Assembly: GCF_030145185.1 (NCBI RefSeq)
Contig: NZ_JAQYWB010000027.1
Coordinates: 1 to 64,000, forward strand
Length of the DNA stretch: 64,000 nt
Origin: Desulfoluna sp.
GTDB taxonomy: Bacteria; Desulfobacterota; Desulfobacteria; Desulfobacterales; Desulfolunaceae
Direction of reading: 5' to 3'
Part shown: positions 1-64,000 of the stretch, piece after piece
Layout of the letters: each line of letters starts with the position of its first letter
How positions within the stretch are numbered: position 1 is the first letter of the stretch
Notes under the pieces: model-generated
What the model saw: the letters and a program-made list of their open reading frames with translations, nothing else
Told to the model about the DNA's origin: nothing
The model's database searches: none
Translations under genes and position numbers: made by a program

Positions 1-822
1 CTCACGGTTGATATCAACCGCTTTATCCACCTCCACGCCGATTCGTGAAAAAGCCTCGGATATACTGGCCTGAACGGGCAGCATCTCCTGCTGGTAAACC
101 CCGCCAGCCTGGGACCGAAAACCTCGTTCGATGAGCGAATCCATCTGTTTAAGATATCGTTCCAGAGACGAAGCCTCCATCTCGATACTCATCAGCTCTT
201 CCTCAATCACCGGGTTGGTGAGGGGGTAGAGCGTCCCCCAGGAGGAGAGGGAGACAGCGATCACGCCCCAGTCGGTGCCATCCGCCTCTTCCAATGAATA
301 GATCCGCCCCCCCATACGGGTAATGGCCGCGTCAAAGGCCCCCTTGGCCTTCAAGGTGTCGGCATGCAGCTGAAGAGGGTTCAGAATCCCCGTGGCCTCC
401 AGCTCTTTAAGCTTCGCAAAAAATATATCGTTTTCGCCGAGCCAATCGCCAAAGGCTCGGGTGTACGCCTGCCAGGCCGTATCCACCGCCGTGGACCGGG
501 GAAACGCCTGAAAAGCCTTCATGCGTTTGGCGTACTCGGAGCGAACGACATCGAGCTTGGCATACTCGTCCTGCAGGATTTCCTGACTCAGATACGCGTT
601 GAGCAGCCCCTGTTGTGCCAGAACAAACTGCCCCGCCAGGTCTCGCATGTCCGCCATAGTTTCAATGGCTGGAAGGCTCTCTCCGGTCGCCTTCTGAAGA
701 GAATCTCCGAGGGTCGATGCGGCATAGCGTCCAAAAAAACCGATGACCACTGTGGCCAATGAGACCAGCAGAAAACTTCCGACCAACTTTTGCTTCAATG
801 GTATATCACTGATTTTCAACAT
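1..822 (-). CDS. Methyl-accepting chemotaxis protein, N-terminal part (runs off left edge)
   Basis: Only the first 274 codons lie in the window and the frame is still open at base 1. The protein begins MLKISDIPLKQKLVGSF, a cytoplasmic start followed by one membrane helix (about residues 12-32). A long mostly helical periplasmic sensor region follows, of the 4HB/helical-bundle type seen in many chemoreceptors. The HAMP and signalling domains would lie beyond the left edge, so the family call rests on the N-terminal architecture alone. The ATG at 822 is preceded by an AGAGGA Shine-Dalgarno sequence at good spacing. A sensor histidine kinase or diguanylate cyclase with the same sensor type is possible. 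A second, complete chemoreceptor lies 2.4 kb away. Confidence 0.6.
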   Translation of the reverse strand, partial: MLKISDIPLKQKLVGSFLLVSLATVVIGFFGRYAASTLGDSLQKATGESLPAIETMADMRDLAGQFVLAQQGLLNAYLSQEILQDEYAKLDVVRSEYAKRMKAFQAFPRSTAVDTAWQAYTRAFGDWLGENDIFFAKLKELEATGILNPLQLHADTLKAKGAFDAAITRMGGRIYSLEEADGTDWGVIAVSLSSWGTLYPLTNPVIEEELMSIEMEASSLERYLKQMDSLIERGFRSQAGGVYQQEMLPVQASISEAFSRIGVEVDKAVDINRE

Positions 823-1303
823 ACAGTTCCTCTTGTATTTCTTTCATGCAACCCCCCATGCCTGCCCTCTGAATTGAACAGTCATTCGCTTCATTTGCTA
901 TGAATATAAAGCCATGTAAAAAAACTCGCCCCACCAAAAATTAAGGCAAAGCTCTAACCACACTATTTTCGGCCTAAATAAGCATCTTCTTTACTTGTTT
1001 TTTTACCTCTCGCCACACCAGGCCAATCTATACAAAAAAAATAAAGATAAAAGGTAACTATTCAGACCCCAAAAAAGCCTCCGTCGGCAAGGTATGCCAC
1101 CTTGAAAACGGCTTGCGCTCAGATTCCCCATTGTTTCCATCAAAACAAATCCTTCAGGGGCACCGGTGTGATGGGGGGAGATCCTGTGGTCCGATACCAC
1201 CCATTTGGGTCCCTGACTCAGCCCACCTCACGGTGCGCCCTTTGAAAAACAGAAACCGAGACTGCCTCTACGCCTGAAGTCCATCAATCGAACCCGGTCC
1301 CAG
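823..1303. other. Intergenic region between divergent genes
   Basis: This stretch separates the leftward chemoreceptor from the rightward sigma54 activator. It is AT-richer than the flanks for about 200 bases after 850 and should hold the promoters of both genes. I could not identify a convincing promoter, operator or RNA. Short open frames here have no ribosome-binding site and no recognisable product. Confidence 0.5.
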
Positions 1304-2233
1304 GTGGGCGACCTCATCGGCAACAGCCCGGCCATGCAGGACGTCTATGACCTGATTGAGAGATCGGCCCTCTGCGATGATTGTGTGATCATTTCAGGGG
1401 AGTCCGGCACCGGAAAAGAACGGGTGGCCGAGGCCATTCACCGAGGCAGCAAAAGGCAAGGCGGACTCTTTGTCCCCGTCAACTGCAGCGCCATCCCTGA
1501 GACCCTCATCGAAAGCGAATTCTTCGGATACAAAAAGAACGCCTTTACCGGAGCGGCCCGGGACAAGAAGGGATTTTTAGACTTGGCCGACGGCGGCACT
1601 CTCTTCCTGGATGAAATCGGGGATATCGGCCTGCCCCTGCAGGTCAAGCTGCTGCGCGCCATCGACGGCGGAGGCTACACCCCCCTTGGGGGCACCGAAT
1701 TGAAAAAACCAGACCTCCGAATCATCGCCGCCTCCAACAAGAATTTAAAAAAAATGATGAACGAAGGCCGGATGCGCAGCGACTTTTATTACCGAATCCA
1801 CGTCATCCCTATCACCCTGCCCCCCTTGAGAAACCGGGAAGATGATGTTCTCCTCATCGCGGATCACTTTTTAAAGACCTTCAACGAAGGAAAAGGGATC
1901 TCTGTACTGACCCCACAAGAGGTGGACCGGATTAAACATCACCCCTGGCCAGGAAATATCCGAGAGCTCCAAAATGCCCTGCGCCGCTATCAATCGCTAA
2001 AGAGCCTCGATTTCCTGACCATAGAGCCCCAAAGCGCAGAGAAGGTGACACAACCCCCGGGCGAAAGAGAAGAGGCGCGGCCCACCCTTCAGGACGCCCT
2101 GCTGCGCTACGAAAAAAAGATCCTCCTGGAAGCCCTGGAGAACAACCGCTGGCACAAAGCGATGACGGCCCAAGAGCTTGGGATATCTCGAAAGACCCTG
2201 TTCAGAAAAATGAAGGCCTGCGGCATCGCGTGA
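1304..2233 (+). CDS. Sigma54-dependent transcriptional activator without N-terminal sensor domain
   Basis: AAA+ enhancer-binding protein that would remodel sigma54 RNA polymerase. Visible are a Walker A (GESGTGKE, about residues 34-41), a Walker B region (GGTLFLDEIGD), the conserved RxDxxYRI segment and a C-terminal Fis-type helix-turn-helix ending ISRKTLFRKMKACGIA. At about 310 residues it has only the AAA+ and DNA-binding domains, PspF-like. The normally invariant GAFTGA sigma54-contact loop reads NAFTGA. The chosen start is a GTG; the frame is open upstream to the stop at 1214, giving about 29 more codons without an ATG. An N-terminal sensory domain may have been lost, or control may be through a separate protein. 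It faces the DMT transporter gene tail to tail; its targets are unknown. Confidence 0.85.
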   Translation: MGDLIGNSPAMQDVYDLIERSALCDDCVIISGESGTGKERVAEAIHRGSKRQGGLFVPVNCSAIPETLIESEFFGYKKNAFTGAARDKKGFLDLADGGTLFLDEIGDIGLPLQVKLLRAIDGGGYTPLGGTELKKPDLRIIAASNKNLKKMMNEGRMRSDFYYRIHVIPITLPPLRNREDDVLLIADHFLKTFNEGKGISVLTPQEVDRIKHHPWPGNIRELQNALRRYQSLKSLDFLTIEPQSAEKVTQPPGEREEARPTLQDALLRYEKKILLEALENNRWHKAMTAQELGISRKTLFRKMKACGIA

Positions 2234-2253
2234 AGACACACACCGCCCCCACC

Positions 2254-3099
2254 CTATCGCCCCACACGCAGGATCCCGACCCCGAGCAAGGTCAACAGGG
2301 TGGAGACCACTTTCATAAGGTCCAGCCGTTCTTTCAAGACCACAACCCCTAACACCAGGGCAAAGATGATACTGGTCTCTCGTACCGCCGCCACCATGGC
2401 GATGGGGGCCAGGGTAAAGGCCCAGGTCACCATGGCGTAAGCTGAAAATGAGGCCCCGCCCCCTTTCAGGGCAAAGCGCCACTCCCGGCACACCACCCGC
2501 CTCAGCGTTCCGGGCCGGAGAACGCGCATCACAGCAGCAAAACCAATGGCGTTCAGAACGGAGAGGCAACCGTAAAACCCGAGGGAGGTTCCTGCCTCCC
2601 GGGCTCCCAGGCCGTCCACCAGGGAATAAGAGGCAATAAAACACCCCGTGACAATGGAGAGAAATGCCGCCTGACCGTTACGCAGCCCGTCACGGCGCCT
2701 GACCAGAGCCAGGCTCATTATCCCGCTGCCGATAATCAGAACGGCTGCCATCTCGAGCCTGGAGAGATCCACCCCCAGAAACAGCACCGACACCCCGGCC
2801 ACGATCATGGGGGCCACCCCACGTGCCAGGGGATAGACCTGACTCAGGTCGCCGATGCGATAAGAGGCCAGCAAAAAAAGCTGGTACCCCACGTGGAGCA
2901 TGGCACCCACCACCAGATAGGGCCAGGCCTCAAACCGGGGAAGGGGTGAAACGAAAAGGGCTATGAGGGCAAAGGGCGTGTGCCCGAGGACCACGGCGCT
3001 CATGCTGAGGTATTTGTCCTCGGTGTTTTTTACCAGGAAATTCCAGGTGGCGTGAAGCAGGGCGGCGAGAAGAACGACCATCATGACAGGAAGGGACAT
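2254..3099 (-). CDS. DMT superfamily (EamA-type) inner-membrane transporter
   Basis: A 281-residue, strongly hydrophobic protein with about ten predicted membrane helices in two five-helix halves, the normal size for the drug/metabolite transporter superfamily. EamA-type features include the early LLHATWNFLVK segment, a first-half end near the LARGVAP motif and a C-terminal ETSIIFALVLG...LKERL segment matching the conserved PxxxxxxxxxxxGE region. Substrates in this family range from amino acids and sugars to nucleotides and cannot be read from the sequence. The gene ends about 20 bases from the stop of the convergent sigma54 activator and appears monocistronic. Confidence 0.8.
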   Translation of the reverse strand: MSLPVMMVVLLAALLHATWNFLVKNTEDKYLSMSAVVLGHTPFALIALFVSPLPRFEAWPYLVVGAMLHVGYQLFLLASYRIGDLSQVYPLARGVAPMIVAGVSVLFLGVDLSRLEMAAVLIIGSGIMSLALVRRRDGLRNGQAAFLSIVTGCFIASYSLVDGLGAREAGTSLGFYGCLSVLNAIGFAAVMRVLRPGTLRRVVCREWRFALKGGGASFSAYAMVTWAFTLAPIAMVAAVRETSIIFALVLGVVVLKERLDLMKVVSTLLTLLGVGILRVGR

Positions 3100-3187
3100 A
3101 CCGGTTTTCCAATACTGCAGAGTTGACGATAAAAGAACAGACCCGGCTATCCTTCCAACCCAAAGACGCCCGGTAAACTAACGAGAC

Positions 3188-3243
3188 AAAAAATGAAAAA
3201 ATATAGCCTCCGGTGCCCAGGCTGAAGTCCTGGCACCGAAGGC
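3188..3243 (-). terminator. Rho-independent terminator of the dCache chemoreceptor
   Basis: Bases 3206-3243 form a long hairpin (GCCTCCGGTGCC arm pairing with GGCACCGAAGGC arm, AGG/CCT closing the loop side). On the minus strand it runs straight into a T-rich tract (3205-3188). It lies just after the stop of the gene ending at 3263. Confidence 0.85.
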
Positions 3244-3262
3244 AAGGCTGAATCGGTACCGA

Positions 3263-5269
3263 TCAGATTTTAAACTGGCCAACCACCTCGTTCAGGCCAA
3301 CGGCAAGGCCGGAAAGCTCTTCGGATCGATGATGGACCGTGGTGCTGCCCTCGGAGAAACGGGTCGCGGACTGATTGACGTCCGCCATCTCTTCTGCGAT
3401 CTCTCCTGAGACCCCGGAACATTGAACCACCTGGTTATTAACGTCCGCAAGGCCGCTGGAGGCCTGGGCAAGGTTTTCAGCTATTTCGGAGGTGGACGCG
3501 GACTGCTCTTCCACGGCCGCCGCGATGGCTCCCACGAGTTCGTTCACCTCATCGATGACGGTGGACATTCGGCCGATGCCTTCCACAGACAGGGAGGAGG
3601 AGGACTGGACGCCGTCGATACGTTTTCGAATCTCTCCGGTGGCGTCGGCGGTCTGACCGGCCAGGGCCTTGATCTCTCCGGCCACCACGGCAAACCCCTT
3701 ACCTGCTTCACCGGCCCGGGCCGCCTCAATGGTCGCATTCAAAGCAAGGAGGTTGGTCTGCTCCGAGATCTCGGTGATGGCTTCAGTGACCTTGCCGATT
3801 TCACCCGCTGCGGCCCCTAAGGCATCCATGACGACGCGCACCTCGCGGGCCTGATTCACCATCTCCATGGTAACGCCACGGGCCTTCTCAGAGTTACCGG
3901 CAATTTCAGAGATGGTGGCGCGCATCTCCTCGGTGGCGGCGGCCACCCTATTCACGTTGGTCGAGGCCTGTTCTGTGGAGGCCGCCACGCTTGTCATCAC
4001 GGCGTTCATCTCCTCTGCCGATGCGGCCACATTGCCCGCCCGACCGTTCATCTCGGCGGCACCGTCCGACATCGTCACCGCAAGCCTTGAGAGCTCGACA
4101 CCCGAATCCTTCACCGCTTCGGCGTTTTCTGAAAGGGTCTGAATCACTCCGTGAATCTTCTCGATAAAGGCGTTAAACCAGGTGGCAAGGATTCCCAACT
4201 CGTCTCCTGTCTTGATCTCAAGACGCCGCGTGAGATCGCCTTCCCCTTCAGCGATGTCCCTGAGCATCTCGGAGGTATGGATAATCGGCTGTGTGACGGC
4301 ACGGGCAATCCAAAGGGCGGCGCCCACAGTCAGAAAAAAGAGCACGCCACCGATGAAAAGGATCATCAGGGTCACCCGATGGGTGGTCGTCATGACCTCC
4401 TCTTTCTCAATCACGCCGATGAGTTTCCAGCCCAGGGTGGGGGAGGTGTAGACATCGGCAAAGCAGTCAGTGCCCGCCATCTTGACCGCCACATACCCTG
4501 AAGTGATTTTGTCCAGGGCGGCAAACGCCGGGTCATCCAGGGCGGCCATCTTCTTAAAGTTCATCTTCGGGTCATGGGGGTTGGCCAGAATCGTCCCATC
4601 CCCCTGAACCAGAACGGCATACCCGCGCTTGCCGATTTTAATGCCCTGAACCATGTCCGTAAGGCGTGCCAGGGAAACATCAACCCCCACGACCCCAGCC
4701 TGGGTGCCGGGTGCCGCCATCACCGGAGCCACCAGACCGACAACCGTCAGCCCTGTTCCACTCGAAAAATAGGCCGGGGTGATCGCCAGCTTTCCGGCAG
4801 ACGTGGCCTGACGGTACCAGGACCGGGTACGTGGGTCATATCCCGCCGATTTCTTACTCGGCATGGAGGTCAGCCAGCCCCCCGCTTCCGTGCCCATGTA
4901 CACCTCACAATAGGAGGCACTGGAGTCATGCACCCGTTTAAAGAGGCGATAAAGCTCGGCGTTCACGCCCCCGTCTTTCAAGGGAGTCGACAGCGTCTTT
5001 TCCGTTGTCTGCACATAAGAGGTCACCTTGTCTTCCACCCCTTTCAACAACGGGTCAGAAGCAAGCTGATTCACATGACTGATCATGCCGTCCATGAAGA
5101 GGTTCATGGCATTATCCACTTGGGCAAGTTCGCTGGTCGTGGCGTTCAAAAAATTGCTGAGGGAGATCTTTTTCAGCTCAAAGGCCACGACCCCCATAAT
5201 AATCGCGATGGGAACAACGGCAACACAGGTAAAGGCAATCACCAATCTCTGTTTGATAGAAAACTTCAT
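3263..5269 (-). CDS. Methyl-accepting chemotaxis protein with dCache_1 sensor (predicted amino-acid receptor)
   Basis: A complete 668-residue chemoreceptor. There is a membrane helix at about residues 9-31, a periplasmic double-Cache domain to about 295, a second helix at about 300-322, HAMP to about 375, and a long coiled-coil signalling domain with the hairpin tip [21 protein letters not shown]. The C-terminus (VVGQFKI) has no CheR/CheB pentapeptide tether. In the distal Cache module Y144, R149, W151, Y152, Y167 and D197 have nearly the same spacing as the amino-acid-binding residues known for the dCache_1AA family (Pseudomonas PctA type), so an amino-acid ligand is likely. The ATG at 5269 has an AAGG sequence upstream. 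The gene is single, with its own terminator. Confidence 0.93.
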
Positions 5270-5760
5270 ATTTATAACCTTTCTTCTTGGGCAACCTCAA
5301 AAATGGGCCCTATTTTGGCTGCCACGCCGTTGTGACCGCGCTCACAATTAACTCGTCCTCCTGATAGAAAATCACGCTTTCATTACATCTCTTGTTTTCG
5401 CTCAGAATTAAATTTTCTTTACTATATTTCTCAAACCAAGGAGTTGAATTATCCATATACAGCACCTCTGCCGACCCGTACCGGTGCAACGCAAAGAAAA
5501 AAAGTTGCCGATAAAAGCAGCATTACGGTACAATAGGCAGATGGTTCATGCCCCTTTTATTTCTTCGATGCAGCCCGACGGGGAGGCCGCTCACAAGCCC
5601 CGCACAGACACCCTGTACAGGAACAAAGGCAGTCTTACCGGGAGAACCCCGGCCTTACACACGGACCCGCAGACAAAACGCTGCCGGGTCGAAATGGCCC
5701 TTGCACAAAGACTGAAAAAATCAAACGCAACTCTCACCTGCACCACAGGAGAACCCCGCA
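5270..5760. other. Intergenic region between divergent chemoreceptor and arsC
   Basis: No supported gene lies here. The first 200 bases next to the chemoreceptor are AT-rich and probably carry its promoter. A 95-codon open frame at 5484 overlaps the arsC start, lacks a Shine-Dalgarno sequence and looks accidental. I see no ArsR-type operator that I could defend. Confidence 0.45.
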
Positions 5761-6204
5761 ATGTCCGATAAACTGAACCTTCTTTTTCTCTGCACCGGCA
5801 ACTCCTGCCGAAGCCAGATGGCGGAAGGCTGGACCCGCCACCTGAAAGGCGACATCATCAACGCTTACTCCGCCGGTATCGAAACCCACGGATTGAACCC
5901 CCACGCCGTGACCGTCATGGCCGAAGCCGGCGTGGATATCTCCGACCACACCTCCCAGAACATTTCCGCATTTTTCCACAAGGACTTAGATATCGTGGTC
6001 ACGGTCTGCGGGCACGCCCACGAAACCTGCCCGCTGTTTCCCACGGGGGCAAAAGTGATTCACGTGGGGTTTGACGATCCGCCCCACATGGCCCTTGCGG
6101 TCACCGGAACGGAGGAAAAACTAAACTGCTACCGAAAAGTGCGCGATGAGATCCGCGCCTTTGTGGAGACCCTGCCCGAAGCCCTGGCCGACCCGCAAAC
6201 ATAG
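5761..6204 (+). CDS. arsC: Thioredoxin-coupled arsenate reductase (low-molecular-weight phosphatase fold)
   Basis: Reduces arsenate to arsenite in the cytoplasm, using a relay of three cysteines re-reduced by thioredoxin. The phosphatase P-loop CTGNSCR begins at C11. The resolving cysteines C83 and C90 sit in VCGHAHETC, each exactly one residue later than C10, C82 and C89 of the well-studied Staphylococcus aureus enzyme, which separates this from plain tyrosine phosphatases. At 147 residues it has the usual length. An AGGAG precedes the ATG. The efflux gene acr3 lies 384 bases downstream, with a small inverted-repeat element between the two. No arsR or arsM is seen in the window. Confidence 0.92.
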   Translation: MSDKLNLLFLCTGNSCRSQMAEGWTRHLKGDIINAYSAGIETHGLNPHAVTVMAEAGVDISDHTSQNISAFFHKDLDIVVTVCGHAHETCPLFPTGAKVIHVGFDDPPHMALAVTGTEEKLNCYRKVRDEIRAFVETLPEALADPQT

Positions 6205-6385
6205 TGCTCAAAAAACGAGCCTCCGGCATCGCCAGTGGCCGGAGATGCCGCGACACCGATTGTAGATATAAACCGGTTTATAAAACCCATTCTTTTAGAT
6301 CAGGCAAACGTTTGGCTCCCGTAGGACCGGCGCCAGCATCTTTAACTTGGCTGCCGACGGCAGCCAGGGTGGCGGAGCCACTTAG

Positions 6386-6530
6386 CCCGGATATTTCATG
6401 AGAAAACAATCAGGGCCAAGGAATAATCCGTAATGACAGTTCTTCGCAGTCATATTTTTAGTCGTTTCAAAAATGCAAAATGTAATCCACGGTATTCTGT
6501 CTGATTTTCTCACCCTTCGGGCGAGCCGGG
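6386..6530. mobile_element. MITE-like element, copy A (145 bp, CCCGG ends, TTAG target duplication)
   Basis: Begins CCCGGATATTTCATGAG and ends CACCCTTCGGGCGAGCCGGG, flanked on both sides by TTAG (6382-6385 and 6531-6534). Its left 140 bases match the 245-bp copies at 43215 and 44693, but it stops at an internal CCCGG-type palindrome instead of the usual GAAATATCCGGG end. It is therefore a shorter variant that still has matching target duplications. It contains no coding sequence and sits between arsC and acr3. Confidence 0.8.
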
Positions 6531-6588
6531 TTAGGCAAAAACACCTTGAAAGCTATTTATGGCTCTCTAAAAAATCAAGGATGAAGAG

Positions 6589-7773
6589 ATGAACGAGATG
6601 ACATCTGAAAGTGGCGATCGAAGGATAAAAAATCCGTTTGAGCGGTACCTCTCCCTCTGGGTGGGGCTCTGTATCGCAGGCGGGATCCTGCTTGGTAAAA
6701 TCGCCCCGAATCTGGCCAGAACCCTGGACGGAATCAGCATCAAGGTGAACGGTGCCCCGGTGGTCTCCATTCCCATCGCCGTCTGTCTCTTTTTCATGAT
6801 GTATCCCATCATGGTCAAGATCGACTTCACCGAAGTCGTGAAAGCGGGCAAGAGCGGCAAACCAGTCACCCTCACCCTGGTGCTGAACTGGCTCATCAAG
6901 CCCTTCACCATGTATGGCATCGCCCTGCTTTTTCTGGGGGTTCTCTTCAAAGGATTCATCGGCCCCGAGGCCATGGACCTGGTCAAAATGCCCTTTGGCC
7001 TCAACCTGCCCGTGGGGGCCACCCACGGCGCAGGGACCGTGGTGCTGGCGGATGGAATCAAAATGCTGGAGGTGCCTCTGTGGCGGAGTTATCTGGCAGG
7101 CTGCATTCTCCTGGGCATCGCCCCCTGCACGGCCATGGTGCTGGTGTGGGGATACCTGGCCCGGGGCAACGACGGCCTCACCCTGGTCATGGTGGCCATC
7201 AACTCCCTGACCATGCTTCTCCTCTACGGGGTGCTCGGGGGATTTCTTCTCGGCGTGGGACGCCTGCCCGTCCCCTGGGAAGCCCTGCTGCTCTCCATCG
7301 CCGTGTACGTGGCCCTTCCCCTGGTGGCGGGTTACCTCTCCCGGAGATGGATCATCAAAGCCAAAGGCCAGCGCTGGTTTGAAGAGCAATTCCTCCACCT
7401 CCTGACCCCGGTCACCATCACGGCCCTGCTCACCACCCTGGTGCTTCTCTTCAGTTTCAAGGGAGAGGTCATCCTCGCAAGCCCCCTGACCATCCTCTGG
7501 ATCGCGGTGCCCCTCTTCCTCCAGACGATATTCATTTTTGTTCTCGGCTATGGGGCCTCCCGGGTACTGGGACTCCCGTACCGAGACGCCGCCCCCGTGG
7601 CCATGATCGGTGCCTCCAACCACTTTGAGGTGGCCATCGCTACATCCACCATGCTCTTCGGCCTCTCCTCCGGCGCGGCCCTGGCCACCGTGGTGGGCGT
7701 CCTCATTGAAGTCCCCCTGATGCTCCTGCTGGTCAAGGTCTGCACCCGGACCACGCACTGGTTTAACGGATGA
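6589..7773 (+). CDS. acr3: Acr3-type arsenite efflux permease
   Basis: A 394-residue membrane protein of the bile/arsenite/riboflavin transporter superfamily with about ten predicted helices. Family signatures include the N-terminal [11 protein letters not shown] helix, the [11 protein letters not shown] segment and the helix carrying C180 in [16 protein letters not shown], which matches the conserved cysteine region of Acr3. The later [13 protein letters not shown] segment is also typical. It extrudes arsenite made by the upstream arsenate reductase. The ATG at 6589 has an AAGGATGA sequence upstream. The gap to arsC carries an inserted repeat, so acr3 may depend on read-through or on a promoter in or near that element. 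Confidence 0.93.
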
Positions 7774-8561
7774 AGAAAGGCAACGATCCGGCAGATAGCA
7801 TCCGCATTCCCGTCATCAAAAGGACGCCGTCAAATTTTAAAGCGCCCCACCACCTCACTCAGATCGGAGGCAAGCCCGACCAGCCCTTCGGATCACCCGT
7901 TGACCGCGGCATTGCTTTTGGAGAAACCCGTGGCCGGCCAGGGCGTTAATCTCTCCGCCCCCCCAGGGCATCACCGTTCAGGCACGAATGACTTTACTGC
8001 ATCCCCCAAGGGTTACTCCGGATTAACGGGTCACTTATTTACTACTATTATAAAAAAAAATTCATATAAAATGGAACTTTATATCAATACACGAGCAAAA
8101 CACACATCACTCATGGAAATGCGGTTCACTATATAAAAGCACGCATCCCCGATGGGCCACGAAATTCTGCCGAAAGTCCCTCGGTTCAGAAGATAGGCCC
8201 ATAGGCTTTAACCGCAGGACACCGCCGCCCCCTCGCCCTTTTTAAGAGGCCTTCCCCGATAGTTCCCCCTTGACAAACGCACCCATTCCATGCCATATAA
8301 TAATGATTATAGATAGTTACCCCACAAGAACAGCCTATACACAAATTCATTTTTTCTACCCCAGAACATCCCAAAATCGGCATCCATGTCCACCGGAGCC
8401 TCACCCCTCGCCGCGCCTTACCATTTTCCACCCATATCTGAAGCCTTGCTTCAGATCAGATAGACGTCACCATGTATACACACCGTGGGTATCCCGATTT
8501 TTCCAAGGGCCGCCTTCATTCGCGTTACGATTTTATCTCTATCACCCTTGCGGAGGTCTGG
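7774..8561. other. Intergenic region with a chemoreceptor remnant, upstream of glgP
   Basis: No intact gene lies here. The first part holds a decayed chemoreceptor 3' end (listed separately); 8030-8140 is AT-rich. A possible sigma70-like promoter pointing at glgP has TTGACA at 8270 and TATAAT at 8296, but the 20-base spacing is poor, so I give it little weight. Confidence 0.4.
7830..7925 (-). pseudogene. Decayed 3' end of a chemoreceptor gene
   Basis: Read on the minus strand this encodes FSKSNAAVNG, stop, SEGLVGLASDLSEVVGRFKI, stop. That aligns with the last 31 residues of the chemoreceptor ending at 3263 (FSEG...[20 protein letters not shown]). An in-frame stop and no upstream reading frame show it is dead. 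Fainter similarity (GGCGTTAATCTCTCCG and nearby) may continue to about 7985. It is probably the last trace of a duplicated or deleted receptor gene. Confidence 0.75.
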
Positions 8562-11021
8562 ATGAACACGAAAGCTGTCATGCCACAAAGCCCCCCCCCA
8601 ACACGACACGCCGGAGCCATTATCCGCCACCTGAAATACTCTCTGGGCGCCTCGCCTAAAAAGGCCCTGCCGCAAAGCCTCTATCAGGCCACAGCCCTTG
8701 CGGTGCGCAACCACCTCATTGATAAAATGATGGAAACGGAAGACCGATACACCCAGCGAAAGGCCAAGCGTGTTTACTACCTCTCTCTGGAATTTCTTAT
8801 GGGGCGTTCCCTGGGAAACAACCTGCACAACTTAGGGTTGTTTGACGCCTTTTCCGAGACCCTGACGGACATGGGAGCCGACCTCGAGGAGCTCCGCGAG
8901 CAGGAGCACGATGCCGCATTGGGAAATGGCGGACTGGGCCGTCTGGCCGCCTGTTTCCTGGACTCCATGGCCACCCTGGGCCTGCCTGGCTATGGATACG
9001 GCATCAACTACGAATTCGGCCTCTTCAAACAAGAGATAGACAACGGCTACCAGAAAGAGAAGCCCGACAATTGGCTGGTGGACGGCACCCCCTGGCTTAT
9101 CCATCACCCCGAGGCCGCCTGCATCATCCCCGTATACGGTCACATCCAGCACGCCGAGGACCGGGACGGCCACTACAATCCGATGTGGATGGACTGGAAA
9201 ACCCTCATCGGAGTCCCCCACGACATGCCCATCGCCGGGTATGGAGGCAAAACGGTGAACACCCTGCGTCTCTATGCGGCCCGATCCTCCGACGATTTCG
9301 ATATGGACATCTTCAATACCGGTGATTACCTGAAAGCGGTGGAGCAGAAGATGACCTCCGAGACCGTGTCCAAAGTGCTCTATCCCTCGGATGCCATGGA
9401 ATCCGGCCGGGAGCTCCGGCTGATTCAGGAATACTTTTTCGTCGCCTGTGCCATCCGCGATATCGTGGCACGCTACAAACGCAGCCACACAAATTTTGAC
9501 GCCTTTGCAGACCAGGTCGCCATTCAACTCAACGACACCCACCCGGCCCTTGCCGTGGCGGAGCTCATGCGCCTGCTGGTGGATGAACATGCCCTCGAAT
9601 GGGACCAGGCCTGGCAAACCACCTGCGCCACCTTTGCCTACACCAACCACACGCTCCTGCCTGAAGCCTTAGAAAAATGGCCCGTCTCCCTCATGGAGCA
9701 CGTCCTCCCCCGCCATATGCAGATCATCTTTGAAATCAACCACCGATTCCTTGCCGACGTTCAGTCTCGATGGCCAGGCGACACACAGCGGCCCGCGACC
9801 ATGAGCATCATCGAAGAGGGCCACCCCAAGCAGGTTCGCATGGCGCATCTGGCCATTGTAGGCAGCCACTCAGTCAACGGGGTGGCGGCTCTGCACTCTG
9901 AACTTGTCAAAAAAGACCTCCTGCCCGACTTTTTTGCTCTCTATCCGGATCGATTTTCCAACAAAACCAATGGTGTCACGCCCCGTCGCTGGCTGCTCAA
10001 GGCCAACCCAGGCCTGGCAAAGCTCATCGACAGCCAATTAAAGCGCCCCTGGGTCACCGACATCACGAACCTCACCGACCTGGTGCCCTTGAGCCGAAAC
10101 CCCGACTTTCAAAAAACATTCAAAGCCATCAAACAGGCCAATAAGAAACGCCTGAGCAAAATCATCTGGGACACGACACGCATCGTCGTCTCTCCGGACT
10201 CCCTGTTTACCATTCATGCCAAGCGTATCCATGAGTACAAACGCCAGCTGCTTTGCCTGCTTCATATCATTCACCAGTACCTCGCCCTGGTGGAGGATGG
10301 CATCCCCCCCAAAATCCCGCGTACCTATATCTTTGCCGGCAAAGCCGCCCCCGGATACGATGCCGCCAAACGCATCATTAAACTCATCAACAGCGTGGGA
10401 GACACCATCAACAACGACCCCCGGGTGGGCAATCACATAAAAGTCGTCTTTATCCCGGACTACCGCGTCTCTCTGGCTGAAAAAATCATTCCGGCCGCCG
10501 ACCTGAGCGTTCAGATTTCCACCGCGGGCAAAGAGGCCTCCGGGACCGGCAACATGAAGTTTGCGCTGAACGGCGCCCTGACCATCGGTACCCTCGACGG
10601 GGCCAACATCGAAATCATGGAGGAGGTGGGCCAGGAGAATATCTTCATCTTCGGCCTCACGGCAGAAGAGGTCCACGAAATAAACGTCTCACGCACCTAT
10701 AGGCCCTGGGAGATCGCGGAGAACACGCCCACCATACGCCGTCTCCTCGACGCCATCGGCTCCGGTCGCTTCAGCCCGGACGATCCCTCACGGTTTATCC
10801 CCGTCTGCGAGACCCTTCTCAGCGAATACGACCCCTATCTGCATCTGGCAGACCTCAGAGGCTACATCGCCGCTCAGGAAAAGGCCGAGGCCTGTTACGC
10901 CGACCCGGTTCGCTGGACAGAAAAAGCCATTTTAAATGTGGCCCATATGGGGAAATTCTCCAGTGACCGCACGATCAGAGAGTATGCGGAAGAGATCTGG
11001 CATGCAGCCCCTTGCCTGTAA
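8562..11021 (+). CDS. glgP: Glycogen/alpha-glucan phosphorylase
   Basis: Cleaves alpha-1,4-glucan with phosphate to release glucose 1-phosphate; PLP-dependent, cytoplasmic. About 819 residues, the standard length. Typical segments include RVYYLSLEFLMGR near the N-terminus, GNGGLGRLAACF, the FSNKTNGVTPRRWL block and the PLP site EASGTGNMKFALNGA with the Schiff-base lysine at about K666. An ATG 90 bases further upstream is in frame, but the start at 8562 has a strong GGAGGT eight bases before it and fits the family better. It heads the long rightward block; the STAS gene follows after 42 bases. In that setting it may supply Glc-1-P for an exported polysaccharide rather than only housekeeping glycogen turnover. 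Confidence 0.95.
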   Translation: MNTKAVMPQSPPPTRHAGAIIRHLKYSLGASPKKALPQSLYQATALAVRNHLIDKMMETEDRYTQRKAKRVYYLSLEFLMGRSLGNNLHNLGLFDAFSETLTDMGADLEELREQEHDAALGNGGLGRLAACFLDSMATLGLPGYGYGINYEFGLFKQEIDNGYQKEKPDNWLVDGTPWLIHHPEAACIIPVYGHIQHAEDRDGHYNPMWMDWKTLIGVPHDMPIAGYGGKTVNTLRLYAARSSDDFDMDIFNTGDYLKAVEQKMTSETVSKVLYPSDAMESGRELRLIQEYFFVACAIRDIVARYKRSHTNFDAFADQVAIQLNDTHPALAVAELMRLLVDEHALEWDQAWQTTCATFAYTNHTLLPEALEKWPVSLMEHVLPRHMQIIFEINHRFLADVQSRWPGDTQRPATMSIIEEGHPKQVRMAHLAIVGSHSVNGVAALHSELVKKDLLPDFFALYPDRFSNKTNGVTPRRWLLKANPGLAKLIDSQLKRPWVTDITNLTDLVPLSRNPDFQKTFKAIKQANKKRLSKIIWDTTRIVVSPDSLFTIHAKRIHEYKRQLLCLLHIIHQYLALVEDGIPPKIPRTYIFAGKAAPGYDAAKRIIKLINSVGDTINNDPRVGNHIKVVFIPDYRVSLAEKIIPAADLSVQISTAGKEASGTGNMKFALNGALTIGTLDGANIEIMEEVGQENIFIFGLTAEEVHEINVSRTYRPWEIAENTPTIRRLLDAIGSGRFSPDDPSRFIPVCETLLSEYDPYLHLADLRGYIAAQEKAEACYADPVRWTEKAILNVAHMGKFSSDRTIREYAEEIWHAAPCL

Positions 11022-11063
11022 ACCTTGCGGGCACCCACCGTTCACACCACAGGGAGAGACATC

Positions 11064-11402
11064 ATGCGGTTAGAAACTAAAAAAGAGGGCGGGGTCTTCA
11101 TTATCCGTTCACTGGAGAGCAGAATGGACGCCAAGGTTGCCGTGGACTTCCGAGCCGAAATTGCCCGCCACATCGACGACGGCAACAAACACATCGTGTT
11201 CAATGTCGGGGGCATCAACTTCATCGACAGCAGCGGCCTGGGAGCCATTGTCTCCTGCCTGAAACACGTGGGCCGTGAAGGTGAACTGGTCATCGCGGAG
11301 GCGGATGAAACGGTGCTGAGCATGTTCAAGCTCACCCGGATGGACCGTGTCTTCCGAATTTACGAGACCGAACGTGAAGCGATCCAGGCCATGTCCACCT
11401 GA
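11064..11402 (+). CDS. STAS-domain anti-sigma factor antagonist (SpoIIAA/RsbV-like)
   Basis: A 112-residue single STAS domain. The FIDSSGLGAI motif carries the serine pair normally phosphorylated by an RsbW-type kinase in partner switching. The chosen start has an AGGGAGA sequence eight bases upstream; an in-frame earlier start at 11025 adds a poorly conserved tail and is less likely. The kinase gene follows 21 bases later, and a PP2C phosphatase able to reverse the phosphorylation is encoded in the same strand block at 26817. The client could be a sigma factor or a biosynthetic enzyme; neither can be read from sequence. Confidence 0.9.
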   Translation: MRLETKKEGGVFIIRSLESRMDAKVAVDFRAEIARHIDDGNKHIVFNVGGINFIDSSGLGAIVSCLKHVGREGELVIAEADETVLSMFKLTRMDRVFRIYETEREAIQAMST

Positions 11403-11423
11403 CGCATCCCACAGGAGCCCACC

Positions 11424-11855
11424 ATGGAATCAAAAAAAATTACCTTTTCCATCGACAGCAACCTCAGGGATGTGGCTCTCATCGGTCTGTCTATCAACAA
11501 AATCTGCTCCCAGATTCCCCTCTCGGATGTGGAAGTCTATCAGATTGAAGCCTGCGTGGTGGAGGCCATCAACAACACCATCGAACACGCTTACAAAAAC
11601 AGCAGCGGCAACCCTGTGGAGGTCAAGCTCAACCTCGGCATCGACCGCATTACCTTTGAGGTCTGTGACATCGGCATCCGTATGATGGCCTCTCATACCC
11701 CCTCTCTGGACTTCGACCCCGATGACCTGGAAAACCTCCCGGAGGGAGGCATGGGGCTTTTTATCATCCAGCAGGTCATGGACCAGGTGGACTACACCTC
11801 AGGCAACGGCCAAAACATCCTTAAAATGACTAAAATCTTCACAAATAAACCCTGA
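11424..11855 (+). CDS. RsbW/SpoIIAB-like serine kinase anti-sigma factor
   Basis: A 143-residue GHKL ATPase (HATPase_c_2) that would phosphorylate the STAS protein encoded just upstream. The N-box reads EAINNTIEHAY and the G2 region EGGMGLFII. The G1 box is DIGIRM rather than DxGxG, so nucleotide binding could be altered. Usual size for this family, with an AGGAG before the ATG. No sigma factor gene lies next to it, which suggests control of a distant sigma factor or direct control of a protein in this polysaccharide block. Confidence 0.87.
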   Translation: MESKKITFSIDSNLRDVALIGLSINKICSQIPLSDVEVYQIEACVVEAINNTIEHAYKNSSGNPVEVKLNLGIDRITFEVCDIGIRMMASHTPSLDFDPDDLENLPEGGMGLFIIQQVMDQVDYTSGNGQNILKMTKIFTNKP

Positions 11856-11873
11856 CCCCCACGTGAAAAAGCC

Positions 11874-13559
11874 ATGAATACATATGCCCTGACAGACAAT
11901 GACCAAAAAAAACTCTCCGAGAAGGGGATCACCGAAGCCCAGGCCATCCAACAACTCGAGATTCTGCGGCAAGGGGTTCCCTATATTGAGGTGGACCGCC
12001 CCTGCACCTTAAACGACGGGATCATCCGCCTTGCCCCCGACCGGATGCAAACCTGCCTCAAGGGATATGACAGGGAAGCGCCCCGGCGTGAAATCACCAA
12101 ATTCGTTCCAGCCTCCGGTGCCGCCACCCGCATGTTCAGGGACCTCATTCAGATTGAGCACACCGATGCCTTTGTGGAACCGGATTGGATCAAAAAAAAA
12201 GCAGCCGAAGGGGGGACGGCCCACCGTTCCCTCCTCACGGTGATAAACAACCTGAATCGATTCGCCTTTTATGAGGCGCTCACCGCCTGTTCGGGTCATG
12301 AAGAGATCCCGATCACCCGCCTCCAGAACCGGGAGCACTACCTTCGAATCCTGCGGTACCTGCTTCATCCCGTGGGGCTCGATTATGCCCGCCTCCCCAA
12401 AGGACTGGTGCTCTTCCACCGCTACCCTGAAGGCCCCCGCACCGCCTTTGAGGAGCATCTGATCGAGGCGGCACAGTATGCCTGCGGCAACGGCGGTATC
12501 TGCCGACTTCATTTCACGGTTGCCTCCGAACACCTGGCCCGATTCGAGGCCCTGTTCAACCATGTCCGGAGGGGATATGAGGCGGCCCTTAACACACATT
12601 TCGAGCTTCACTTCTCCACCCAGAAAAGCAACACCGACACCCTGGCCATTGACCTTGAAGGTCGCCCCTTCCGCAACGACGATGGCGGCCTTCTCTTTCG
12701 TCCCGGAGGCCACGGTGCCCTCATAGAAAACCTGAACCGCCTGAAAGGGGACATCGTCTTCGTCAAAAACATCGACAACGTCGTCCCCGACCGCCTCAAA
12801 CCCTTCGCCACCCGATACAAAAAGGCCCTGGCCGGCCTTCTGATCTCCCTTCAATCCGAGACCTTCAAGCGCCTACGCCTCCTCTCCGCCCCCAAGGCCT
12901 CCTCCGCCGAAATCGATGAAGCCATCGGGTTCGGTGAAAATCAGCTCCATATCATCCCCCCGCCCGATATCCGAGAGGCCTCTCAACAGCGCCGACGGGA
13001 GTGGATCATGGGCCGCCTGAACCGCCCTTTGCGGGTCTGTGGCATGGTCCGCAATCAAGGCGAAGTCGGAGGCGGCCCCTTCTGGGTCACCACGCCTGGG
13101 CACGGGCTCTCCCTTCAGATCGTCGAGAGTTCCGCGGTGGATCCGACGTCTGCCCACCAACAACGGCAAATGAATGCGGCCAACCACTTCAACCCGGTGG
13201 ATCTGGTGTTGGGACTCCGTGATTTTGAGGGAAACCCCTTTGACCTGATGCAATTTGTGGATCCCAAAGCGGTCTTTATCACCGGCAAATCCAAGGCAGG
13301 CAGAGCCCTAAAGGCCTTAGAGCTTCCGGGCCTCTGGAACGGAGGCATGTCGGACTGGAACACCTTGTTCGTGGAGGTCCCGCCGGAGACCTTCACCCCG
13401 GTGAAGACCATCACCGATCTGCTGAGAGCCGAGCATCTCTCCGATGCCGAGTCAGAAACACCCCCACGTTCCTGGGAGGCCTCCCCCTCACCCACACAGG
13501 GTCTCGGCCCCTTTCCCCTGCCAGGGGAAAACATGCGCCTCGGGGAGGCCCCCCCATGA
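11874..13559 (+). CDS. DUF4301 family protein
   Basis: A 561-residue soluble protein with the hallmarks of DUF4301: KFVPASGAATRMFRDL near residues 75-90, GLVLFHRYPEG, and GRPFRNDDGGLLFRPGGHGAL followed by a KNIDNVVPD segment. The function is not established. The PGGHG loop followed by a NIDN strand resembles, by eye, the UTP-binding loop and metal-binding region of UDP-sugar pyrophosphorylases. Lying between genes for Glc-1-P production and a glycan synthase, a nucleotidyltransferase role would make sense, but this is inference. The last about 45 residues are low-complexity and proline-rich and overlap the next gene by four bases (ATGA). Confidence 0.85.
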   Translation: MNTYALTDNDQKKLSEKGITEAQAIQQLEILRQGVPYIEVDRPCTLNDGIIRLAPDRMQTCLKGYDREAPRREITKFVPASGAATRMFRDLIQIEHTDAFVEPDWIKKKAAEGGTAHRSLLTVINNLNRFAFYEALTACSGHEEIPITRLQNREHYLRILRYLLHPVGLDYARLPKGLVLFHRYPEGPRTAFEEHLIEAAQYACGNGGICRLHFTVASEHLARFEALFNHVRRGYEAALNTHFELHFSTQKSNTDTLAIDLEGRPFRNDDGGLLFRPGGHGALIENLNRLKGDIVFVKNIDNVVPDRLKPFATRYKKALAGLLISLQSETFKRLRLLSAPKASSAEIDEAIGFGENQLHIIPPPDIREASQQRRREWIMGRLNRPLRVCGMVRNQGEVGGGPFWVTTPGHGLSLQIVESSAVDPTSAHQQRQMNAANHFNPVDLVLGLRDFEGNPFDLMQFVDPKAVFITGKSKAGRALKALELPGLWNGGMSDWNTLFVEVPPETFTPVKTITDLLRAEHLSDAESETPPRSWEASPSPTQGLGPFPLPGENMRLGEAPP

Positions 13560-15835
13560 AAACAGAACACAGGCAGACGGACGGATTGCCCCACCGTCGC
13601 CCCTGGCTCAGATTCCTGATCCTCCTGGGAGCCCTCCTGGGGCTGCTGGGCTGCGCCACGCATCCCACGTTCCCCCTTTTTACCCCGAAGGCCGAAGGAC
13701 CGGATGAATGGTCCCTTGCCGGAAATTGGCGATATCAAAGCGGGACACTGGCACCTGAAAACTTGTATTCCCCGGAGGTAAGCGACGCCGACTGGCCTCA
13801 GATGACCCTCCCGGCCAACTGGTACCTCCGCGGCCTGGACCAGTCCGGAGTGGTCTGGTTCCGAAAAACCGTTGCCCTTGGCCCCCCTGACGGAACCCTG
13901 GCACGCCTTCACTTTGAGGGGGTGGACTACGCCTGCGATGTCTGGGTCAACGGACACTGGGTGGGGCACCATGAGGGGTACTTCGCCCCCTTTGCCTTTC
14001 CGGTCACAAAGCACCTGAAAGAGGGCTCAAACCTCATCGCCGTCCGAGTCAACAGCCCCCATGAGGAGTACGGCAAGGCCTGGAGTCTGCGCAAACGCCT
14101 CATCAAAGGGGTCCTGAATCACCACGACACCCGCCCCGGCGGAGCCTGGTCTCCCCGGGGCCAGGAAAAAAACAGCGGAGGTATCTGGGCCCCGGTCTCT
14201 CTGCGTTTCACCCGGGAATTGGCCATCACCCGACTTGCCGTCACCCCCCGACTCACAAAAAACGGGGCCACGGCCCAGGTCGCCGTTCAGGTGTCACCTG
14301 GCGATGCCTCTAAAAAAGAGATCCGCATCGAGGCCCGCCTCGCCCCCGTCAATGCCCCACACGGTCCGGGACAAACAGCCGAAAAAACAATCCAGTTCAC
14401 GATGACCGGGCACTCGGCCACCGAGACCACACTCCCCCTTGAGGTCCCCAATGCCCATCTCTGGTGGCCCTGGGAGCTGGGCCCCCCGGCCCTCTACCGT
14501 CTGACCGTCACGGTTAGAAAGGGAAAAACCCTCCTGGACCAACGCTCGGAGATCTTCGGATTCCGGGAGATCACCCAGGATCCTGTCACCAAAATATGGC
14601 GCATCAATGGCAAAAAAATATTTCTTCGCGGGACCAACTACATCGCCTCCCAATGGCTCTCAGAGATGGACCGTCAGCGTCTCAGCTTCGACCTGTCGCT
14701 GATGAAAAAGGCTCACATCAATGCCATCCGCGTGCATGCCCACGTGGAACCCAAAGCCTTCTACCACCTCTGTGATGAGATGGGCCTGCTGGTCTGGCAG
14801 GACTTTCCCCTGCAGTGGGGCTATACCGATGCCCCTGAGTTTAAACGCGAAGCGATCAAGCAGGCACGGGAGATGGTCTCTTCTCTTTATAATCATCCGA
14901 GCATCATCACCTGGTGCGGCCACAACGAGCCCCCCTGGGACGCCCACTGGATGAAATGGAAATACCCCGATTACACCCCAGACCAGAATCGCAGCTTAGA
15001 TGAGGCCCTCCTGCAGACCTTGAAAGAGGCCGACCCCTTCCGCCACGTCCAGAAACACTCCGCCACCGGCGAGCACCCCTGGCTGGGATGGTATTCAGGC
15101 CATTGGCACGACTATGCCACCCCCACGACCCTGCCGGTCATCTCTGAATTCGGTGCCCAGGCCCTGCCGGTACGAGACACGCTGGAGCACTTCCTGCCCC
15201 CGGACGCCCTCTGGCCCAAGACAGCGGACGCCTGGGAACGCTGGCGGTACCATAACTTTCAAAAAAAAGAGACCTTTGAGATCGCTGGTGTGGCCCAGGG
15301 GGAGACGTTAAATACCTTGATCCACAACACCCAGACCTATCAGGCAAAGCTGATCCAACTGGCCGTAGAATCCTACCGGCGACAACGCTTTGCTCCGGTC
15401 ACGGGAATCTTCCAGTTTATGTTTGTGGAAGGCTGGCCCTCGATGAACTGGGGGGTCGTCGATTACCTCCGAAACCCAAAACCCGGCTACGACGCGCTCA
15501 AAAAAGCGTATCAACCCCTTCTGCCCGGCATTGAGATGAAAAAAGACATCTGGCCCCCCGGAGAGACCGTCTCGGCCAATATCTGGATCATCAACGACCT
15601 GCCCAAAGACATTCAGGGCGCCACATTGATCGTGGCCCTTCGCAACGGGCAGAGCCGACTGGTTGAAAGCCGGCGTCCCCTGGACATTGAAGCCAGCAGT
15701 GCCCGCGAAATCACCGACATCTCCCGTTCGGGGCTCCCGGAAGGAGACTATTGCATTGACGCCGCCATCCTTGCCCCCGGTGGAAAGGTGCTCGCCCTGA
15801 ACCGTCTCGACTTCCGCGTACAAAAAGGAGAGTGA
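13556..15835 (+). CDS. Glycoside hydrolase family 2 lipoprotein (beta-mannosidase/glucosidase-like)
   Basis: A 759-residue secreted enzyme. A lipobox LLGC places the lipidated cysteine at about residue 33. Next come the jelly-roll sugar-binding domain (WSLAGNWRYQ...VVWFRKTV), an immunoglobulin-like domain, and the TIM barrel with the acid/base glutamate E458 in WCGHNEP and the nucleophile E531 in ISEFGAQ. Both GH2 catalytic residues are present. The barrel is closest in feel to beta-mannosidase/exo-glucosaminidase-type GH2 enzymes, but the substrate is uncertain. It overlaps DUF4301 by four bases and is followed directly by a GH9 gene, suggesting trimming or turnover of the polysaccharide made by the next synthase. 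Confidence 0.88.
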   Translation: MKTEHRQTDGLPHRRPWLRFLILLGALLGLLGCATHPTFPLFTPKAEGPDEWSLAGNWRYQSGTLAPENLYSPEVSDADWPQMTLPANWYLRGLDQSGVVWFRKTVALGPPDGTLARLHFEGVDYACDVWVNGHWVGHHEGYFAPFAFPVTKHLKEGSNLIAVRVNSPHEEYGKAWSLRKRLIKGVLNHHDTRPGGAWSPRGQEKNSGGIWAPVSLRFTRELAITRLAVTPRLTKNGATAQVAVQVSPGDASKKEIRIEARLAPVNAPHGPGQTAEKTIQFTMTGHSATETTLPLEVPNAHLWWPWELGPPALYRLTVTVRKGKTLLDQRSEIFGFREITQDPVTKIWRINGKKIFLRGTNYIASQWLSEMDRQRLSFDLSLMKKAHINAIRVHAHVEPKAFYHLCDEMGLLVWQDFPLQWGYTDAPEFKREAIKQAREMVSSLYNHPSIITWCGHNEPPWDAHWMKWKYPDYTPDQNRSLDEALLQTLKEADPFRHVQKHSATGEHPWLGWYSGHWHDYATPTTLPVISEFGAQALPVRDTLEHFLPPDALWPKTADAWERWRYHNFQKKETFEIAGVAQGETLNTLIHNTQTYQAKLIQLAVESYRRQRFAPVTGIFQFMFVEGWPSMNWGVVDYLRNPKPGYDALKKAYQPLLPGIEMKKDIWPPGETVSANIWIINDLPKDIQGATLIVALRNGQSRLVESRRPLDIEASSAREITDISRSGLPEGDYCIDAAILAPGGKVLALNRLDFRVQKGE

Positions 15836-15837
15836 CC

Positions 15838-17583
15838 GTGATCCGAATCCTGACGCGCCTTATTCTCCTTGCCCTGATTGCCTGGCCTGTCGGCACCTGG
15901 GCCAAAGCCATGCACCCGAAACCAGCCCCCCCCCGTATCCTGGTGAACCAGGTGGGCTACCTTCCCCACCTGCCCAAACGGGCCCTGTTCACCGGTGACC
16001 CGTCAGGCCCCAAAGAAGCCAAAGCCATCCTGGTGGATTCCGAAACCCAGACACCGATGCTCAAGATAACCCCCGGACGGCCCTACCGGGAGAAAAACAG
16101 AGCGACCCCATTGCGGATACTGGACTTTTCCGCGTTAAAAAAAGAGGGGCGGTACCACATCACATGGCAAGGCATCCGCTCATTGGATTTCCATATCGGA
16201 CATGAAATTTATACCGACGCCCTGACCCTCCTGCTGCGATCCTACACCCTGCAGCGCTGCGGCGTGGCGCTGGAGGACCCCCTCACCGGGCTCCGCCACG
16301 GACCCTGCCACCTCCAGGATGCCCTGGTCGCCCGTGAGGATCCCTTCGCCCCCATGGGGACACGGGTCGATGCCCGCGGAGGGTGGCACGATGCCGGAGA
16401 CTTCGGAAAATACGTCGCCACCACGGCCATCACCGCAGGGCGGCTTCTCGCTGCCTGGGAAAAAGCCCCGACGCCGTTAAAAGCTCTCTCTCTCTCCCTG
16501 CCGCATCACGACCGCGCCAGCCCCACCTGCGATCTCCTGACAGAGACCCGGGTCGGCCTCCTCTGGATGCTGCGCATGCAGCGATCCGACGGCGCCCTCT
16601 ACCGAAAACTCTCCGGCAGCTCCTGGCCGTCGCCCATCTCACCGGACGAAGATTCCCAGACACGGTACCTCTATGGCATCTCCTCACCTGAGACGGCCAA
16701 GGCCGCCGCCGCCTTTGCCATGGCCGCCCGCGTGTACAAGGCATCGGACCCGGTCTTTAGCCGCCAGTGCCTTTCCGCGGCCCGAAAGGCCTGGGAATTT
16801 CTCGTTGCCAACCCGGAGATGCTCATCGACCATCAGCCCGGAGACGACAGTGGGTCCGGCCCCTACCTCTACTCTCCTGTGGATCGAGAGGCCACCTTGA
16901 CCACCGATCTGGACGACCGATTCTGGGCCGCGGCCGAGCTCTTCATCACCACCCGGGAGACGCCCTTTCTCAAGGAAGTGGAGCGCATCCTCCCCATGCT
17001 CCCCTGGGGGCTATATGAATGGAAAGACCCGTCCGCCCTGGGGATGGCCAATCTCCTCCACCATCAAAAAAAGGCGACCAGGCTCACCGCTCGCCTGAAA
17101 AAAAAGCTCATTCTACGGGCCGACACCCTCATTCTCCATGTCAAAAAATGCCCCTGGTTCACCGCCAACCCCCGGCTGATCTGGGGCTCCAACAAAATGA
17201 TCGCTGAAGAGGGGATTACCCTGGCCCTGGCCTATGAACAGACCGGCAATCCCGTGTACCTCTCCGCTGCCAGCGCACAGCTCAACTTTCTGCTGGGCAT
17301 CAACCCCTTCGGGATCAGTTTCGTCACCGGCCTGGGCGAGCACTCGGTCCGCCATAGCAACCACCTCTTTGCCCGAGCCTTAGGAAAAAGTATCCCCGGC
17401 CTGCTCGTGGGGGGGGCCAACGCCAGCGCCGAGGACGGCATCGCCCCCAAAGGCAAAGGCCTGCGAAGCTATGTTGATGACCCACGGTCCTACGCCACCA
17501 ACGAGTACGCCATCGACTACAACGCGTCCCTGATCGGGCTCATTGTTCATCTGACTGCCACCTCGCCCGGGAGAGTGCCATGA
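15838..17583 (+). CDS. Glycoside hydrolase family 9 endoglucanase
   Basis: A secreted beta-glucanase of about 581 residues with a signal peptide (residues 1-22), an N-terminal Ig-like CelD_N domain (starting ILVNQVGYLP) and the GH9 (alpha/alpha)6 barrel. The catalytic base region WHDAGDFGKYV gives D185 and D188, and the proton donor lies at about E556 in NEYAIDYNAS. GTG at 15838 is preferred because AAGGAG lies seven bases upstream; the in-frame GTG at 15832 is too close to it. Bacterial cellulose operons often carry an endoglucanase (GH8 BcsZ); a GH9 beside a BcsA-like synthase suggests an analogous editing role on a beta-glucan. Confidence 0.93.
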   Translation: MIRILTRLILLALIAWPVGTWAKAMHPKPAPPRILVNQVGYLPHLPKRALFTGDPSGPKEAKAILVDSETQTPMLKITPGRPYREKNRATPLRILDFSALKKEGRYHITWQGIRSLDFHIGHEIYTDALTLLLRSYTLQRCGVALEDPLTGLRHGPCHLQDALVAREDPFAPMGTRVDARGGWHDAGDFGKYVATTAITAGRLLAAWEKAPTPLKALSLSLPHHDRASPTCDLLTETRVGLLWMLRMQRSDGALYRKLSGSSWPSPISPDEDSQTRYLYGISSPETAKAAAAFAMAARVYKASDPVFSRQCLSAARKAWEFLVANPEMLIDHQPGDDSGSGPYLYSPVDREATLTTDLDDRFWAAAELFITTRETPFLKEVERILPMLPWGLYEWKDPSALGMANLLHHQKKATRLTARLKKKLILRADTLILHVKKCPWFTANPRLIWGSNKMIAEEGITLALAYEQTGNPVYLSAASAQLNFLLGINPFGISFVTGLGEHSVRHSNHLFARALGKSIPGLLVGGANASAEDGIAPKGKGLRSYVDDPRSYATNEYAIDYNASLIGLIVHLTATSPGRVP

Positions 17584-19394
17584 CCGCCTACTTCGAAAAA
17601 TATGAATCCCTCCGGCCTCCAGAGCCCATTGCCTACTCCATCCCCCGGGAGCTGCTCTGGCAATTTCTGGCCACCCTGAGCATGGGGGTCGGGCTCTGGT
17701 ATGTGGTGTGGCGATGGACCTCCTCCCTCAATTACGACGCCCTCTGGTTCGCCCTGCCCCTGGTCCTGGCGGAAACCTTCGCCTATGTCGGGCTGATTCT
17801 TTTTGTCATCAACCTCTGGGCGGTGCGGGACACCCCTGCCCAGCAACCACCGGCCTGGATTACCGATTGTGTGGGCAACCCCGGTGCCTTTGAAAAAAGG
17901 CCCCTTCACGTGGATCTCTTCTTTCCCACCTATGATGAGGAACCGGAGCTGGTCAGGCTCAGCATTCGGGACGCCAAGGCCATGGACTACCCTCACCCTT
18001 TAGACTTCACCATTCACGTTTTAGACGACGGCAGGCGAGAAGAGATGCGCCAGGTGGCTGAGGAAGAAGGCGTCCACTACATCTCCCGCACCCACAACAC
18101 CGGGTTCAAAGCCGGGAACCTCCAAAACGCCATGGAACAGACCTTTGGAGACTTCATTGTCATCTGCGATGCCGACACGCGTCCCTTTCCCACCCTGCTG
18201 AAACGAACCCTGGGCTACTTCAGAGACCCGGATGTGGCCTGGGTCCAGACCCCCCAATGGTTTTTCGAGATTCCGCCGGGCACCCCCCTGCCCCAGGTGC
18301 TGCAAAAGCCCCTGGGCAAACCGGGCTATCTTCTCGGACGGGGCATCGAAAAAATCGTCGGGCCGATTCAGGTGGGGGAGGACCCCTTCTGCAACAGCCC
18401 CCAGATGTTTTATGATGTCATCCAGCGACGGCGAAACTGGGCCAACGCCTCCTTCTGTTGTGGGGCGGGTTCCATTCACCGCCGTGAAGCGGTGATGGAA
18501 GCCGCCCTCAAAACCTACTCAGGTGCCATGGACCGGTTTATCAGCAAAATCACCCGGGAGGTAAAAGACGAAACCCTTAAGGCAGACCTCACCGAAGCCA
18601 TGCAGAGGGAGCTTGCCTTAGAGACCGAGCTGACCCCCTACAAATTCCATGTATCCGAAGACATGTATACCTCCATCGTGCTCCATTCCGATCCCGACCG
18701 GCAGTGGAAATCGGTCTTTCACCCCCAGGTCGAATCCAAAATGCTCTCCACCCAGGATCTGGTCAGCTGGGCGGTGCAGCGGTTCAAATATGCCGGCGGC
18801 ACCATTGATGTGGCCCTTCACGACAACCCGCTGTTCAAACGGGGCATGAGCCTTGCCCAGCGGCTGATGTACGGGGCGACCTTCTGGTCCTACCTGGGCT
18901 GCATCTGGAACGTGGTCTTTCTTTCGGCCCCCATCATCTATCTGTTCACCGGCATCGCCCCGGTGGCCGCTTATTCCATGGATTTTTACAAGCACATCCT
19001 CCCCTTCCTCTTTCTCAACACCCTGGCCACCATGGTGGGTACCTGGGGGGTGTCGGCCTGGTCGGGGCAATCCTTTTACCTCGCCTTTTTCCCCATCAAC
19101 TTCCGGGCCCTGGTCACGGTCCTCCGCGGGAAAAAAATTTCCTTCCCCGTCACGCCCAAAACCCGTCAGGAGGGGACCTTTGTCCAGCTTGTCATCCCCC
19201 AGATTCTCGTCATGGTTCTCACCGCCTCTGGCCTGGTCTACGCGGGCATCATGGCCGGGCTGGGTCGATTCACCAACGTCAATGGGCTGCTGACCAACGC
19301 CTTCTGGGGCGTGAACAATATCCTGGCCATGGCCGGCATCGTCCGAGCCGCCTTCTGGACGCCGCCCCCTGAAGAAACGGAGACATCGACATGA
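17580..19394 (+). CDS. Membrane glycosyltransferase family 2, cellulose-synthase-like
   Basis: A processive synthase of 604 residues that should polymerise and export a beta-linked glycan. Two N-terminal membrane helices (about 20-80) are followed by the GT-A domain: DD at 149-150 in VLDDGR, the D197-A-D199 nucleotide-sugar site, the acceptor/catalytic SED361 and the gating QRFKYA at about Q400. Four or five C-terminal helices follow. It ends without a PilZ domain, so direct cyclic-di-GMP activation as in BcsA is not expected. No bcsB or bcsC homologue lies nearby. It overlaps both neighbours by four bases. Cellulose or another beta-glucan is most likely; the polymer cannot be proved from sequence. 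Confidence 0.92.
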   Translation: MTAYFEKYESLRPPEPIAYSIPRELLWQFLATLSMGVGLWYVVWRWTSSLNYDALWFALPLVLAETFAYVGLILFVINLWAVRDTPAQQPPAWITDCVGNPGAFEKRPLHVDLFFPTYDEEPELVRLSIRDAKAMDYPHPLDFTIHVLDDGRREEMRQVAEEEGVHYISRTHNTGFKAGNLQNAMEQTFGDFIVICDADTRPFPTLLKRTLGYFRDPDVAWVQTPQWFFEIPPGTPLPQVLQKPLGKPGYLLGRGIEKIVGPIQVGEDPFCNSPQMFYDVIQRRRNWANASFCCGAGSIHRREAVMEAALKTYSGAMDRFISKITREVKDETLKADLTEAMQRELALETELTPYKFHVSEDMYTSIVLHSDPDRQWKSVFHPQVESKMLSTQDLVSWAVQRFKYAGGTIDVALHDNPLFKRGMSLAQRLMYGATFWSYLGCIWNVVFLSAPIIYLFTGIAPVAAYSMDFYKHILPFLFLNTLATMVGTWGVSAWSGQSFYLAFFPINFRALVTVLRGKKISFPVTPKTRQEGTFVQLVIPQILVMVLTASGLVYAGIMAGLGRFTNVNGLLTNAFWGVNNILAMAGIVRAAFWTPPPEETETST

Positions 19395-20851
19395 GATTTG
19401 CGGAAGGACTTTTAAAAGCTCGAAGCCACATCGTCTTCCTTTTAGGGCTCATCGCGGCCTTTGGCACCGTCATCGTCCTTGAGCAGACCGACTTTCAAGC
19501 GACCCTGGAGCGACGGCCCCTCCCCGGCGTGGAGGAGACCGCCACCCTGTCCATCACAAAGCCCGCCCCCCTTTCTGGCACCGAAAAAGGATGGGCCCGC
19601 ATCGCCTGGACCTATTTTGAAAACAACCGCCAACCGGAGACCGGTCTCGTCAACTCCGTGGACGGCTACCCAGCCTCCACCATGTGGGACACCGCCTCCT
19701 ACCTTATGGCGCTGATCTCCGCCCACCGACTCGGCCTCATCTCCCGGGATCGTTTTGACACCGACACCGCCACCCTGCTGGCCACCCTGAAGCGCCTGCC
19801 CCTGTTTGAAAACAAACTGCCCAACAAATCGTACAACACCCTCACGGGGGCCATGGTCAATTACCAGAACCAACCCACCCCGGAGGGCATTGGCTGGTCC
19901 GCCATCGATATCGGGCGCCTCCTGACCCCCATGACCTACCTGGTCTGGAACCATCCCGAACACACCCCCGCCATTCGTGAGGTCTTAGCCACATGGGACT
20001 TCGGCGCCATCCTTCAACAGGGGCGCCTCTACGGCGCGGCCCGTGACGAGACAAACCAGACCCTCCTCCTTCAAGAGGGACGCATCGGCTACGAAGAGTA
20101 TGCGGCAAAATCCTTTACCCTGATGGGGCTCGATGTCAGTCAGGCCTTGGACTACCGGGATTACCTCGCCTTCGTGACGGTCTATGGGGTCGAGGTCCCC
20201 TACGACAGCCGAAGCCCGGAAATCTACCATGCCCACAACTACGTGGTCAGCGAGCCCTATATTTTAGACGCCCTTGAGTACGGCTGGGATGAAACCTCCC
20301 GGGAATTTGCCTTTCGCGTCTACAAAGCCCAGCAGGCACGATTTGAGGCCACCGGCACCCTCACGGCCGTCAGTGAGGACAACATCGATGTGGCCCCCTG
20401 GTTTGTCTACAACACCGTCTTCACAGACGGAAAAATCTGGAACTGCATCACCGAAGAGGGGGAAGACGCTTCAGACTTCAAAAGCCTCAGCACCAAAGCG
20501 GCCTTCGGGTGGGACAGCATTTACAACACGGCCTATACCCAACGCCTCGTGCAGGCCATTCAAGGACTCCATGACCCCCAGAAAGGCTGGTATTCCGGGC
20601 GCTATGAAAAAACCGGCGCTCCGAACACGGCCATCACCTGCAACACCAACGCCATCATCCTGGAGAGCCTGTGTCACCGGGCGTTTGGAAAACTTCTTAA
20701 CATGGATGATTTCACGCAGACCTCAGTGCCCATGGAACCCTCTGCAAATCGGACACCCCCCTCTCCGGAGGGCTCGCCTTTGCCAGGCCACACCGTGCCG
20801 GGCAAACCCCTGAAAACCGCCACACAGACCTTGCACGGAGAGAACGGATGA
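19391..20851 (+). CDS. DUF3131 protein 1, membrane-anchored
   Basis: A 486-residue protein with an N-terminal signal anchor (about residues 13-31) and one DUF3131 domain from about residue 65 to 440. Shared family blocks are WTYFENNRQPETGLVNSV, TMWDTASYL, LPNKSYNTLTG, GWSAIDIGRLL, EGRIGYEEYAAKSF and APWFVYNT. The domain looks like an (alpha/alpha) toroid rich in conserved acidic and aromatic residues, suggesting carbohydrate binding or cleavage; no activity is established to my knowledge. First of four tandem paralogues, coupled by four-base overlap to the synthase, so probably periplasmic handling of the polymer. Confidence 0.9.
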   Translation: MRFAEGLLKARSHIVFLLGLIAAFGTVIVLEQTDFQATLERRPLPGVEETATLSITKPAPLSGTEKGWARIAWTYFENNRQPETGLVNSVDGYPASTMWDTASYLMALISAHRLGLISRDRFDTDTATLLATLKRLPLFENKLPNKSYNTLTGAMVNYQNQPTPEGIGWSAIDIGRLLTPMTYLVWNHPEHTPAIREVLATWDFGAILQQGRLYGAARDETNQTLLLQEGRIGYEEYAAKSFTLMGLDVSQALDYRDYLAFVTVYGVEVPYDSRSPEIYHAHNYVVSEPYILDALEYGWDETSREFAFRVYKAQQARFEATGTLTAVSEDNIDVAPWFVYNTVFTDGKIWNCITEEGEDASDFKSLSTKAAFGWDSIYNTAYTQRLVQAIQGLHDPQKGWYSGRYEKTGAPNTAITCNTNAIILESLCHRAFGKLLNMDDFTQTSVPMEPSANRTPPSPEGSPLPGHTVPGKPLKTATQTLHGENG

Positions 20852-22341
20852 AGAGACAAAATGGATGGAACAGGAAAATAAGATGCCTTTTGATGGGAGG
20901 GATTCTTTTGTCACTTTGCGCCTGCGCTCCCAATGATTTTCAGCTTGTGCCGACCTATGACGAAAAAGACCCCGAACGCATCGAAACCGTGGCCATCGAC
21001 AAAAAACCAACCCCGGCCACCGTGGAAAATTCGGGCCGCCACCCGGGAAGAAATGGCCCCCTCACCGATGAGGAGATGGACCTGGCCCGAAGGGCCTGGA
21101 AGTATTTTGAGAACAACTACAACCCGGAGACAGGTCTGGTCAATGCCGTGAATGACTACCCATCCACCACCATGTGGGACACCGGCTCGTATTTAGGGGG
21201 CCTGGTGGCCGCCTATGAGTTGGGGCTCATCGATAAAAATGAGCTCAATATGCGCCTGACCAAAATTTTAAAAACCTTTAACGAAATGGATTTTTTCCAA
21301 GGGGAGCTGCCCAACAAGGCGTACAATACCCAGAACGCACAAAAGGTAAACTATGCCAACCAACCCGGTGAAATTGGCTATTCGGCCCTTGACCTCGGTC
21401 GCCTTCTCATCTGGCTCAAAATCATCAAAGAACGCTTCCCCGAGCATGGAAACGCCATCGACAGCTTTATCCTCCGTTGGAATTTCTGCCGGGTCCTGGA
21501 CAACTGCGGTACCATGTACGGGGCCGTCGTCAACGAGGGGAAAACCCAATACGTCCAGGAGGGACGCCTCGGGTATGAAGAGTACGCCGCCAAGGGATTC
21601 CAGCTTTGGGGATTCGACACCACCCGGGCCTCGAAACCCGAGCCCTATGCCTTTATCCTGATTTTTGATGTCAATGTCCCCTACGATACGCGGGATCCGA
21701 GAAAACTGGTGGCTCACAACTACGTGGTGTGCGAAAGCTACGTCCTGGACGGGATTGAGCTCAACTGGGATCTGGTCTCAGACCGCGACTCCAACGACAT
21801 GCGGCACACCGACCGCGTCAACGCCGACTTTGCTCAACGTATTTATCAGGTTCAGGTCTCACGATTTCGCGTCACGGGCATCCTCACCGCCCGCACCGAG
21901 CACCAGCTCGACGGCCCTCCCTACTTTGTCTACGACACCATCTACACGGACGGATACCCCTGGAACACCATCACCGAAGATGGCAGCTATGTGCCTCAAT
22001 ACGCAGCCATTGCCCTTAAAGGGGCCTTTGGACTCTGGACCCTCTGGGAGACCCCGTATACCGATCTTCTCTACGACGCGGTCTCCGGACTCTACGAGCC
22101 AGACAAGGGCTTTTACGAAGGAAGATACGAAGGAACAGGGGGCCTCATCAACACCTTTACGGCCAACAACAACGGCATCATCCTCGAAACCCTGCTGTAT
22201 AAAACCGCAGGAAAGCTGCTTAAATTTTCAGACCAGCCCAGCAAATGGGATCAGACCCTGGAAAACGAATTTCTCGGGACCCATCAGTGCTTCCCGGGTC
22301 ACCGAGACTCCTGTGGTGCCTTTCGAAAAGAGACCCATTAA
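20848..22341 (+). CDS. DUF3131 protein 2, lipoprotein
   Basis: A 497-residue paralogue with a lipobox-like LCAC near residue 26, so probably lipid-anchored in the periplasm. The DUF3131 blocks are all present: KYFENNYNPETGLVNAV, TMWDTGSYL, LPNKAYNTQNA, GYSALDLGRLL, EGRLGYEEYAAKGF and PPYFVYDT. The stop of the preceding paralogue overlaps this start as ATGA. It differs from copy 1 by a short insert near residue 315 (DRDSNDMRHTDR region). Confidence 0.9.
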   Translation: MKRQNGWNRKIRCLLMGGILLSLCACAPNDFQLVPTYDEKDPERIETVAIDKKPTPATVENSGRHPGRNGPLTDEEMDLARRAWKYFENNYNPETGLVNAVNDYPSTTMWDTGSYLGGLVAAYELGLIDKNELNMRLTKILKTFNEMDFFQGELPNKAYNTQNAQKVNYANQPGEIGYSALDLGRLLIWLKIIKERFPEHGNAIDSFILRWNFCRVLDNCGTMYGAVVNEGKTQYVQEGRLGYEEYAAKGFQLWGFDTTRASKPEPYAFILIFDVNVPYDTRDPRKLVAHNYVVCESYVLDGIELNWDLVSDRDSNDMRHTDRVNADFAQRIYQVQVSRFRVTGILTARTEHQLDGPPYFVYDTIYTDGYPWNTITEDGSYVPQYAAIALKGAFGLWTLWETPYTDLLYDAVSGLYEPDKGFYEGRYEGTGGLINTFTANNNGIILETLLYKTAGKLLKFSDQPSKWDQTLENEFLGTHQCFPGHRDSCGAFRKETH

Positions 22342-22353
22342 AAGCGGAGAACC

Positions 22354-23880
22354 ATGCGCCGGAGAATCAGCCCAGTTGACAAGCCACGACTCAACCTATC
22401 CCGAGGGATGCCCCCTTCAGGTTCTGGCATCCGGGCCGCCTCCTTGTCTCAACGCAACCGGAGGTACCGCCTCCTCGGCCTCCTCCTTATTGGCCTCACC
22501 CTCCTTGCTCTGACGGGCTGTGGGGTGCTGGTCCGAGGCGTCAGCAATGGCCTGACCAGCACCCACAACTCGCCCCTTTTCAGGCAGGGGCGGCATGGGC
22601 CCCTGGACGAACACGAGCAAAAAGCCGCCGAGACCGCCTGGCACTATTTTGAGAACAATCACAACCCCAAGACGGGGCTTGTGAACTCGGTGGATCGCTA
22701 CCCGGCGACCACCATGTGGCACACCGGCGATTATCTGGCGGCCATGGTGTCCGCCCGAGAGCTAGACATTATCACCCCGTGTGAGTTTGACGAGCGACTG
22801 AGCAGCGTCGTCCATTTTTTAAACACCATGCCCCTTTTTTTCGATCGGCTGCCCAACAAGGTCTACAACACCCAGAGCGGTGCCATGGTCGATTACTCCA
22901 ACCAACCGGGGGAGATCGGCTGGTCCGCCATGGACATCGGACGGCTTCTCACCTGGCTCTACATCGTCAAGTGCCGGTACCCGATCTTTTCGGAGTACAT
23001 CGACAAAGCGGTCCTCCGATGGAATTTCTGCGATATTTTAGACAATTGCGGAACCCTCTACGGGGGATTGAAGGTCCACAACAAAATTGACACCTTTCAA
23101 GAGGGGCGCCTCGGCTATGAGGAGTACAGCGCCCGGGGATACCAGCTCTGGGGGTTCTCCACCACCCAGGCCTCCAAAATCGAACCGTATGAGATGGCGA
23201 CCCTTTATGGCGTCCGGTTTCCTTACGACAGCCGGGATGTCCGGGAAACCAACACCTACGCCCCGGTGCTCAGCATGGGATACCTGCTGGATGGCCTGGA
23301 GTTCAATTGGGATAAAACCGATCAGCGAAACGGGTGGGACAGCTATCACAGCGAGCCGGACATGGCCCGCATCGCCGATGCGATTTACGAGGTTCAGGAG
23401 GCACGCTACATGAATGATCACATCTTCACCGCCCGAACCGACCACCAGGTGGAGGGGCCGCCCTATTTTGTCTACGACTCCATCTTTGCGGCGGGGTACC
23501 CCTGGAACGTGATCTCCGACAACGGGCAGCATCATGAAGACCAGGCCCTGGTCTCCACCCGCACGGCCTTTGGCATGTGGGGGTTGTGGAAGACACCGTA
23601 CACAGACCGCCTCATGAAATTGGTCCACTGCCTCAATGACCCGGAAAAAGGGTGGTACGAAGGACGCCTTGAGAACACAGGGGAGCACATGAAGCTCATC
23701 ACCTCCGGCACCAACGCCGCGGTTCTTGAGACCCTCTTGTACAAATCTCAAGGCAAACTATCCTCCTGTCCAGACCCCCAGGACGAACGACCGATTCCTT
23801 TTTACGATCTTCAGATCACCGATCCCTTTAAAGAGGAAGGCAAATGCCTCCCCCTGGAACGCAAAGGATGCGTCCCGTGA
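22354..23880 (+). CDS. DUF3131 protein 3, lipoprotein
   Basis: A 508-residue paralogue. A basic N-terminal stretch of about 35 residues precedes a hydrophobic signal ending in the lipobox LTGC (about residue 55), so the true start may be later than 22354. The DUF3131 domain shows HYFENNHNPKTGLVNSV, TMWHTGDYL (the usual D of TMWDT is H), LPNKVYNTQSG, GWSAMDIGRLL, EGRLGYEEYSARGY and PPYFVYDS. A 12-base gap separates it from copy 2. It is most similar to copies 1 and 2, consistent with serial duplication. Confidence 0.88.
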   Translation: MRRRISPVDKPRLNLSRGMPPSGSGIRAASLSQRNRRYRLLGLLLIGLTLLALTGCGVLVRGVSNGLTSTHNSPLFRQGRHGPLDEHEQKAAETAWHYFENNHNPKTGLVNSVDRYPATTMWHTGDYLAAMVSARELDIITPCEFDERLSSVVHFLNTMPLFFDRLPNKVYNTQSGAMVDYSNQPGEIGWSAMDIGRLLTWLYIVKCRYPIFSEYIDKAVLRWNFCDILDNCGTLYGGLKVHNKIDTFQEGRLGYEEYSARGYQLWGFSTTQASKIEPYEMATLYGVRFPYDSRDVRETNTYAPVLSMGYLLDGLEFNWDKTDQRNGWDSYHSEPDMARIADAIYEVQEARYMNDHIFTARTDHQVEGPPYFVYDSIFAAGYPWNVISDNGQHHEDQALVSTRTAFGMWGLWKTPYTDRLMKLVHCLNDPEKGWYEGRLENTGEHMKLITSGTNAAVLETLLYKSQGKLSSCPDPQDERPIPFYDLQITDPFKEEGKCLPLERKGCVP

Positions 23881-25907
23881 CCCCACACCCCCGACATCCC
23901 TGGATCCCAAAACAGTGGCGGTGGATTCCCCTCCTCTTCCTCTGCCTCTTCCTTCTGCGCCCTGCCCTCAGCCCGGGCACCACAGAGGCCCCCTGGGATT
24001 TCACCCTCTACAGGCAGGGATTGGCCCACTTTAATGAGCAGAAATGGATCGATGCCGCAGAGAACTGGATGGCAACCGGAGACCGCCTCCTTAAAAAATC
24101 CCGGAACAAGGCCTCCCTTCGCAAAGCAGGGCTGGCCCATATCTTTGCCACCATTGCCTTTGAAAAAGCCGACAACGCCATGGCCTACACAAGCTGGTCC
24201 ACAGCGGTCCGTTATTTCCTGGAAGGGCAGACCTCCTGGGAAGCCGAACGCACGGCCCTTCGCCTCTACACAGAGCAGGTCAACGCACGGCTCAAAGCGG
24301 GCGTTACCGGCACCCTGCCCTTCTCTGGAAAAAATAAGGAACAGCGGGTGCTGGAGATGGAGGAGACGCTTCACCTGTCCCGTTACGACAGCCCGGTCCA
24401 GGGGCTTAAAATACCCGAGGTCAAACCTGTGGAGCCACAAATCAACGTCTCACGACAATATTTCCCCCGCCCTCCGGCCCTGACTGATCAGGTAGCCGAC
24501 ATGCCGGTGGAAGAACGCGCATCCCGCCATGGCACGGAGAGTCCCCCTGCGCCCATCCCGCCTCCAGAGACCGCGATCCCCCGACGGCACATCCAACCTC
24601 CCCTGCCACCCCCTGCCGAGGGGACCGCTGCCCTGCCCTCCCAAGCCGAAACCGGCACCCTCGTAGAAGCGCCCCTGCCGCCCCCTGACGCGCCTTCCAC
24701 CCAGGGGCGGGTGGCCAACAGAATCCGCCCCACCCCGCCAGGCCCTGTCATCCGCGGAGCGGCAAGAGGCCAGGCCGGCCCTCTGACGGACGAAGAGCAG
24801 GCCATCGCCCGCACAGCCTGGGGCTACTTCAATGAAAATTACCAGACCAACACCGGAATGATTAACGGAAGCCACGACTACCCCTACGCCACCCTCTGGG
24901 ATCTGGGAAGCACCCTGGCCGGTTATGTTGCCGCCTTAAAACTCAACCTCATCCCCCCCCAGGAAGGGCAGGCCAAAATCATTCGGCTCCTGGAAACCTT
25001 TCAGGTGATGGAGCTCTACAACGACGAACTCCCCAACCGGCAATACAACACCCAGACCGGAGAGATGACAGACCTCAAGAGTCGCCCGACCCACCACGGC
25101 AGTGGATGGTCTGCCCTGGACATCGGCCGCCTGCTCATCTGGCTCAAAATCACCGAAGCCTGGTTTCCTGACCTGAAAGAGCCCGTGGAGCGAGTCATTC
25201 AACGCTGGACATTTGACCGCCTCGTCATGTACCGGGAGCTCAACAACGCCCTGTACAACGGCCAAACCGAGGTCATCCGGCAGGAGGGACGCCTGGGCTA
25301 CGAGCAATATGCGGCCATGGGGTTTACACTTCTTGATCACGATGTCCGCCAGGCCCTGGACTATGCCGAGACTCAAAAAATGACCCTCCTGGGCCTGGAC
25401 ATGCTCTTTGACACCCGGGACCGGGCCTTTCTGACCAGCGATCCCTTCGTCATGGCCAAAATGGAGATAGGCGCCATCAACAACACCTTCTCCTCTCTCA
25501 CCGAGGCGTTCTACGGCATTCAAAAACAACACTGGCTCACAAGCGGAGAGATCACCGCCGTCAACGAAGACGCCTTCGACAAAGAGCCCTGGTTTGTTTA
25601 CAACTCCCTTTTTTACAATGGAATTCCCTGGGTCTGCCTCGCCCATGATGAAAAACCGGTGCCGGAGCTGGCGACGGTCTCCACCAAGGCGGCGATGGCC
25701 TGGAGCGTCCTCTATGATGATGCCTACGCCACGGCACTGCGACATCACGTCATCGGCCTGAGACATCCAAAGGATGGCTTCTATGCAGGGGTCTATCCGG
25801 ACGGCGAGGTCAATCCTGCAAAAAATATCAACACCAACGCCGTCATTCTCGAAGCGATGCTGTACCTGAAGCGAAACCGAGTGCCCTTCCTTCTCTCACC
25901 GGATTGA
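23844..25907 (+). CDS. DUF3131 protein 4 with N-terminal extension and Pro-rich linker
   Basis: At 687 residues, the longest and most divergent of the four. A signal/anchor helix lies at about residues 29-45. A helical region (about 50-150), starting with FTLYRQGLAHFNEQKWIDAAENW, resembles a tetratricopeptide-type repeat and may bind a partner. A proline-rich linker of about 120 residues follows, then DUF3131 (about 310-680) with GYFNENYQTNTGMINGS, TLWDLGSTL, LPNRQYNTQTG, GWSALDIGRLL, EGRLGYEQYAAMGF and EPWFVYNS. The start overlaps copy 3 by 37 bases; an ATG at 23868 is an alternative. The linker could let the domain reach across the periplasm. Confidence 0.87.
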   Translation: MPPPGTQRMRPVTPHPRHPWIPKQWRWIPLLFLCLFLLRPALSPGTTEAPWDFTLYRQGLAHFNEQKWIDAAENWMATGDRLLKKSRNKASLRKAGLAHIFATIAFEKADNAMAYTSWSTAVRYFLEGQTSWEAERTALRLYTEQVNARLKAGVTGTLPFSGKNKEQRVLEMEETLHLSRYDSPVQGLKIPEVKPVEPQINVSRQYFPRPPALTDQVADMPVEERASRHGTESPPAPIPPPETAIPRRHIQPPLPPPAEGTAALPSQAETGTLVEAPLPPPDAPSTQGRVANRIRPTPPGPVIRGAARGQAGPLTDEEQAIARTAWGYFNENYQTNTGMINGSHDYPYATLWDLGSTLAGYVAALKLNLIPPQEGQAKIIRLLETFQVMELYNDELPNRQYNTQTGEMTDLKSRPTHHGSGWSALDIGRLLIWLKITEAWFPDLKEPVERVIQRWTFDRLVMYRELNNALYNGQTEVIRQEGRLGYEQYAAMGFTLLDHDVRQALDYAETQKMTLLGLDMLFDTRDRAFLTSDPFVMAKMEIGAINNTFSSLTEAFYGIQKQHWLTSGEITAVNEDAFDKEPWFVYNSLFYNGIPWVCLAHDEKPVPELATVSTKAAMAWSVLYDDAYATALRHHVIGLRHPKDGFYAGVYPDGEVNPAKNINTNAVILEAMLYLKRNRVPFLLSPD

Positions 25908-25913
25908 TGGACC

Positions 25914-25949
25914 GGTGACGGGGCTGTTCGTCTCCGTCGCCCCTTTTTT
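25914..25949 (+). terminator. Terminator-like hairpin inside the polysaccharide block
   Basis: GGTGACGG pairs with CCGTCGCC across a 12-base loop, followed by CCTTTTTTA, just after the last DUF3131 stop. It suggests transcription from the biosynthetic genes ends, or is attenuated, before the metallo-hydrolase/phosphatase genes. Confidence 0.65.
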
Positions 25950-25983
25950 ACGAAAAAGGATTATCTACATTAAGGAGTCACCC

Positions 25984-26817
25984 ATGCCCCACACAATCAA
26001 CTTGAACCTCGACTACGACAACCCCATCAAAATTGCCGAAAATATCTACTGGGTGGGCTTCTACGATAAAAAGAGCGGTCTCCACTGCAACCCCTATCTC
26101 ATTGTGGATGGGGATGAGGCCGTGGTCATTGACGGGGGAAGCCGGCCTGATTTTCCCACGGTGATGACCAAAATTCTTAAAACCGGCACCAACCCCTCGG
26201 ATATCCGGGCGCTGATTTACCACCACTACGACCCGGACCTCTGCGGCAGTGTCTCCGATTATGAGGACATCATCGAACGCGATGACCTGCGCATTATGTC
26301 CACCCTTGAAAACAATTTTTTCATCCATCACTACGGCCCGTCGTCCACCCTGGTGGACATCGCTAAATACAACGACCGGTTCACTTTTTCATCGGGCCGG
26401 ACCCTGCAATTCGTCCGGACGCCTTATGCCCACAGCGCCGGAAGTTTCATCACCTTCGACGATCAGAGCGGAGTCGTCTTTACCAGCGATCTGTTCGGAA
26501 GCTACGGCACCCAATGGGATCTGTTCATCCTGTTAAAAGAGATCTGCAAAGAGTGCATCGGTCATGCCGTGTGCCCCCATGGACAAGAGTACTGTCCCAT
26601 CAAGGACATCCAGAAGTTTCACCAAATGATCATGCCCTCGGGAAAAGCCCTGCGCCACGCGGTTAAAAAAATTCTAGAGACCCCGGCTGGCATGGCCGCG
26701 CCCCAGCACGGGAGCGTGATTCCCATGGGAAAAGACCTGCGTATCATCGGGGCCCGCCTCTTGGAGTTAAACAAAGTAGGCATCGACCGTATTGTCACTG
26801 AAGAGGGAGACAGCTGA
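25984..26817 (+). CDS. Metallo-beta-lactamase fold protein, ODP/flavodiiron-like
   Basis: About 277 residues. A two-iron metallo-beta-lactamase fold like the N-terminal half of flavodiiron proteins, without the flavodoxin domain (oxygen-binding di-iron ODP group). The first metal motif is HHYDPDLCGS, where canonical HxExDH residues are partly replaced. Later ligands look intact: H in TPYAHSAGS, D in VFTSDLFGS and H in PQHGSVIP. ODP proteins have been linked to oxygen sensing in anaerobes. A strong AAGGAG precedes the ATG at 25984; the in-frame earlier start at 25915 overlaps the terminator. It overlaps the phosphatase gene by one base, hinting that it senses oxygen or redox for that phosphatase. 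Confidence 0.85.
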   Translation: MPHTINLNLDYDNPIKIAENIYWVGFYDKKSGLHCNPYLIVDGDEAVVIDGGSRPDFPTVMTKILKTGTNPSDIRALIYHHYDPDLCGSVSDYEDIIERDDLRIMSTLENNFFIHHYGPSSTLVDIAKYNDRFTFSSGRTLQFVRTPYAHSAGSFITFDDQSGVVFTSDLFGSYGTQWDLFILLKEICKECIGHAVCPHGQEYCPIKDIQKFHQMIMPSGKALRHAVKKILETPAGMAAPQHGSVIPMGKDLRIIGARLLELNKVGIDRIVTEEGDS

Positions 26818-27791
26818 TGGATATCGAAGAACTGGGAATGCCCGAGCTCAAAGGTTTCAAACTTAAACGGGACATGGCTTTCAATGTCTTCAAGGCGGCG
26901 GTGCGCTACCGCACCGAAAAAAAAGACCATGACTTAAACAACCGGGTCCTGAAAACCATCCTCGCCCATTTCTCCCAATCCCAACGGGAACTCGCCACCT
27001 TAAACCAGCAGATGTACGACACCCAGCAGGAGCTGGAGAGTGATCTGAAGGTCGCGGCGGGTATCCAGGCCAGCCTTCTGCCGCAGGCGGCCCCCGATGT
27101 GGAGCAGCTCAAATTTGCCTGGAAATTTTTTCCCTGCCAGAGCATTGGGGGTGACATCTTCAACGTCTTCCGTCTCGATGAGGACCATATGGGGCTTTAC
27201 ATTCTCGATGTCAGCGGCCATGGCGTGCCCTCCGCCCTGGTGACCGTCTCCGTCTCCCAGCGGCTCAATGCCCAGAACGGCATGCTGGTGAAACGAAAGC
27301 AGGAGGACCCTCCCCGTTATCGCATCACCCCCCCTTCCGAGGTCCTTCAAATCCTCGATGAAGAGTACCCGATGGAACGTTTTGATAAATATTTTACGGC
27401 GGTGTACCTCGTCATCAATTTCAAAACAGGACATCTCACCTACAGCAACGCCGCTCATCCAGCCCCGGTCCTGCTTCACCCCGACAGAGACTATACTCTC
27501 CTGCGGGAAGGAGGCACCATCGTGGGCATGGGAGGGGTGCTCCCCTTCGATGAAGAAACGCTTGAACTGCAATCTGGAGACAAACTCATCCTCTACACAG
27601 ACGGCATGACCGAATCAAAAAATGAAGAGGGAGAATTTTACGGGGACGTGCGCCTGCAAAACTTTCTGGAAGCCAATAAAAACCTTCCCATTGCAGAACT
27701 CCTCACCACGGCCCACGAGCACATGATGGCCTTTGGAAAACACATGCCCTTAACCGATGACATCACCATGCTGGGGGTTGAATTTGTTTAA
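26817..27791 (+). CDS. PP2C-family (SpoIIE/RsbU-type) serine phosphatase
   Basis: A 324-residue cytoplasmic phosphatase that should dephosphorylate a STAS-domain antagonist. The N-terminal about 80 residues include a coiled coil (SQSQRELATLNQQMYDTQQE) that may take input. The SpoIIE domain begins at AAGIQASLLPQ, with metal-binding aspartates in GGDIFNVF, YILDVSGHG and ILYTDGMTE and a final TDDITML. Its start overlaps the stop of the metallo-hydrolase (TGATG), so the two are made together. The matching STAS antagonist and kinase are at 11064 and 11424, at the other end of this block. Confidence 0.92.
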   Translation: MDIEELGMPELKGFKLKRDMAFNVFKAAVRYRTEKKDHDLNNRVLKTILAHFSQSQRELATLNQQMYDTQQELESDLKVAAGIQASLLPQAAPDVEQLKFAWKFFPCQSIGGDIFNVFRLDEDHMGLYILDVSGHGVPSALVTVSVSQRLNAQNGMLVKRKQEDPPRYRITPPSEVLQILDEEYPMERFDKYFTAVYLVINFKTGHLTYSNAAHPAPVLLHPDRDYTLLREGGTIVGMGGVLPFDEETLELQSGDKLILYTDGMTESKNEEGEFYGDVRLQNFLEANKNLPIAELLTTAHEHMMAFGKHMPLTDDITMLGVEFV

Positions 27792-28743
27792 ACCGCCCCT
27801 CTCTATCGCCCTGAGTCTCCTGCTCTGTCTTTCCCTTCTAAAAACCAATCTCTGCCGGGCAGAGACCCTGGAAGAGATCTATCAAGCGGCCCTCACCTCA
27901 TTTTCCATGCCCCTGCGTGACCTCATGGAAAAAGAACACCCCTCGGAGTGGCGCAATCTCTTCTCAGGCCTGAGCGGCAACATAGGCGTCACCTTCCCCT
28001 TGAAAGACACGATCCGGGAATCCAGAGGCATTGACGGCGATCAGAGTGGGGAGGGCTTTCGAAAATCTACCCTGGGGGCCACCTTCAAATACAACCCCTT
28101 GAGCTACTGGTTTGCCTCTGTCACTTTCAACGGCTATCTGGACTTTGATCAAAGCAACCCCTGGTGCCCGGACTGCCAGGCCCCCTGGGACCCGGATTTT
28201 TCCTACACCTTCGGCTATGACGACTGGCACCCCTATACCTTCAGCCTCACGTATGCCAACTATGGAGGCAACCGCCTCAACCCGGACCGCGAAAAAAAAG
28301 AGAAGGTCACCGACTTTTCTGGCGGTGCCTTCTCCCTGGGTTGGAAATTTCCCATTCCCCGCAGCATTGAAGAGCTCTTCATCGTCCACTCCACCGGAGG
28401 GCTGGCCGGAGGCCTGAACTACTCCCTCACCCCCAACTACTCAGATCTGGCCTCTCTTACGGAAAAAAAATGGAAACAAACCCTCTCTCTCTCCCTTAAA
28501 TACACCATCCACACCTGGTGGTATGTCAACCTCACCTGCAACTACTATCCCGAGCCCGATCAACAACAGCCCTGGGACCCGGATTATACCTACGGATTCG
28601 GATTCTTCGACTGGCATCCGGGGACCCTGTCCATTCAGTACAACAATTACTCAGGCAATCGTTACCCCTGGAATCCATCCTCCCCGGATACCGGGACGTT
28701 CAAAGACGGCAGCATCTCCGCGGTCTGGTCATGGGTGCTGTAA
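27757..28743 (+). CDS. Predicted secreted outer-membrane protein with internal duplication
   Basis: I do not recognise the family. A signal peptide is followed by about 290 residues of alternating aromatic/polar strands ending in WSWVL, an aromatic C-terminus typical of outer-membrane beta-barrels. Two homologous modules are visible: APWDPDFSYTFGYDDWHPYT...YANYGGNR and QPWDPDYTYGFGFFDWHPGT...YNNYSGNR. The ATG at 27757 overlaps the phosphatase by 35 bases; TTG codons at 27778 and 27784 could be the real start and give a better signal peptide. As the last gene of the block it could be an export pore or surface anchor for the glycan (inference). Confidence 0.7.
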   Translation: MTSPCWGLNLFKPPLSIALSLLLCLSLLKTNLCRAETLEEIYQAALTSFSMPLRDLMEKEHPSEWRNLFSGLSGNIGVTFPLKDTIRESRGIDGDQSGEGFRKSTLGATFKYNPLSYWFASVTFNGYLDFDQSNPWCPDCQAPWDPDFSYTFGYDDWHPYTFSLTYANYGGNRLNPDREKKEKVTDFSGGAFSLGWKFPIPRSIEELFIVHSTGGLAGGLNYSLTPNYSDLASLTEKKWKQTLSLSLKYTIHTWWYVNLTCNYYPEPDQQQPWDPDYTYGFGFFDWHPGTLSIQYNNYSGNRYPWNPSSPDTGTFKDGSISAVWSWVL

Positions 28744-28746
28744 CCC

Positions 28747-28774
28747 CTTCCATCCGAAAGCCACAGGATGGAAG
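28747..28774. terminator. Hairpin between convergent genes
   Basis: CTTCCATCC and GGATGGAAG form a perfect nine-base stem in the 37-base gap between two convergent stops. There is no T-tract, so it may act only as a weak bidirectional terminator or as an mRNA-end stabiliser. Confidence 0.45.
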
Positions 28775-28780
28775 CACCCG

Positions 28781-29452
28781 TTACTCTGTTTCCACTTTTT
28801 CAGCGGCCCGATTCTCCCGAGTCACCCGGCCCGACATCACCGTCCGTTCCCGCAGCACAATAAAATAGGCCAGCAGGGCCACCTTTCTCTCCCTGTCCAT
28901 CTCCAGGTCCAGCACCGAGAGAACCAGATCCGCCATATCAGCCGCATTTTTGGACACCCCGGAGGCAATTCGAATCTTGGACATCCCTTCCGAAACCCCC
29001 TTCAACATCTCCTGGTACATCTCATTGGACATCCGGAGTTTAAATTCCGGGACCACAGCATAGGGGACCACATTGGACGACAGGACCCCTGCCAGGCAAA
29101 AGACCTGCTCGTCCTTATCGTCACGTTCTTCCAAAAGTCGTTGCACCTCGCCCGCAGCCATGTCCGGTTCCATGCGGTTGGAGATAATGTAATCCAGGGC
29201 GGCATCAATCGTCTCCCCCACCTTCCCGGTCAATTCACGGATTCGCTGCTGGGAGAGCCCCCCCCCGTAGATAGACTCCCCCGTTCTGAACTCGGGAAGC
29301 CGGTAGTGGGTCATGAGTTCCTTCAGGGCCACCGGTTGATCCTCTTTTTCCAGGGCGGACCAGAAAGCCACAAAGGCATCGGCATGATGCACCAGGCTTT
29401 CGGCCTTCCCACCGATGAGTTTCGTTAAGGTCTCCTGCATTTCATCATTCAT
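28781..29452 (-). CDS. Hypothetical helical protein
   Basis: Not recognised. About 223 residues starting MNDEMQETLTKLIGG, mostly amphipathic helix, with no signal peptide or membrane span. The composition (many E, K, R, M) suggests a soluble all-alpha protein. The start at 29452 is preferred because GGGAGG lies just upstream; an in-frame ATG 27 bases earlier lacks this. It is convergent with the outer-membrane protein gene and seems monocistronic. Confidence 0.6.
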   Translation of the reverse strand: MNDEMQETLTKLIGGKAESLVHHADAFVAFWSALEKEDQPVALKELMTHYRLPEFRTGESIYGGGLSQQRIRELTGKVGETIDAALDYIISNRMEPDMAAGEVQRLLEERDDKDEQVFCLAGVLSSNVVPYAVVPEFKLRMSNEMYQEMLKGVSEGMSKIRIASGVSKNAADMADLVLSVLDLEMDRERKVALLAYFIVLRERTVMSGRVTRENRAAEKVETE

Positions 29453-29622
29453 CGCTGCCCTCCCATTCATCCCCTCCAAGGGGATAGGTCTGCTGAATCC
29501 CGATCATATGAAGCCATGGCCCGACACCGAGCCCTGGCCGTCACACCTTGCGTCAGACGGCGAAAATCATCAAAATAATCGATCAATGGAGACATCGGCC
29601 GAAAAGGAGAGAAACGCGATAG

Positions 29623-29667
29623 CCCGGACATTTCACGAGTTGGGTGCGCTCATATGCAAGGCATCAA
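29623..29667. mobile_element. MITE-like element, fragment E
   Basis: CCCGGACATTTCACGAGTTGGGTG and the next 20 bases match the left end of the 245-bp copy at 44693; similarity then stops at GCATCA and no right end is found. It is a truncated relic. Confidence 0.65.
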
Positions 29668-29876
29668 AATAGGTGGCCGCTTGAAGTGAGGTGACGCCCC
29701 GTTGAAAAAATCGAACAAATCCCAAGCCATTCAACAGGTCATATATTTACGTATTGTATCTTTATTTCAATTTGTTGGCAAGTTATCAGGGATAAAAAGA
29801 GCCGCCCCAAAAGCAAAAACCTTGCACACAGGACACACCCTTCCCCCAGGGCGAGGTGCTGTGACCAGGTCTCCTT

Positions 29877-29914
29877 CAAAAACTCAGGGGAAACCTGGTT
29901 AAAGGTTTCCCCTG
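29877..29914 (-). terminator. Rho-independent terminator of the sigma/anti-sigma operon
   Basis: CAGGGGAAACC and GGTTTCCCCTG form an 11-base perfect stem. On the minus strand it is followed by AGTTTTTG. It lies 35 bases past the stop at 29950. Confidence 0.88.
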
Positions 29915-29949
29915 TCTTGATGGCTTCGTGCCCTTATCGAGTGCGCATG

Positions 29950-30825
29950 TCAATGACGCCCATTGCCGCTTCCACCATTCCCGTTTCCGCCACTGCTTCC
30001 GCTACTTCCGCTGTTCCCACTGCTTCCGCCGTCGCTACCGCTCCCACTGTGGCCCCCGGAGGAACTGTTGCCGTGGCCTCCAGAGGAGCCCAGTTCAGAG
30101 GCCGTCGCCCCGTTTCGGATGGAATAGGTGTAACGATGCATCATCCCTTCGCCATCCCCTTGCCCCATCTGGGAGGTCACCATATGACGAAACCGAGCCA
30201 TGTCAGCGGTGTCATACCCCTGGTCAAGGGCCGCCCCCACCGCCTCGGCAGCCGTATGGGACCGAAGCCGCAATTGAACCATCTCCTTGAGCATCAAGGC
30301 GGACTCTTCACAAAGGGCCGGATCTTTGACCCGGTCTCGATCCCTCAGCCTCGTCTTTAAGGTGTCCAGATCACCGATTTCCATCCCGGCCGCCATGGCG
30401 TCCGCCACAATCTCCGTCACCGAAGCCGTGGCCCCTTCATCCGGGACAAGCTCATCCGACCAGGCATGGGCATACCGGTATCGCTCACGGACGCGTTCCA
30501 TGGCCTTGACCATCACCTCGCCCTGAACCCGCTTTGCCAGACCTTCTTCGGCTTTCCGCATAAAAGGTTCGGGGGGTAAGCCTTCCTCGAGGGCGCCACG
30601 CAGGGTGCCGATAAAAGCGTCCATCTCGGGCTCCTGGATCCCTTGAGCCTCCATCCCGGAGACAACGGCCTGAATCCGCGTCTCGTCCATACCATGTTGA
30701 CTCATCCACTGATATTCATGCTGAGACCGTTCACCCACCGTCTCCTTTTCAGCTTCGGCCATTCCCATCGAAGCCACCCCCAGCAGGAGCAGCACGGCAA
30801 CCAGACACACGTTCATTCGTTTCAT
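29950..30825 (-). CDS. Secreted protein with Gly/Ser-rich tail
   Basis: Not recognised. 291 residues: a signal peptide (about 1-24, ending MGMAEAE), a helical middle with repeated hydrophobic registers (two or three degenerate segments around QGIQEPEMD, AGMEIGDLD and QGYDTADMA, each of the form GxxxxDMD/AxxR), then about 45 residues of almost only Gly, Ser, Asn and His ending in NGRH. Last gene of the sigma factor operon; its start overlaps the preceding lipoprotein stop as ATGA. It is presumably controlled by that sigma factor. The Gly/Ser tail may be a flexible surface or matrix-binding segment. Confidence 0.7.
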   Translation of the reverse strand: MKRMNVCLVAVLLLLGVASMGMAEAEKETVGERSQHEYQWMSQHGMDETRIQAVVSGMEAQGIQEPEMDAFIGTLRGALEEGLPPEPFMRKAEEGLAKRVQGEVMVKAMERVRERYRYAHAWSDELVPDEGATASVTEIVADAMAAGMEIGDLDTLKTRLRDRDRVKDPALCEESALMLKEMVQLRLRSHTAAEAVGAALDQGYDTADMARFRHMVTSQMGQGDGEGMMHRYTYSIRNGATASELGSSGGHGNSSSGGHSGSGSDGGSSGNSGSSGSSGGNGNGGSGNGRH

Positions 30826-31160
30826 TTCTCACCTCCCAGTCCCCACCTGTCAGGGGAATATACACAGGTTTCTCCACCAAAATCGTCAAACTCTCTCCGA
30901 GGGCTTGGCGGGATCACCACCTGGCCATCCACACGGTAAAAATACCGGCATTCCCTGTCCACAGGTACCACCACCCGCCAGACCCCTTTACGGCTTTCAT
31001 CCACCCTCCGTGGCGTATAGCCATCCAGCGAGCAATAAAACATCACCGAGGTGGCATCACGCGCCTTAAGATAAAGGGTGGCACCGCTCTCCTCCTGTTT
31101 CACCCAATGGCTGGAGCACCCCGCAATAAATACAGCCAGTAGAAGGATCATGGCTCGCAT
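30822..31160 (-). CDS. Small lipoprotein with AMPK1_CBM-like fold
   Basis: 112 residues. The lipobox FIAGC gives the lipidated cysteine at about residue 15. The rest resembles an early-set glycogen-binding (AMPK1_CBM/CBM48) domain: strands around ATSVMFYCSLDGY, then GVWRVVVPV, RYFYRVDG and DDFGGETCVYSP. The last parallels DDFGGMNSILRI at the end of the upstream anti-sigma factor, so the two domains are probably paralogous. It is coupled at both ends, TGATG with the anti-sigma gene and ATGA with the next gene. A periplasmic or outer-membrane glucan-binding partner is the natural guess. Confidence 0.65.
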   Translation of the reverse strand: MRAMILLLAVFIAGCSSHWVKQEESGATLYLKARDATSVMFYCSLDGYTPRRVDESRKGVWRVVVPVDRECRYFYRVDGQVVIPPSPRREFDDFGGETCVYSPDRWGLGGEK

Positions 31161-31708
31161 CAGGCTTCCTCCTTAATCCGCAAAATAGAATTCATCCCCC
31201 CGAAATCATCCCCCTCCCGAGCCACCACGGTGGGATCGGGAGCGAGAAGGTCACCGTTCATAAGAAAAGCGTAGCGATGCACCCCAGGGGAGAGATGCAG
31301 GGTCAATTCCCAGTATCCCGCAACCCCGACCCGCGTCAGCGCCAGGGGAGACCAGGAGGTGAAATCACCCATTACGGCCACCGTGTCCACCTCCGGGGCA
31401 TGAATCAAAAATCGATGCGTCACCGAAGGCGGATTCTCAGGAACCAGGGCCAGCACCGAGAGCAACAGAATCACCAGGGAGGCGGCCAGGGCTACGACAG
31501 GCCTCCAGGCGACACGCCGACGACGCGGCAGGAGAGGTTCAACCTCCGGGGTCACCCCCTCCATCTGACGCAGAAGGCTCTCCTGGGCGAGGAGTTCCAG
31601 GGTCTCATCATAGAACCCACCGTCCTGCCGAACCCCTTTGACAAAGCGCTCTTTTTCATCAAGTTTCAACTCATCGTCGATGAACTGGCTGATTAACGTC
31701 GACCCCAT
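31160..31708 (-). CDS. Membrane anti-sigma factor with periplasmic glycogen-binding domain
   Basis: 182 residues in three parts. A cytoplasmic N-terminus (MGSTLISQFIDDELKLDEKERFV, about 1-65) is like anti-sigma domains but without the zinc HxxxCxxC motif. One membrane helix lies at about 72-90. A C-terminal AMPK1_CBM domain (about 97-180) shows the marks of isoamylase/AMPK early-set folds: VAVMGDFTSWSP, GYWELTLHLSPGVHRYAFLMNG, DP and DDFGGMNSILRI. It overlaps the sigma gene by 38 bases. The layout suggests a trans-envelope sensor in which an alpha- or beta-glucan releases the sigma factor (inference). Confidence 0.8.
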   Translation of the reverse strand: MGSTLISQFIDDELKLDEKERFVKGVRQDGGFYDETLELLAQESLLRQMEGVTPEVEPLLPRRRRVAWRPVVALAASLVILLLSVLALVPENPPSVTHRFLIHAPEVDTVAVMGDFTSWSPLALTRVGVAGYWELTLHLSPGVHRYAFLMNGDLLAPDPTVVAREGDDFGGMNSILRIKEEA

Positions 31709-32183
31709 CGTCTGCCTCCTTTTCCAGTATCTCCCGCAAATGACGCCGGGCGCGGTGAACCCGAACCTTCACATTGGCCTCGCTCGTTTCGGTAATGGCC
31801 GCCACCTCCCGATAGGAGAGGTCGCCTGAAATCACCAGAAGCAAGGTCTCCCGTTCCTCAGGCACAAGCCCAGCCAAGGCCTTAAAGACCCCACGGATCT
31901 TCTCATCCATCAGCAGACGGCTCTCCTGTTCCGCCCGGGTCACCCCTTCCGCCTCCTCTTCCCATCGCACCCGGGCCTCTTTTTTCACCACATCGAGAAA
32001 AAGATTGCGGGCAATCCGGTAGAGGAGGGTCGGCGTGACGTCGGCTGCCGCGTAAGCCCCCATGCAACGGACAAAGGTCTCCTGGGCGAGGTCGGCCGCC
32101 AACTCTCGATTGCCCGAACTCTTCAGCAGGTAGTGATACAGTCCGGTACGGTAACGTTCATATAAGGGGGTAAATGTTTTCAT
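31671..32183 (-). CDS. ECF-type RNA polymerase sigma factor
   Basis: A 170-residue sigma70-family protein with only regions 2 and 4. Region 2 includes RELAADLAQETFVR and TLLYRIARNLFLDVVKK. Region 4 has the helix-turn-helix LSYREVAAITETSEANVKVRVHRARRHLRE. It heads a leftward four-gene operon with its anti-sigma factor and two envelope proteins. Divergent from the riboflavin riboswitch, with about 100 bases between. Confidence 0.9.
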   Translation of the reverse strand: MKTFTPLYERYRTGLYHYLLKSSGNRELAADLAQETFVRCMGAYAAADVTPTLLYRIARNLFLDVVKKEARVRWEEEAEGVTRAEQESRLLMDEKIRGVFKALAGLVPEERETLLLVISGDLSYREVAAITETSEANVKVRVHRARRHLREILEKEADDGVDVNQPVHRR

Positions 32184-32290
32184 CTGTCTCTTAAACGCCC
32201 TTGGCCTGGAATGGTTACACTTTTTTTCTACCGGTCTGCTGACAAGTCATCAAAGCAGCAAACACAGCGCAAGACGCCTCACAAAACCCA

Positions 32291-32319
32291 TTGACAAAGA
32301 GAAAAATCCAGAGTGTAAT
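32291..32319 (+). promoter_or_regulatory. Sigma70 promoter for the ribB leader
   Basis: TTGACA (32291) and TGTAAT (32314) are separated by exactly 17 bases. Transcription would start around 32326, just before the FMN aptamer begins at 32330. Confidence 0.8.
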
Positions 32320-32329
32320 GGCCTCACCT

Positions 32330-32477
32330 TATTCTCAGGGCGGGGTGAGATTCCCCACCGGCGGTAAGCCTTCAACGGCAAGCCCGCGAGCGCTCTGTCC
32401 AGTGTCACACTGGTCAGGGGTCAGCAGATCCAGTGTAATTCTGGAGCCGACGGTTACAGTCCGGATGGAAGAGGATA
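32330..32477 (+). promoter_or_regulatory. FMN riboswitch (RFN element)
   Basis: The conserved RFN blocks are plain: TCAGGGCGGGG, GAGATTCCCCACCGGCGGT, AGCCCGCGAGCG, GGTCAGCAGATCC, GGAGCCGACGGTTACAGT and CCGGATGGAAGAGGATA. The closing helix P1 pairs TATTCTC at the start with GAGGATA at the end. It sits 210 bases before ribB and should lower its expression when FMN is plentiful. I could not single out the switching hairpin. Confidence 0.95.
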
Positions 32478-32687
32478 GGTTGTCCCATGCGGACCACGCA
32501 TGTGCGTTTACCGCTCATACGTCACCGCTTCGTGATGCCTTTCAATGCGTCGGCAAAGGATGGTCCTTTCGCCCACACCCTTCCGTTAGCCCTGATTCTG
32601 GAAACCCTCGGCTCGTTTCATTGCTTTTTGCGCATGCGCAGAATCCTTGTCTCATGAGTCGGGTTAATAAGACTTGGAGGTCTTTCC

Positions 32688-33344
32688 ATGAATCAGAATC
32701 TTCTTGAACAGTTCGGTACCCCTATTGAGCGCGTAGAAAAAGCCTTGACCGCCCTTCGAAATGGCCAGGGAGTCCTGGTCGCAGATGACGAAGACCGCGA
32801 AAACGAAGGTGACCTCATCTTTGCTGCGGAAACCCTCACCGACGCCCAGATGGCGCTCATGATCCGCGAGTGTTCCGGCATTGTATGCCTCTGCCTCACG
32901 CCCGAAATGACGTACACCCTGGACCTTCCCCAGATGGTTCCGAACAACAGCTGCCAGTACGGCACCTCCTTCACCATCAGCATTGAAGCCACCAAAGGTG
33001 TCACCACCGGAGTCTCTGCCAAAGACCGCGTCACCACCATCAAGACCGCCATCGCCGAGGGTGCCGTCCCCGACGATCTCTGCAGGCCGGGTCACGTCTT
33101 TCCTTTGAAAGCAAAAAAGGGGGGGGTCCTCGAACGGGGCGGTCACACCGAAGCCACCGTGGACCTCTGCCGCCTCTCCGGGCTCAAGCCCACCGGCGTT
33201 CTTTGTGAGCTGACCAAAGAAGACGGCACCATGGCTCGTCTTCCCGATCTCGTGGCCTTCGGAAAAAAACATGATATGACGGTTCTGACGGTGGCCGACA
33301 TCGTCCATTATCGCCAAACCACTGAAGGCAAGCAGGTCGCCTGA
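32688..33344 (+). CDS. ribB: 3,4-dihydroxy-2-butanone 4-phosphate synthase
   Basis: Converts ribulose 5-phosphate to the four-carbon precursor of riboflavin plus formate. 218 residues, the monofunctional length: no GTP cyclohydrolase II domain follows. Motifs include [15 protein letters not shown] (Mg and substrate site), SGIVCLCL, the FTISIEA segment, DRVTTI and the [19 protein letters not shown] block. GGAGG precedes the ATG. The FMN riboswitch upstream fits. As a single gene outside a rib operon it may be an extra, FMN-controlled copy or the only one. Confidence 0.95.
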
Positions 33345-33384
33345 ACCCGTTGACAAGCCGGGGCATCACGTTATAGCCTCAGGG

Positions 33385-33433
33385 TAAGATAAAAAGGGTC
33401 CTGCTGTCACTCACCGCAGGGCCCTTTATCTTA
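33385..33433 (+). terminator. Strong hairpin after ribB, likely terminator
   Basis: TAAGATAAAAAGGGTCCTGC pairs almost completely with GCAGGGCCCTTTATCTTA across a short loop. MITE copy B begins right after the 3' arm, so any original T-tract has been displaced or lies within the arm (CCCTTTATCTT). Confidence 0.75.
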
Positions 33434-33434
33434 G

Positions 33435-33511
33435 CCCGGATATTTCATGAGAAAACGATCTTGCCATAGCAATAAGATGTCATTGCAGGCTGTTTCCTTG
33501 AAATACCCGAG
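33435..33511. mobile_element. MITE-like element, copy B (77 bp, TTAG target duplication)
   Basis: Starts CCCGGATATTTCATGAGAAAAC, ends CCTTGAAATACCCGAG, with TTAG on both sides (33431-33434, 33512-33515). It is internally deleted compared with the 245-bp copies, and the right end (CTCGGGTATTTCA in reverse) is diverged. Confidence 0.75.
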
Positions 33512-33622
33512 TTAGTATGGCGAATAAAGAGGCATCGACAGAAATCGCCGTGACGCCCTCTCCCACGGCCGCACTGTTTTTTCGAGGCCGCCCCCGAGCC
33601 TCCAACCGGACCACCAGAGGCC

Positions 33623-35059
33623 ATGACCACCTACTGCATCCATCACCCCCATGAGCCGGCCCACTGGGCCTGCCCCTCCTGCGGCGGAGACTTCTGCAAC
33701 GCCTGCGTCAAGACAAGCACCCAGCGCCGCAACACCGTCGATCGCCAAACCCAATTCTGCCCGAGATGCAACCGACCGATGACCTGGGTCGGAGCTAAAA
33801 ATGCCATTGTGCCTTACTGGGAACGGCTGCCCCAATTTTTCCTCTACCCGCTGACCTGGCCCATCCTTGGCTTTCTCGGTCTCCTTGGCAGCCTGAATTT
33901 TTTCGTCGATCCCCGAGGCATCCCCGGAATTATCATAGAGCTCCTCAGTTACGCCCTGATCCTTCGATACGCCTATCTCAGCCTGGTGACCACAACCCGG
34001 GGAGACCTCTCTCCGCCCCCCATGGGAGGCATGCCCTTAGGCAGCAGCGTCATCATCGTCATGAAACAAACCCTGCTGGTGTTTCTCCTGGCCCTGCCCT
34101 ACAGCCTTGCCCTGAAATACCTGGGACAAACCCTCGCCTATGGCGTCCTCTTTCTGCTCATCCTCTGCCTGCCGGCCATGGTCATTCTTCTGGTCACCTC
34201 CAACCGGGTGTTCCGTGCCCTCAATCCCAACGCCTTTATCCGCCTCGCCTTTCGCATCGGAAAAGGCTACCTGGGCATGTTTGGGCTTCTGATCATCCTC
34301 TGGGGCGCACCCACCCTTGTCGTGAACCGCATGGTCCCCCTTTTTTCCCCCCATGTCCTGGGCTTTCTGACCTGCGTCATCAGCGGGTACTATACCCTGG
34401 TCTCGTATCATCTCATGGGCTATGTCACCCTCCAGTACCATGAAAAAATTGGCTATGATGTGGAAATAGAGCACTTCTCGGCAGCTCGGCCAGCCACAGG
34501 CCCAGCACAGCCTCCCCAGCCCGAGGACCCACATCTCAAGCAGGTCACCTTTCTCTTGAAGGAAGGCCAACTCGAAGAGGCGCTCACATATCTCAGGGAC
34601 ATGAAAAAAGGGGAAAAGAATCTGCCGACACCCGCACTCTCGGACAAATACTTTGCCCTTCTTCAGATGCTGGGTCCTGCAGAAGAGATGGTGGCACACG
34701 GGCATGCCCACCTGAAGGGACTCATCACCCGAGACAAAAAAGAGGAGGCGCTGTCTGCCTATACCGCCTGTGTTGAGGCAGACCCTGAATTTATCCCCTC
34801 GGCCCACACGCTCTACCATGTTGGCTTGTGGACCAGCGATAAGCGCTCACCTGAAAAAGCCATCGCCATCCTCCAAAGGGCAGTAAAACATCACCCCCAG
34901 GATCCCATGATCCCTACCATCTGGTTTCGTGCGGCGCGCATCTTAAACGACCGGCTCCATCAGCATGAAAAGGCGACAAAACTCCTCCAGGGTCTGCTGA
35001 AGCAATTTCCTGAGCATGAGATCATCCCCCAGGTCAAAAATTACCTCTCCGTCATCTAG
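33623..35059 (+). CDS. Zinc-binding (B-box-like), multi-pass membrane, TPR protein
   Basis: Not assigned to a named family. 478 residues in three parts. Residues 1-50 carry cysteine/histidine pairs resembling a B-box zinc finger (YCIHHPHEPAHWACPSC, FCNAC, FCPRC). About six membrane helices lie between about 70 and 280. A cytoplasmic tail (about 300-478) of tetratricopeptide-like helices includes LLKEGQLEEALTYL and PEKAIAILQRAVKHHPQDP. An AGAGG precedes the ATG. Its end overlaps the convergent rhomboid gene by eight bases. Zinc-finger plus membrane plus TPR suggests a scaffold for a membrane complex, but there is no direct evidence of its role. Confidence 0.7.
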   Translation: MTTYCIHHPHEPAHWACPSCGGDFCNACVKTSTQRRNTVDRQTQFCPRCNRPMTWVGAKNAIVPYWERLPQFFLYPLTWPILGFLGLLGSLNFFVDPRGIPGIIIELLSYALILRYAYLSLVTTTRGDLSPPPMGGMPLGSSVIIVMKQTLLVFLLALPYSLALKYLGQTLAYGVLFLLILCLPAMVILLVTSNRVFRALNPNAFIRLAFRIGKGYLGMFGLLIILWGAPTLVVNRMVPLFSPHVLGFLTCVISGYYTLVSYHLMGYVTLQYHEKIGYDVEIEHFSAARPATGPAQPPQPEDPHLKQVTFLLKEGQLEEALTYLRDMKKGEKNLPTPALSDKYFALLQMLGPAEEMVAHGHAHLKGLITRDKKEEALSAYTACVEADPEFIPSAHTLYHVGLWTSDKRSPEKAIAILQRAVKHHPQDPMIPTIWFRAARILNDRLHQHEKATKLLQGLLKQFPEHEIIPQVKNYLSVI

Positions 35060-36527
35060 CGTCCCGAAGGGTCCGCTGCACGAGATCCGCTTCGGGAGAA
35101 TCCGGGAAAGACGCCTGGACAACCCCTAAAATCCGTCGCCAGTCGGCCTCCCGCCCTTTTCGGCGGCAATGGGACGCGTGGCGGATCAGGGCATCCGGCA
35201 GCCCTTTCAGGTGGGGTGCCTTTTGCGTAAGCATCAGAAGAAAGCGCTCGGACTCGGACTCACGGCCTCGCGTCCTGAAAACCCCGGCAAGATCAAGGTA
35301 AAGGGAAGGGGGCAGCTTCACCTGCTGGGCACGGCTCACATAATCGTCATAGGTGGTGAGCGCCGTCTCCGGGTCTCCGCCATGGTGAATCAAACCGGTG
35401 AGCACCTGAACCGTGACCTGATGGTAGGCGGGATCCTGGGGGGTATTGCGGGCAAGGGCATAAAGCTGCTTCAAGGCGCTCGCGTGGCCGGGCTCTTCAC
35501 GGAGCACCGCCTCCCACGCCTTTTTCGCCCCCCCCACATCCAACCGGGTCATGCACTCCAGGGCCTCATCCATCAAGGGCGTAATCCGATCCTCCTCCGG
35601 GGGCGTTTGAAGAACCTCCCGAACCCCCTGCCCGAGCACCCGCGTCAAAAAAAGAGCGCCGAGTCCGCCGGAGAGAAGCCCCCCGATATGAGCCATATAT
35701 GCCACATGCGCGGCCTCACCCCACACCAGCTGGGCCACCTCACTGGCCACCCACACGGGCAGAAGAAGCCAGGCATGCACCCACACCGTGTTAAAATAAA
35801 ACCCCAGCGAATAGAACACCCGAATCTTTCGACGCCCAAAGAGAAGCGAAAAAGCCCCCATCAGACCGGCAATAGCGCCAGAGGCCCCCACCAGCGGCGA
35901 ACCACTGGTAGAGTAAACCCCAATGTAAAGCAAAGCAGCGCAGATGCCGGTAAGCCCATAGCCGATACCATAGGCCAACCTGCCAATCCCCAGCTCGAGG
36001 GCACACCCCACCAGCCAGAGAAAAATCATATTGCCCACCAGGTGAGAAAGACTGCCGTGAAGAAACATATAACTCAGAAAAGAGACGGCTTTCGGCCTGG
36101 CAGGGATCAGCCCCCACCGCCGGGACATCATCTTGTTCAGGTCCGATTCAAAGATATCGCGATCCAGACGCCACTGCGTATAGGCATCCATGCCGGGGGA
36201 GAGAACCCGATCGGCCTTCAACTCCCGCTGAAATCCCTCATCAGCGACCATCAGGCGATAGCACTCGGAGAAAGCCCGGGTTTCAGGGTCTACGGCGTCT
36301 TCACACACGGCCCCGGCCCCGTCAAAGGCCCCCAGGTAGTCTCGATATGCGGCCACTTCCGTTATATAAAGGCCTGATTCTTCATAATAATCCATCGCCT
36401 GGGAAAAGGCTTCATTTTCGGCATCGTTGGTTGAAAAAAAAATAGCGCAATTCAGAAGAATCAAGGCGAGGGTAATCACAGGCAAGTTCTTGAGATGCAG
36501 CTTTCCGGTGAGAGGGACAATCAGCAT
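35052..36527 (-). CDS. Rhomboid family intramembrane serine protease with TPR-like tail
   Basis: About 491 residues. One N-terminal helix (about 15-31), a periplasmic or luminal insert to about 145, then the six-helix rhomboid core. The core has HGSLSHLVGNMIFLW, the catalytic serine S216 in VGASGAIAG and the partner histidine H280 in MAHIGGLLSGG, so the Ser-His dyad is intact. The last about 180 residues are soluble and helical with repeat-like segments (EEPGHASALKQLYALA), probably protein-binding. ATG at 36527 is chosen for its GGAGG; an upstream in-frame ATG would add 29 odd residues. Substrates are unknown. Confidence 0.9.
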   Translation of the reverse strand: MLIVPLTGKLHLKNLPVITLALILLNCAIFFSTNDAENEAFSQAMDYYEESGLYITEVAAYRDYLGAFDGAGAVCEDAVDPETRAFSECYRLMVADEGFQRELKADRVLSPGMDAYTQWRLDRDIFESDLNKMMSRRWGLIPARPKAVSFLSYMFLHGSLSHLVGNMIFLWLVGCALELGIGRLAYGIGYGLTGICAALLYIGVYSTSGSPLVGASGAIAGLMGAFSLLFGRRKIRVFYSLGFYFNTVWVHAWLLLPVWVASEVAQLVWGEAAHVAYMAHIGGLLSGGLGALFLTRVLGQGVREVLQTPPEEDRITPLMDEALECMTRLDVGGAKKAWEAVLREEPGHASALKQLYALARNTPQDPAYHQVTVQVLTGLIHHGGDPETALTTYDDYVSRAQQVKLPPSLYLDLAGVFRTRGRESESERFLLMLTQKAPHLKGLPDALIRHASHCRRKGREADWRRILGVVQASFPDSPEADLVQRTLRDAR

Positions 36528-36733
36528 GAAACGCCTCCAGAAACAACGCAAGTGGGTACAGGTACCCAAACAATGAGGCCGCAGGGCGCGTAAAATTTTC
36601 AGCCGGCACGGCATCGCCCCCTTGGACCGTCCGGGGCGAATTATTTTCCAAAATCAGATGGAAAAGCTTACAATGTGATATCGTTCCGTGTCTGGCCTGT
36701 CAACCGAAGCCATCCAACCCGGCCTTTTCACCA

Positions 36734-36775
36734 CAAAAAAAGCCCGATGATCCATTTAAAGGAAACACCGGGCTT
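36734..36775 (-). terminator. Terminator after tRNA-Thr
   Basis: On the minus strand AAGCCCG, a loop, CGGGCTT and then TTTTTT form a rho-independent terminator 15 bases past the tRNA 3' end. Confidence 0.85.
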
Positions 36776-36790
36776 GGGATATGCAGATTG

Positions 36791-36866
36791 TGGAGCCAAT
36801 GCGCAGATTCGAACTGCGGGCCTGCTCATTACGAGTGAGCTGCTCTGCCAACTGAGCTACATTGGC
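36791..36866 (-). tRNA. tRNA-Thr (anticodon CGT)
   Basis: The minus strand folds as a full cloverleaf. The acceptor GCCAATG pairs with CATTGGC, the D-arm is GCTCAGTTGGCAGAGC, and the anticodon stem GCTCA/TGAGC encloses loop CTCGTAA. The T-arm is CGCAGTTCGAATCTGCG, and CCA is encoded at the end. It reads ACG codons. Confidence 0.97.
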
Positions 36867-37179
36867 TCGACGTGGACAAAATAGGCGAAAACCAGGGAAG
36901 ACGTCAAGAAAATTCCATCCCCGTAAAAAAAACCTGTGAACAGCAGCCCCGGGTTCACCCCCATGGGAACGTCCTCCCTTGATTCACCGACCCCTTCCGA
37001 AAAACACGCAGCATATGTCTGGACTTCTGAGCGCAAGGGGGATAATAAAGAAGGTGCGCTCTTTTCGGAGCAACCTTCTTCCTCGGCAGATATCCCTGCC
37101 ACACACAAAGGCCACACCGGTCATTGAATTCTAAAAAAACCCACCGTCGCTCGAATCATTGCGACGAAAGGACGAACAC

Positions 37180-37893
37180 GTGGCATCATCGAAATTTTAT
37201 GCCGTCGCAATAGGCCGTGTGCCCGGCATTTACACCAACTGGCCCGACGCTCAATCCCAGGTCTCGGGATTTGAAGGGGCCAAATACAAAAGCTTCACCA
37301 CCCGGGAAGAGGCCGAAACCTGGCGCAAAAATCCCACTTACAATCAGGTGGTCCGAAAGCGATGCAAAGTCAAAGAAGCCCCCACGACAAAGCCTGCCCC
37401 CCGCCCCAAACCCGACGGAAAATTACTCCAGATCTTCAGTGACGGCGGTGCCATAGGCAACCCTGGACCCGGCGGATACGGCGTGGTCATCGTAGACGGC
37501 AAAGAGCGGACCGAACTCCAGGGAGGCTATGGCTACACCACCAACAACCGCATGGAGCTGATGGGCTGCATAAAAGCCTTGGAACACATTGGTCCCACCA
37601 AACGGCCCCTGGTCGTCACCACCGACTCCTCTTACGTGGTCAACGGCATCTCCAAAGGCTGGGCCGAAGGCTGGCGCAAAAAAGGATGGATCAAATCGGA
37701 TGGCAAGCCCGCCGTCAATACCGACCTCTGGGCCAAACTCCTCGACCTCTGCGCCACCCTCTCCGTCCGCTTTCAATGGGTGAAAGGCCATGCCGGCCAC
37801 CCGGAAAACGAACGCTGCGACACCCTCGCCAATACCACCGCCCGAAGCGGCAAAAACCTCGATCTTGATGTGGGGTATGTCAGGTCCCTGTAA
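37180..37893 (+). CDS. rnhA: Ribonuclease HI with N-terminal viroplasmin/HBD domain
   Basis: Degrades RNA in RNA-DNA hybrids. About 237 residues. The N-terminal hybrid-binding (caulimovirus viroplasmin-like) domain shows FYAVAIGRVPGIYTNW and YKSFTTREEAETW; a proline-rich linker follows at about 65-80; then the RNase H fold. The four catalytic carboxylates are visible in FSDGGAIGNPG, NNRMELMG, TTDSSYVVNG and ENERCDTLA. I chose the GTG at 37180 because AAAGGA lies seven bases before it; a TTG at 37159 is in frame. This two-domain form is common in eukaryotes and some bacteria. Confidence 0.92.
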   Translation: MASSKFYAVAIGRVPGIYTNWPDAQSQVSGFEGAKYKSFTTREEAETWRKNPTYNQVVRKRCKVKEAPTTKPAPRPKPDGKLLQIFSDGGAIGNPGPGGYGVVIVDGKERTELQGGYGYTTNNRMELMGCIKALEHIGPTKRPLVVTTDSSYVVNGISKGWAEGWRKKGWIKSDGKPAVNTDLWAKLLDLCATLSVRFQWVKGHAGHPENERCDTLANTTARSGKNLDLDVGYVRSL

Positions 37894-37923
37894 GCCCCCT
37901 TGAGCATGGCCGATAACACGGAG

Positions 37924-38754
37924 CTAGCCGATTCGAGCTTCGATCCATTGGGTGATATCGGCCACGACCTCTTCCCGACCGAACTCATTGAGAATTTCAT
38001 GGTAAAACGCCGGGTAGACCTTCAGGGTCTTGTCCTCTGAAGCGATGGTGGCATGCATGAACCGGGACGCCTCGGGGGTCACGATCTGATCATCCCCCCC
38101 ATGCAAAATCAGGCAGGGGTAGGCATACGCCGGTAATTTTTCCATCAGCCAGGTCGCCCCGTTGATAAAAACCTCACCCAGAAGCTTCTGGCAGGTCTCT
38201 TTGAGAACCAGGGGATCGTTGTCATAGGCATCCACCACGGCCTTATCCCGACAGATGACGGCAGAAAGGGCATTGGGAACCTTAACGCGGGGCTCATTTT
38301 GAAAATCGATGTCCTTAAACGCTTCAAAGAGAGGCAAAACCGTAACGGCAGCGCCGGAGAGGATCTGCCCGGCCAGCTTACCCGGGTATTTCACCCCATA
38401 AGCCCCTGTAATAAATCCGCCCATGCTGTGCCCCAGCATAAACACGGGGAGGCCGGGATTTTCCGCCCTCGCCTTTTCCACAAGGCGATCTGCGTCATCG
38501 ATGAATGCGTGAAAATCATCCAGATAACCCCGTTCCCCGCCTGATCGCCCATGCCCCTGGTTGTCAAAGCGATAGACACTGAAGCCTGACGCATTCAGCT
38601 CCTGGGCCACCCCATCATACCGACCGAGGTGTTCGGCCAGCCCATGAACGATAACCACGACGGCCCGCGGGGCTTTCACCGGGTTACTCACCACAAATAT
38701 ATCCACTTTCGGGGTGCTGGACGGTATCATTGTTTCCACTGAATCAGACGGCAT
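37924..38754 (-). CDS. Alpha/beta hydrolase, monoacylglycerol lipase/lysophospholipase-like
   Basis: About 276 residues. The oxyanion HGLAEHLGRYD block, nucleophile serine in LGHSMGGFI, acid aspartate in LHGGDDQIVTPEAS and histidine in FYHEILNE complete the triad. The sequence type (Hydrolase_4, PldB-like) acts on monoacylglycerols or lysophospholipids. There is no signal peptide, so it is cytoplasmic. The start at 38754 has AAGGAGT upstream; an ATG ten codons earlier lacks it. Convergent with rnhA, 30 bases apart. Confidence 0.9.
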   Translation of the reverse strand: MPSDSVETMIPSSTPKVDIFVVSNPVKAPRAVVVIVHGLAEHLGRYDGVAQELNASGFSVYRFDNQGHGRSGGERGYLDDFHAFIDDADRLVEKARAENPGLPVFMLGHSMGGFITGAYGVKYPGKLAGQILSGAAVTVLPLFEAFKDIDFQNEPRVKVPNALSAVICRDKAVVDAYDNDPLVLKETCQKLLGEVFINGATWLMEKLPAYAYPCLILHGGDDQIVTPEASRFMHATIASEDKTLKVYPAFYHEILNEFGREEVVADITQWIEARIG

Positions 38755-38882
38755 AAGATGAACTCCTTGAGTTAAGAATGGCATTCACAGGCCTGAAGCC
38801 CTCGGGCCTCATCCTTACCTACGCCTTTTGTTCAAAATGTCAAACGGCTCCTGCCAGCAACACTCGCCCGTACGAGGGTGGC

Positions 38883-39062
38883 TCGTCTTGACATTGCACA
38901 AAACCATCCTTCATAGCCTGCATACTCCCCGATGACCCTCTATGTAAATTTCGTGAACCCCCGCTTTTGCTTTTTCCCTACCCCATCTGTGCCTATCTGT
39001 GACATCTGTGGCCCGCCTTGATTTTCTTTTTTCAAAGAAAATCAGGAGACAGGCAAAATATG
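38883..39062. repeat. Dispersed intergenic repeat, intact (empty-site) copy
   Basis: Runs from TCGTCTTGACATTG through CCCCATCTGTGCCTATCTGTGACATCTGTGG to ATCAGGAGACAGGCAAAAT, including a near-perfect palindrome TGATTTTCTTT/AAAGAAAATCA. A second copy at 44610-45004 is split by a 245-bp element. The rest of 38755-39404 has no supported gene. Confidence 0.75.
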
Positions 39063-39404
39063 CTTGAGTTGTCTGTGCCGTCGACATGTTCTTTGAGCTG
39101 AATCGTTCCCCAAAAGCCATCATTCACCGTTTACAGTTCTCCTCCGACCCTGATATTCCCTGTTGTTTTTTGGCCTTTAATGAGTTGCTGTGGTATGAAA
39201 AAAAGGGCCTGGTTTAATAATAAGCATTTCAGGGTAACTCTGGCCGGGGCAAACCCCCGGCAAAAAAAGCCGCGACGGAGCACGGCGCGCCCAGGAGGGT
39301 CCCGTGGTGCCTTCACTCCACCTTCAAAAATGTAACCCTGTTTTGAACCAGGCCAAAAAAGTGACAATTTTTCAAAATGACACGGTGAGGATCAGCGACA
39401 GGCC

Positions 39405-40160
39405 ATGAAACTTTCAGCGCGAATGATCAAGGCGGGATGGAATATTGTCCCCGAACGGGATGGCTCTTACACTGTCCATGCATCCAAGGCCCGAAAATGC
39501 ATATTTTCCCCAGCCACAGGCCGCTGGTCTGTGCCCCTGGCACGGCTGGAGCAGGCCCTGGCGTCAGACATGGAAGAGATTGCAGCGCACACGCTCTCCC
39601 CCATGATCACCGCCTCCAAGCTGACGGCCCTCGACCACACCCGACAATCCTCCCAATCCCTTCGCCTGCTCTGCAGCGAGGGCCGGGTGAAGGGCCGCAC
39701 GGTCTTGCACCTGGGAGCGGGGCGAGAACACGTGGCCCGAAGGGATCTCCTGGCCGCAGGAGCCCGGGAGGTGGCCGACTATGATCCCAATTTTTACCCC
39801 GATAAACAGGTGCTGGAACAGACATATGACGTCGTCATCGCCAGCTATGTCCTCAATATCCTGCCCCCTGAGGAACGTCATGAGGTTTACCGCGACATCG
39901 AGCGCTGTCTCAAATCAGGAGGAAGGGCCTACCTCACCGTTCAGGGCGTCTGGCCCGTGGAGAACAAGTATCAGATTATCGGCAGACACGCCGACGGCTA
40001 CCTGATCAAAACCGGCCACAACACCACCTTCCGCAAGGGCTATGATCCCAAAGTTTTTTTAGAGGAAATACGTGGCGTACTGGGAGGCGAACCCGAGGTG
40101 ATCCGGATGTTTTACAGCAACACCCTCGCCGCCTGGACAAAGACGGAAGTTGGAGGATAG
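39405..40160 (+). CDS. Class I SAM-dependent methyltransferase
   Basis: 251 residues. An N-terminal domain of about 90 residues (MKLSARMIKAGWNIVPE...) precedes a Rossmann methyltransferase domain: motif I VLHLGAGREHVARRDL, an acidic DYDP at the end of strand 2, VVIASYVLNILPPEER after strand 4 and a final HNTTFRKGYD segment. The family acts on varied small molecules, nucleic acids or proteins; the substrate cannot be told here. The ribosome-binding site is weak. It is the last ordinary gene before the Fic/RhuM region, and lies between two copies of repeat sequence, so it may belong to the mobile region. Confidence 0.75.
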   Translation: MKLSARMIKAGWNIVPERDGSYTVHASKARKCIFSPATGRWSVPLARLEQALASDMEEIAAHTLSPMITASKLTALDHTRQSSQSLRLLCSEGRVKGRTVLHLGAGREHVARRDLLAAGAREVADYDPNFYPDKQVLEQTYDVVIASYVLNILPPEERHEVYRDIERCLKSGGRAYLTVQGVWPVENKYQIIGRHADGYLIKTGHNTTFRKGYDPKVFLEEIRGVLGGEPEVIRMFYSNTLAAWTKTEVGG

Positions 40161-40367
40161 TAGGAAGAGAAGGTCAAAGGCAGACGGCAGGGCCTCACGG
40201 CTCATGTCTCCCCGGATCACCAAAAGCAGCCCGCCAACTGGGGGGGGGAGAGAAGACATAAAAAATTTGGCCACAGATTAACGCAGATGGGCACAGATAA
40301 GAAAAACAGGTCATGGGGACATGGCACCTACCGATAGGCGAAGGGCACCCTTATGTGACGCGTTGCC

Positions 40368-40540
40368 GACGGCGTGGGGAATGTGAGGTAGGGTGTGCTT
40401 GCGCACCATGGATCAACCGCAACGGCCAAGAAAACTCATAAACGGATACCCCTGACACAGGGCTTGGTATTGTAGGTTTTACCGTCAACGGCAGTTATTA
40501 AGTATTTCTTAACAACTGAATCTTCCAGTAGCTCATTATC
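40368..40540. repeat. Duplicated segment, copy 1 (rhuM 5' fragment plus GTAGGGTGTGC repeat)
   Basis: From GACGGCGTGGGGA through GTAGGGTGTGCTTGCGCACC and the truncated end of a rhuM frame. It matches 45093-45263 with scattered substitutions. Because both copies share the same artificial end of rhuM, the truncation happened before the duplication. Confidence 0.75.
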
Positions 40541-40771
40541 GCCAAAAATGCGTTTCAGATGCTGATTGATAGCGGGTACAGATACATCATAAAGGGCTGC
40601 CATCATCTTCTGAGTCAGCCAGATATTTTCGTCTTCATATCGCATCTCAACGCTGGTTTCTGAGTTGCCACCAGCCGCAACAAAAATCAGATATTCAGCC
40701 GCCGAAGATCGAACCATAGACCTCTCTTTTTTCCCGGCCTTCTGTTGGCCCTTGTTTTTAGCCATATTCAT
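40436..40771 (-). pseudogene. RhuM-family gene, 5' fragment
   Basis: 111 codons, of which about the first 100 are the N-terminal region of RhuM-type proteins: EYLIFVAAGG, RYEDENIWLTQKMMAALYDVS (a winged-helix-like DNA-binding segment), LLEDSVVKKYLITAVDGKTYNTK. After NTK the frame enters unrelated repeat sequence and stops (PCVRGIRL). A full copy would continue FYNLD...IISLGYRVNS and reach about 340 residues. Its ATG overlaps the stop of the pRiA4b-like gene, so it was once the second gene of an operon. Confidence 0.85.
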
Positions 40772-41358
40772 TCACCTTCTCCCCAATTTTGATACCTGTT
40801 CCGGGACCAGCGAAGGTATTTCATAAGCTCCCAGTTAACGGCATCGGCATCAAAACATTCACTGTCGTAATCGCCACCGGACCACTCCATAAAGCATTCA
40901 TGCTCTTCATGGGCCGGGTCCTTCAGGGCGTTGCAGAATTCAACGTAACCGGGGACGCCACCCACATCTTCAGGCGGACAGGCTCGTTCGCCCTCAAGAC
41001 AGGCCAGCTCCGTCCTCAGTTCAGGATCAACATAACGACTGTCTTCGATCACAAGTTCATGTTCCCAGTTGTCCCCGAAATCGTAATCATACACAAAGGT
41101 CCGCCCCTTCTGCTTGATCAGATCGACAAGTCGGTATTTCCCACACTCCAGCCCATCGTCTTTACATTCGGGATACTCGGTGTAGTGTTTTTTACCGATC
41201 CTGAATCCATGAAGATGGCTGTCTGTCCAGCCCATGACAATCTGAATAACATCGTGCAATCGGTCCAGTGTGATGCTGGCGGGTACCACAAAACGCCGCC
41301 AGATTGCCGGTTCTATATCAAGCATTTGTATTTTCAGGAGATACAATCTATCCATCAT
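40768..41358 (-). CDS. Plasmid pRiA4b ORF-3-like protein
   Basis: 196 residues, apparently intact. The family signature is clear: LYLLKIQMLDIEPAIWRRFVVPASITLDRLHDVIQIVMGW, then HLHGFRIG, a FVYDYDFGDNWEHELVIE block and CPPEDVGGVPGYVEFCNALKDP, ending near the aspartate-rich FDADAVNWELMKY. The function is unknown; members occur on plasmids, in mobile regions and beside toxin-antitoxin-like genes. It forms an operon with the truncated rhuM downstream. Its first 38 codons are found again at 42848-42964 as a broken copy. Confidence 0.9.
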   Translation of the reverse strand: MMDRLYLLKIQMLDIEPAIWRRFVVPASITLDRLHDVIQIVMGWTDSHLHGFRIGKKHYTEYPECKDDGLECGKYRLVDLIKQKGRTFVYDYDFGDNWEHELVIEDSRYVDPELRTELACLEGERACPPEDVGGVPGYVEFCNALKDPAHEEHECFMEWSGGDYDSECFDADAVNWELMKYLRWSRNRYQNWGEGE

Positions 41359-41620
41359 GTTTCACCTCATAGTTCGACCCGAAGCTTCGTTAACGGGAAT
41401 CGAGGTAACCATTCAGCTTATATCTCCGGCGGCCCTGCCGCGGGCTAAACTTTTGATCCACCTTCGCCCAAGGGATACGGCGCGACAAGAAAGTTTAACA
41501 AACAGGTATTAAGGTGGCACACCTTGCCGCCGGAGGTTTTTTTTTGAGCTGAATAGTTACCTTTTTTTTATCCAATGTCACAAGTATTGTCGTGAGTTTG
41601 TCGTAAGTTTTGTCACAAGC

Positions 41621-42191
41621 TCAAGCCCTAAGAACATAGACAAGCTGATTCGTAGCTCCTTCAGATTTTACAAGTTCCTTGTCCAGCATACCTTTGAGGT
41701 CACGCTGCAGACTGCGGCGATTCACATCAAGGCAAAGCCCCTCAAAATCCTGAATGGTCAATTTCTTATTCTCCATCAAAAAGCCAAGTGCTTTCCCTTG
41801 ACGTTCATTTAAGCTGTATTTCTGTACCAGAACATCCCGGCGAATAACCTGCTCACCGCGTTCCTTGACCTCTATCATCTGGGTTTCAAGGCCGGTCATG
41901 AAGTAGCCAAGCCAGCCGGTCATGTCAATTGAACAGTTCCCTGGCATCATCTGGGTCTGCTTCTGGGACAGCCTCACCATTCCACAAGCGTTCGGCCTGA
42001 TCAAAGGTCAACCGGGTGCCTTCAATATGGGTTGTATGGTGTGCTTCTTTGATCAGGGCTTTGTTTCCCATATCCCGCACCCAGTCATCCGATAATCGAG
42101 CAGCTTCCAGAAAACCACGTGCCCGTTCAATCTGCGTGATGGCCGATGTCATACGGTTTGTAATGGTGAATTTAGGATTAAATACAATCAT
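41621..42191 (-). pseudogene. Fic-family gene with the catalytic core deleted
   Basis: The 5' part (from ATG at 42191) encodes a Fic N-terminal region with an inhibitory-type motif (THIEGT in [19 protein letters not shown]) up to ARELFN and then a stop. The 3' part encodes the typical end of such proteins: [11 protein letters not shown], then a winged helix ([23 protein letters not shown]) ending VYVLRA. Everything between is missing, including the HPFxxGNGR active site and about 150-200 residues, and the join shifts frame. No AMP-transfer activity is possible. Confidence 0.85.
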
Positions 42192-42459
42192 GTGGGCTCT
42201 CCCTCGAATGTTACGCTTGCATCCACCAGAATCGCTTTGATTTCCGGGGTCAATCTTGGGCGCATCCGCCGGGGAGTATCACCTGGTCAGAAACACCTTA
42301 CGAGGGATTCGATTCCGGTCGGCACGAAATGTGGGCAGAGACTGCTGCGCGAAGGAAACGGGGTTAAAGCAACTTGAATACAGGATAAAACTATGGATAT
42401 CAATGGATTATTTAATGGAATCGCCGAATCAAGGACGTCTTGTTATCCCCCATCAGTAC

Positions 42460-42625
42460 CACGTCCCCAATTCAAGGTTTCCCATAGAGAAAGAGGGCTT
42501 ACCGACACATCACGCTATCGCGGAACATTTTGTGGCTCATTTTTTAGCAACAATTTTTTTTGTCGCGCACATTTCCCAAAATATGAGCGACAAGCTCTTT
42601 TGATGCTCATTTATAAGCGTCTAAA
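42460..42625. repeat. Relic copy of the rhuM promoter/leader region
   Basis: CCCCAATTCAAGGTTTCCCAT...GGAACATTTTGTGGCTCATTTTTT...CCCAAAATATGAGCGACAAGCTCTTTTGATGCT parallels the sequence just upstream of the interrupted rhuM (48390-48510: CCCAATTTACCATTTCCCAT...GAACATTTTGTGGCCCG...CCAAAATATGATCGACAAACGCTTTTGATGCT). No gene remains here. The rest of 42192-42850 holds nothing I can name. Confidence 0.6.
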
Positions 42626-42847
42626 AACGGGGTTCCCCTGATTTGAATATAGACACCCACTATTTACAGCAACGTCTTTGAACGGCACTCGATGCACATG
42701 CCAGAGGCATTTTGATGAATTCTAAAAAGCGGGAAAAGGTGATTCTAAAACGGTTTATGCCGGATGCTAAGAGTGATTCCAGATTGATTATACTCACGAC
42801 AGAAGAGTGTATGGGATTTGTCCAATGTCAAGACGCGACCCCGGTCC

Positions 42848-42964
42848 CTGAATGACGTCGTGCAACCGGTCCAGTGTAATGCTGGCGGGTACCACAAAAC
42901 GCCGCCAGATCACCGGTTCGATATCAAGCATTTGTATTTTCGAGAGATACAATCGTTCGTTCAT
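42848..42964 (-). pseudogene. pRiA4b ORF-3-like gene, 5' fragment
   Basis: From the ATG at 42964 the minus strand encodes MNERLYLSKIQMLDIEP and on to RLHDVIQ. This is the same 38-residue start as the intact gene at 40768-41358, with a few substitutions. It then breaks into GGGACCGGGGTCGCG repeat sequence. Confidence 0.85.
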
Positions 42965-43214
42965 GTCTTCACCTCATATTTTGACCCGAAGCTTCGCTTG
43001 CGACCATGTGCCTTCCGGGTCTGTTCTTTTAATGAACAGCAAGCTCCAGCAGGGTATCGGCGATATCATCCGCCCCAAGGTCGATCAATTTTTTGTTTGA
43101 GGTCATGTGTCATTCAACCATTCATTCAACCCTCTGAATCCCAGAATTCGAACCCTCTATGTTTTCCCGACACGTAAAATGGGGCGGGGGTTCGATTCCT
43201 GCTTGAACACCTGG

Positions 43215-43459
43215 CCCGAATATTTCATGAGAAAACGACCGGGGCAAGAAGATAATATGTTATTACAGCTGGTTGCCGAGAAAGATATAGACATTTCAAA
43301 AATGCAAAATGTAATTCACCATTCTCGACTCGCTTTTCTCACCCTTCGGGCGATCCGAGTGCACCCATCTTCTGCGTTATCAGAGCTTTGAGGTAAACCA
43401 CTACATCTGCAGCTCTGATGCCTTGAATATGGGTGCACTCGACCCGTGAAATATCCGGG
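43215..43459. mobile_element. MITE-like element, copy C (245 bp, CTGG target duplication)
   Basis: Left end CCCGAATATTTCATGAGAAAAC, right end CGTGAAATATCCGGG. CTGG flanks both sides (43211-43214 and 43460-43463). Inside are TTTCAAAAATGCAAAATGTAAT, CACCCTTCGGGCGA and an imperfect inverted repeat built on GAGTGCACCCAT/ATGGGTGCACTC. It has no coding capacity and the same length as copy D in inverse orientation. Confidence 0.88.
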
Positions 43460-43556
43460 CTGGGGGTGCCTCTTGAAAACCATATCAGAAATAGTCTTGT
43501 CGCTAAAAATTGTCATAAACCTGTCGCAAACTTTGTCGTGAAATGGTCGCAAACAT

Positions 43557-43637
43557 TTAAAGGAGTCCATACTCTTGATGATGAGTTGCCCCTTCACTTA
43601 AAATAATTTCTTTATCCAGCATTCCTTTGCGGATGTA
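43557..43637 (-). pseudogene. 3' remnant of a Fic-type gene (winged-helix end)
   Basis: The minus strand encodes YIRKGMLDKEIILSEGATHH and then QEYGLL, stop. It closely follows [25 protein letters not shown] at the end of the deleted Fic gene at 41621. The sequence just downstream (TTGTCGCAAACTTTGTCGTGA) is also shared between the two sites. Confidence 0.75.
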
Positions 43638-43693
43638 ATTTGACCCGAGGAATCCACCTGCGCCCATGTCAAGAGCGACCCCGATCCCCATGA

Positions 43694-44299
43694 CTACAGA
43701 TCCTCTGTTTTGAATTCGCTATAGCCTTCGTAGAAATAGCTGACATCAATGCCTTTCATAAACAGGGTGCGGTCGTGGATTTGATCTGTCAGGGCTTGTT
43801 TAAGCAGCACTTTAATTTCAACGTCTTTCACGACGCTGCGCTGCATGGCCGAGAGGTATTCCTCTTTATCGACCAGGTTCCAATCGATCACCTGCTTGAG
43901 TTCTTCTTTAAGGATGAGGTCGAGCCAGATCCGGGTGGCGCGGCCGTTGCCCTCTCGGAAGGGGTGGGCGATGTTCATCTCCACATATTTTTCGATGATT
44001 TCATCAAAGTTGCCCTGGGGCATGGCGTCGATATGCTTTATGGAGGGGGCGAGGTACATCATTGGCGCGAAACGGAAATCACCTTTGGATATATTGACCT
44101 CGCGGATTTTGCCGGCAAAGTGATAAATATCTTCAAACAGGTAGGCATGAATAAACGAAAGCCCCGTGAATGTTCCAACGTCGACCTTGGCAATATCACC
44201 GGAGTCAAACAATTGCTTGGCTTTTTGCTTGCTGATTTTTTCTTCGACTTTGGCCAGTTCAATCTGATCGGTAATGTTTAATTTGTTTTCAAGGATCAT
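43694..44299 (-). CDS. fic: Fic/DOC protein, class III (C-terminal inhibitory helix)
   Basis: A 201-residue predicted AMP-transferase. The Fic core motif HPFREGNGR starts at the catalytic H112 and is complete. An inhibitory S/TxxxE(G/N) motif lies at the C-terminus (S187-YFY-E191-G192), which defines class III Fic proteins such as Neisseria NmFic. The enzyme is therefore probably self-restrained and needs no separate antitoxin. The start at 44299 is the first ATG. It is the only apparently intact gene between 42.2 and 45.7 kb. Confidence 0.92.
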   Translation of the reverse strand: MILENKLNITDQIELAKVEEKISKQKAKQLFDSGDIAKVDVGTFTGLSFIHAYLFEDIYHFAGKIREVNISKGDFRFAPMMYLAPSIKHIDAMPQGNFDEIIEKYVEMNIAHPFREGNGRATRIWLDLILKEELKQVIDWNLVDKEEYLSAMQRSVVKDVEIKVLLKQALTDQIHDRTLFMKGIDVSYFYEGYSEFKTEDL

Positions 44300-44609
44300 T
44301 CAGCACCTCCTTCAATGTCCGCCACGATGGCATCAATATATTCTCTCTACTTATTTTATTAATTCAAACAGTTCTGAGCTATTCTGGACGTGTACTTTGG
44401 GCAACATCGATGTCACGCGATAGTTCGGTGGCCGAAACGGCATTCACTCCGGTCATTCTACGGATCATTTTGTCTTTTAACCTTTCTGAATAATGCATGT
44501 CTACCTTCAACGCCCCCACAGATGGAATCAGCGGTAACTTGGAGCATGGTACCAAAATTTTTCTTTGGTTTCCAATGGCTCAAGAGAATCATAATTATAG
44601 GGAAGGGGT

Positions 44610-45004
44610 CGCGTCTTGACATTGGACAAAGTATATAACCATACTTCCTGACCTCCATGCCCCCCGCTTTTGCTCCCCCCATCTGTGCCTATCCCGGATA
44701 TTTCACGAGTTGGGTGTGCTCATATGCAAGGCATCAGAGCTGCAGATGTAGTGGTTTACCTCAAAGCTCTGATAACGCGGCAGATGAGTGCACCCGGCTC
44801 GCCCGAAGGGTGAAAAAATTAGACAGAATACCGTGGATTACATTTTGCATTTTTGAAACGACTAAAAATATGACTGCAAAGAACTGTAATTATGAATTGT
44901 TCCTTGGTTCTGATTGTTTTCTCATGAAATATCCGGGCTATCTGTGACATCTGTGGCCCACCTTGTTTTTCTTTCTTCAGAGAAAATCAGGAGACAGGCA
45001 AAAT
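44610..45004. repeat. Dispersed intergenic repeat, copy split by MITE D
   Basis: GTCTTGACATTGGACAAA...CCCCATCTGTGCCTAT on the left and CTATCTGTGACATCTGTGG...ATCAGGAGACAGGCAAAAT on the right correspond to 38883-39062, with the 245-bp element D inserted in the middle. 44300-44610 has no supported gene. Confidence 0.8.
44693..44937. mobile_element. MITE-like element, copy D (245 bp, CTAT target duplication)
   Basis: Left end CCCGGATATTTCACGAG, right end CTCATGAAATATCCGGG, flanked by CTAT (44689-44692 and 44938-44941). The uninterrupted target (GCCTATCTGTG) is present at about 38990-39000, which fixes both ends and the 4-base duplication. It is the inverse of copy C and contains no gene. Confidence 0.92.
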
Positions 45005-45160
45005 GCGCTTACCAGAAATCGGATGGATTTCAAGATCTGAGTTGAGCCACTTGACCATCTCTGACGTCATTATCGGCACTGCCACCGCAGATGACGGCGT
45101 GGGGGATGTGAGGTAGGGTGTGCTTGCGCACCATGGATCAACCGCAACGGCCAGGAAAAC

Positions 45161-45271
45161 TCATAAACGGATACCCCTGGCACAGGGCTTGGTATTGTAA
45201 TTTTTGCCGTCAGCGGCAGTTATTCGAAAATTTCGAATAACTGAATCTTCCTGTAACTCGCTGTTGTAGAT
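45161..45271 (-). pseudogene. RhuM-family gene, second small fragment
   Basis: The minus strand reads IYNSELQEDSVIRNFRITAA, then DGKNYNTKPCARGIRL, stop. It is the same piece, with the same false ending, as the fragment at 40436. Part of the duplicated segment 45093-45263. Confidence 0.8.
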
Positions 45272-45776
45272 GGGGGAGAAAATCGAACAGAAAACCGAAA
45301 ATGACATTTTATGTCTTTCGAGCACCTAATTTTTTCGTCACAACACTCTATAATAAAAATCGTATATTCTTTTGAATTACGGTTTCTCATGAACTCTCCA
45401 AGCTAAAATAAGATTCGGCTTTATTTTATCTTAGCCTTGTATCCTGAAATAAGGATTCGGAAAGCAAAAATCAAACAGATTTCAAAAGGGACCGCTTCGA
45501 TTTCCTCAGACAAGCATTCTACGTCGTAATGCACATACTCTTGGCGTTAACCGCAACAACTTAGAATCAGGCGGCGTCCATTGAATTGCAGTCCAAAAGG
45601 CCTGTCAATAAAGGGTTTAAACAATTCAATTTTTGGCAGATACCGTCAAAAGTACCGTCATATTCTTTTATTGTCCATCCTCTGTTTGTAGCTCATCAAT
45701 AAGCCATAAAACTATTTGTGGCGCACAAAACCCTATTCCATGAGCCACAAAATCACTTGTGGTTATTTCATGAGCC
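45272..45776. other. AT-rich region downstream of a Fic gene
   Basis: No supported gene. 45290-45420 is strongly AT-rich. 45680-45775 carries several short TTTGTGGC/GCCACAAA-like direct and inverted motifs similar to those upstream of rhuM (48450-48470). Their role is unknown. Confidence 0.4.
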
Positions 45777-46946
45777 TCAAAAGACCTCACGCCCTTCAGC
45801 GATGTTGAGTAGCGAAGGAAAGCTCATTACAGCAGACCTTTGCCCCCTTGCCCCTTCAACAATTTGAATCACACCTGCGTCACGCAGTGTCGGCAATATT
45901 CGCTTAGCCGTTGCCTTTGGTATCCCCGCTGATGAGATGAAGTCTGAACTTTTGAAGATCGGCCGCTCAAAAATCCAATCCAAAGCATGAATACCATACT
46001 GAGAATGGGTCAACTCGACCAACTCAATCTTCATCCGGTTGTAGAGTTCCAGGATTTGAGTTGCCTTTTGCCCGTTTTCAGTTGCTTGAGCTTGAAGCCC
46101 TTTCAAAAAGAAGAAACACCACTCTGTCCAGGCCCCCTCCTTTGAAATGGCAAGCAAGGTGTCATAATAATAATCTCGGTTGGCCTCCAGATAAGCGCTC
46201 ATATAAAACATGGGTTGTTGAATCAACCCGGCCTGCCACAAAAACAGAGGGATCAACATCCGGCCCAGTCGGCCATTTCCATCCAGAAAGGGATGAAGCG
46301 CTTCAAACTCAGCGTGAAGGATCGCCAGCTGTATCAGCTTATCGGCTGCACCTTCATCATGGATATACTTCTCAAACTGCCCCATGGCATCGGGCAGTTT
46401 ATCCGCAGAGATAGGAACATAACGGGCTGTCTCCTGCGTACACCCTGGGGTGCCGATCCAGTTGGGAACACGTCTGTAAGCCCCCGGAGACTTCCCATGG
46501 CCACGCACACTATCCATAAGAACCTTATGGGTTTCCAGAATAACTCTCTGGGAAAGTGGATATTTTTGAAGGAGTTCCATGGCATGACGCATGGCCTTTC
46601 GATAATTCAGGACCTCCTGAATATCGTCTCTCTTCTCAGGGGAAAACTTTTTTTCTCCCTCAGCCTCAAACTCCAGCACTTCTCCCATGGTGGCCTGTGT
46701 CCCCTCGATGCGTGATGAGAGAACAGCCTCCTGAGTCGTCAAGGGGCTAAGCAACACGGACGCATTGGGAATCGCCGAAAGCAACCCGTCATATCGGGCT
46801 ACAGCAGCAGCTGTTGGCCCCAGCAAGGGTATCAGCTGGGACCAATCAATATTGTCAGGTGGAAATTTTCCTAAATGATAATGAACTGCCATGTGCCCTC
46901 GGTTACTGCTTCTTTGTTCTTCGTTCAATGCATTCGCGAAGCTCAT
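45777..46946 (-). CDS. fic: Fic-family protein, class II (N-terminal inhibitory motif) with winged helix
   Basis: 389 residues. An N-terminal domain carries the inhibitory SxxxEG motif (S77-SRI-E81-G82). The Fic core carries H218 in HPFLDGNGRLGR, complete. A C-terminal winged-helix region (SSAGIPKATAKRILPTLRDAGVIQIVEG) suggests DNA binding or autoregulation. This is the common DUF4172-like/Fic_N plus Fic layout that AMPylates and may de-AMPylate target proteins. Unlike its neighbours it is intact. Downstream of the interrupted rhuM, on the same strand. Confidence 0.92.
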   Translation of the reverse strand: MSFANALNEEQRSSNRGHMAVHYHLGKFPPDNIDWSQLIPLLGPTAAAVARYDGLLSAIPNASVLLSPLTTQEAVLSSRIEGTQATMGEVLEFEAEGEKKFSPEKRDDIQEVLNYRKAMRHAMELLQKYPLSQRVILETHKVLMDSVRGHGKSPGAYRRVPNWIGTPGCTQETARYVPISADKLPDAMGQFEKYIHDEGAADKLIQLAILHAEFEALHPFLDGNGRLGRMLIPLFLWQAGLIQQPMFYMSAYLEANRDYYYDTLLAISKEGAWTEWCFFFLKGLQAQATENGQKATQILELYNRMKIELVELTHSQYGIHALDWIFERPIFKSSDFISSAGIPKATAKRILPTLRDAGVIQIVEGARGQRSAVMSFPSLLNIAEGREVF

Positions 46947-47129
46947 GCCTTAAGCCAGATACTGGGACAAGGCATCACTCAGCCTGCCAACCGATTCCGG
47001 TGATGCATTGCAGGATGGCCGCGCCCCGAGCGAACTGTCAAGGCCAGTTTATCATACGTGTCAAGAGTACAGGTTTAGCCCCGGATCCCCCGATGCCCCA
47101 CAAGCTTACCCATCAAGGGCGTCGCCTTT

Positions 47130-48388
47130 CTACTCTATCTCTTTCATGATCTTATCAAAATCGCTCTCAAAGAGTCTATCCTGAATAATACGATACGTTT
47201 CAAATTCGCTTTCTGCATGGGCCTTTGCCAGCGCGGCACTCACCTTCCCATGGTCTTTGAGCACCTCAAGGTCATCAAACTCCAAAAACATGTCCAGCCG
47301 CTTCGCCCAATCCTCCATGGTCATGGGAATTTTTCTTTTTGCACGGTCTTCAGCCAAATCCAGATAGGCGTTGACGATACGGCCCAGTGACTCAATCTCA
47401 TCTTTACCCAGATAATTCCTGGCAATGGACACATCGGTTTTCACAATTTTCCCATCAGGCGCTTTATCCCAGGATGTCAGCCCCATATTGGTTTGGGTGC
47501 TGTCGGCTCGGTGCATGATAAGTTCAGCGGCCGTGTGTCCATGAATGGCAAAGTGCAGCTTGTTCTGGACCTTTGAAAAAAAGGCTTGGGTGGTTGGGGC
47601 GTCCTTGTTGTAATCCAGGCTCGTGGCATAAATATCGGTGATCTTCTGGTAAAAGCGGCGCTCGCTGAGCCGGATTTCACGAATCTCTTCCAGAAGGCGT
47701 TCAAAATAATCCTCACCAAGGAAGGTTCCATTTTCCACCTAAAAGTTGCAAGCGTCCTTTGGCCGGATATGCAAGGCGCCGGACATGCCGCTGTAGTATT
47801 TTACCGCAATTGTCTGGTAACGCAGCAGATCCGGCCAAAGGGCGTTCCCGAAGGGTGAGCCAATTCCGCATTTTCGACTGCCGTAATTTTGATGACCGGC
47901 AGAACGCATCATAAACACTCGTAATAGTGGCATTTTGGCCATGACACAAAGCGGTGAGTGCAACTTTTAGGTTCCATGCGCTCTCGATCCAGCACATAGC
48001 CCTTGATGGCAAACTCACGCAACGCCTGGGTGGCCCACTGGCGGAATTGAGTAGCTCGAACGGAATTGACCCGGTAGCCCAGGGAAATAATGGCATCGAG
48101 GTTGTAGAATTGCGTCAGGTAGCTTTTTCCATCGGAGGCAGTATTCCGGAATTTCCGGACAACTGAATCCTCTTGCAACTCAAAGCTGTTAAAGATGTTC
48201 TTCAGGTGTTCACTCACCGTTCGGACATCCACACCAAAAAGTTCAGCCATCAACTTCTGCGTCAGCCAGATGGTCTCATCCTCGTACCTGGCTTCGATGC
48301 TCTGCTCACCCGCTTGCCCGGTAAAAATCAGAAACTCCGCCGTGCTGTTGCGGATCAACGGTTTCTTGGTGTCACCCATCTGCGCCAT
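47130..48388 (-). pseudogene. RhuM-family gene interrupted by a 234-bp element
   Basis: The 5' part (48388 to 47972) encodes the RhuM N-terminus (RYEDETIWLTQKLMAELFGV, then NLDAIISLGYRVNSVRATQF to VLDRERME). The 3' part (47737 to 47130) resumes at MENGTFLGEDYFERLLEEIREIRLSE and runs to the normal end. Removing the 234-bp insertion and one target copy restores RERMENGTFLGED in frame, giving about 340 residues. RhuM-type proteins were named from a Salmonella pathogenicity island; the function is unknown. It lies 155 bases downstream of brxL on the same strand. Confidence 0.9.
47738..47971. mobile_element. Non-autonomous insertion element in rhuM (234 bp, 13-bp inverted ends)
   Basis: Ends CCTAAAAGTTGCA and TGCAACTTTTAGG are perfect inverted repeats. 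TTCCA is duplicated on both sides (47733-47737 and 47972-47976). Internally it has a second inverted pair (CCTTTGGCCGGATATGC / GCAGATCCGGCCAAAGG) and CACCCTTCGGGAACGCC, but no gene. It differs from the CCCGG family in ends and in duplication length. Confidence 0.92.
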
Positions 48389-48543
48389 GCTCCCAATTTA
48401 CCATTTCCCATCGAAATCAAAACAACGTACCGATATAGCATGTTCTATCAGAACATTTTGTGGCCCGTTTTTTCCAAAATATGATCGACAAACGCTTTTG
48501 ATGCTTATCTGCAAACGCTATTGGATTTGTCCAATCCCGCCCC

Positions 48544-50589
48544 CTAATCCACAATCGACTTTAACAGGGCATCCCTGGCATCAGAATAAAACTGAACATC
48601 AATTTTTGTTGCCATCTCATCTGACAGATCAAAAAGCTGCCGTCGGCACGACACCGGCATCAACAAAGCTGAAGCCCCTTTTTCAACGGCGATTTCTGCC
48701 ATAGTCACCGGATTATGAATCGACTCAATGGAGCCTCCCAGATTGATTTCACCAACGATAATCAGCCCGCCACGAACGTTTTTCTTCAAAAGTGCCGTAC
48801 AAAGGGCCACCAAAGATGCGACTCCGAGCTTGGCCCCGGACTTGGATGCATCGAACCCCCGCAGTTGAACGGTAAACTCATGCTGCCTGGGGTCTCTGTC
48901 GCCCACCAATTGTAAGGCCCGGGCATAAAGATTCTGCTCAGCACATCCCATGCTCTCTCTGAAGGCGGGAGGTACGGGTTTGTTGAGTATTTTGACACCG
49001 GAGCCAGGGCCTTCGTTGATTTCGATTCGATAGAGCCCGGGATGCTCTTCTCCATTTCCAGGGGTGATGGTCCAGACCTGCCCCGGCTCAAGGGGATCGG
49101 CCCCAATGGCGTTGTCGCTTTGAAGTTCCGGGGTGGAGACAAATTTTTCGACCCCTTCGGTACCCATGACATAACTGAAGTGGGTGTTGCGAAACTCGGC
49201 CGCACCGATACGTTTCTGTTGTTCCTTGACGCGTCTTCTCGCCTCCAGAGCAATTCGAACGGCCCATTCAAGGTCCTCTTCCGGGATGGTGTCACCGCCT
49301 TGGGGATAAAGGAGCTTTAAAAGCCCACTCACCGTTTTGTTCACCGCGTTGGTATCACGCCCCGACAATGCTCCGCCAAAAAACACCTTGTGCTGTAAAG
49401 CACCCACCCGAGTCTGGTTGCGAAGCTGGCTCCAGCATTCAGAGAGAAAATCACTGACCAGGCCGAAATGATTGGTCAGTACCTCCTTGCTGATTTTTGG
49501 AATATCCCAGCCAGGTAGGAAACCGTGAAGCCGGTCCATGAACGCGGTATCATCCCTCATCTCAGGCGGCATGGGACCAAGAAGATGACCGATGCGCTGC
49601 TGATGCTCCACATCCACGTCAAAGTTCCCCACAAGAACAATGCTCCCGTCAGCCCGGATACTCTCCTTGCCACGGCTGAACTCACCTGACTCCATGTAGC
49701 CCTTCATGATGTTTACGCCATCTTTATTGTCGAAGGAGATACCAGAGACCTCATCAAAACAAACCACATCGTACTGACAGACAAGACCTCGCTGGCCGTT
49801 GGCGTTGTTGACGAACATTTTCGCCACCGTGGCCTTACCGCCAGAGATGAGATGGGCGTAAGGAGAGACCTGTTGAAAAAGGTGACTCTTCCCCGTGCCT
49901 CGGGGCCCAAGTTCCACCAAGTTGTAATTGCGTTCCACAAAAGGAACCAAGCGAAGCAGAAGGGCATTTTTCTGACGTTCTGACAAGCCTTCCGGCTCAA
50001 TACCAATAGAACGCAGAAGAAAGGCAACCCACTCCTGGGTTGAAAAATGACTTCGGGCATCGGCAAGGGTGCCCAGTACGTCGCGCTTGGAAAGCTGAAT
50101 CTCCCGAAGGCCCTCCACCCCGAAGGGTCTGCCTTTATTTTCCTGGGAAATAGCCGCGTCATAGTTCAAGGTTATCTCTGCATAAAATCCGCCTGTCAGC
50201 ATCCGATCATGCTCGTTCACCATACTCGAGGTGATACGCACGTCGTTTAGGCGAAGGCTAGGAAGCGTTGCAAGGTAGGAGTCACTCTTAGCATCCAGCC
50301 GTGCCGAGATGAGGTCGATAATCTTGACGTTTCCGTCATTTTTAGCCCTGTGTTTGAAAAGCTCTTCATCTCCTGCCTTGACGGTCCGGGACTTGAGTTG
50401 GCGTTCCACAATCTCAATGCCTTCGTCAATTTCCTCCTGATCGATGCTGGCACAATACCTGCCAAGCAGAAACTCCACCACATACGTGGGAACAGGAAAC
50501 TGCCTGCTAAACGTCCGAACCAGATCCTTTCGAACCAGATATCCGTCAAGGGCCAACGCCGCTTTTTTATCCAGATGATCCAGTTGCAT
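48544..50589 (-). CDS. brxL: BREX type 1 protein BrxL (AAA+/Lon-like)
   Basis: 681 residues. An N-terminal DUF4357-like/ATPase portion carries Walker A GPRGTGKS (about residue 228) and Walker B VVCFDEVSG. The C-terminal Lon-protease-like domain shows FTVQLRGFDASKSGAKLGVASLVALC and VVGEINLGGSIE. In known BREX systems BrxL forms DNA-bound ring assemblies and is needed for phage defence in some hosts. Its ATG shares one base with the pglZ stop (TAATG). It ends the BREX operon; the broken rhuM follows. Confidence 0.95.
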   Translation of the reverse strand: MQLDHLDKKAALALDGYLVRKDLVRTFSRQFPVPTYVVEFLLGRYCASIDQEEIDEGIEIVERQLKSRTVKAGDEELFKHRAKNDGNVKIIDLISARLDAKSDSYLATLPSLRLNDVRITSSMVNEHDRMLTGGFYAEITLNYDAAISQENKGRPFGVEGLREIQLSKRDVLGTLADARSHFSTQEWVAFLLRSIGIEPEGLSERQKNALLLRLVPFVERNYNLVELGPRGTGKSHLFQQVSPYAHLISGGKATVAKMFVNNANGQRGLVCQYDVVCFDEVSGISFDNKDGVNIMKGYMESGEFSRGKESIRADGSIVLVGNFDVDVEHQQRIGHLLGPMPPEMRDDTAFMDRLHGFLPGWDIPKISKEVLTNHFGLVSDFLSECWSQLRNQTRVGALQHKVFFGGALSGRDTNAVNKTVSGLLKLLYPQGGDTIPEEDLEWAVRIALEARRRVKEQQKRIGAAEFRNTHFSYVMGTEGVEKFVSTPELQSDNAIGADPLEPGQVWTITPGNGEEHPGLYRIEINEGPGSGVKILNKPVPPAFRESMGCAEQNLYARALQLVGDRDPRQHEFTVQLRGFDASKSGAKLGVASLVALCTALLKKNVRGGLIIVGEINLGGSIESIHNPVTMAEIAVEKGASALLMPVSCRRQLFDLSDEMATKIDVQFYSDARDALLKSIVD

Positions 50590-52982
50590 TATGCCTCTCC
50601 TCCACCGATGATCGTGGAAAGCTGGGCCATGGGTGAGCCGTTTTCATCAATCAAAACGATCATGACAGCCTCTCCTTCCAAATCTTCATTTTCCACCACC
50701 ACAGACGCTTTGCCGCTCTCTTTGAGGGGCTTCACACTCATCACCAGGGTGGTCTTCTCATCACCTGCCGATCGCCGGATATCCAAACGACCCCCAGAAA
50801 AATCCCCTTCAACGGCAACCGTACAACGCAAGCCCTTCCATACCACATCGGTCACCTCCACATGCGCCGAAGGTAATTGGTTTTTCCCCTTTGTGACGGT
50901 CAATTCAAGGGTAAGACACTCCTGAAGGCTCAGCCCCCCATGGGTGTACTCTTCGCCTTTTTTATAGCAGCAGATACCCCTGGCCAGCGCCACATCTTGC
51001 TCCGGGTTCCAGTACCAGGGGAAAAGCCTCTCATCGGAAACGGCACCGGGCTTCAGCACAGCACACCGGCCCCATTTATGGTCGGCCAAGGGTGCGGGCA
51101 AGTCAATTTTGGGAAGACCGCCGGGAAGAAGCAACCATCCGTGATCGGTCACCACCCTCACACGTTTCCAGCCCGCGCCAAGAAGTGCTTGAATCCGATC
51201 ACGTATCTCACCCAAAAGAGTGTCCAGATGCATGGCAAGCTTCCATCCTCGGTGGTGGCCTTCGTGATCGATGTCCCCCACCTCACACCAGGCGTTCCCA
51301 TGGCCATCCCCCGTCTCCATTCGCTCTAAAATACGCCACCCGTTTTCGCTCATCAGTTTCTTCAGATGGTACCCGCCCTTAAGGGACTGTCCGGTCTCAG
51401 CAACCGACGGTTCAAATTCGGAATTTCCGGCCAGCCCCTTAATTTTATCACGCACCGGGAAGGCAGCGGGCTTTCCTGTGGCCGTCACGCTGGGAAGAGG
51501 CACCCATTTTGAGCGTTCTGTAACGCCGAGCCCCCTCACCTCAAGCTGTTCCCCGAGCCTTTTGGCCGTATCAAAGCGAAGACCATCCACAAAAAGGAGA
51601 CATTCCCCTTCTTCATAAACGCCTTGGAATGCCGCGAAGCAATCGCCTCCCGGATAGACACTGTCCGCAACCATTTTCTGAAGACAAGAGGCTGACGCCT
51701 CCAACCATGGTTTGTAGACCGCCTCAATGGCAGCAAAAATAGCCTCGCCCTGTGACTCACTCCCCACACAGGAGAGGGCCTGCATCACGGCATCATCGGC
51801 CTGCCACCCTGTGGTTTCATAGCCTCGAGCGATATCGTCAAGCCCCCCCGCAGCAAGGGAGATCTCCGTCACATGCGCCAATACCGCCAGATGCTCCAAG
51901 GCGCAGGCAAGCCCCGCCTCTCCGAGCCCGGCCCATACCAGGTGACGTCTTGCACTGTGAGCCTTCTCAAATTCCCGGATCTTTTTGCGCGCTTCATGAT
52001 CGGGATATTTTGCAAGGCCCAAGAGGTCTTTCGTGAGGTTCTGCTCCCTCTCCTCATTCCACTGGGGCCAACTGCCGTGGGTGCTCTCATCGGAGAAGAG
52101 CTCCAAAGGAGGCATCTCACATCGTCTTATGAGCTGGGGAATAGCCGGGTAACCCTTGGGCGCCTCACAAAACCGCTTCCAGGCGAGCTGCCAAGGGCCT
52201 TGACCCCTGGCCAATTTTTCCCCACCGGCAAGCAATCCATCCTTCGCTGGGTTGAATTGAAACTCGGAGCGGCACACCTCCACAAAGGCATGCCACTGCA
52301 CTTCGTCAAGTCCGGCTTGAAAGGCTTCTCCCTGATCCAGCCACTGAAGGATGTCACGCACCGGGTCACCACCGGTAAGAAGGGTCAAAAAATATTTTTT
52401 ATCGAGACGCTTGCCCTTGAGCCTTTCCGTCTCTTCGTTCAACACATGGGAAAAGGCCATGCCAATGGCCTCTTTGGATCCCTGGTCCTGGGCCACATCC
52501 AGTCCCAGCCCCCCCTGATTCGATTTTAGATAAGCAAACAGGGTCCAGTCCTTGGCGTTATGCTGGGACCAGATCACCCCGCGATACTGAAGTTCAGCCA
52601 GGGGTTTCAGCTCATATGGGCAACTCTCCACGGCCCTTAAATCCTGTCGCCCAACCCCGGGGAGATAAAAAATCGGGATGCCATCCGCACGTGCATAAGT
52701 GGCTTTGGATTCTTTCACCCCTGCGGGGTCAAACGCACCCTTTTCCAGCAAAAAGGTTTTCGCCAACACGCATCGCAGCCAAATGGCGGGGCCTCTGTTA
52801 TTATCCGGGGCATAGTCACCAAGAACGTAGAGTTCTGGGATCTCTATCTGAAGGCGGGAAATCACCCTTTCCCATTGGCGATCCGGATCCGGCCAGAGAA
52901 TACAGAAGGGAGCCACCTGGACCTCTGGGTTGTACAAGGCGGCATCGCGTAAAGATTTATGAAGGTGTTCCATCACATTCAT
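50589..52982 (-). CDS. pglZ: BREX type 1 phosphatase-fold protein PglZ
   Basis: 797 residues, the BREX-1 length. The central to C-terminal alkaline-phosphatase-like domain shows LLFVDGLRFDTAKRL and VRVVTDHGWLLLPGGLPK, typical metal-site segments of PglZ. PglZ is required for BREX defence; its substrate is still unclear. It begins inside the stop of the DUF262 gene (ATGA) and ends on the brxL start (TAATG), so the three are translated as a chain. Confidence 0.95.
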   Translation of the reverse strand: MNVMEHLHKSLRDAALYNPEVQVAPFCILWPDPDRQWERVISRLQIEIPELYVLGDYAPDNNRGPAIWLRCVLAKTFLLEKGAFDPAGVKESKATYARADGIPIFYLPGVGRQDLRAVESCPYELKPLAELQYRGVIWSQHNAKDWTLFAYLKSNQGGLGLDVAQDQGSKEAIGMAFSHVLNEETERLKGKRLDKKYFLTLLTGGDPVRDILQWLDQGEAFQAGLDEVQWHAFVEVCRSEFQFNPAKDGLLAGGEKLARGQGPWQLAWKRFCEAPKGYPAIPQLIRRCEMPPLELFSDESTHGSWPQWNEEREQNLTKDLLGLAKYPDHEARKKIREFEKAHSARRHLVWAGLGEAGLACALEHLAVLAHVTEISLAAGGLDDIARGYETTGWQADDAVMQALSCVGSESQGEAIFAAIEAVYKPWLEASASCLQKMVADSVYPGGDCFAAFQGVYEEGECLLFVDGLRFDTAKRLGEQLEVRGLGVTERSKWVPLPSVTATGKPAAFPVRDKIKGLAGNSEFEPSVAETGQSLKGGYHLKKLMSENGWRILERMETGDGHGNAWCEVGDIDHEGHHRGWKLAMHLDTLLGEIRDRIQALLGAGWKRVRVVTDHGWLLLPGGLPKIDLPAPLADHKWGRCAVLKPGAVSDERLFPWYWNPEQDVALARGICCYKKGEEYTHGGLSLQECLTLELTVTKGKNQLPSAHVEVTDVVWKGLRCTVAVEGDFSGGRLDIRRSAGDEKTTLVMSVKPLKESGKASVVVENEDLEGEAVMIVLIDENGSPMAQLSTIIGGGEA

Positions 52983-54775
52983 GCATCGCCTCCATTTAAG
53001 TCAAATAATGCCATCGCCTGTTCAACCATCTTTGTCGTTCGCGAATCAATATGGTCCACACTCCACGATTCTGCAGACACGAGGTCTTCATTTAGTTTTA
53101 GTCCATTCTGGTAACCCACGGGCCTGCCTTCTCGGTCGGTCCGATTCTTCTTTTCTTTAAAACTTTTGTTGCCCAATGAACTGTTAAAACCGGAGATGGT
53201 AAGGTTTCCCAATTTGTGAACATGGGTCTGCTGAACCTCCCTGGCTTTTGCCTCGTCTCCAGACGCAATCATATCCACCCAGGGCAAAGGAATATTAGCG
53301 CCCTGGGGGAAAATGTGTTCAATTGTCCAGACAAACTTCTTGTTATCAAATTTCCAAAGATCAACCCAGCTCTCTTTTGTCATTGATTGCTCCGCCAAAG
53401 AACAGAGCACAAATCGTGTAACACCCGAACTTTCATCATAAATAGGGCCACTCAACTTATCCGCAAAAATAGTATCAGATGCTGAAATGGCACTTAATTG
53501 TTCACGAATGGTATTCACGAGATCACCACCGGACAACCCCGACAATGTTTCAATCATAGCCATAAATAGACGCGTCAAATCTCGTGTCGGAGGGGTATCC
53601 GTCAGATTACGACGAACAAAAAAACGAACCAAAAGCGATACAATTTCCGCAAGGTGATTGTTTTCTAACGCAAGGACATCTCTACGGACCAACAAATTCA
53701 GAAGCAGCAAATACGATGGAGCGCCTTGAATCCTCTCCAGGTCCTTGAGTGGTTTCTCAAGGCCGTTCAGGGCCTCATCCTGATTGCGAGAAAGAATAAG
53801 CGCATACAAGCACCCCGCAGCACTAATTTTGTCAAGGCACTCTTTTGCATCATGATTTATCAGTTTTTCATAAATCTGGATCAGGTTGGAACGTGTTGCT
53901 ACAGGTACCTTATGAACGCTCTTTAGCTCATCCCTAAAGGCGTTATAGTACTGACGAAAAAAGCGCTCTTGAATGGCATAGTCATCCCCTAAATGCCCAA
54001 GAAGTCGATTCCAGCGATCAAAGTAATAATCCACTTTTCCCGGCTCTGTGGTTTCTAAACGAGCCAGCAATTTATTCTTAATTAGGTCAATTGCTGTTAG
54101 CGGCATACCGCGGTCATTCAAAGACTCAAATAAAGTATAAGCATCTGCGTGACTCGCCACCTCAATTTTGACAAGGCATGCATGACTGACCTGCTCCAAA
54201 AAGTCCATGATGCGCCCAAGCGGATTGTCATCAGTGTTAACAAGCTCTTCTATTCTTCCCTGGAAATAACGATAGGCTCGAAAAATCTTTCGATTTCCGG
54301 CATAGGCAGGAACATCGCAACCTTTGAGGACATCCATTTCCGAGAGTACCGCCCTGTAATCATCAAGATTATGGTTCTGAATTTGAGGAACCACCCGAAT
54401 CTGATCGTCCACCTTTTTAAGGACCATTTTGCGTTTAAGGTTAATCAATTCAACCCGCTGGTCGTCGTCCAGATGGACTTCACGAGTTTTGAGAGCATGA
54501 TAGACTGCGGCGAAAAGCAAAGATAGGGTGGTCAATCTCTGCTGACCGTCCACAAGCTCCAGTTTTTGGACAGATAATGCATCCGTAGTCTGATTGATAC
54601 AGATGATGGAGCCCAGAAAATATCCGAGGTTATTCTCCATAATATCGTCAAACAGATTTTCCCATTGATGCTTTGTCCACGTGTACTCACGCTGATAGCG
54701 AGGAATGGCATAGACCACACTTGAATCGGTATCAAACAGCTGAGAAACCGGGTAATTGTTCACGGATTTTATCAT
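52979..54775 (-). CDS. GmrSD-like type IV restriction protein (DUF262-DUF1524), BrxU-like position
   Basis: 598 residues. The N-terminal DUF262 domain has IPRYQREYTW (24-33) and the nucleotide-binding DGQQRLTTL (76-84). The C-terminal DUF1524 HNH-type nuclease domain has TIEHIFPQ and HKLGNLTISGFNSSLGNKSF (about residues 480-540). Both halves of GmrS-GmrD are thus fused in one chain, as in modification-dependent nucleases that cut glucosylated or hydroxymethylated phage DNA. BrxU, described from an Escherichia fergusonii plasmid, also sits between pglX and pglZ. GC content is visibly lower (about 45% in sampled lines) than pglZ and brxL, pointing to separate acquisition. Coupled at both ends by ATGA overlaps. 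Confidence 0.88.
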   Translation of the reverse strand: MIKSVNNYPVSQLFDTDSSVVYAIPRYQREYTWTKHQWENLFDDIMENNLGYFLGSIICINQTTDALSVQKLELVDGQQRLTTLSLLFAAVYHALKTREVHLDDDQRVELINLKRKMVLKKVDDQIRVVPQIQNHNLDDYRAVLSEMDVLKGCDVPAYAGNRKIFRAYRYFQGRIEELVNTDDNPLGRIMDFLEQVSHACLVKIEVASHADAYTLFESLNDRGMPLTAIDLIKNKLLARLETTEPGKVDYYFDRWNRLLGHLGDDYAIQERFFRQYYNAFRDELKSVHKVPVATRSNLIQIYEKLINHDAKECLDKISAAGCLYALILSRNQDEALNGLEKPLKDLERIQGAPSYLLLLNLLVRRDVLALENNHLAEIVSLLVRFFVRRNLTDTPPTRDLTRLFMAMIETLSGLSGGDLVNTIREQLSAISASDTIFADKLSGPIYDESSGVTRFVLCSLAEQSMTKESWVDLWKFDNKKFVWTIEHIFPQGANIPLPWVDMIASGDEAKAREVQQTHVHKLGNLTISGFNSSLGNKSFKEKKNRTDREGRPVGYQNGLKLNEDLVSAESWSVDHIDSRTTKMVEQAMALFDLNGGDA

Positions 54776-55368
54776 AGCAGGCCCTGCCTTTTAGCCTCAT
54801 ACCAAACAAACGGTGAATCCTTTTGCAACTTCCACTCTGGGACACCACGCAGGTATTCGTCATAATGTTCAGATCGCATTCGTCTCATATCGGGATCGTT
54901 TAACTTCAACCTATCGATGGTCGCCTGAGCTTTTGCCTGAACCTCTTGAGAAAAGGTTGGGTTCGGTTTGATCTTTCCAGAAGCGAAATTCAATACAAAA
55001 GTATCGGGATCTATTTCAAAGGGATCAAGTATATCATCGAACTTGTTTTTTTTCCGATTGGCGCCCATGCAGCTCAGCCTGAAATTGGGCCACTCATACG
55101 CCTGGCCCGCATGGCTTGACTTGGCAATAAAATGATCTGTGGAGTGAGCTCCAAGGGACCAATAAAAATAGACACATATATAGGCGCACACACCTTCGTA
55201 GGACGTCCAAAGCTCTTTCTGTGTATTCCGCCAATATGTGGGCAACTTCGAGGGCTCTGGAGGAGCTTTATCCAAGGGGATCCCATTTTTTTTAAGCCAT
55301 GCTCTACCAGGCTTGCGAACCTCGTCGTCAAATAGTGCCGGTTCCAATTGAGCGGCGACAGGAATCAT
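54772..55368 (-). CDS. HNH nuclease-like protein (PtuB-like partner of ATPase)
   Basis: 198 residues. The HNH signature is spread over STDHFIAKS (D78-H79), YEWPNFRLSC (N95) and GANRKKNKF (N104), followed by DPFEID, as in HNH proteins paired with SMC-like ATPases (Septu PtuB and the HNH effector of some retrons). Zinc cysteines are reduced to C61 and C65 around CAYIC. Its ATG lies inside the stop of the ATPase gene, strongly suggesting a two-protein complex. The catalytic aspartate-histidine pair looks intact. Assignment to Septu is by architecture only. Confidence 0.78.
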   Translation of the reverse strand: MIPVAAQLEPALFDDEVRKPGRAWLKKNGIPLDKAPPEPSKLPTYWRNTQKELWTSYEGVCAYICVYFYWSLGAHSTDHFIAKSSHAGQAYEWPNFRLSCMGANRKKNKFDDILDPFEIDPDTFVLNFASGKIKPNPTFSQEVQAKAQATIDRLKLNDPDMRRMRSEHYDEYLRGVPEWKLQKDSPFVWYEAKRQGLL

Positions 55369-56654
55369 GAAAGCAACCCCCTCTTCGAACAGATACCCCG
55401 CCAGCGAAACAGAAAACTGTCTTTGGGATTCAGCGCGGCACTGAGCCGTTGATGCATCTCTACCACACGCTCTTCGGTCGCGTTCGAATCGTCAAGAAGT
55501 TCTGCGGCCTCCTCCATCAATTGTGCATATTCCGGGTTACGGGCGCTGGGCAAATCGAAGGCATCACCGGTCAGCCAGTTGGACGCATCGCCTTGGGGCT
55601 CAAAAGGACGCCTGTTTAATGTGACCCCGGTTTCTGCTTTCGGGTCATAATCCAAATCAAACCAGGCGTCTTTGTTCTCATCAAAATAGGACTCCACCGA
55701 GGCAAGAACCAAGGGCGAATGCGTCGAGACGAGAAGCTGTACCTCTGCCGTAGGAGCAAGGCTTTTCATCACTTCAAGCAAAGATCGAATGATCTTAAGC
55801 TGCCATTTGGGGTGAAGATGCGATTCGATTTCATCGACCAAAAAGATCACCTGATGCGTCGTGAAATCGGTCAAAAGCTCGCTGGCTTTCCGATGCTCTT
55901 CCCAGGCCCACACCAACACATAGGCCAAAGCAATGATGCGCCGCATGCCGGATGAAGCATGCAGCACAGGGACATCCTGGCCGTAAGGCATGGCAAGGGT
56001 GGGAATATCACGGGCATCATCAAGGCTGATGCGTGTGAGCTTTCCTGGGGTAATGGGTTCAGCCTCTGAGGGCGAAAGTGTTTCAAGGACAGATTTCAAA
56101 CTATGAAATGCCTCTCCATTCTCTTTCTGCCAGCCAGCCCAATCCTGAACCAGGCCGTTGCAAAGAGGTTTCCCATCCTCGCCTTTCAGCCCATCCCAGA
56201 TCTCGGAGGGGTTAAACACATAGGCCGGGCGGCGCTCCTGGACATCCACGCCATTTTGCGTTCTCCAGTAGTTGCGGGCCGGGTCCCAAACGGCAAAACT
56301 CCCGTCAGCCATGGCGTATAGGACTAGCTCCGGGTTTACCGGTCTGCCGGGTCTGCCAGTCCATGCCTGATCCTTGCGGGTGTATGAGCTTTCGTACTGC
56401 TCCTCTTTCACCTTGCCGGTGAAGCTGAATCGAATGGTGGCCTCACCGGGCGCGCTGGGAAGGCCTTTTTTCCCAGCCGTCAGGTTGGCGTTCACTTCCA
56501 CCGGCCATTTTCGCGTCAACGCCCACCACGTAATATCGAAAAGAAAACTCTTGCCCAAGCCGTTGTCTCCGGTCAGGAGATTGAGGCGTGGAGCCAACTC
56601 CAGCTCCATGGAAGGGGCCGGGCCGACATTGGTCATTTCCAACCGTTTGAGCAT
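55365..56654 (-). CDS. AAA/SMC-like ATPase (PtuA-like)
   Basis: About 429 residues starting MLKRLEMTNVGP. Walker A GDNGLGKS (29-36), a signature-like SSGMRRIIALA, Walker B VIFLVDEIESHLHP and the switch histidine in LLVSTHSPL form an ABC/SMC-type AAA_21 ATPase as in Septu PtuA or OLD proteins, but without a Toprim domain. The start at 56654 has AAAGGAG; a possible ATG at 56681 lacks it. A 121-base gap upstream is the only real gap in the four-gene insert, so a promoter or a separate transfer unit may begin here. Confidence 0.87.
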   Translation of the reverse strand: MLKRLEMTNVGPAPSMELELAPRLNLLTGDNGLGKSFLFDITWWALTRKWPVEVNANLTAGKKGLPSAPGEATIRFSFTGKVKEEQYESSYTRKDQAWTGRPGRPVNPELVLYAMADGSFAVWDPARNYWRTQNGVDVQERRPAYVFNPSEIWDGLKGEDGKPLCNGLVQDWAGWQKENGEAFHSLKSVLETLSPSEAEPITPGKLTRISLDDARDIPTLAMPYGQDVPVLHASSGMRRIIALAYVLVWAWEEHRKASELLTDFTTHQVIFLVDEIESHLHPKWQLKIIRSLLEVMKSLAPTAEVQLLVSTHSPLVLASVESYFDENKDAWFDLDYDPKAETGVTLNRRPFEPQGDASNWLTGDAFDLPSARNPEYAQLMEEAAELLDDSNATEERVVEMHQRLSAALNPKDSFLFRWRGICSKRGLLS

Positions 56655-56775
56655 CGTTATTCTCCTTTGGGTCCTGTCCAAATGGACACACGGCGAGAAA
56701 CAGGAAGGATGTACCTCCCCCCTGCTTCCAAATCGATAATATGAGAAACCTTATTTTTACATAAAACGAACATCA

Positions 56776-58101
56776 TCAAGCGGCCTCAGCTTCTTCAATC
56801 ATCAATGACATCTTCTGATCATCATCAATGGTCAAATAAAACTCCTGGGGCGAAGAGAATGATGACGTCATTTCCCCAAAACAGTGAACAGTTTCAAACA
56901 AGGGAGACTCCTCCGCCTGCAGTCCTTCTTGAGCCTTCTCCTTACCCTTTTCAAAACTCTTCAAGCGCTTGTAATGAACGCCTGCCCCAACGCCCGCCGT
57001 GGTGAATATCCCACCAGGGATAAGTGTCGCACCAAGAACAGCCGCACCCGTCTTCATATTATCTTTCCAGGAGCTCCCCTGGGGGCGTTCTAAAATGAAA
57101 TGATATTCCCATAGGATCTGATCCATATAGTGGCTTCGTTCCTTGACAAACTTCACCATCTGCTCATATCGACCATTTTGGGCAACCACATGTTTTTGGG
57201 CATCAAAGGAGAGGACAACCTGATACCACCGCATCATGCCCCGGAGAGCAAGGAGATAATACCGAACAGTGCTCGAACCCTGAAATTCCTTTACCTCGTC
57301 AAGTAGTTGGAGGTGTTCATTAAAGGACTCTTTGGTTCGCTTTTCACCGCTACGCACCTTGTCTGATATCGTCCTCAAGTCCGGATATATTTCATGTTCA
57401 AGGGCGTGAATGTTGGATCTCAGGTTAGACTCTGCATGACCCATACGAGTCCAGAATTCTGTTTTTTCAGGTGATTGCCAAGAGACACCGCCTGTTTCTT
57501 CGATATGGCGAACATTCGCGTGGTAAATTTCATCAATGGTTTCAATGGCGCCCTTGATCTCTCCAATCTGCCTGCTCTCCAGCTTCACCACGAGGTCATC
57601 GATCTTGCTTTCGATGCTCTCAAGGGACGACGAAATCTCCTGCAGATAATACTGAGAAGTCACGACACTTAAAACCTGGAACGTCGCGGCTGCCACGGCT
57701 GGCGCTTTAAGGCTCTCCGATGCGGATGCAAATCGTGTCTGGCCGGCCAGCTTACCCGACTCATTGACCAGCCCCCCCAAAATATTACCTTCTTTGTCAA
57801 GCATATTGCCCAAGGTCCCAGCCAGGGCCTCGGGAGGGCCTATTATCTTCAAATATTTTCCGCTATTTGCTGCGGTATATAAAGAGGGGGCGGTACCCAA
57901 CAACCCATTCAAACCCGACTGAACCCAGGGATTGGAGATGGGTTTTACAGACCTTTGAGGTGATGCAGGCTGAACAAAACCGGAAAGAAACGGCTGAATT
58001 TCCTCCCAGGAAACGGGCTCGGTTTTCTCTGCCGTTGCTATGTCGGTTGTGGCCTTGCCAAACAGTCGACCAAACAACCCCTTTTTCTTCTCCTGGCTCA
58101 T
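56776..58101 (-). CDS. Unrecognised 441-aa protein coupled to pglX
   Basis: I cannot assign a family. Features by eye: a basic N-terminus (MSQEKKKGLFGRLFGK); a Gly/Ala-rich segment at about 60-135; a hydrophobic stretch (APAVAAATFQVLSVVTSQYY, about 132-152) leading into a coiled coil (EISSSLESIESKIDDLVVKL); more long helices to about 340; a second small-residue hydrophobic segment (AAVLGATLIPGGIFTTAGVG, about 356-375); and an acidic tail. Helix-rich proteins with two such membrane-prone stretches include pore-forming effectors, but this is inference. Its ATG overlaps the pglX stop (ATGA), so it is made with PglX. Confidence 0.6.
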   Translation of the reverse strand: MSQEKKKGLFGRLFGKATTDIATAEKTEPVSWEEIQPFLSGFVQPASPQRSVKPISNPWVQSGLNGLLGTAPSLYTAANSGKYLKIIGPPEALAGTLGNMLDKEGNILGGLVNESGKLAGQTRFASASESLKAPAVAAATFQVLSVVTSQYYLQEISSSLESIESKIDDLVVKLESRQIGEIKGAIETIDEIYHANVRHIEETGGVSWQSPEKTEFWTRMGHAESNLRSNIHALEHEIYPDLRTISDKVRSGEKRTKESFNEHLQLLDEVKEFQGSSTVRYYLLALRGMMRWYQVVLSFDAQKHVVAQNGRYEQMVKFVKERSHYMDQILWEYHFILERPQGSSWKDNMKTGAAVLGATLIPGGIFTTAGVGAGVHYKRLKSFEKGKEKAQEGLQAEESPLFETVHCFGEMTSSFSSPQEFYLTIDDDQKMSLMIEEAEAA

Positions 58102-61100
58102 TCTTGAACTCCCTTTGCAGCTTGCTTCTCCGTAAGGCTCACATGATGATCGTTGATGCGATCACCACCAAACATGTGAAACCACGGAGCAGATGTCACG
58201 TCTTTGCCCCGGTCTTTGCCCCACTTCACATTGGGCTTGTCCCGGAGAACCCCAGCCCCTTTCTTTTTCACATCCCCTGCCAGCATAAAGGGGCGAATGT
58301 TGAGACGCACCCCGTCATTCAAATCGGGGTTCCATCCCACGGGCTGTTTGTCGAGGGGTTTCCACCGCACGAAGATGTCGTAGGGCGCCTCCCCTTCCAG
58401 GATCTTTTCCAGCTTGCACTTCAGCTGCTGGGCGGCGGCCAGCTTCTCCTGTGCCCCATCCACCCCGGCTTCGATCTCCTGCTTCTGGCGGGTGATCCAG
58501 TCCCCCAGATAGGTATAAATCAGGGTCTCCAGATTTTTGTAATCGAGCTTGTGGTAATTGACCAGGGCCGAAAAGCCGTCCTTGAGGCCGTCCCACACCT
58601 GCCAGATAAAGGGGCGGTGCTGAAACATCTTGCAGTGCTGGGTAAAAAATTTATCCCGAAGCCAGGTGTCCAGAGTTTTTTCGGCATGGATAGAGTTCGC
58701 AAGAAGGGTTGCCAGGGTCTCATGGGTCCATGACTCATCGTAAGCAGCGGCCAGAAGCCCCAAGAGACGGTCGGCGGCTGAGGCCTCTCCACGAACCGGC
58801 GGAATGCACACAATGCCATCCTCGTCGGCCAGGGGTAAAAGCTCCTCACAATTATTCGCCCAGTCGCGTTGCTCCTCGTCCAACTCCATCTCGGCATCCA
58901 TCTCGGCAGGCCAGCGGTAGCCAAGCAGGCGGGCAACCGCCACCTGAAGAACCGTCTCATCGGTACGAAGGGGGCCGTCGGCCGTGCATTTGTCCGCTTC
59001 ATCCCAAATCACCGAACCGCAGGGGTGACCGTGGAAAATCCATTGGGTGGGGTCATTAGAATATTGCTGGGGAAGGCCGTTGGGGTATTTCTCTGCGGCG
59101 ACTTGGGTCCAATACGATAAATCATATTCGGCTTGTAAAAAATACTTTGCTTTTACAGCAAGTTTTTGATTTACCTTGCGCACCTCATCATTAAATTTAT
59201 TTGAGGAGCAAAATGCATAAACTGCCGTTAAATCATCCATTTTTTCTGGGATAATAACAGCTACATTATCATCAAACAACTCGCCATTATATAATGAAAC
59301 CGGCAGTGTCCCCATTTGTTTAACGGCAACCCCTTCATTCCCCCAACATTTTTTCCCCCTTATCCAAGCACCAGTTTTTCCTTGACCAAGTTTTTCTTCA
59401 ACAAATGAATGCAGCTCTCCACAGCCATTTTCCCAGAACACAACTTTTTCCATACCTCCCCAGTGCTTAGTCTTTTGTGATGTAGAACGAAAAAAGCGCC
59501 AATTCTTGGAAATATTTTTTTGCTCCCAAAACATGGTTGCGAATCTATGCATATCACCTGTGCAAATTCCTAAATAACAATCAGCAGAACTTGCCAATAG
59601 TTGCAGGCCATTATCATCATCTATTTTTATAACAAAAGCATAATTCTCCAACTGATTTGCCTGCTCCACGCACTTAATCTCATCAACCACCAGCCTCGAA
59701 GCCTTTTCAACCGCCGTCCGAGGCACAGAGACATCCAAACCGCGAATCCATCGATACGACTCGTCCTCGCGACTCGCGTCTGCAAAGAGAGCCCCCTGCC
59801 CCTCCCACGCCTTGCGACCGTTGCCATGGCTCAAGGTAAGAAGAATGGCTTTCACCACCTCCCCGCTGATGGTTTCAAAGGCTCCGGGCCCAAGCCGACA
59901 AATCATATGCCAGGTGTCGTGTTTCAGCAATTTTTCACGAAATTTCCGGTAGTTGGTCAAAAAAAGCCAATTTTGAGGAAGGACGATGCTGGCCGTCCCC
60001 CCCTCCTCGCAAAGTTCCAAGCAGCGATCCAAAAAGACCGTGGATAGATCGTTTTTGGCTTCGGGGTAATACTTCGCGCAGAAATCCTGAAGGCAGGGCT
60101 CCTGTTTGCCCCGGGCAAGATAGGGAACATTGGTGAGGACCCAGTGGTATTTCTCCGTCAAAATATGGGTGGTCATGGATAGCCCCTGGGCCACAACCCC
60201 CGACTCTTTTAATGCATCGGGATGGCCGTTTGCGAGCACCTCTTTGATGGCGGGACCGATCTCATGCCAGGGCACCCGTTCGGCCACCTTGGCCCGGGTG
60301 GGATCCAAAAGGCTTCCCAGGACCGGGGCCTTTTTGTAGGCCTCATACATCCACTCCAGGGCGATGGGCAGATACCCCTTGCCGGGTAAGGCCTTGGCGA
60401 TGGTTTTCCACTCCTCTTTCTCCACATGGACCGAAAGCCCTGAGCAGGCTAACGTCAATGGCGGCAGCTCGTGGTAGCCACCGGCACCTGGGTAGGTCCA
60501 AGCGGCCAATGCCAGGGCAAAGGCGGCCAACTCCACGCAGCGCTGGTCCAGCTCCAGGCCATGGATGTTATCCCGCAATACGGCGTCCACGGCCTCTTGG
60601 GGGGAAAGCTCTTCGAGCTCCATGCGCATGGGCACCAGCATCAAAAAGGACGCCACCATAAAATGGCCGGACCCACAGCAGGGGTCCAATGCTTTGAGGT
60701 CCTGGAGTTCACTGGGCCAAGCATCGAAGGTGCCTGCGGCAGGCATCCAAGGGCTTCCTTCGGCCTCTTCATCCCGAACAAAACGCAGGTAAGAAAGGGG
60801 CACACCGGGGATGGCCGCTTTTTCGCGCAGCTCCTCTTCGCTTTGAGCACCCTTCAAATCGGCCTTATCCAAAACACGGGCCGCCCACCACGCCCCCAGG
60901 GAGTTGTCCAAAAGATGGCTCACCATGTAGGGTTCGGTAAAAAGCTGGGTCACGGCGGGCAGCTCCCGCGCGCCGATCTTTACTTCCGAGGCGTTGACCT
61001 CGTCTTTTCGCTTGGCCTGCCAAAACTGATAAACCCACCCCAAGGAGTCGGATGCGGTAAAGACGTCTTGAGAAAGCCCCGCAACCAGATCCTCCATTTT

Positions 61101-61589
61101 CTTCTGATGCTCCGGCGGCAAGGAGAGCGCAAACACCGGGGAGTCGACCCTGAAAATTTGAGGCAACATCTCGGCGGCATACCGGGCTGCCAGCTCCCAG
61201 CCATTGGCCGCCCCTTCGTCTGCGGCCAAATCGTCGCACTCCTCAAGACTTACCGCCACGGGATCGGTGGGGTCCGGATACATGAGCAGGTTGTTTTCCG
61301 CCAAAAACCGGGCAAAGAGCATGCGATGCCAATGTTCGTATGCCACCTCTTCAATAAGGCGGGCCATGCCTTGGGTTTTGTCCCCATGCAAGGTATCCCC
61401 CAGGCCGCGTCCGTGGAGACGCAAACGACGGCGCAAGGCCCGCTCATCCTCCGACAGGTAGTCAAAGGGCTCGGCATCCCCCACCCCCAACTGTTCCAAG
61501 GCGGCCCGGGCTGCGCTTTCGGCAATCTCACGGGCCTCCTTCACGATTTTTTCCAGGCGGCCTCTTAAAATCTTGTCCAGTGCGTGCAT
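58098..61589 (-). CDS. pglX: BREX type 1 adenine-specific DNA methyltransferase PglX
   Basis: About 1163 residues. The methyltransferase core shows motif I LDPCCGSGHFMV (about residue 300) and the catalytic motif as TNVPYLARGKQ (NVPY in place of NPPY). The target-recognition part (about residues 640-840) is followed by a helical C-terminus. PglX methylates one strand of a non-palindromic site to mark self DNA and is needed for defence. I chose ATG 61589 (GAG eight bases upstream); in-frame ATG 61595 and TTG 61619 are alternatives. The stretch at 59100-59660 has about 33% GC in sampled lines, while flanking pglX is near 57%. Confidence 0.95.
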   Translation of the reverse strand: MHALDKILRGRLEKIVKEAREIAESAARAALEQLGVGDAEPFDYLSEDERALRRRLRLHGRGLGDTLHGDKTQGMARLIEEVAYEHWHRMLFARFLAENNLLMYPDPTDPVAVSLEECDDLAADEGAANGWELAARYAAEMLPQIFRVDSPVFALSLPPEHQKKMEDLVAGLSQDVFTASDSLGWVYQFWQAKRKDEVNASEVKIGARELPAVTQLFTEPYMVSHLLDNSLGAWWAARVLDKADLKGAQSEEELREKAAIPGVPLSYLRFVRDEEAEGSPWMPAAGTFDAWPSELQDLKALDPCCGSGHFMVASFLMLVPMRMELEELSPQEAVDAVLRDNIHGLELDQRCVELAAFALALAAWTYPGAGGYHELPPLTLACSGLSVHVEKEEWKTIAKALPGKGYLPIALEWMYEAYKKAPVLGSLLDPTRAKVAERVPWHEIGPAIKEVLANGHPDALKESGVVAQGLSMTTHILTEKYHWVLTNVPYLARGKQEPCLQDFCAKYYPEAKNDLSTVFLDRCLELCEEGGTASIVLPQNWLFLTNYRKFREKLLKHDTWHMICRLGPGAFETISGEVVKAILLTLSHGNGRKAWEGQGALFADASREDESYRWIRGLDVSVPRTAVEKASRLVVDEIKCVEQANQLENYAFVIKIDDDNGLQLLASSADCYLGICTGDMHRFATMFWEQKNISKNWRFFRSTSQKTKHWGGMEKVVFWENGCGELHSFVEEKLGQGKTGAWIRGKKCWGNEGVAVKQMGTLPVSLYNGELFDDNVAVIIPEKMDDLTAVYAFCSSNKFNDEVRKVNQKLAVKAKYFLQAEYDLSYWTQVAAEKYPNGLPQQYSNDPTQWIFHGHPCGSVIWDEADKCTADGPLRTDETVLQVAVARLLGYRWPAEMDAEMELDEEQRDWANNCEELLPLADEDGIVCIPPVRGEASAADRLLGLLAAAYDESWTHETLATLLANSIHAEKTLDTWLRDKFFTQHCKMFQHRPFIWQVWDGLKDGFSALVNYHKLDYKNLETLIYTYLGDWITRQKQEIEAGVDGAQEKLAAAQQLKCKLEKILEGEAPYDIFVRWKPLDKQPVGWNPDLNDGVRLNIRPFMLAGDVKKKGAGVLRDKPNVKWGKDRGKDVTSAPWFHMFGGDRINDHHVSLTEKQAAKGVQE

Positions 61590-61629
61590 CGTCATCTCTT
61601 TTTTATCTTTCAGCGTCAAAGCTCATATT

Positions 61630-61730
61630 TGCCTCCGGCGTCCAGGGGATGATCCCCTGGACCCCAGGAGTGTAAAAACCTGTTTGGCAACCTTTTCAAA
61701 AGGTTGGCCCCGGCAGGGCCGCCGGAGGCA
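61630..61730. repeat. Inverted-repeat element between brxC and pglX
   Basis: Starts TGCCTCCGGCG and ends CGCCGGAGGCA, with an internal hairpin CCAGGGGATGATCCCCTGG and AACCTTTTCAAAAGGTT. The whole 118-base gap between the genes is filled by it. It could fold in the mRNA and set the ratio of BrxC to PglX. Confidence 0.8.
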
Positions 61731-61737
61731 TCTTCCC

Positions 61738-64000
61738 TTACCCAACGATGACAGGCCCCGAGGCCAGGGCTTGTGTAAGGCGATTTTTCATCTCCTCGAG
61801 CCAGGCCTCGATCTCCTCATCGGTTTTCAGGGTGCGACGGGGGACGGAGACAAACTGGGCTTCGGGCTCCATGAGTTCGGCGGCTTCGGTTAAGACAGCG
61901 TCGAACCGGCTGCTTACGGCGGCCACGCGATCGGCGAAGGCGGACAGGGAGATGTAGGAGAGGGTCTCCAGCACCCCATCGGTATCTGCTACGGAGACCT
62001 CTGGTATATCGGCGAGGGTCAACCGCTGCTCGGAGAGCAACCGGTTGCGCTCTTCGGGTTCCAGGGCCTCCCAATTTTCATCGTGCCGCAATCTCTCCAT
62101 GCCCTGATCATGGCCTGAGCGGAAAGCACCCACCAGGGCGTTGAGTTCGTCCCGGAGGCGCTGGGAGAGCCCGGCGATGAGGGGGGTGATGGGATCGGGC
62201 TCTTCGAGAAGATGGCAGTTTTCTTCGATAGCCTTCACCTGGGCCAGGGTAACCTCGGCGTCCTGAATACCGTTCACATGACCTGCCAGGCGCTTCAACG
62301 TCATCCAGTTGGGCCATCGTTCGGTGATTTTTTCACCCAGGATCTTCCACTGCGTGAGGTGATCGGTGAGGATTTCCCGGTTATTGAAGATGGCCAGGAG
62401 CTGTTCATTGCCACCTAAACGACGAATTTCGTCCAGAATCTTTGTGTCGGGGCGTTCCGGCTTCGGAGCCTCCCCCCCCGCCTGGTCGGCAAGCGCCTCC
62501 ACTTTCTGCAGGAAGGGCGTCACAAGCCCCATTTCTTCCCCCTGCTTTCCATTCACAGCCACCTGTTGAAAAAGTTTCCGAATTTGAATGCGCTGGGCGG
62601 TGGTGACGGTTGCTGCCTCGACGTTGAATTGGGTTTTTCCGATGGCTTTTCGTTCCAGCTCCCGGAACTCAATGGGCTTTAAACGCTCATCTCGAGCGCG
62701 AATGATCCCTGCGACGAGAAGAGCCTGAAGTCCGCCGTCCACGGCATCTCCGGACCAGCCGTAGGGAGACGATTCGAAATGGTTTCTGATTTCAGTCCCT
62801 TTTTTCCCCCCTGCGATAAACCCAAGGATGGCCTTGCACACGCCATTGCGAGGGGTTTCGCCATCGTCGCCAACCGCTTTGAGGGCGTCGGGTGCCCCTT
62901 TCCTGGCCTTGTCATAGACCTTGTCCCACCCCTTATGATCGGCAATGTCAAATTGAGGGTAAAGTCGCTGCAAGGCATTGCCGGCAGCTTCGAGAACCAT
63001 ATCTTGAAGGGTGTTTCCTAAAATCTCATTCCCGCCCCCTTGAAACACCCTGCTGCCGTCAAGCGCTTCAGCAAGCAATTCCCGAATTTTTCCTTCGGCT
63101 GTTTGCTTGGTCGTCTCCATGGCGGCACGGGCTTCTGTGCCTTCTGGCGTGTTTGGCACCCCGCGTTTGTCCAGGGTGTTGCCTGCGGCTTTGCAGTCGA
63201 TGAGGTGATGGCGCAGGTCATCGGCGGAGCGTTTCGGAATATAGACAAAGAGCGTGGGGGAGGTATTGCCCGCCTGACGGGCATCGGCCTTGACGGAAAT
63301 TTCATCGGCACTCCAGCCGTCCCGCACCCAAACACAGATACGCGTGTCCGCATCCTGGGGAAGGGTTGCATCAAAGACCGGGGAGATATTTCTAGGGACG
63401 TTGGAAGCCCCCTGAAGAAGGGAGAGTTTGGGAACACTCTTCCCAAACATTTTTCGAATGCGATCGTCCCGTTCGGCTTCGGTACGATGGGCTTCGTTGG
63501 CCAGGGTAGAGCGCTGGCCGAGGAACTCGTCGTTCCAGGCGGCACTCTCTTCGGTCTGGATGCGATATTCGTCGCCGATTTGAACAAGAAGGTCGTACTT
63601 TTTTGCCCCACTGGGAAGCTTCTCGTGGATCAGTGCCTGAAGCCGAGACCTCAGTTTGGAACTGCCCTCGTTCAAGTTTTCCACGAGAAGGTCCGCCAGG
63701 GTATCGATGGTGGCCCGAATGCCGATCTCCTTATTCTCACCGGCAAGCTTGTTGATGAGAAAGACCAGCCCGCAGGCCCTGGCCATCAGGCGTTCATCGT
63801 CATTCCCCGAGTTCCAGATCATGGTCATTTCATGAACCTTTCGAGGAAGAACACGGGACGTAAGGAGCCTGTCCGCAGCATCGAAGTAGAGATAGTCAGC
63901 CGGAACCACGTATCCCAAGGGGACGTTTAGATTGGTCTGAATCACCTTATGAACCATACTGAGCTGGTTTCTCAGCTGGCTGTCGGTGCCTGTCTGGTCC
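61738..64000 (-). CDS. brxC: BREX type 1 P-loop protein BrxC, C-terminal part (runs off right edge)
   Basis: About 753 codons are visible; the frame stays open to the window end (…DQTGTDSQLRNQLS before the internal methionine at 63957), so the N-terminus with the Walker A lies outside. The order brxC-pglX-pglZ-brxL and the sequence type (VVPADYLYFDAADRLLTSRVLPRKVHEM, QALIHEKLPSG, VWVRDGWSADE, then long helices) fit BrxC, normally about 1200 residues. brxA and brxB would be expected just beyond the right edge. Confidence 0.9.
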   Translation of the reverse strand, partial: DQTGTDSQLRNQLSMVHKVIQTNLNVPLGYVVPADYLYFDAADRLLTSRVLPRKVHEMTMIWNSGNDDERLMARACGLVFLINKLAGENKEIGIRATIDTLADLLVENLNEGSSKLRSRLQALIHEKLPSGAKKYDLLVQIGDEYRIQTEESAAWNDEFLGQRSTLANEAHRTEAERDDRIRKMFGKSVPKLSLLQGASNVPRNISPVFDATLPQDADTRICVWVRDGWSADEISVKADARQAGNTSPTLFVYIPKRSADDLRHHLIDCKAAGNTLDKRGVPNTPEGTEARAAMETTKQTAEGKIRELLAEALDGSRVFQGGGNEILGNTLQDMVLEAAGNALQRLYPQFDIADHKGWDKVYDKARKGAPDALKAVGDDGETPRNGVCKAILGFIAGGKKGTEIRNHFESSPYGWSGDAVDGGLQALLVAGIIRARDERLKPIEFRELERKAIGKTQFNVEAATVTTAQRIQIRKLFQQVAVNGKQGEEMGLVTPFLQKVEALADQAGGEAPKPERPDTKILDEIRRLGGNEQLLAIFNNREILTDHLTQWKILGEKITERWPNWMTLKRLAGHVNGIQDAEVTLAQVKAIEENCHLLEEPDPITPLIAGLSQRLRDELNALVGAFRSGHDQGMERLRHDENWEALEPEERNRLLSEQRLTLADIPEVSVADTDGVLETLSYISLSAFADRVAAVSSRFDAVLTEAAELMEPEAQFVSVPRRTLKTDEEIEAWLEEMKNRLTQALASGPVIVG

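Follow-up and report, generated by a model that had tools for sequence, protein, structure and literature searches.

Gene content of the Desulfoluna locus

The window analysed here, a stretch of 64,000 nucleotides from the marine sulfate reducer Desulfoluna sp. (contig NZ_JAQYWB010000027.1), contains a string of 14 genes spread over about 20 kb (8562-28743). All of them are encoded on the + strand, and the gaps between neighbours range from -37 to +76 bases. Using Pfam profiles, we recovered every gene named in the initial annotation at the place given there. The glycogen phosphorylase, the DUF4301 protein and the terminal outer-membrane beta-barrel had been left unnamed in that annotation.

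The block opens with a glycogen/alpha-glucan phosphorylase (8562..11021; PF00343, 1066 bits; TIGR02093), which is the likely source of glucose-1-phosphate in the locus; a glycogen phosphorylase gene lies upstream in two Sphaerotilus loci as well (L131 and L135). It is followed by an RsbV/SypA-like STAS protein with its serine in the motif NFIDSSG (11064..11402; PF01740, 8e-18), which probably starts at ATG 11064 rather than at TTG 11025, and by an RsbW-like serine kinase (11424..11855; HATPase_c_2, PF13581, 7e-25). A DUF4301 protein (11874..13559; PF14134, 7e-192) separates RsbW from a GH2 glycoside hydrolase (13556..15835), behind which lies a GH9 endoglucanase-like protein (15832..17583; PF00759, 4e-75). 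Both hydrolases have an N-terminal hydrophobic segment, which in GH2 looks lipobox-like by eye. The membrane GT2 synthase (17580..19394; GT2, 2e-16) is cellulose-synthase-like, carries QRFKY in the position of QxxRW and is devoid of PilZ. Downstream of it are four DUF3131 proteins with Pfam E-values from 2e-147 to 2e-109. DUF3131 a (19391..20851) has an N-terminal membrane segment and the predicted fold of a beta-1,2-glucan transglycosylase/glucanase, the N-terminus of DUF3131 b (20848..22341) seems lipoprotein-like by eye, DUF3131 c (22354..23880) has the lipobox LTGC and DUF3131 d (23844..25907) displays an N-terminal extension of about 320 residues.

A terminator-like hairpin on the + strand (25914..25941) lies between the DUF3131 genes and the ODP gene, and none was found at that place in loci L035 and L037 by eye and folding. 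The ODP, a member of the oxygen-binding di-iron protein family (25984..26817; PF19583, 4e-52; PDB 6qrq, 1.4e-18), probably starts at ATG 25984 and not at GTG 25915. Next comes a PP2C (SpoIIE) phosphatase lacking a receiver domain (26817..27791; PF07228, 1e-41). The last gene encodes a predicted outer-membrane beta-barrel of 12 strands (27757..28743), for which there was no Pfam match.

A probable partner switch beside the synthase

The residues expected of a working partner switch are conserved. The D-S-S residues of the STAS protein were present in all 57 gene-called homologues and in the window, the N-box residues E47 and N51 of RsbW, which we take to be the catalytic residues of a HATPase_c_2 kinase, in 66 of 66 gene-called homologues, and the metal-binding Asp of PP2C in 63 of 63 homologues; all these residue counts refer to gene-called proteins. 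In an alignment of 62 of the 63 PP2Cs and the window protein (L096, a duplicate of L095, was omitted, and L074 is truncated where its locus ends), 52 of the 62 homologues contain a receiver domain. The profile scan of the window PP2C found neither a receiver nor a recognised sensor domain.

To describe the linkage of these genes to the GT2-DUF3131 pair, we took the best 80 of at least 564 loci, a sample that is biased as it was chosen by similarity to the window. Counts are based on 79 of them, with L083, a short contig without GT2, left out, and 53 of the 79 had full context, meaning enough flanking DNA around GT2. In the full-context loci, STAS was found beside GT2-DUF3131 in 53, RsbW in 53 and PP2C in 52, and the barrel was matched in 46. 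In the remaining 26 loci we saw STAS in 16, RsbW in 16 and PP2C in 12. The median distance to GT2 was 551 bases for RsbW, 2.1 kb for STAS and 3.6 kb for PP2C, but in just 40 of 73 loci was RsbW encoded on the GT2 strand and no more than 900 bases ahead of GT2. By contrast, STAS, RsbW and PP2C were absent from all eight cellulose stretches with BcsB in these genomes, which argues that the switch genes are not chance neighbours of the synthase. The 53 loci are not independent, as they cluster in related genera.

The locus RsbW was also the top HATPase_c_2 match of the genome in 21 of 23 non-Desulfoluna genomes, which were hand-picked for spread and whose matches were assigned to loci by hand. 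The two exceptions were L068, where the locus RsbW was second-best, and L140, where no RsbW match was seen at the locus; in the Desulfoluna genome of the window it ranks only third.

Closer to the window, six genus members were compared, and four of them share an identical gene order, in one case spread over two contigs. A second Desulfobacterota genome, G118, also links STAS and RsbW to the synthase. Among ten Desulfobacterota genomes, an RsbW of at least 49 % identity was present in exactly those five with the full DUF3131 set. A less biased sampling by DUF3131 recovered full-length matches in two of 274 class-sample genomes, the centre G490 and G637. In the latter, a diverged GT2 (44 % identity), in which we found neither the Q..[RK][WY] nor the [ST]ED pattern, is paired with one DUF3131, and STAS, RsbW and PP2C had no match within 20 kb of the pair. 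The switch thus seems dispensable for some GT2-DUF3131 pair, and the link is therefore valid for this clade and not for every such pair. Apart from G637, the association of the regulators with the synthase put forward in the initial annotation is borne out by relatives inside and outside the genus, so that the refuting condition set there, relatives that never link the two, fails, and a partner switch dedicated to the polysaccharide synthase is well supported.

Sugar supply, synthase and DUF3131 proteins

We regard DUF4301 as a candidate sugar-1-phosphate nucleotidyltransferase replacing the PF00483-type enzyme of other loci, on the basis of its position, its mutual exclusion with UDPGP and a short motif. 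A nucleotidyltransferase is flanked by STAS and RsbW in many loci, and STAS and DUF4301 are joined in one frame in one Kapabacterium genome. Profile comparisons were less clear. Pfam UDPGP had no match in the window DUF4301 protein, the DUF4301 profile had no match in PDB up to E 10, and hhalign gave 23.9 % (E 8e-4) against UDPGP, over only 36 columns. Kinship of DUF4301 with the PF00483-type enzymes was dropped, as hhalign found nothing. We also discarded apparent fusions of RsbW with GT2 and of a long nucleotidyltransferase in the two Sphaerotilus loci, which are overlapping open frames in GC-rich DNA.

Regarding the product, the signals are mixed, with a cellulose-like GT2 on one side and DUF3131 pointing to beta-1,2-glucan on the other. 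The GT2 scored 234 bits with the NCBIfam CelA model, under the cut-off of 699, and among solved structures it is closest to BcsA (199 bits). K and Y of its QRFKY motif were present in all 78 ungapped rows of 80, with F changed to Y once. The GT2 alignment comprised 19 of the 28 non-redundant GT2s plus the window protein, and none of the 20 members scanned had a PilZ domain. BcsB had no match in G000 or G002.

The model of DUF3131 a, predicted with a pLDDT of 89.4, adopts the (alpha/alpha)6 fold of the beta-1,2-glucan clan (SGL; GH144/162/189/192-194). Fifteen structural matches had Z of at least 24 (up to 36), followed by a drop to 21. Twelve of the 15 bear the name beta-1,2-glucanase or cyclic glucan synthase, the other three 'putative glucoamylase', and BcsZ structures appear among the Foldseek matches at rank 24 and below. 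The fold also resembles a domain of one giant protein (Z 35.8), with weak sequence kinship in the profile match to 8wy1 (3.4e-5); hhalign gave 93.9 % over 109 columns. There the domain sits within one polypeptide, whereas in Desulfoluna the GT2 stands apart and the DUF3131 proteins, several in number, are exported. The candidate general acid E229 was E in 45 and D in four of the 49 rows (the window protein and 48 of the 58 non-redundant DUF3131 sequences), in a residue alignment that is unreliable. Mapping of the catalytic residues onto the GH189 domain by sequence was abandoned, as the alignment is unreliable past the first ~110 columns. The predicted fold link between DUF3131 and beta-1,2-glucan enzymes would be new here, and because of it the product may not be cellulose.

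A proposed oxygen-responsive switch and its alternatives

The window ODP matches PDB 6qrq and 6qnm, and its HxDxD, H, D and H residues, presumably the di-iron ligands, align with those of 6qrq. PF19583 was its sole match besides Lactamase_B. ODP was present in one of the 79 loci, which is the Desulfoluna locus, and H-NOX matches were found in 12 of the 79 and, checked by Pfam, in L083. ODP matches at 1e-25 occur in 11 of 247 phylum genomes, including that of the window. We surveyed eight of the other ten (L155-L161 and L164, leaving out L162 and L163) and found no PP2C beside ODP in their loci of 3.3-3.9 kb, although the ODP frame of L164 itself did not show in that locus listing.

A close described counterpart of this protein is the ODP of Treponema denticola (PDB 6qrq), which belongs to the same family, has the same ligand pattern, is coupled to an output protein without a sensing module of its own and serves chemotaxis (PMC7666581). 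The Desulfoluna ODP lies beside a PP2C phosphatase instead. Since the switch is paired here with a likely oxygen sensor, glucan output may follow oxygen. The suggestion in the initial annotation that an oxygen or redox cue drives the switch thus holds in part: the ligand pattern and the adjoining PP2C, in which no sensor domain was recognised, speak for it, and the single occurrence among the 79 loci and an ODP-PP2C pair without synthase in the relative G001 speak against it. We consider such a cue plausible yet specific to Desulfoluna.

For the switch itself, SypE/SypA of Vibrio fischeri is a studied analogue in function, with a STAS protein in a polysaccharide locus under the control of serine kinase and phosphatase activities; SypA acts below transcription, and the gas sensor H-NOX lies upstream (HnoX-HahK-SypF) (PMC4517449, PMC12369376). 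The target of SypA is called unknown in the text available to us (PMC4517449, PMC8256260). SypE is a single response regulator with both activities, whereas in Desulfoluna kinase and phosphatase are separate proteins and no receiver was found. The polysaccharide genes of the syp locus differ in kind from those of Desulfoluna. Nostoc punctiforme, from another organism group, has the partner switch HmpU/HmpW/HmpV, which is encoded in a locus for motility and polysaccharide (PMC8256260). By its gene list alone, 'block 3b' of Klebsiella pneumoniae is a sister locus; it is listed in a population-genomic study whose accessible part names no mechanism and no ODP (PMC12974863). Given this list and the SypE/SypA analogue, the initial view that no described system has such a layout was too strong (PMC12974863, PMC4517449, PMC12369376).

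Taken together, we think it somewhat probable that the locus belongs, as its Desulfoluna form, to a widespread beta-glucan synthesis clade with its own partner switch, working as follows. Glycogen phosphorylase would yield glucose-1-phosphate, which DUF4301 (a PF00483-type nucleotidyltransferase in most relatives) would convert to a nucleotide sugar. GT2 would polymerise and extrude a beta-glucan. In the periplasm, this polymer would be transglycosylated and trimmed by the exported proteins of the DUF3131, GH2 and GH9 families, and it would then cross the outer membrane through the barrel. The RsbW-like kinase would phosphorylate STAS, so that the synthesis machinery is held off, and PP2C would dephosphorylate STAS and leave it free for its target, as in SypE/SypA. 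Computation shows the gene content, the conserved linkage of the genes, the conserved catalytic residues and the predicted folds of DUF3131 and the barrel; we infer the direction of control, the target of STAS, the enzymatic steps, the linkage of the glucan and the role of ODP. The Desulfoluna PP2C has no receiver, unlike most homologous phosphatases, and oxygen (or NO/redox) would probably be sensed here through the ODP. A bolder version appears doubtful: the switch would act directly on the synthase or the nucleotide-sugar supply in place of c-di-GMP/PilZ, DUF3131 would be a new glycoside hydrolase/transglycosylase family making a beta-1,2-type or cyclic glucan, and the exchangeable sensors H-NOX (in some Gammaproteobacteria) and ODP (in Desulfoluna) would feed the phosphatase, coupling O2/NO to glucan.

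Several other readings were considered. The ODP could be a detoxifying or unrelated di-iron enzyme, with PP2C taking its input from a different protein or from the region at its own N-terminus. Its rarity among the loci fits this, the hairpin at 25914-25941 may split the units in this genome, and G001 retains DUF4301-ODP-PP2C, with synthase, STAS and a close RsbW absent (best RsbW 29 %), so the ODP-PP2C pair may serve another role. This is possible but on balance unlikely, as each of the five genus members in which both were found has ODP immediately ahead of PP2C, PP2C lacks the usual receiver and the flavodoxin domain of the reductases was not found in ODP. Exactly the same remainder in G001, together with DUF4301 near a PP2C 47 % identical to that of the window in G012, could indicate an accretion of two unrelated modules, one comprising the synthase and STAS/RsbW, the other DUF4301-ODP-PP2C with a different function. 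We find this very unlikely, because PP2C accompanies STAS/RsbW in 52 of the 53 full-context loci and the switch is explicable without a merger; moreover, G001 has no close RsbW for PP2C to serve, which fits a remnant.

Two further alternatives concern the target and the product. The window STAS and RsbW match families of anti-sigma factor antagonists and of the anti-sigma factor RsbW, and further HATPase_c_2 and SpoIIE genes, some adjoining each other, exist elsewhere in Desulfoluna, as would be expected if RsbW were a true anti-sigma factor, with the gene of its sigma factor outside the locus and the operon as only one target among others. However, no sigma factor family was found among the 14 operon proteins or among the neighbour-family representatives scanned, which cover part of the families, and genomes whose DUF3131 set is missing or decayed have no close RsbW, which makes this reading improbable. 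Plain cellulose, with DUF3131 proteins as accessory endoglucanases like BcsZ in bcs operons, would agree with BcsA as nearest solved structure, with GH9 in the locus and with the lower-ranking BcsZ matches. We judge it rather unlikely in view of the invariant K and Y of QRFKY, the lack of PilZ in the 20 GT2s and of BcsB in G000 and G002, the beta-1,2-glucan enzymes at the top of the DUF3131 matches and an OpgC match in nine of the 79 loci.

If the dedicated switch works as proposed, the locus offers a compact case, conserved in many bacteria and with a small number of candidate targets, for the question of what STAS proteins act on in polysaccharide control, and the natural STAS-DUF4301 frame points to one such candidate. 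DUF3131, a little-discussed family, would gain a testable enzymatic role. A di-iron oxygen sensor would, if the ODP assignment is true, feed a phosphatase instead of a chemoreceptor.

Conservation of the gene string and its regulators

The locus at 8562-28743 is a single gene string on the + strand with intergenic gaps of -37 to +76 bases, in a genome of 5.79 Mb. It runs glycogen phosphorylase, STAS, RsbW-like HATPase, DUF4301, GH2, GH9, GT2 (a cellulose-synthase-like synthase), four tandem DUF3131 genes (a-d), ODP, PP2C and a Pfam-less gene (27757-28743, the barrel gene); gene calls and Pfam confirmed the block genes and regulators described in the initial annotation. The same order, sought in other Desulfobacterota, was found in four of six genus members examined (the window genome G000, G002, G005 and G004, where it is split across two contigs). 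A linked set also occurs in G118, a second member of the phylum, whose two contigs carry RsbW, STAS, GH2, GT2, DUF3131 a-d, a second STAS and the barrel gene, as well as receiver-like and HPt-like proteins judged by eye. Matches to DUF3131 and to DUF4301 were both missing in G003, and of the block G001 carries just DUF4301-ODP-PP2C. RsbW of at least 49% identity was found in exactly five of ten Desulfobacterota genomes (G000, G002, G004, G005 and G118), the same five that have the full DUF3131 set.

Using a DUF3131 profile and one genome per species, we obtained at least 564 confirmed candidates and retained the best 80 for counts. Their hosts include Vibrio, Photobacterium, Shewanella, Ferrimonas, Thiothrix, Leucothrix, Cocleimonas, Noviherbaspirillum, Sphaerotilus, Methylococcales, Granulosicoccaceae, Kapabacteria, Electrothrix and others. 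GT2 accompanies DUF3131 in 79 of these 80. In the relatives the three regulators are linked to the synthase genes: among the 53 loci of the best 80 with at least 6.5 kb on either side of GT2 (full-context loci), STAS and RsbW were each found in 53 and PP2C in 52, L068 being the only one without a PP2C match in its stretch. RsbW lies a median of 551 bases from GT2 (maximum 12.5 kb), STAS 2.1 kb (maximum 12.1 kb) and PP2C 3.6 kb (maximum 9.1 kb). BcsB cellulose loci, found in 8/25 genomes of the HATPase_c_2 comparison below, served as a control; their eight stretches of about 20 kb each had a GT2 match in 7/8 and no STAS, RsbW or PP2C match. For 21 of 23 genomes outside Desulfoluna, chosen by hand, the locus copy is the strongest HATPase_c_2 genome-wide (positions matched by hand); at L068 it ranks second, and at L140, where the contig starts just before GT2, RsbW was not seen. 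The locus copy ranks third in the window's own genome and first in G002.

The catalytic residues are kept throughout: 57/57 STAS homologues have DSS, 66/66 RsbW homologues the kinase Glu and Asn, and 63/63 PP2C homologues the metal aspartates. GT2 preserves the DD, DxD and SED motifs in ungapped rows, and its QxxRW position reads Q-R-[FY]-K-Y in all 78 ungapped rows of 80. PilZ was found in none of the 20 GT2 members scanned; the domain through which cellulose synthases usually respond to c-di-GMP is thus lacking precisely in the loci that have a partner switch.

DUF3131 is rare: full-length matches were found only in G000 and G118 in a phylum sample of 395 genomes, and only in the centre and G637 in 274 genomes of a class sample centred on Photobacterium. 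The G637 locus (L240, G637:C1:575600-595500), the only one picked without similarity to the window, has a GT2 (44% identity) adjoining a single DUF3131 (41% identity). Its 20-kb stretch holds no STAS, RsbW or PP2C match, and the Q..[RK][WY] and [ST]ED patterns were both not found in its GT2. Because this pair is without the switch, switch linkage marks the GT2 clade that includes the window's copy and not every GT2-DUF3131 pair; for that clade, the idea of a partner switch tied to the synthase is right in its main part.

Several further arrangements were seen. An SBF-type transporter gene (6589-7773) lies upstream of the block, and at the matching place in G001, which is synthase-less, G002, G004 and G005. 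In G118, a GT2/mannosylglycerate-synthase-like gene (L062:1234-2541) adjoins STAS and the barrel gene, and a GT2-family gene about as long, represented by L113:15147-16430, was matched in 30/79 of the best loci. L046 (G012:C201), from a relative of the same order, has decayed remnants of DUF3131 d and the barrel gene, and Shewanella abyssi carries two locus copies in opposite orientation on one contig (L095 and L096).

Sugar supply and likely product

A nucleotidyltransferase gene like L098:2391-3566, a representative assigned to PF00483 by Pfam, was found by tblastn in 38/53 full-context loci, always between STAS and RsbW. The window has DUF4301 downstream of RsbW in its place. Among 58 relatives of the window genome, 33 have UDPGP (PF01704), 12 have DUF4301 (one of them, G008, as a short fragment) and none has both (Fisher 6e-6, uncorrected for kinship); by genus and with G008 left out the result was 0/7 (p = 5e-4, likewise uncorrected). 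Such mutual exclusion would fit DUF4301 as a substitute for a sugar-nucleotide pyrophosphorylase. DUF4301 and UDPGP share a weak GHG...NIDN-like motif; no relationship to PF00483-type enzymes was detectable. In one Ca. Kapabacterium, a single open frame of 673 residues holds DUF4301 together with STAS (L068:16953-18974, the same gene as L186:1123-3141), possibly a pointer to the STAS target. In L182, L183, L184, L185 and L196, DUF4301 follows in one frame a putatively NadR-like N-terminal stretch with a GPESTGKTTLA motif. L131 and L135 also have glycogen phosphorylase matches, as does L109 at the edge of a contig, and the supply route would run from glucose-1-phosphate via a nucleotide sugar to glucan.

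DUF3131 a was modelled with AlphaFold2 from 49 rows (pLDDT 89.4). Of the top 19 Foldseek rows for this model, 15 bear the title beta-1,2-glucanase or cyclic glucan synthase and the remaining four 'putative glucoamylase'. In structure comparison, 15 rows reached Z 24-36 (12 and three with these respective titles), and other (alpha/alpha)6 enzymes follow from Z 21 down. The 'putative glucoamylase' rows are presumably GH144 relatives. Agreement at the sequence level was weak: the profile matched 8wy1 at 3.4e-5, Pfam DUF3131 matches parts of frames of about 3000 residues, taken as putative cyclic glucan synthases, and hhalign against them gave 93.9% over 109 columns. Position E229, a candidate acid, holds an acidic residue in 49/49 rows, and E296 and E406 are invariant; the mapping to E1356/E1442 of TiCGS, described in passages of PMC10834661, is insecure. 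OpgC and GH16 were matched in 9/79 and 10/79 of the best loci. The product is likely a glucan, with a beta-1,2 linkage as a lead, and cellulose stays among the admissible products.

The last gene, a candidate export component, was modelled as a 12-stranded barrel (pLDDT 81.6) with matches including porins and FapF at low query TM-scores (0.24-0.40); it was matched in 46/53 full-context loci of the best 80.

Proposed control and possible inputs

An active kinase would phosphorylate STAS and keep synthesis off; on an ODP signal PP2C would strip the phosphate, and unphosphorylated STAS would be free to bind the synthesis machinery and activate it, or to occupy the kinase. STAS may act on GT2, on the nucleotide-sugar enzyme or on a sigma factor encoded elsewhere. 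Passages of PMC4517449 and PMC8256260 describe Vibrio fischeri SypA as active when unphosphorylated and its target as unknown; the sign of control is therefore borrowed from SypE/SypA, with unphosphorylated STAS most likely the on state. Among the papers listed on partner switching and exopolysaccharide, cellulose synthase or H-NOX, drawn mostly from outside subscription journals, SypE/SypA work was present and a GT2-DUF3131 partner-switch locus was not found.

A receiver domain is present in 52/62 homologous PP2Cs and GAF in three; neither was found in the window PP2C. H-NOX was matched near GT2-DUF3131 in 12/79 best loci (L070, L072, L073, L075, L077, L080, L082, L084, L085, L087, L108 and L139), and at L083 an H-NOX gene (Pfam) adjoins a hybrid histidine kinase. 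Seven Shewanella loci have, upstream of PP2C, a gene family whose scanned member is YgbA_NO.

ODP lies immediately upstream of PP2C in 5/5 genus members found to have both, and the window ODP is closest to two solved oxygen-binding di-iron proteins, with HxDxD, H, D and H aligned. Its position beside a sensor-less PP2C resembles the case of Treponema denticola, where ODP senses oxygen and is coupled to a homologue of MCPs that has no sensing module (PMC7666581). Against an exclusive link between ODP and the switch, G001 keeps ODP-PP2C though its best RsbW has 29% identity, and a terminator-like hairpin with a T run (25914-25941) lies between DUF3131 d and ODP in the window; the hairpin was not seen in L035 or L037. 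An oxygen cue would have a bearing on such an organism, since Desulfoluna DBB consumed oxygen at 2% and grew more slowly (PMC7031245). Oxygen input to the switch may reasonably be seen as a lineage-specific add-on.
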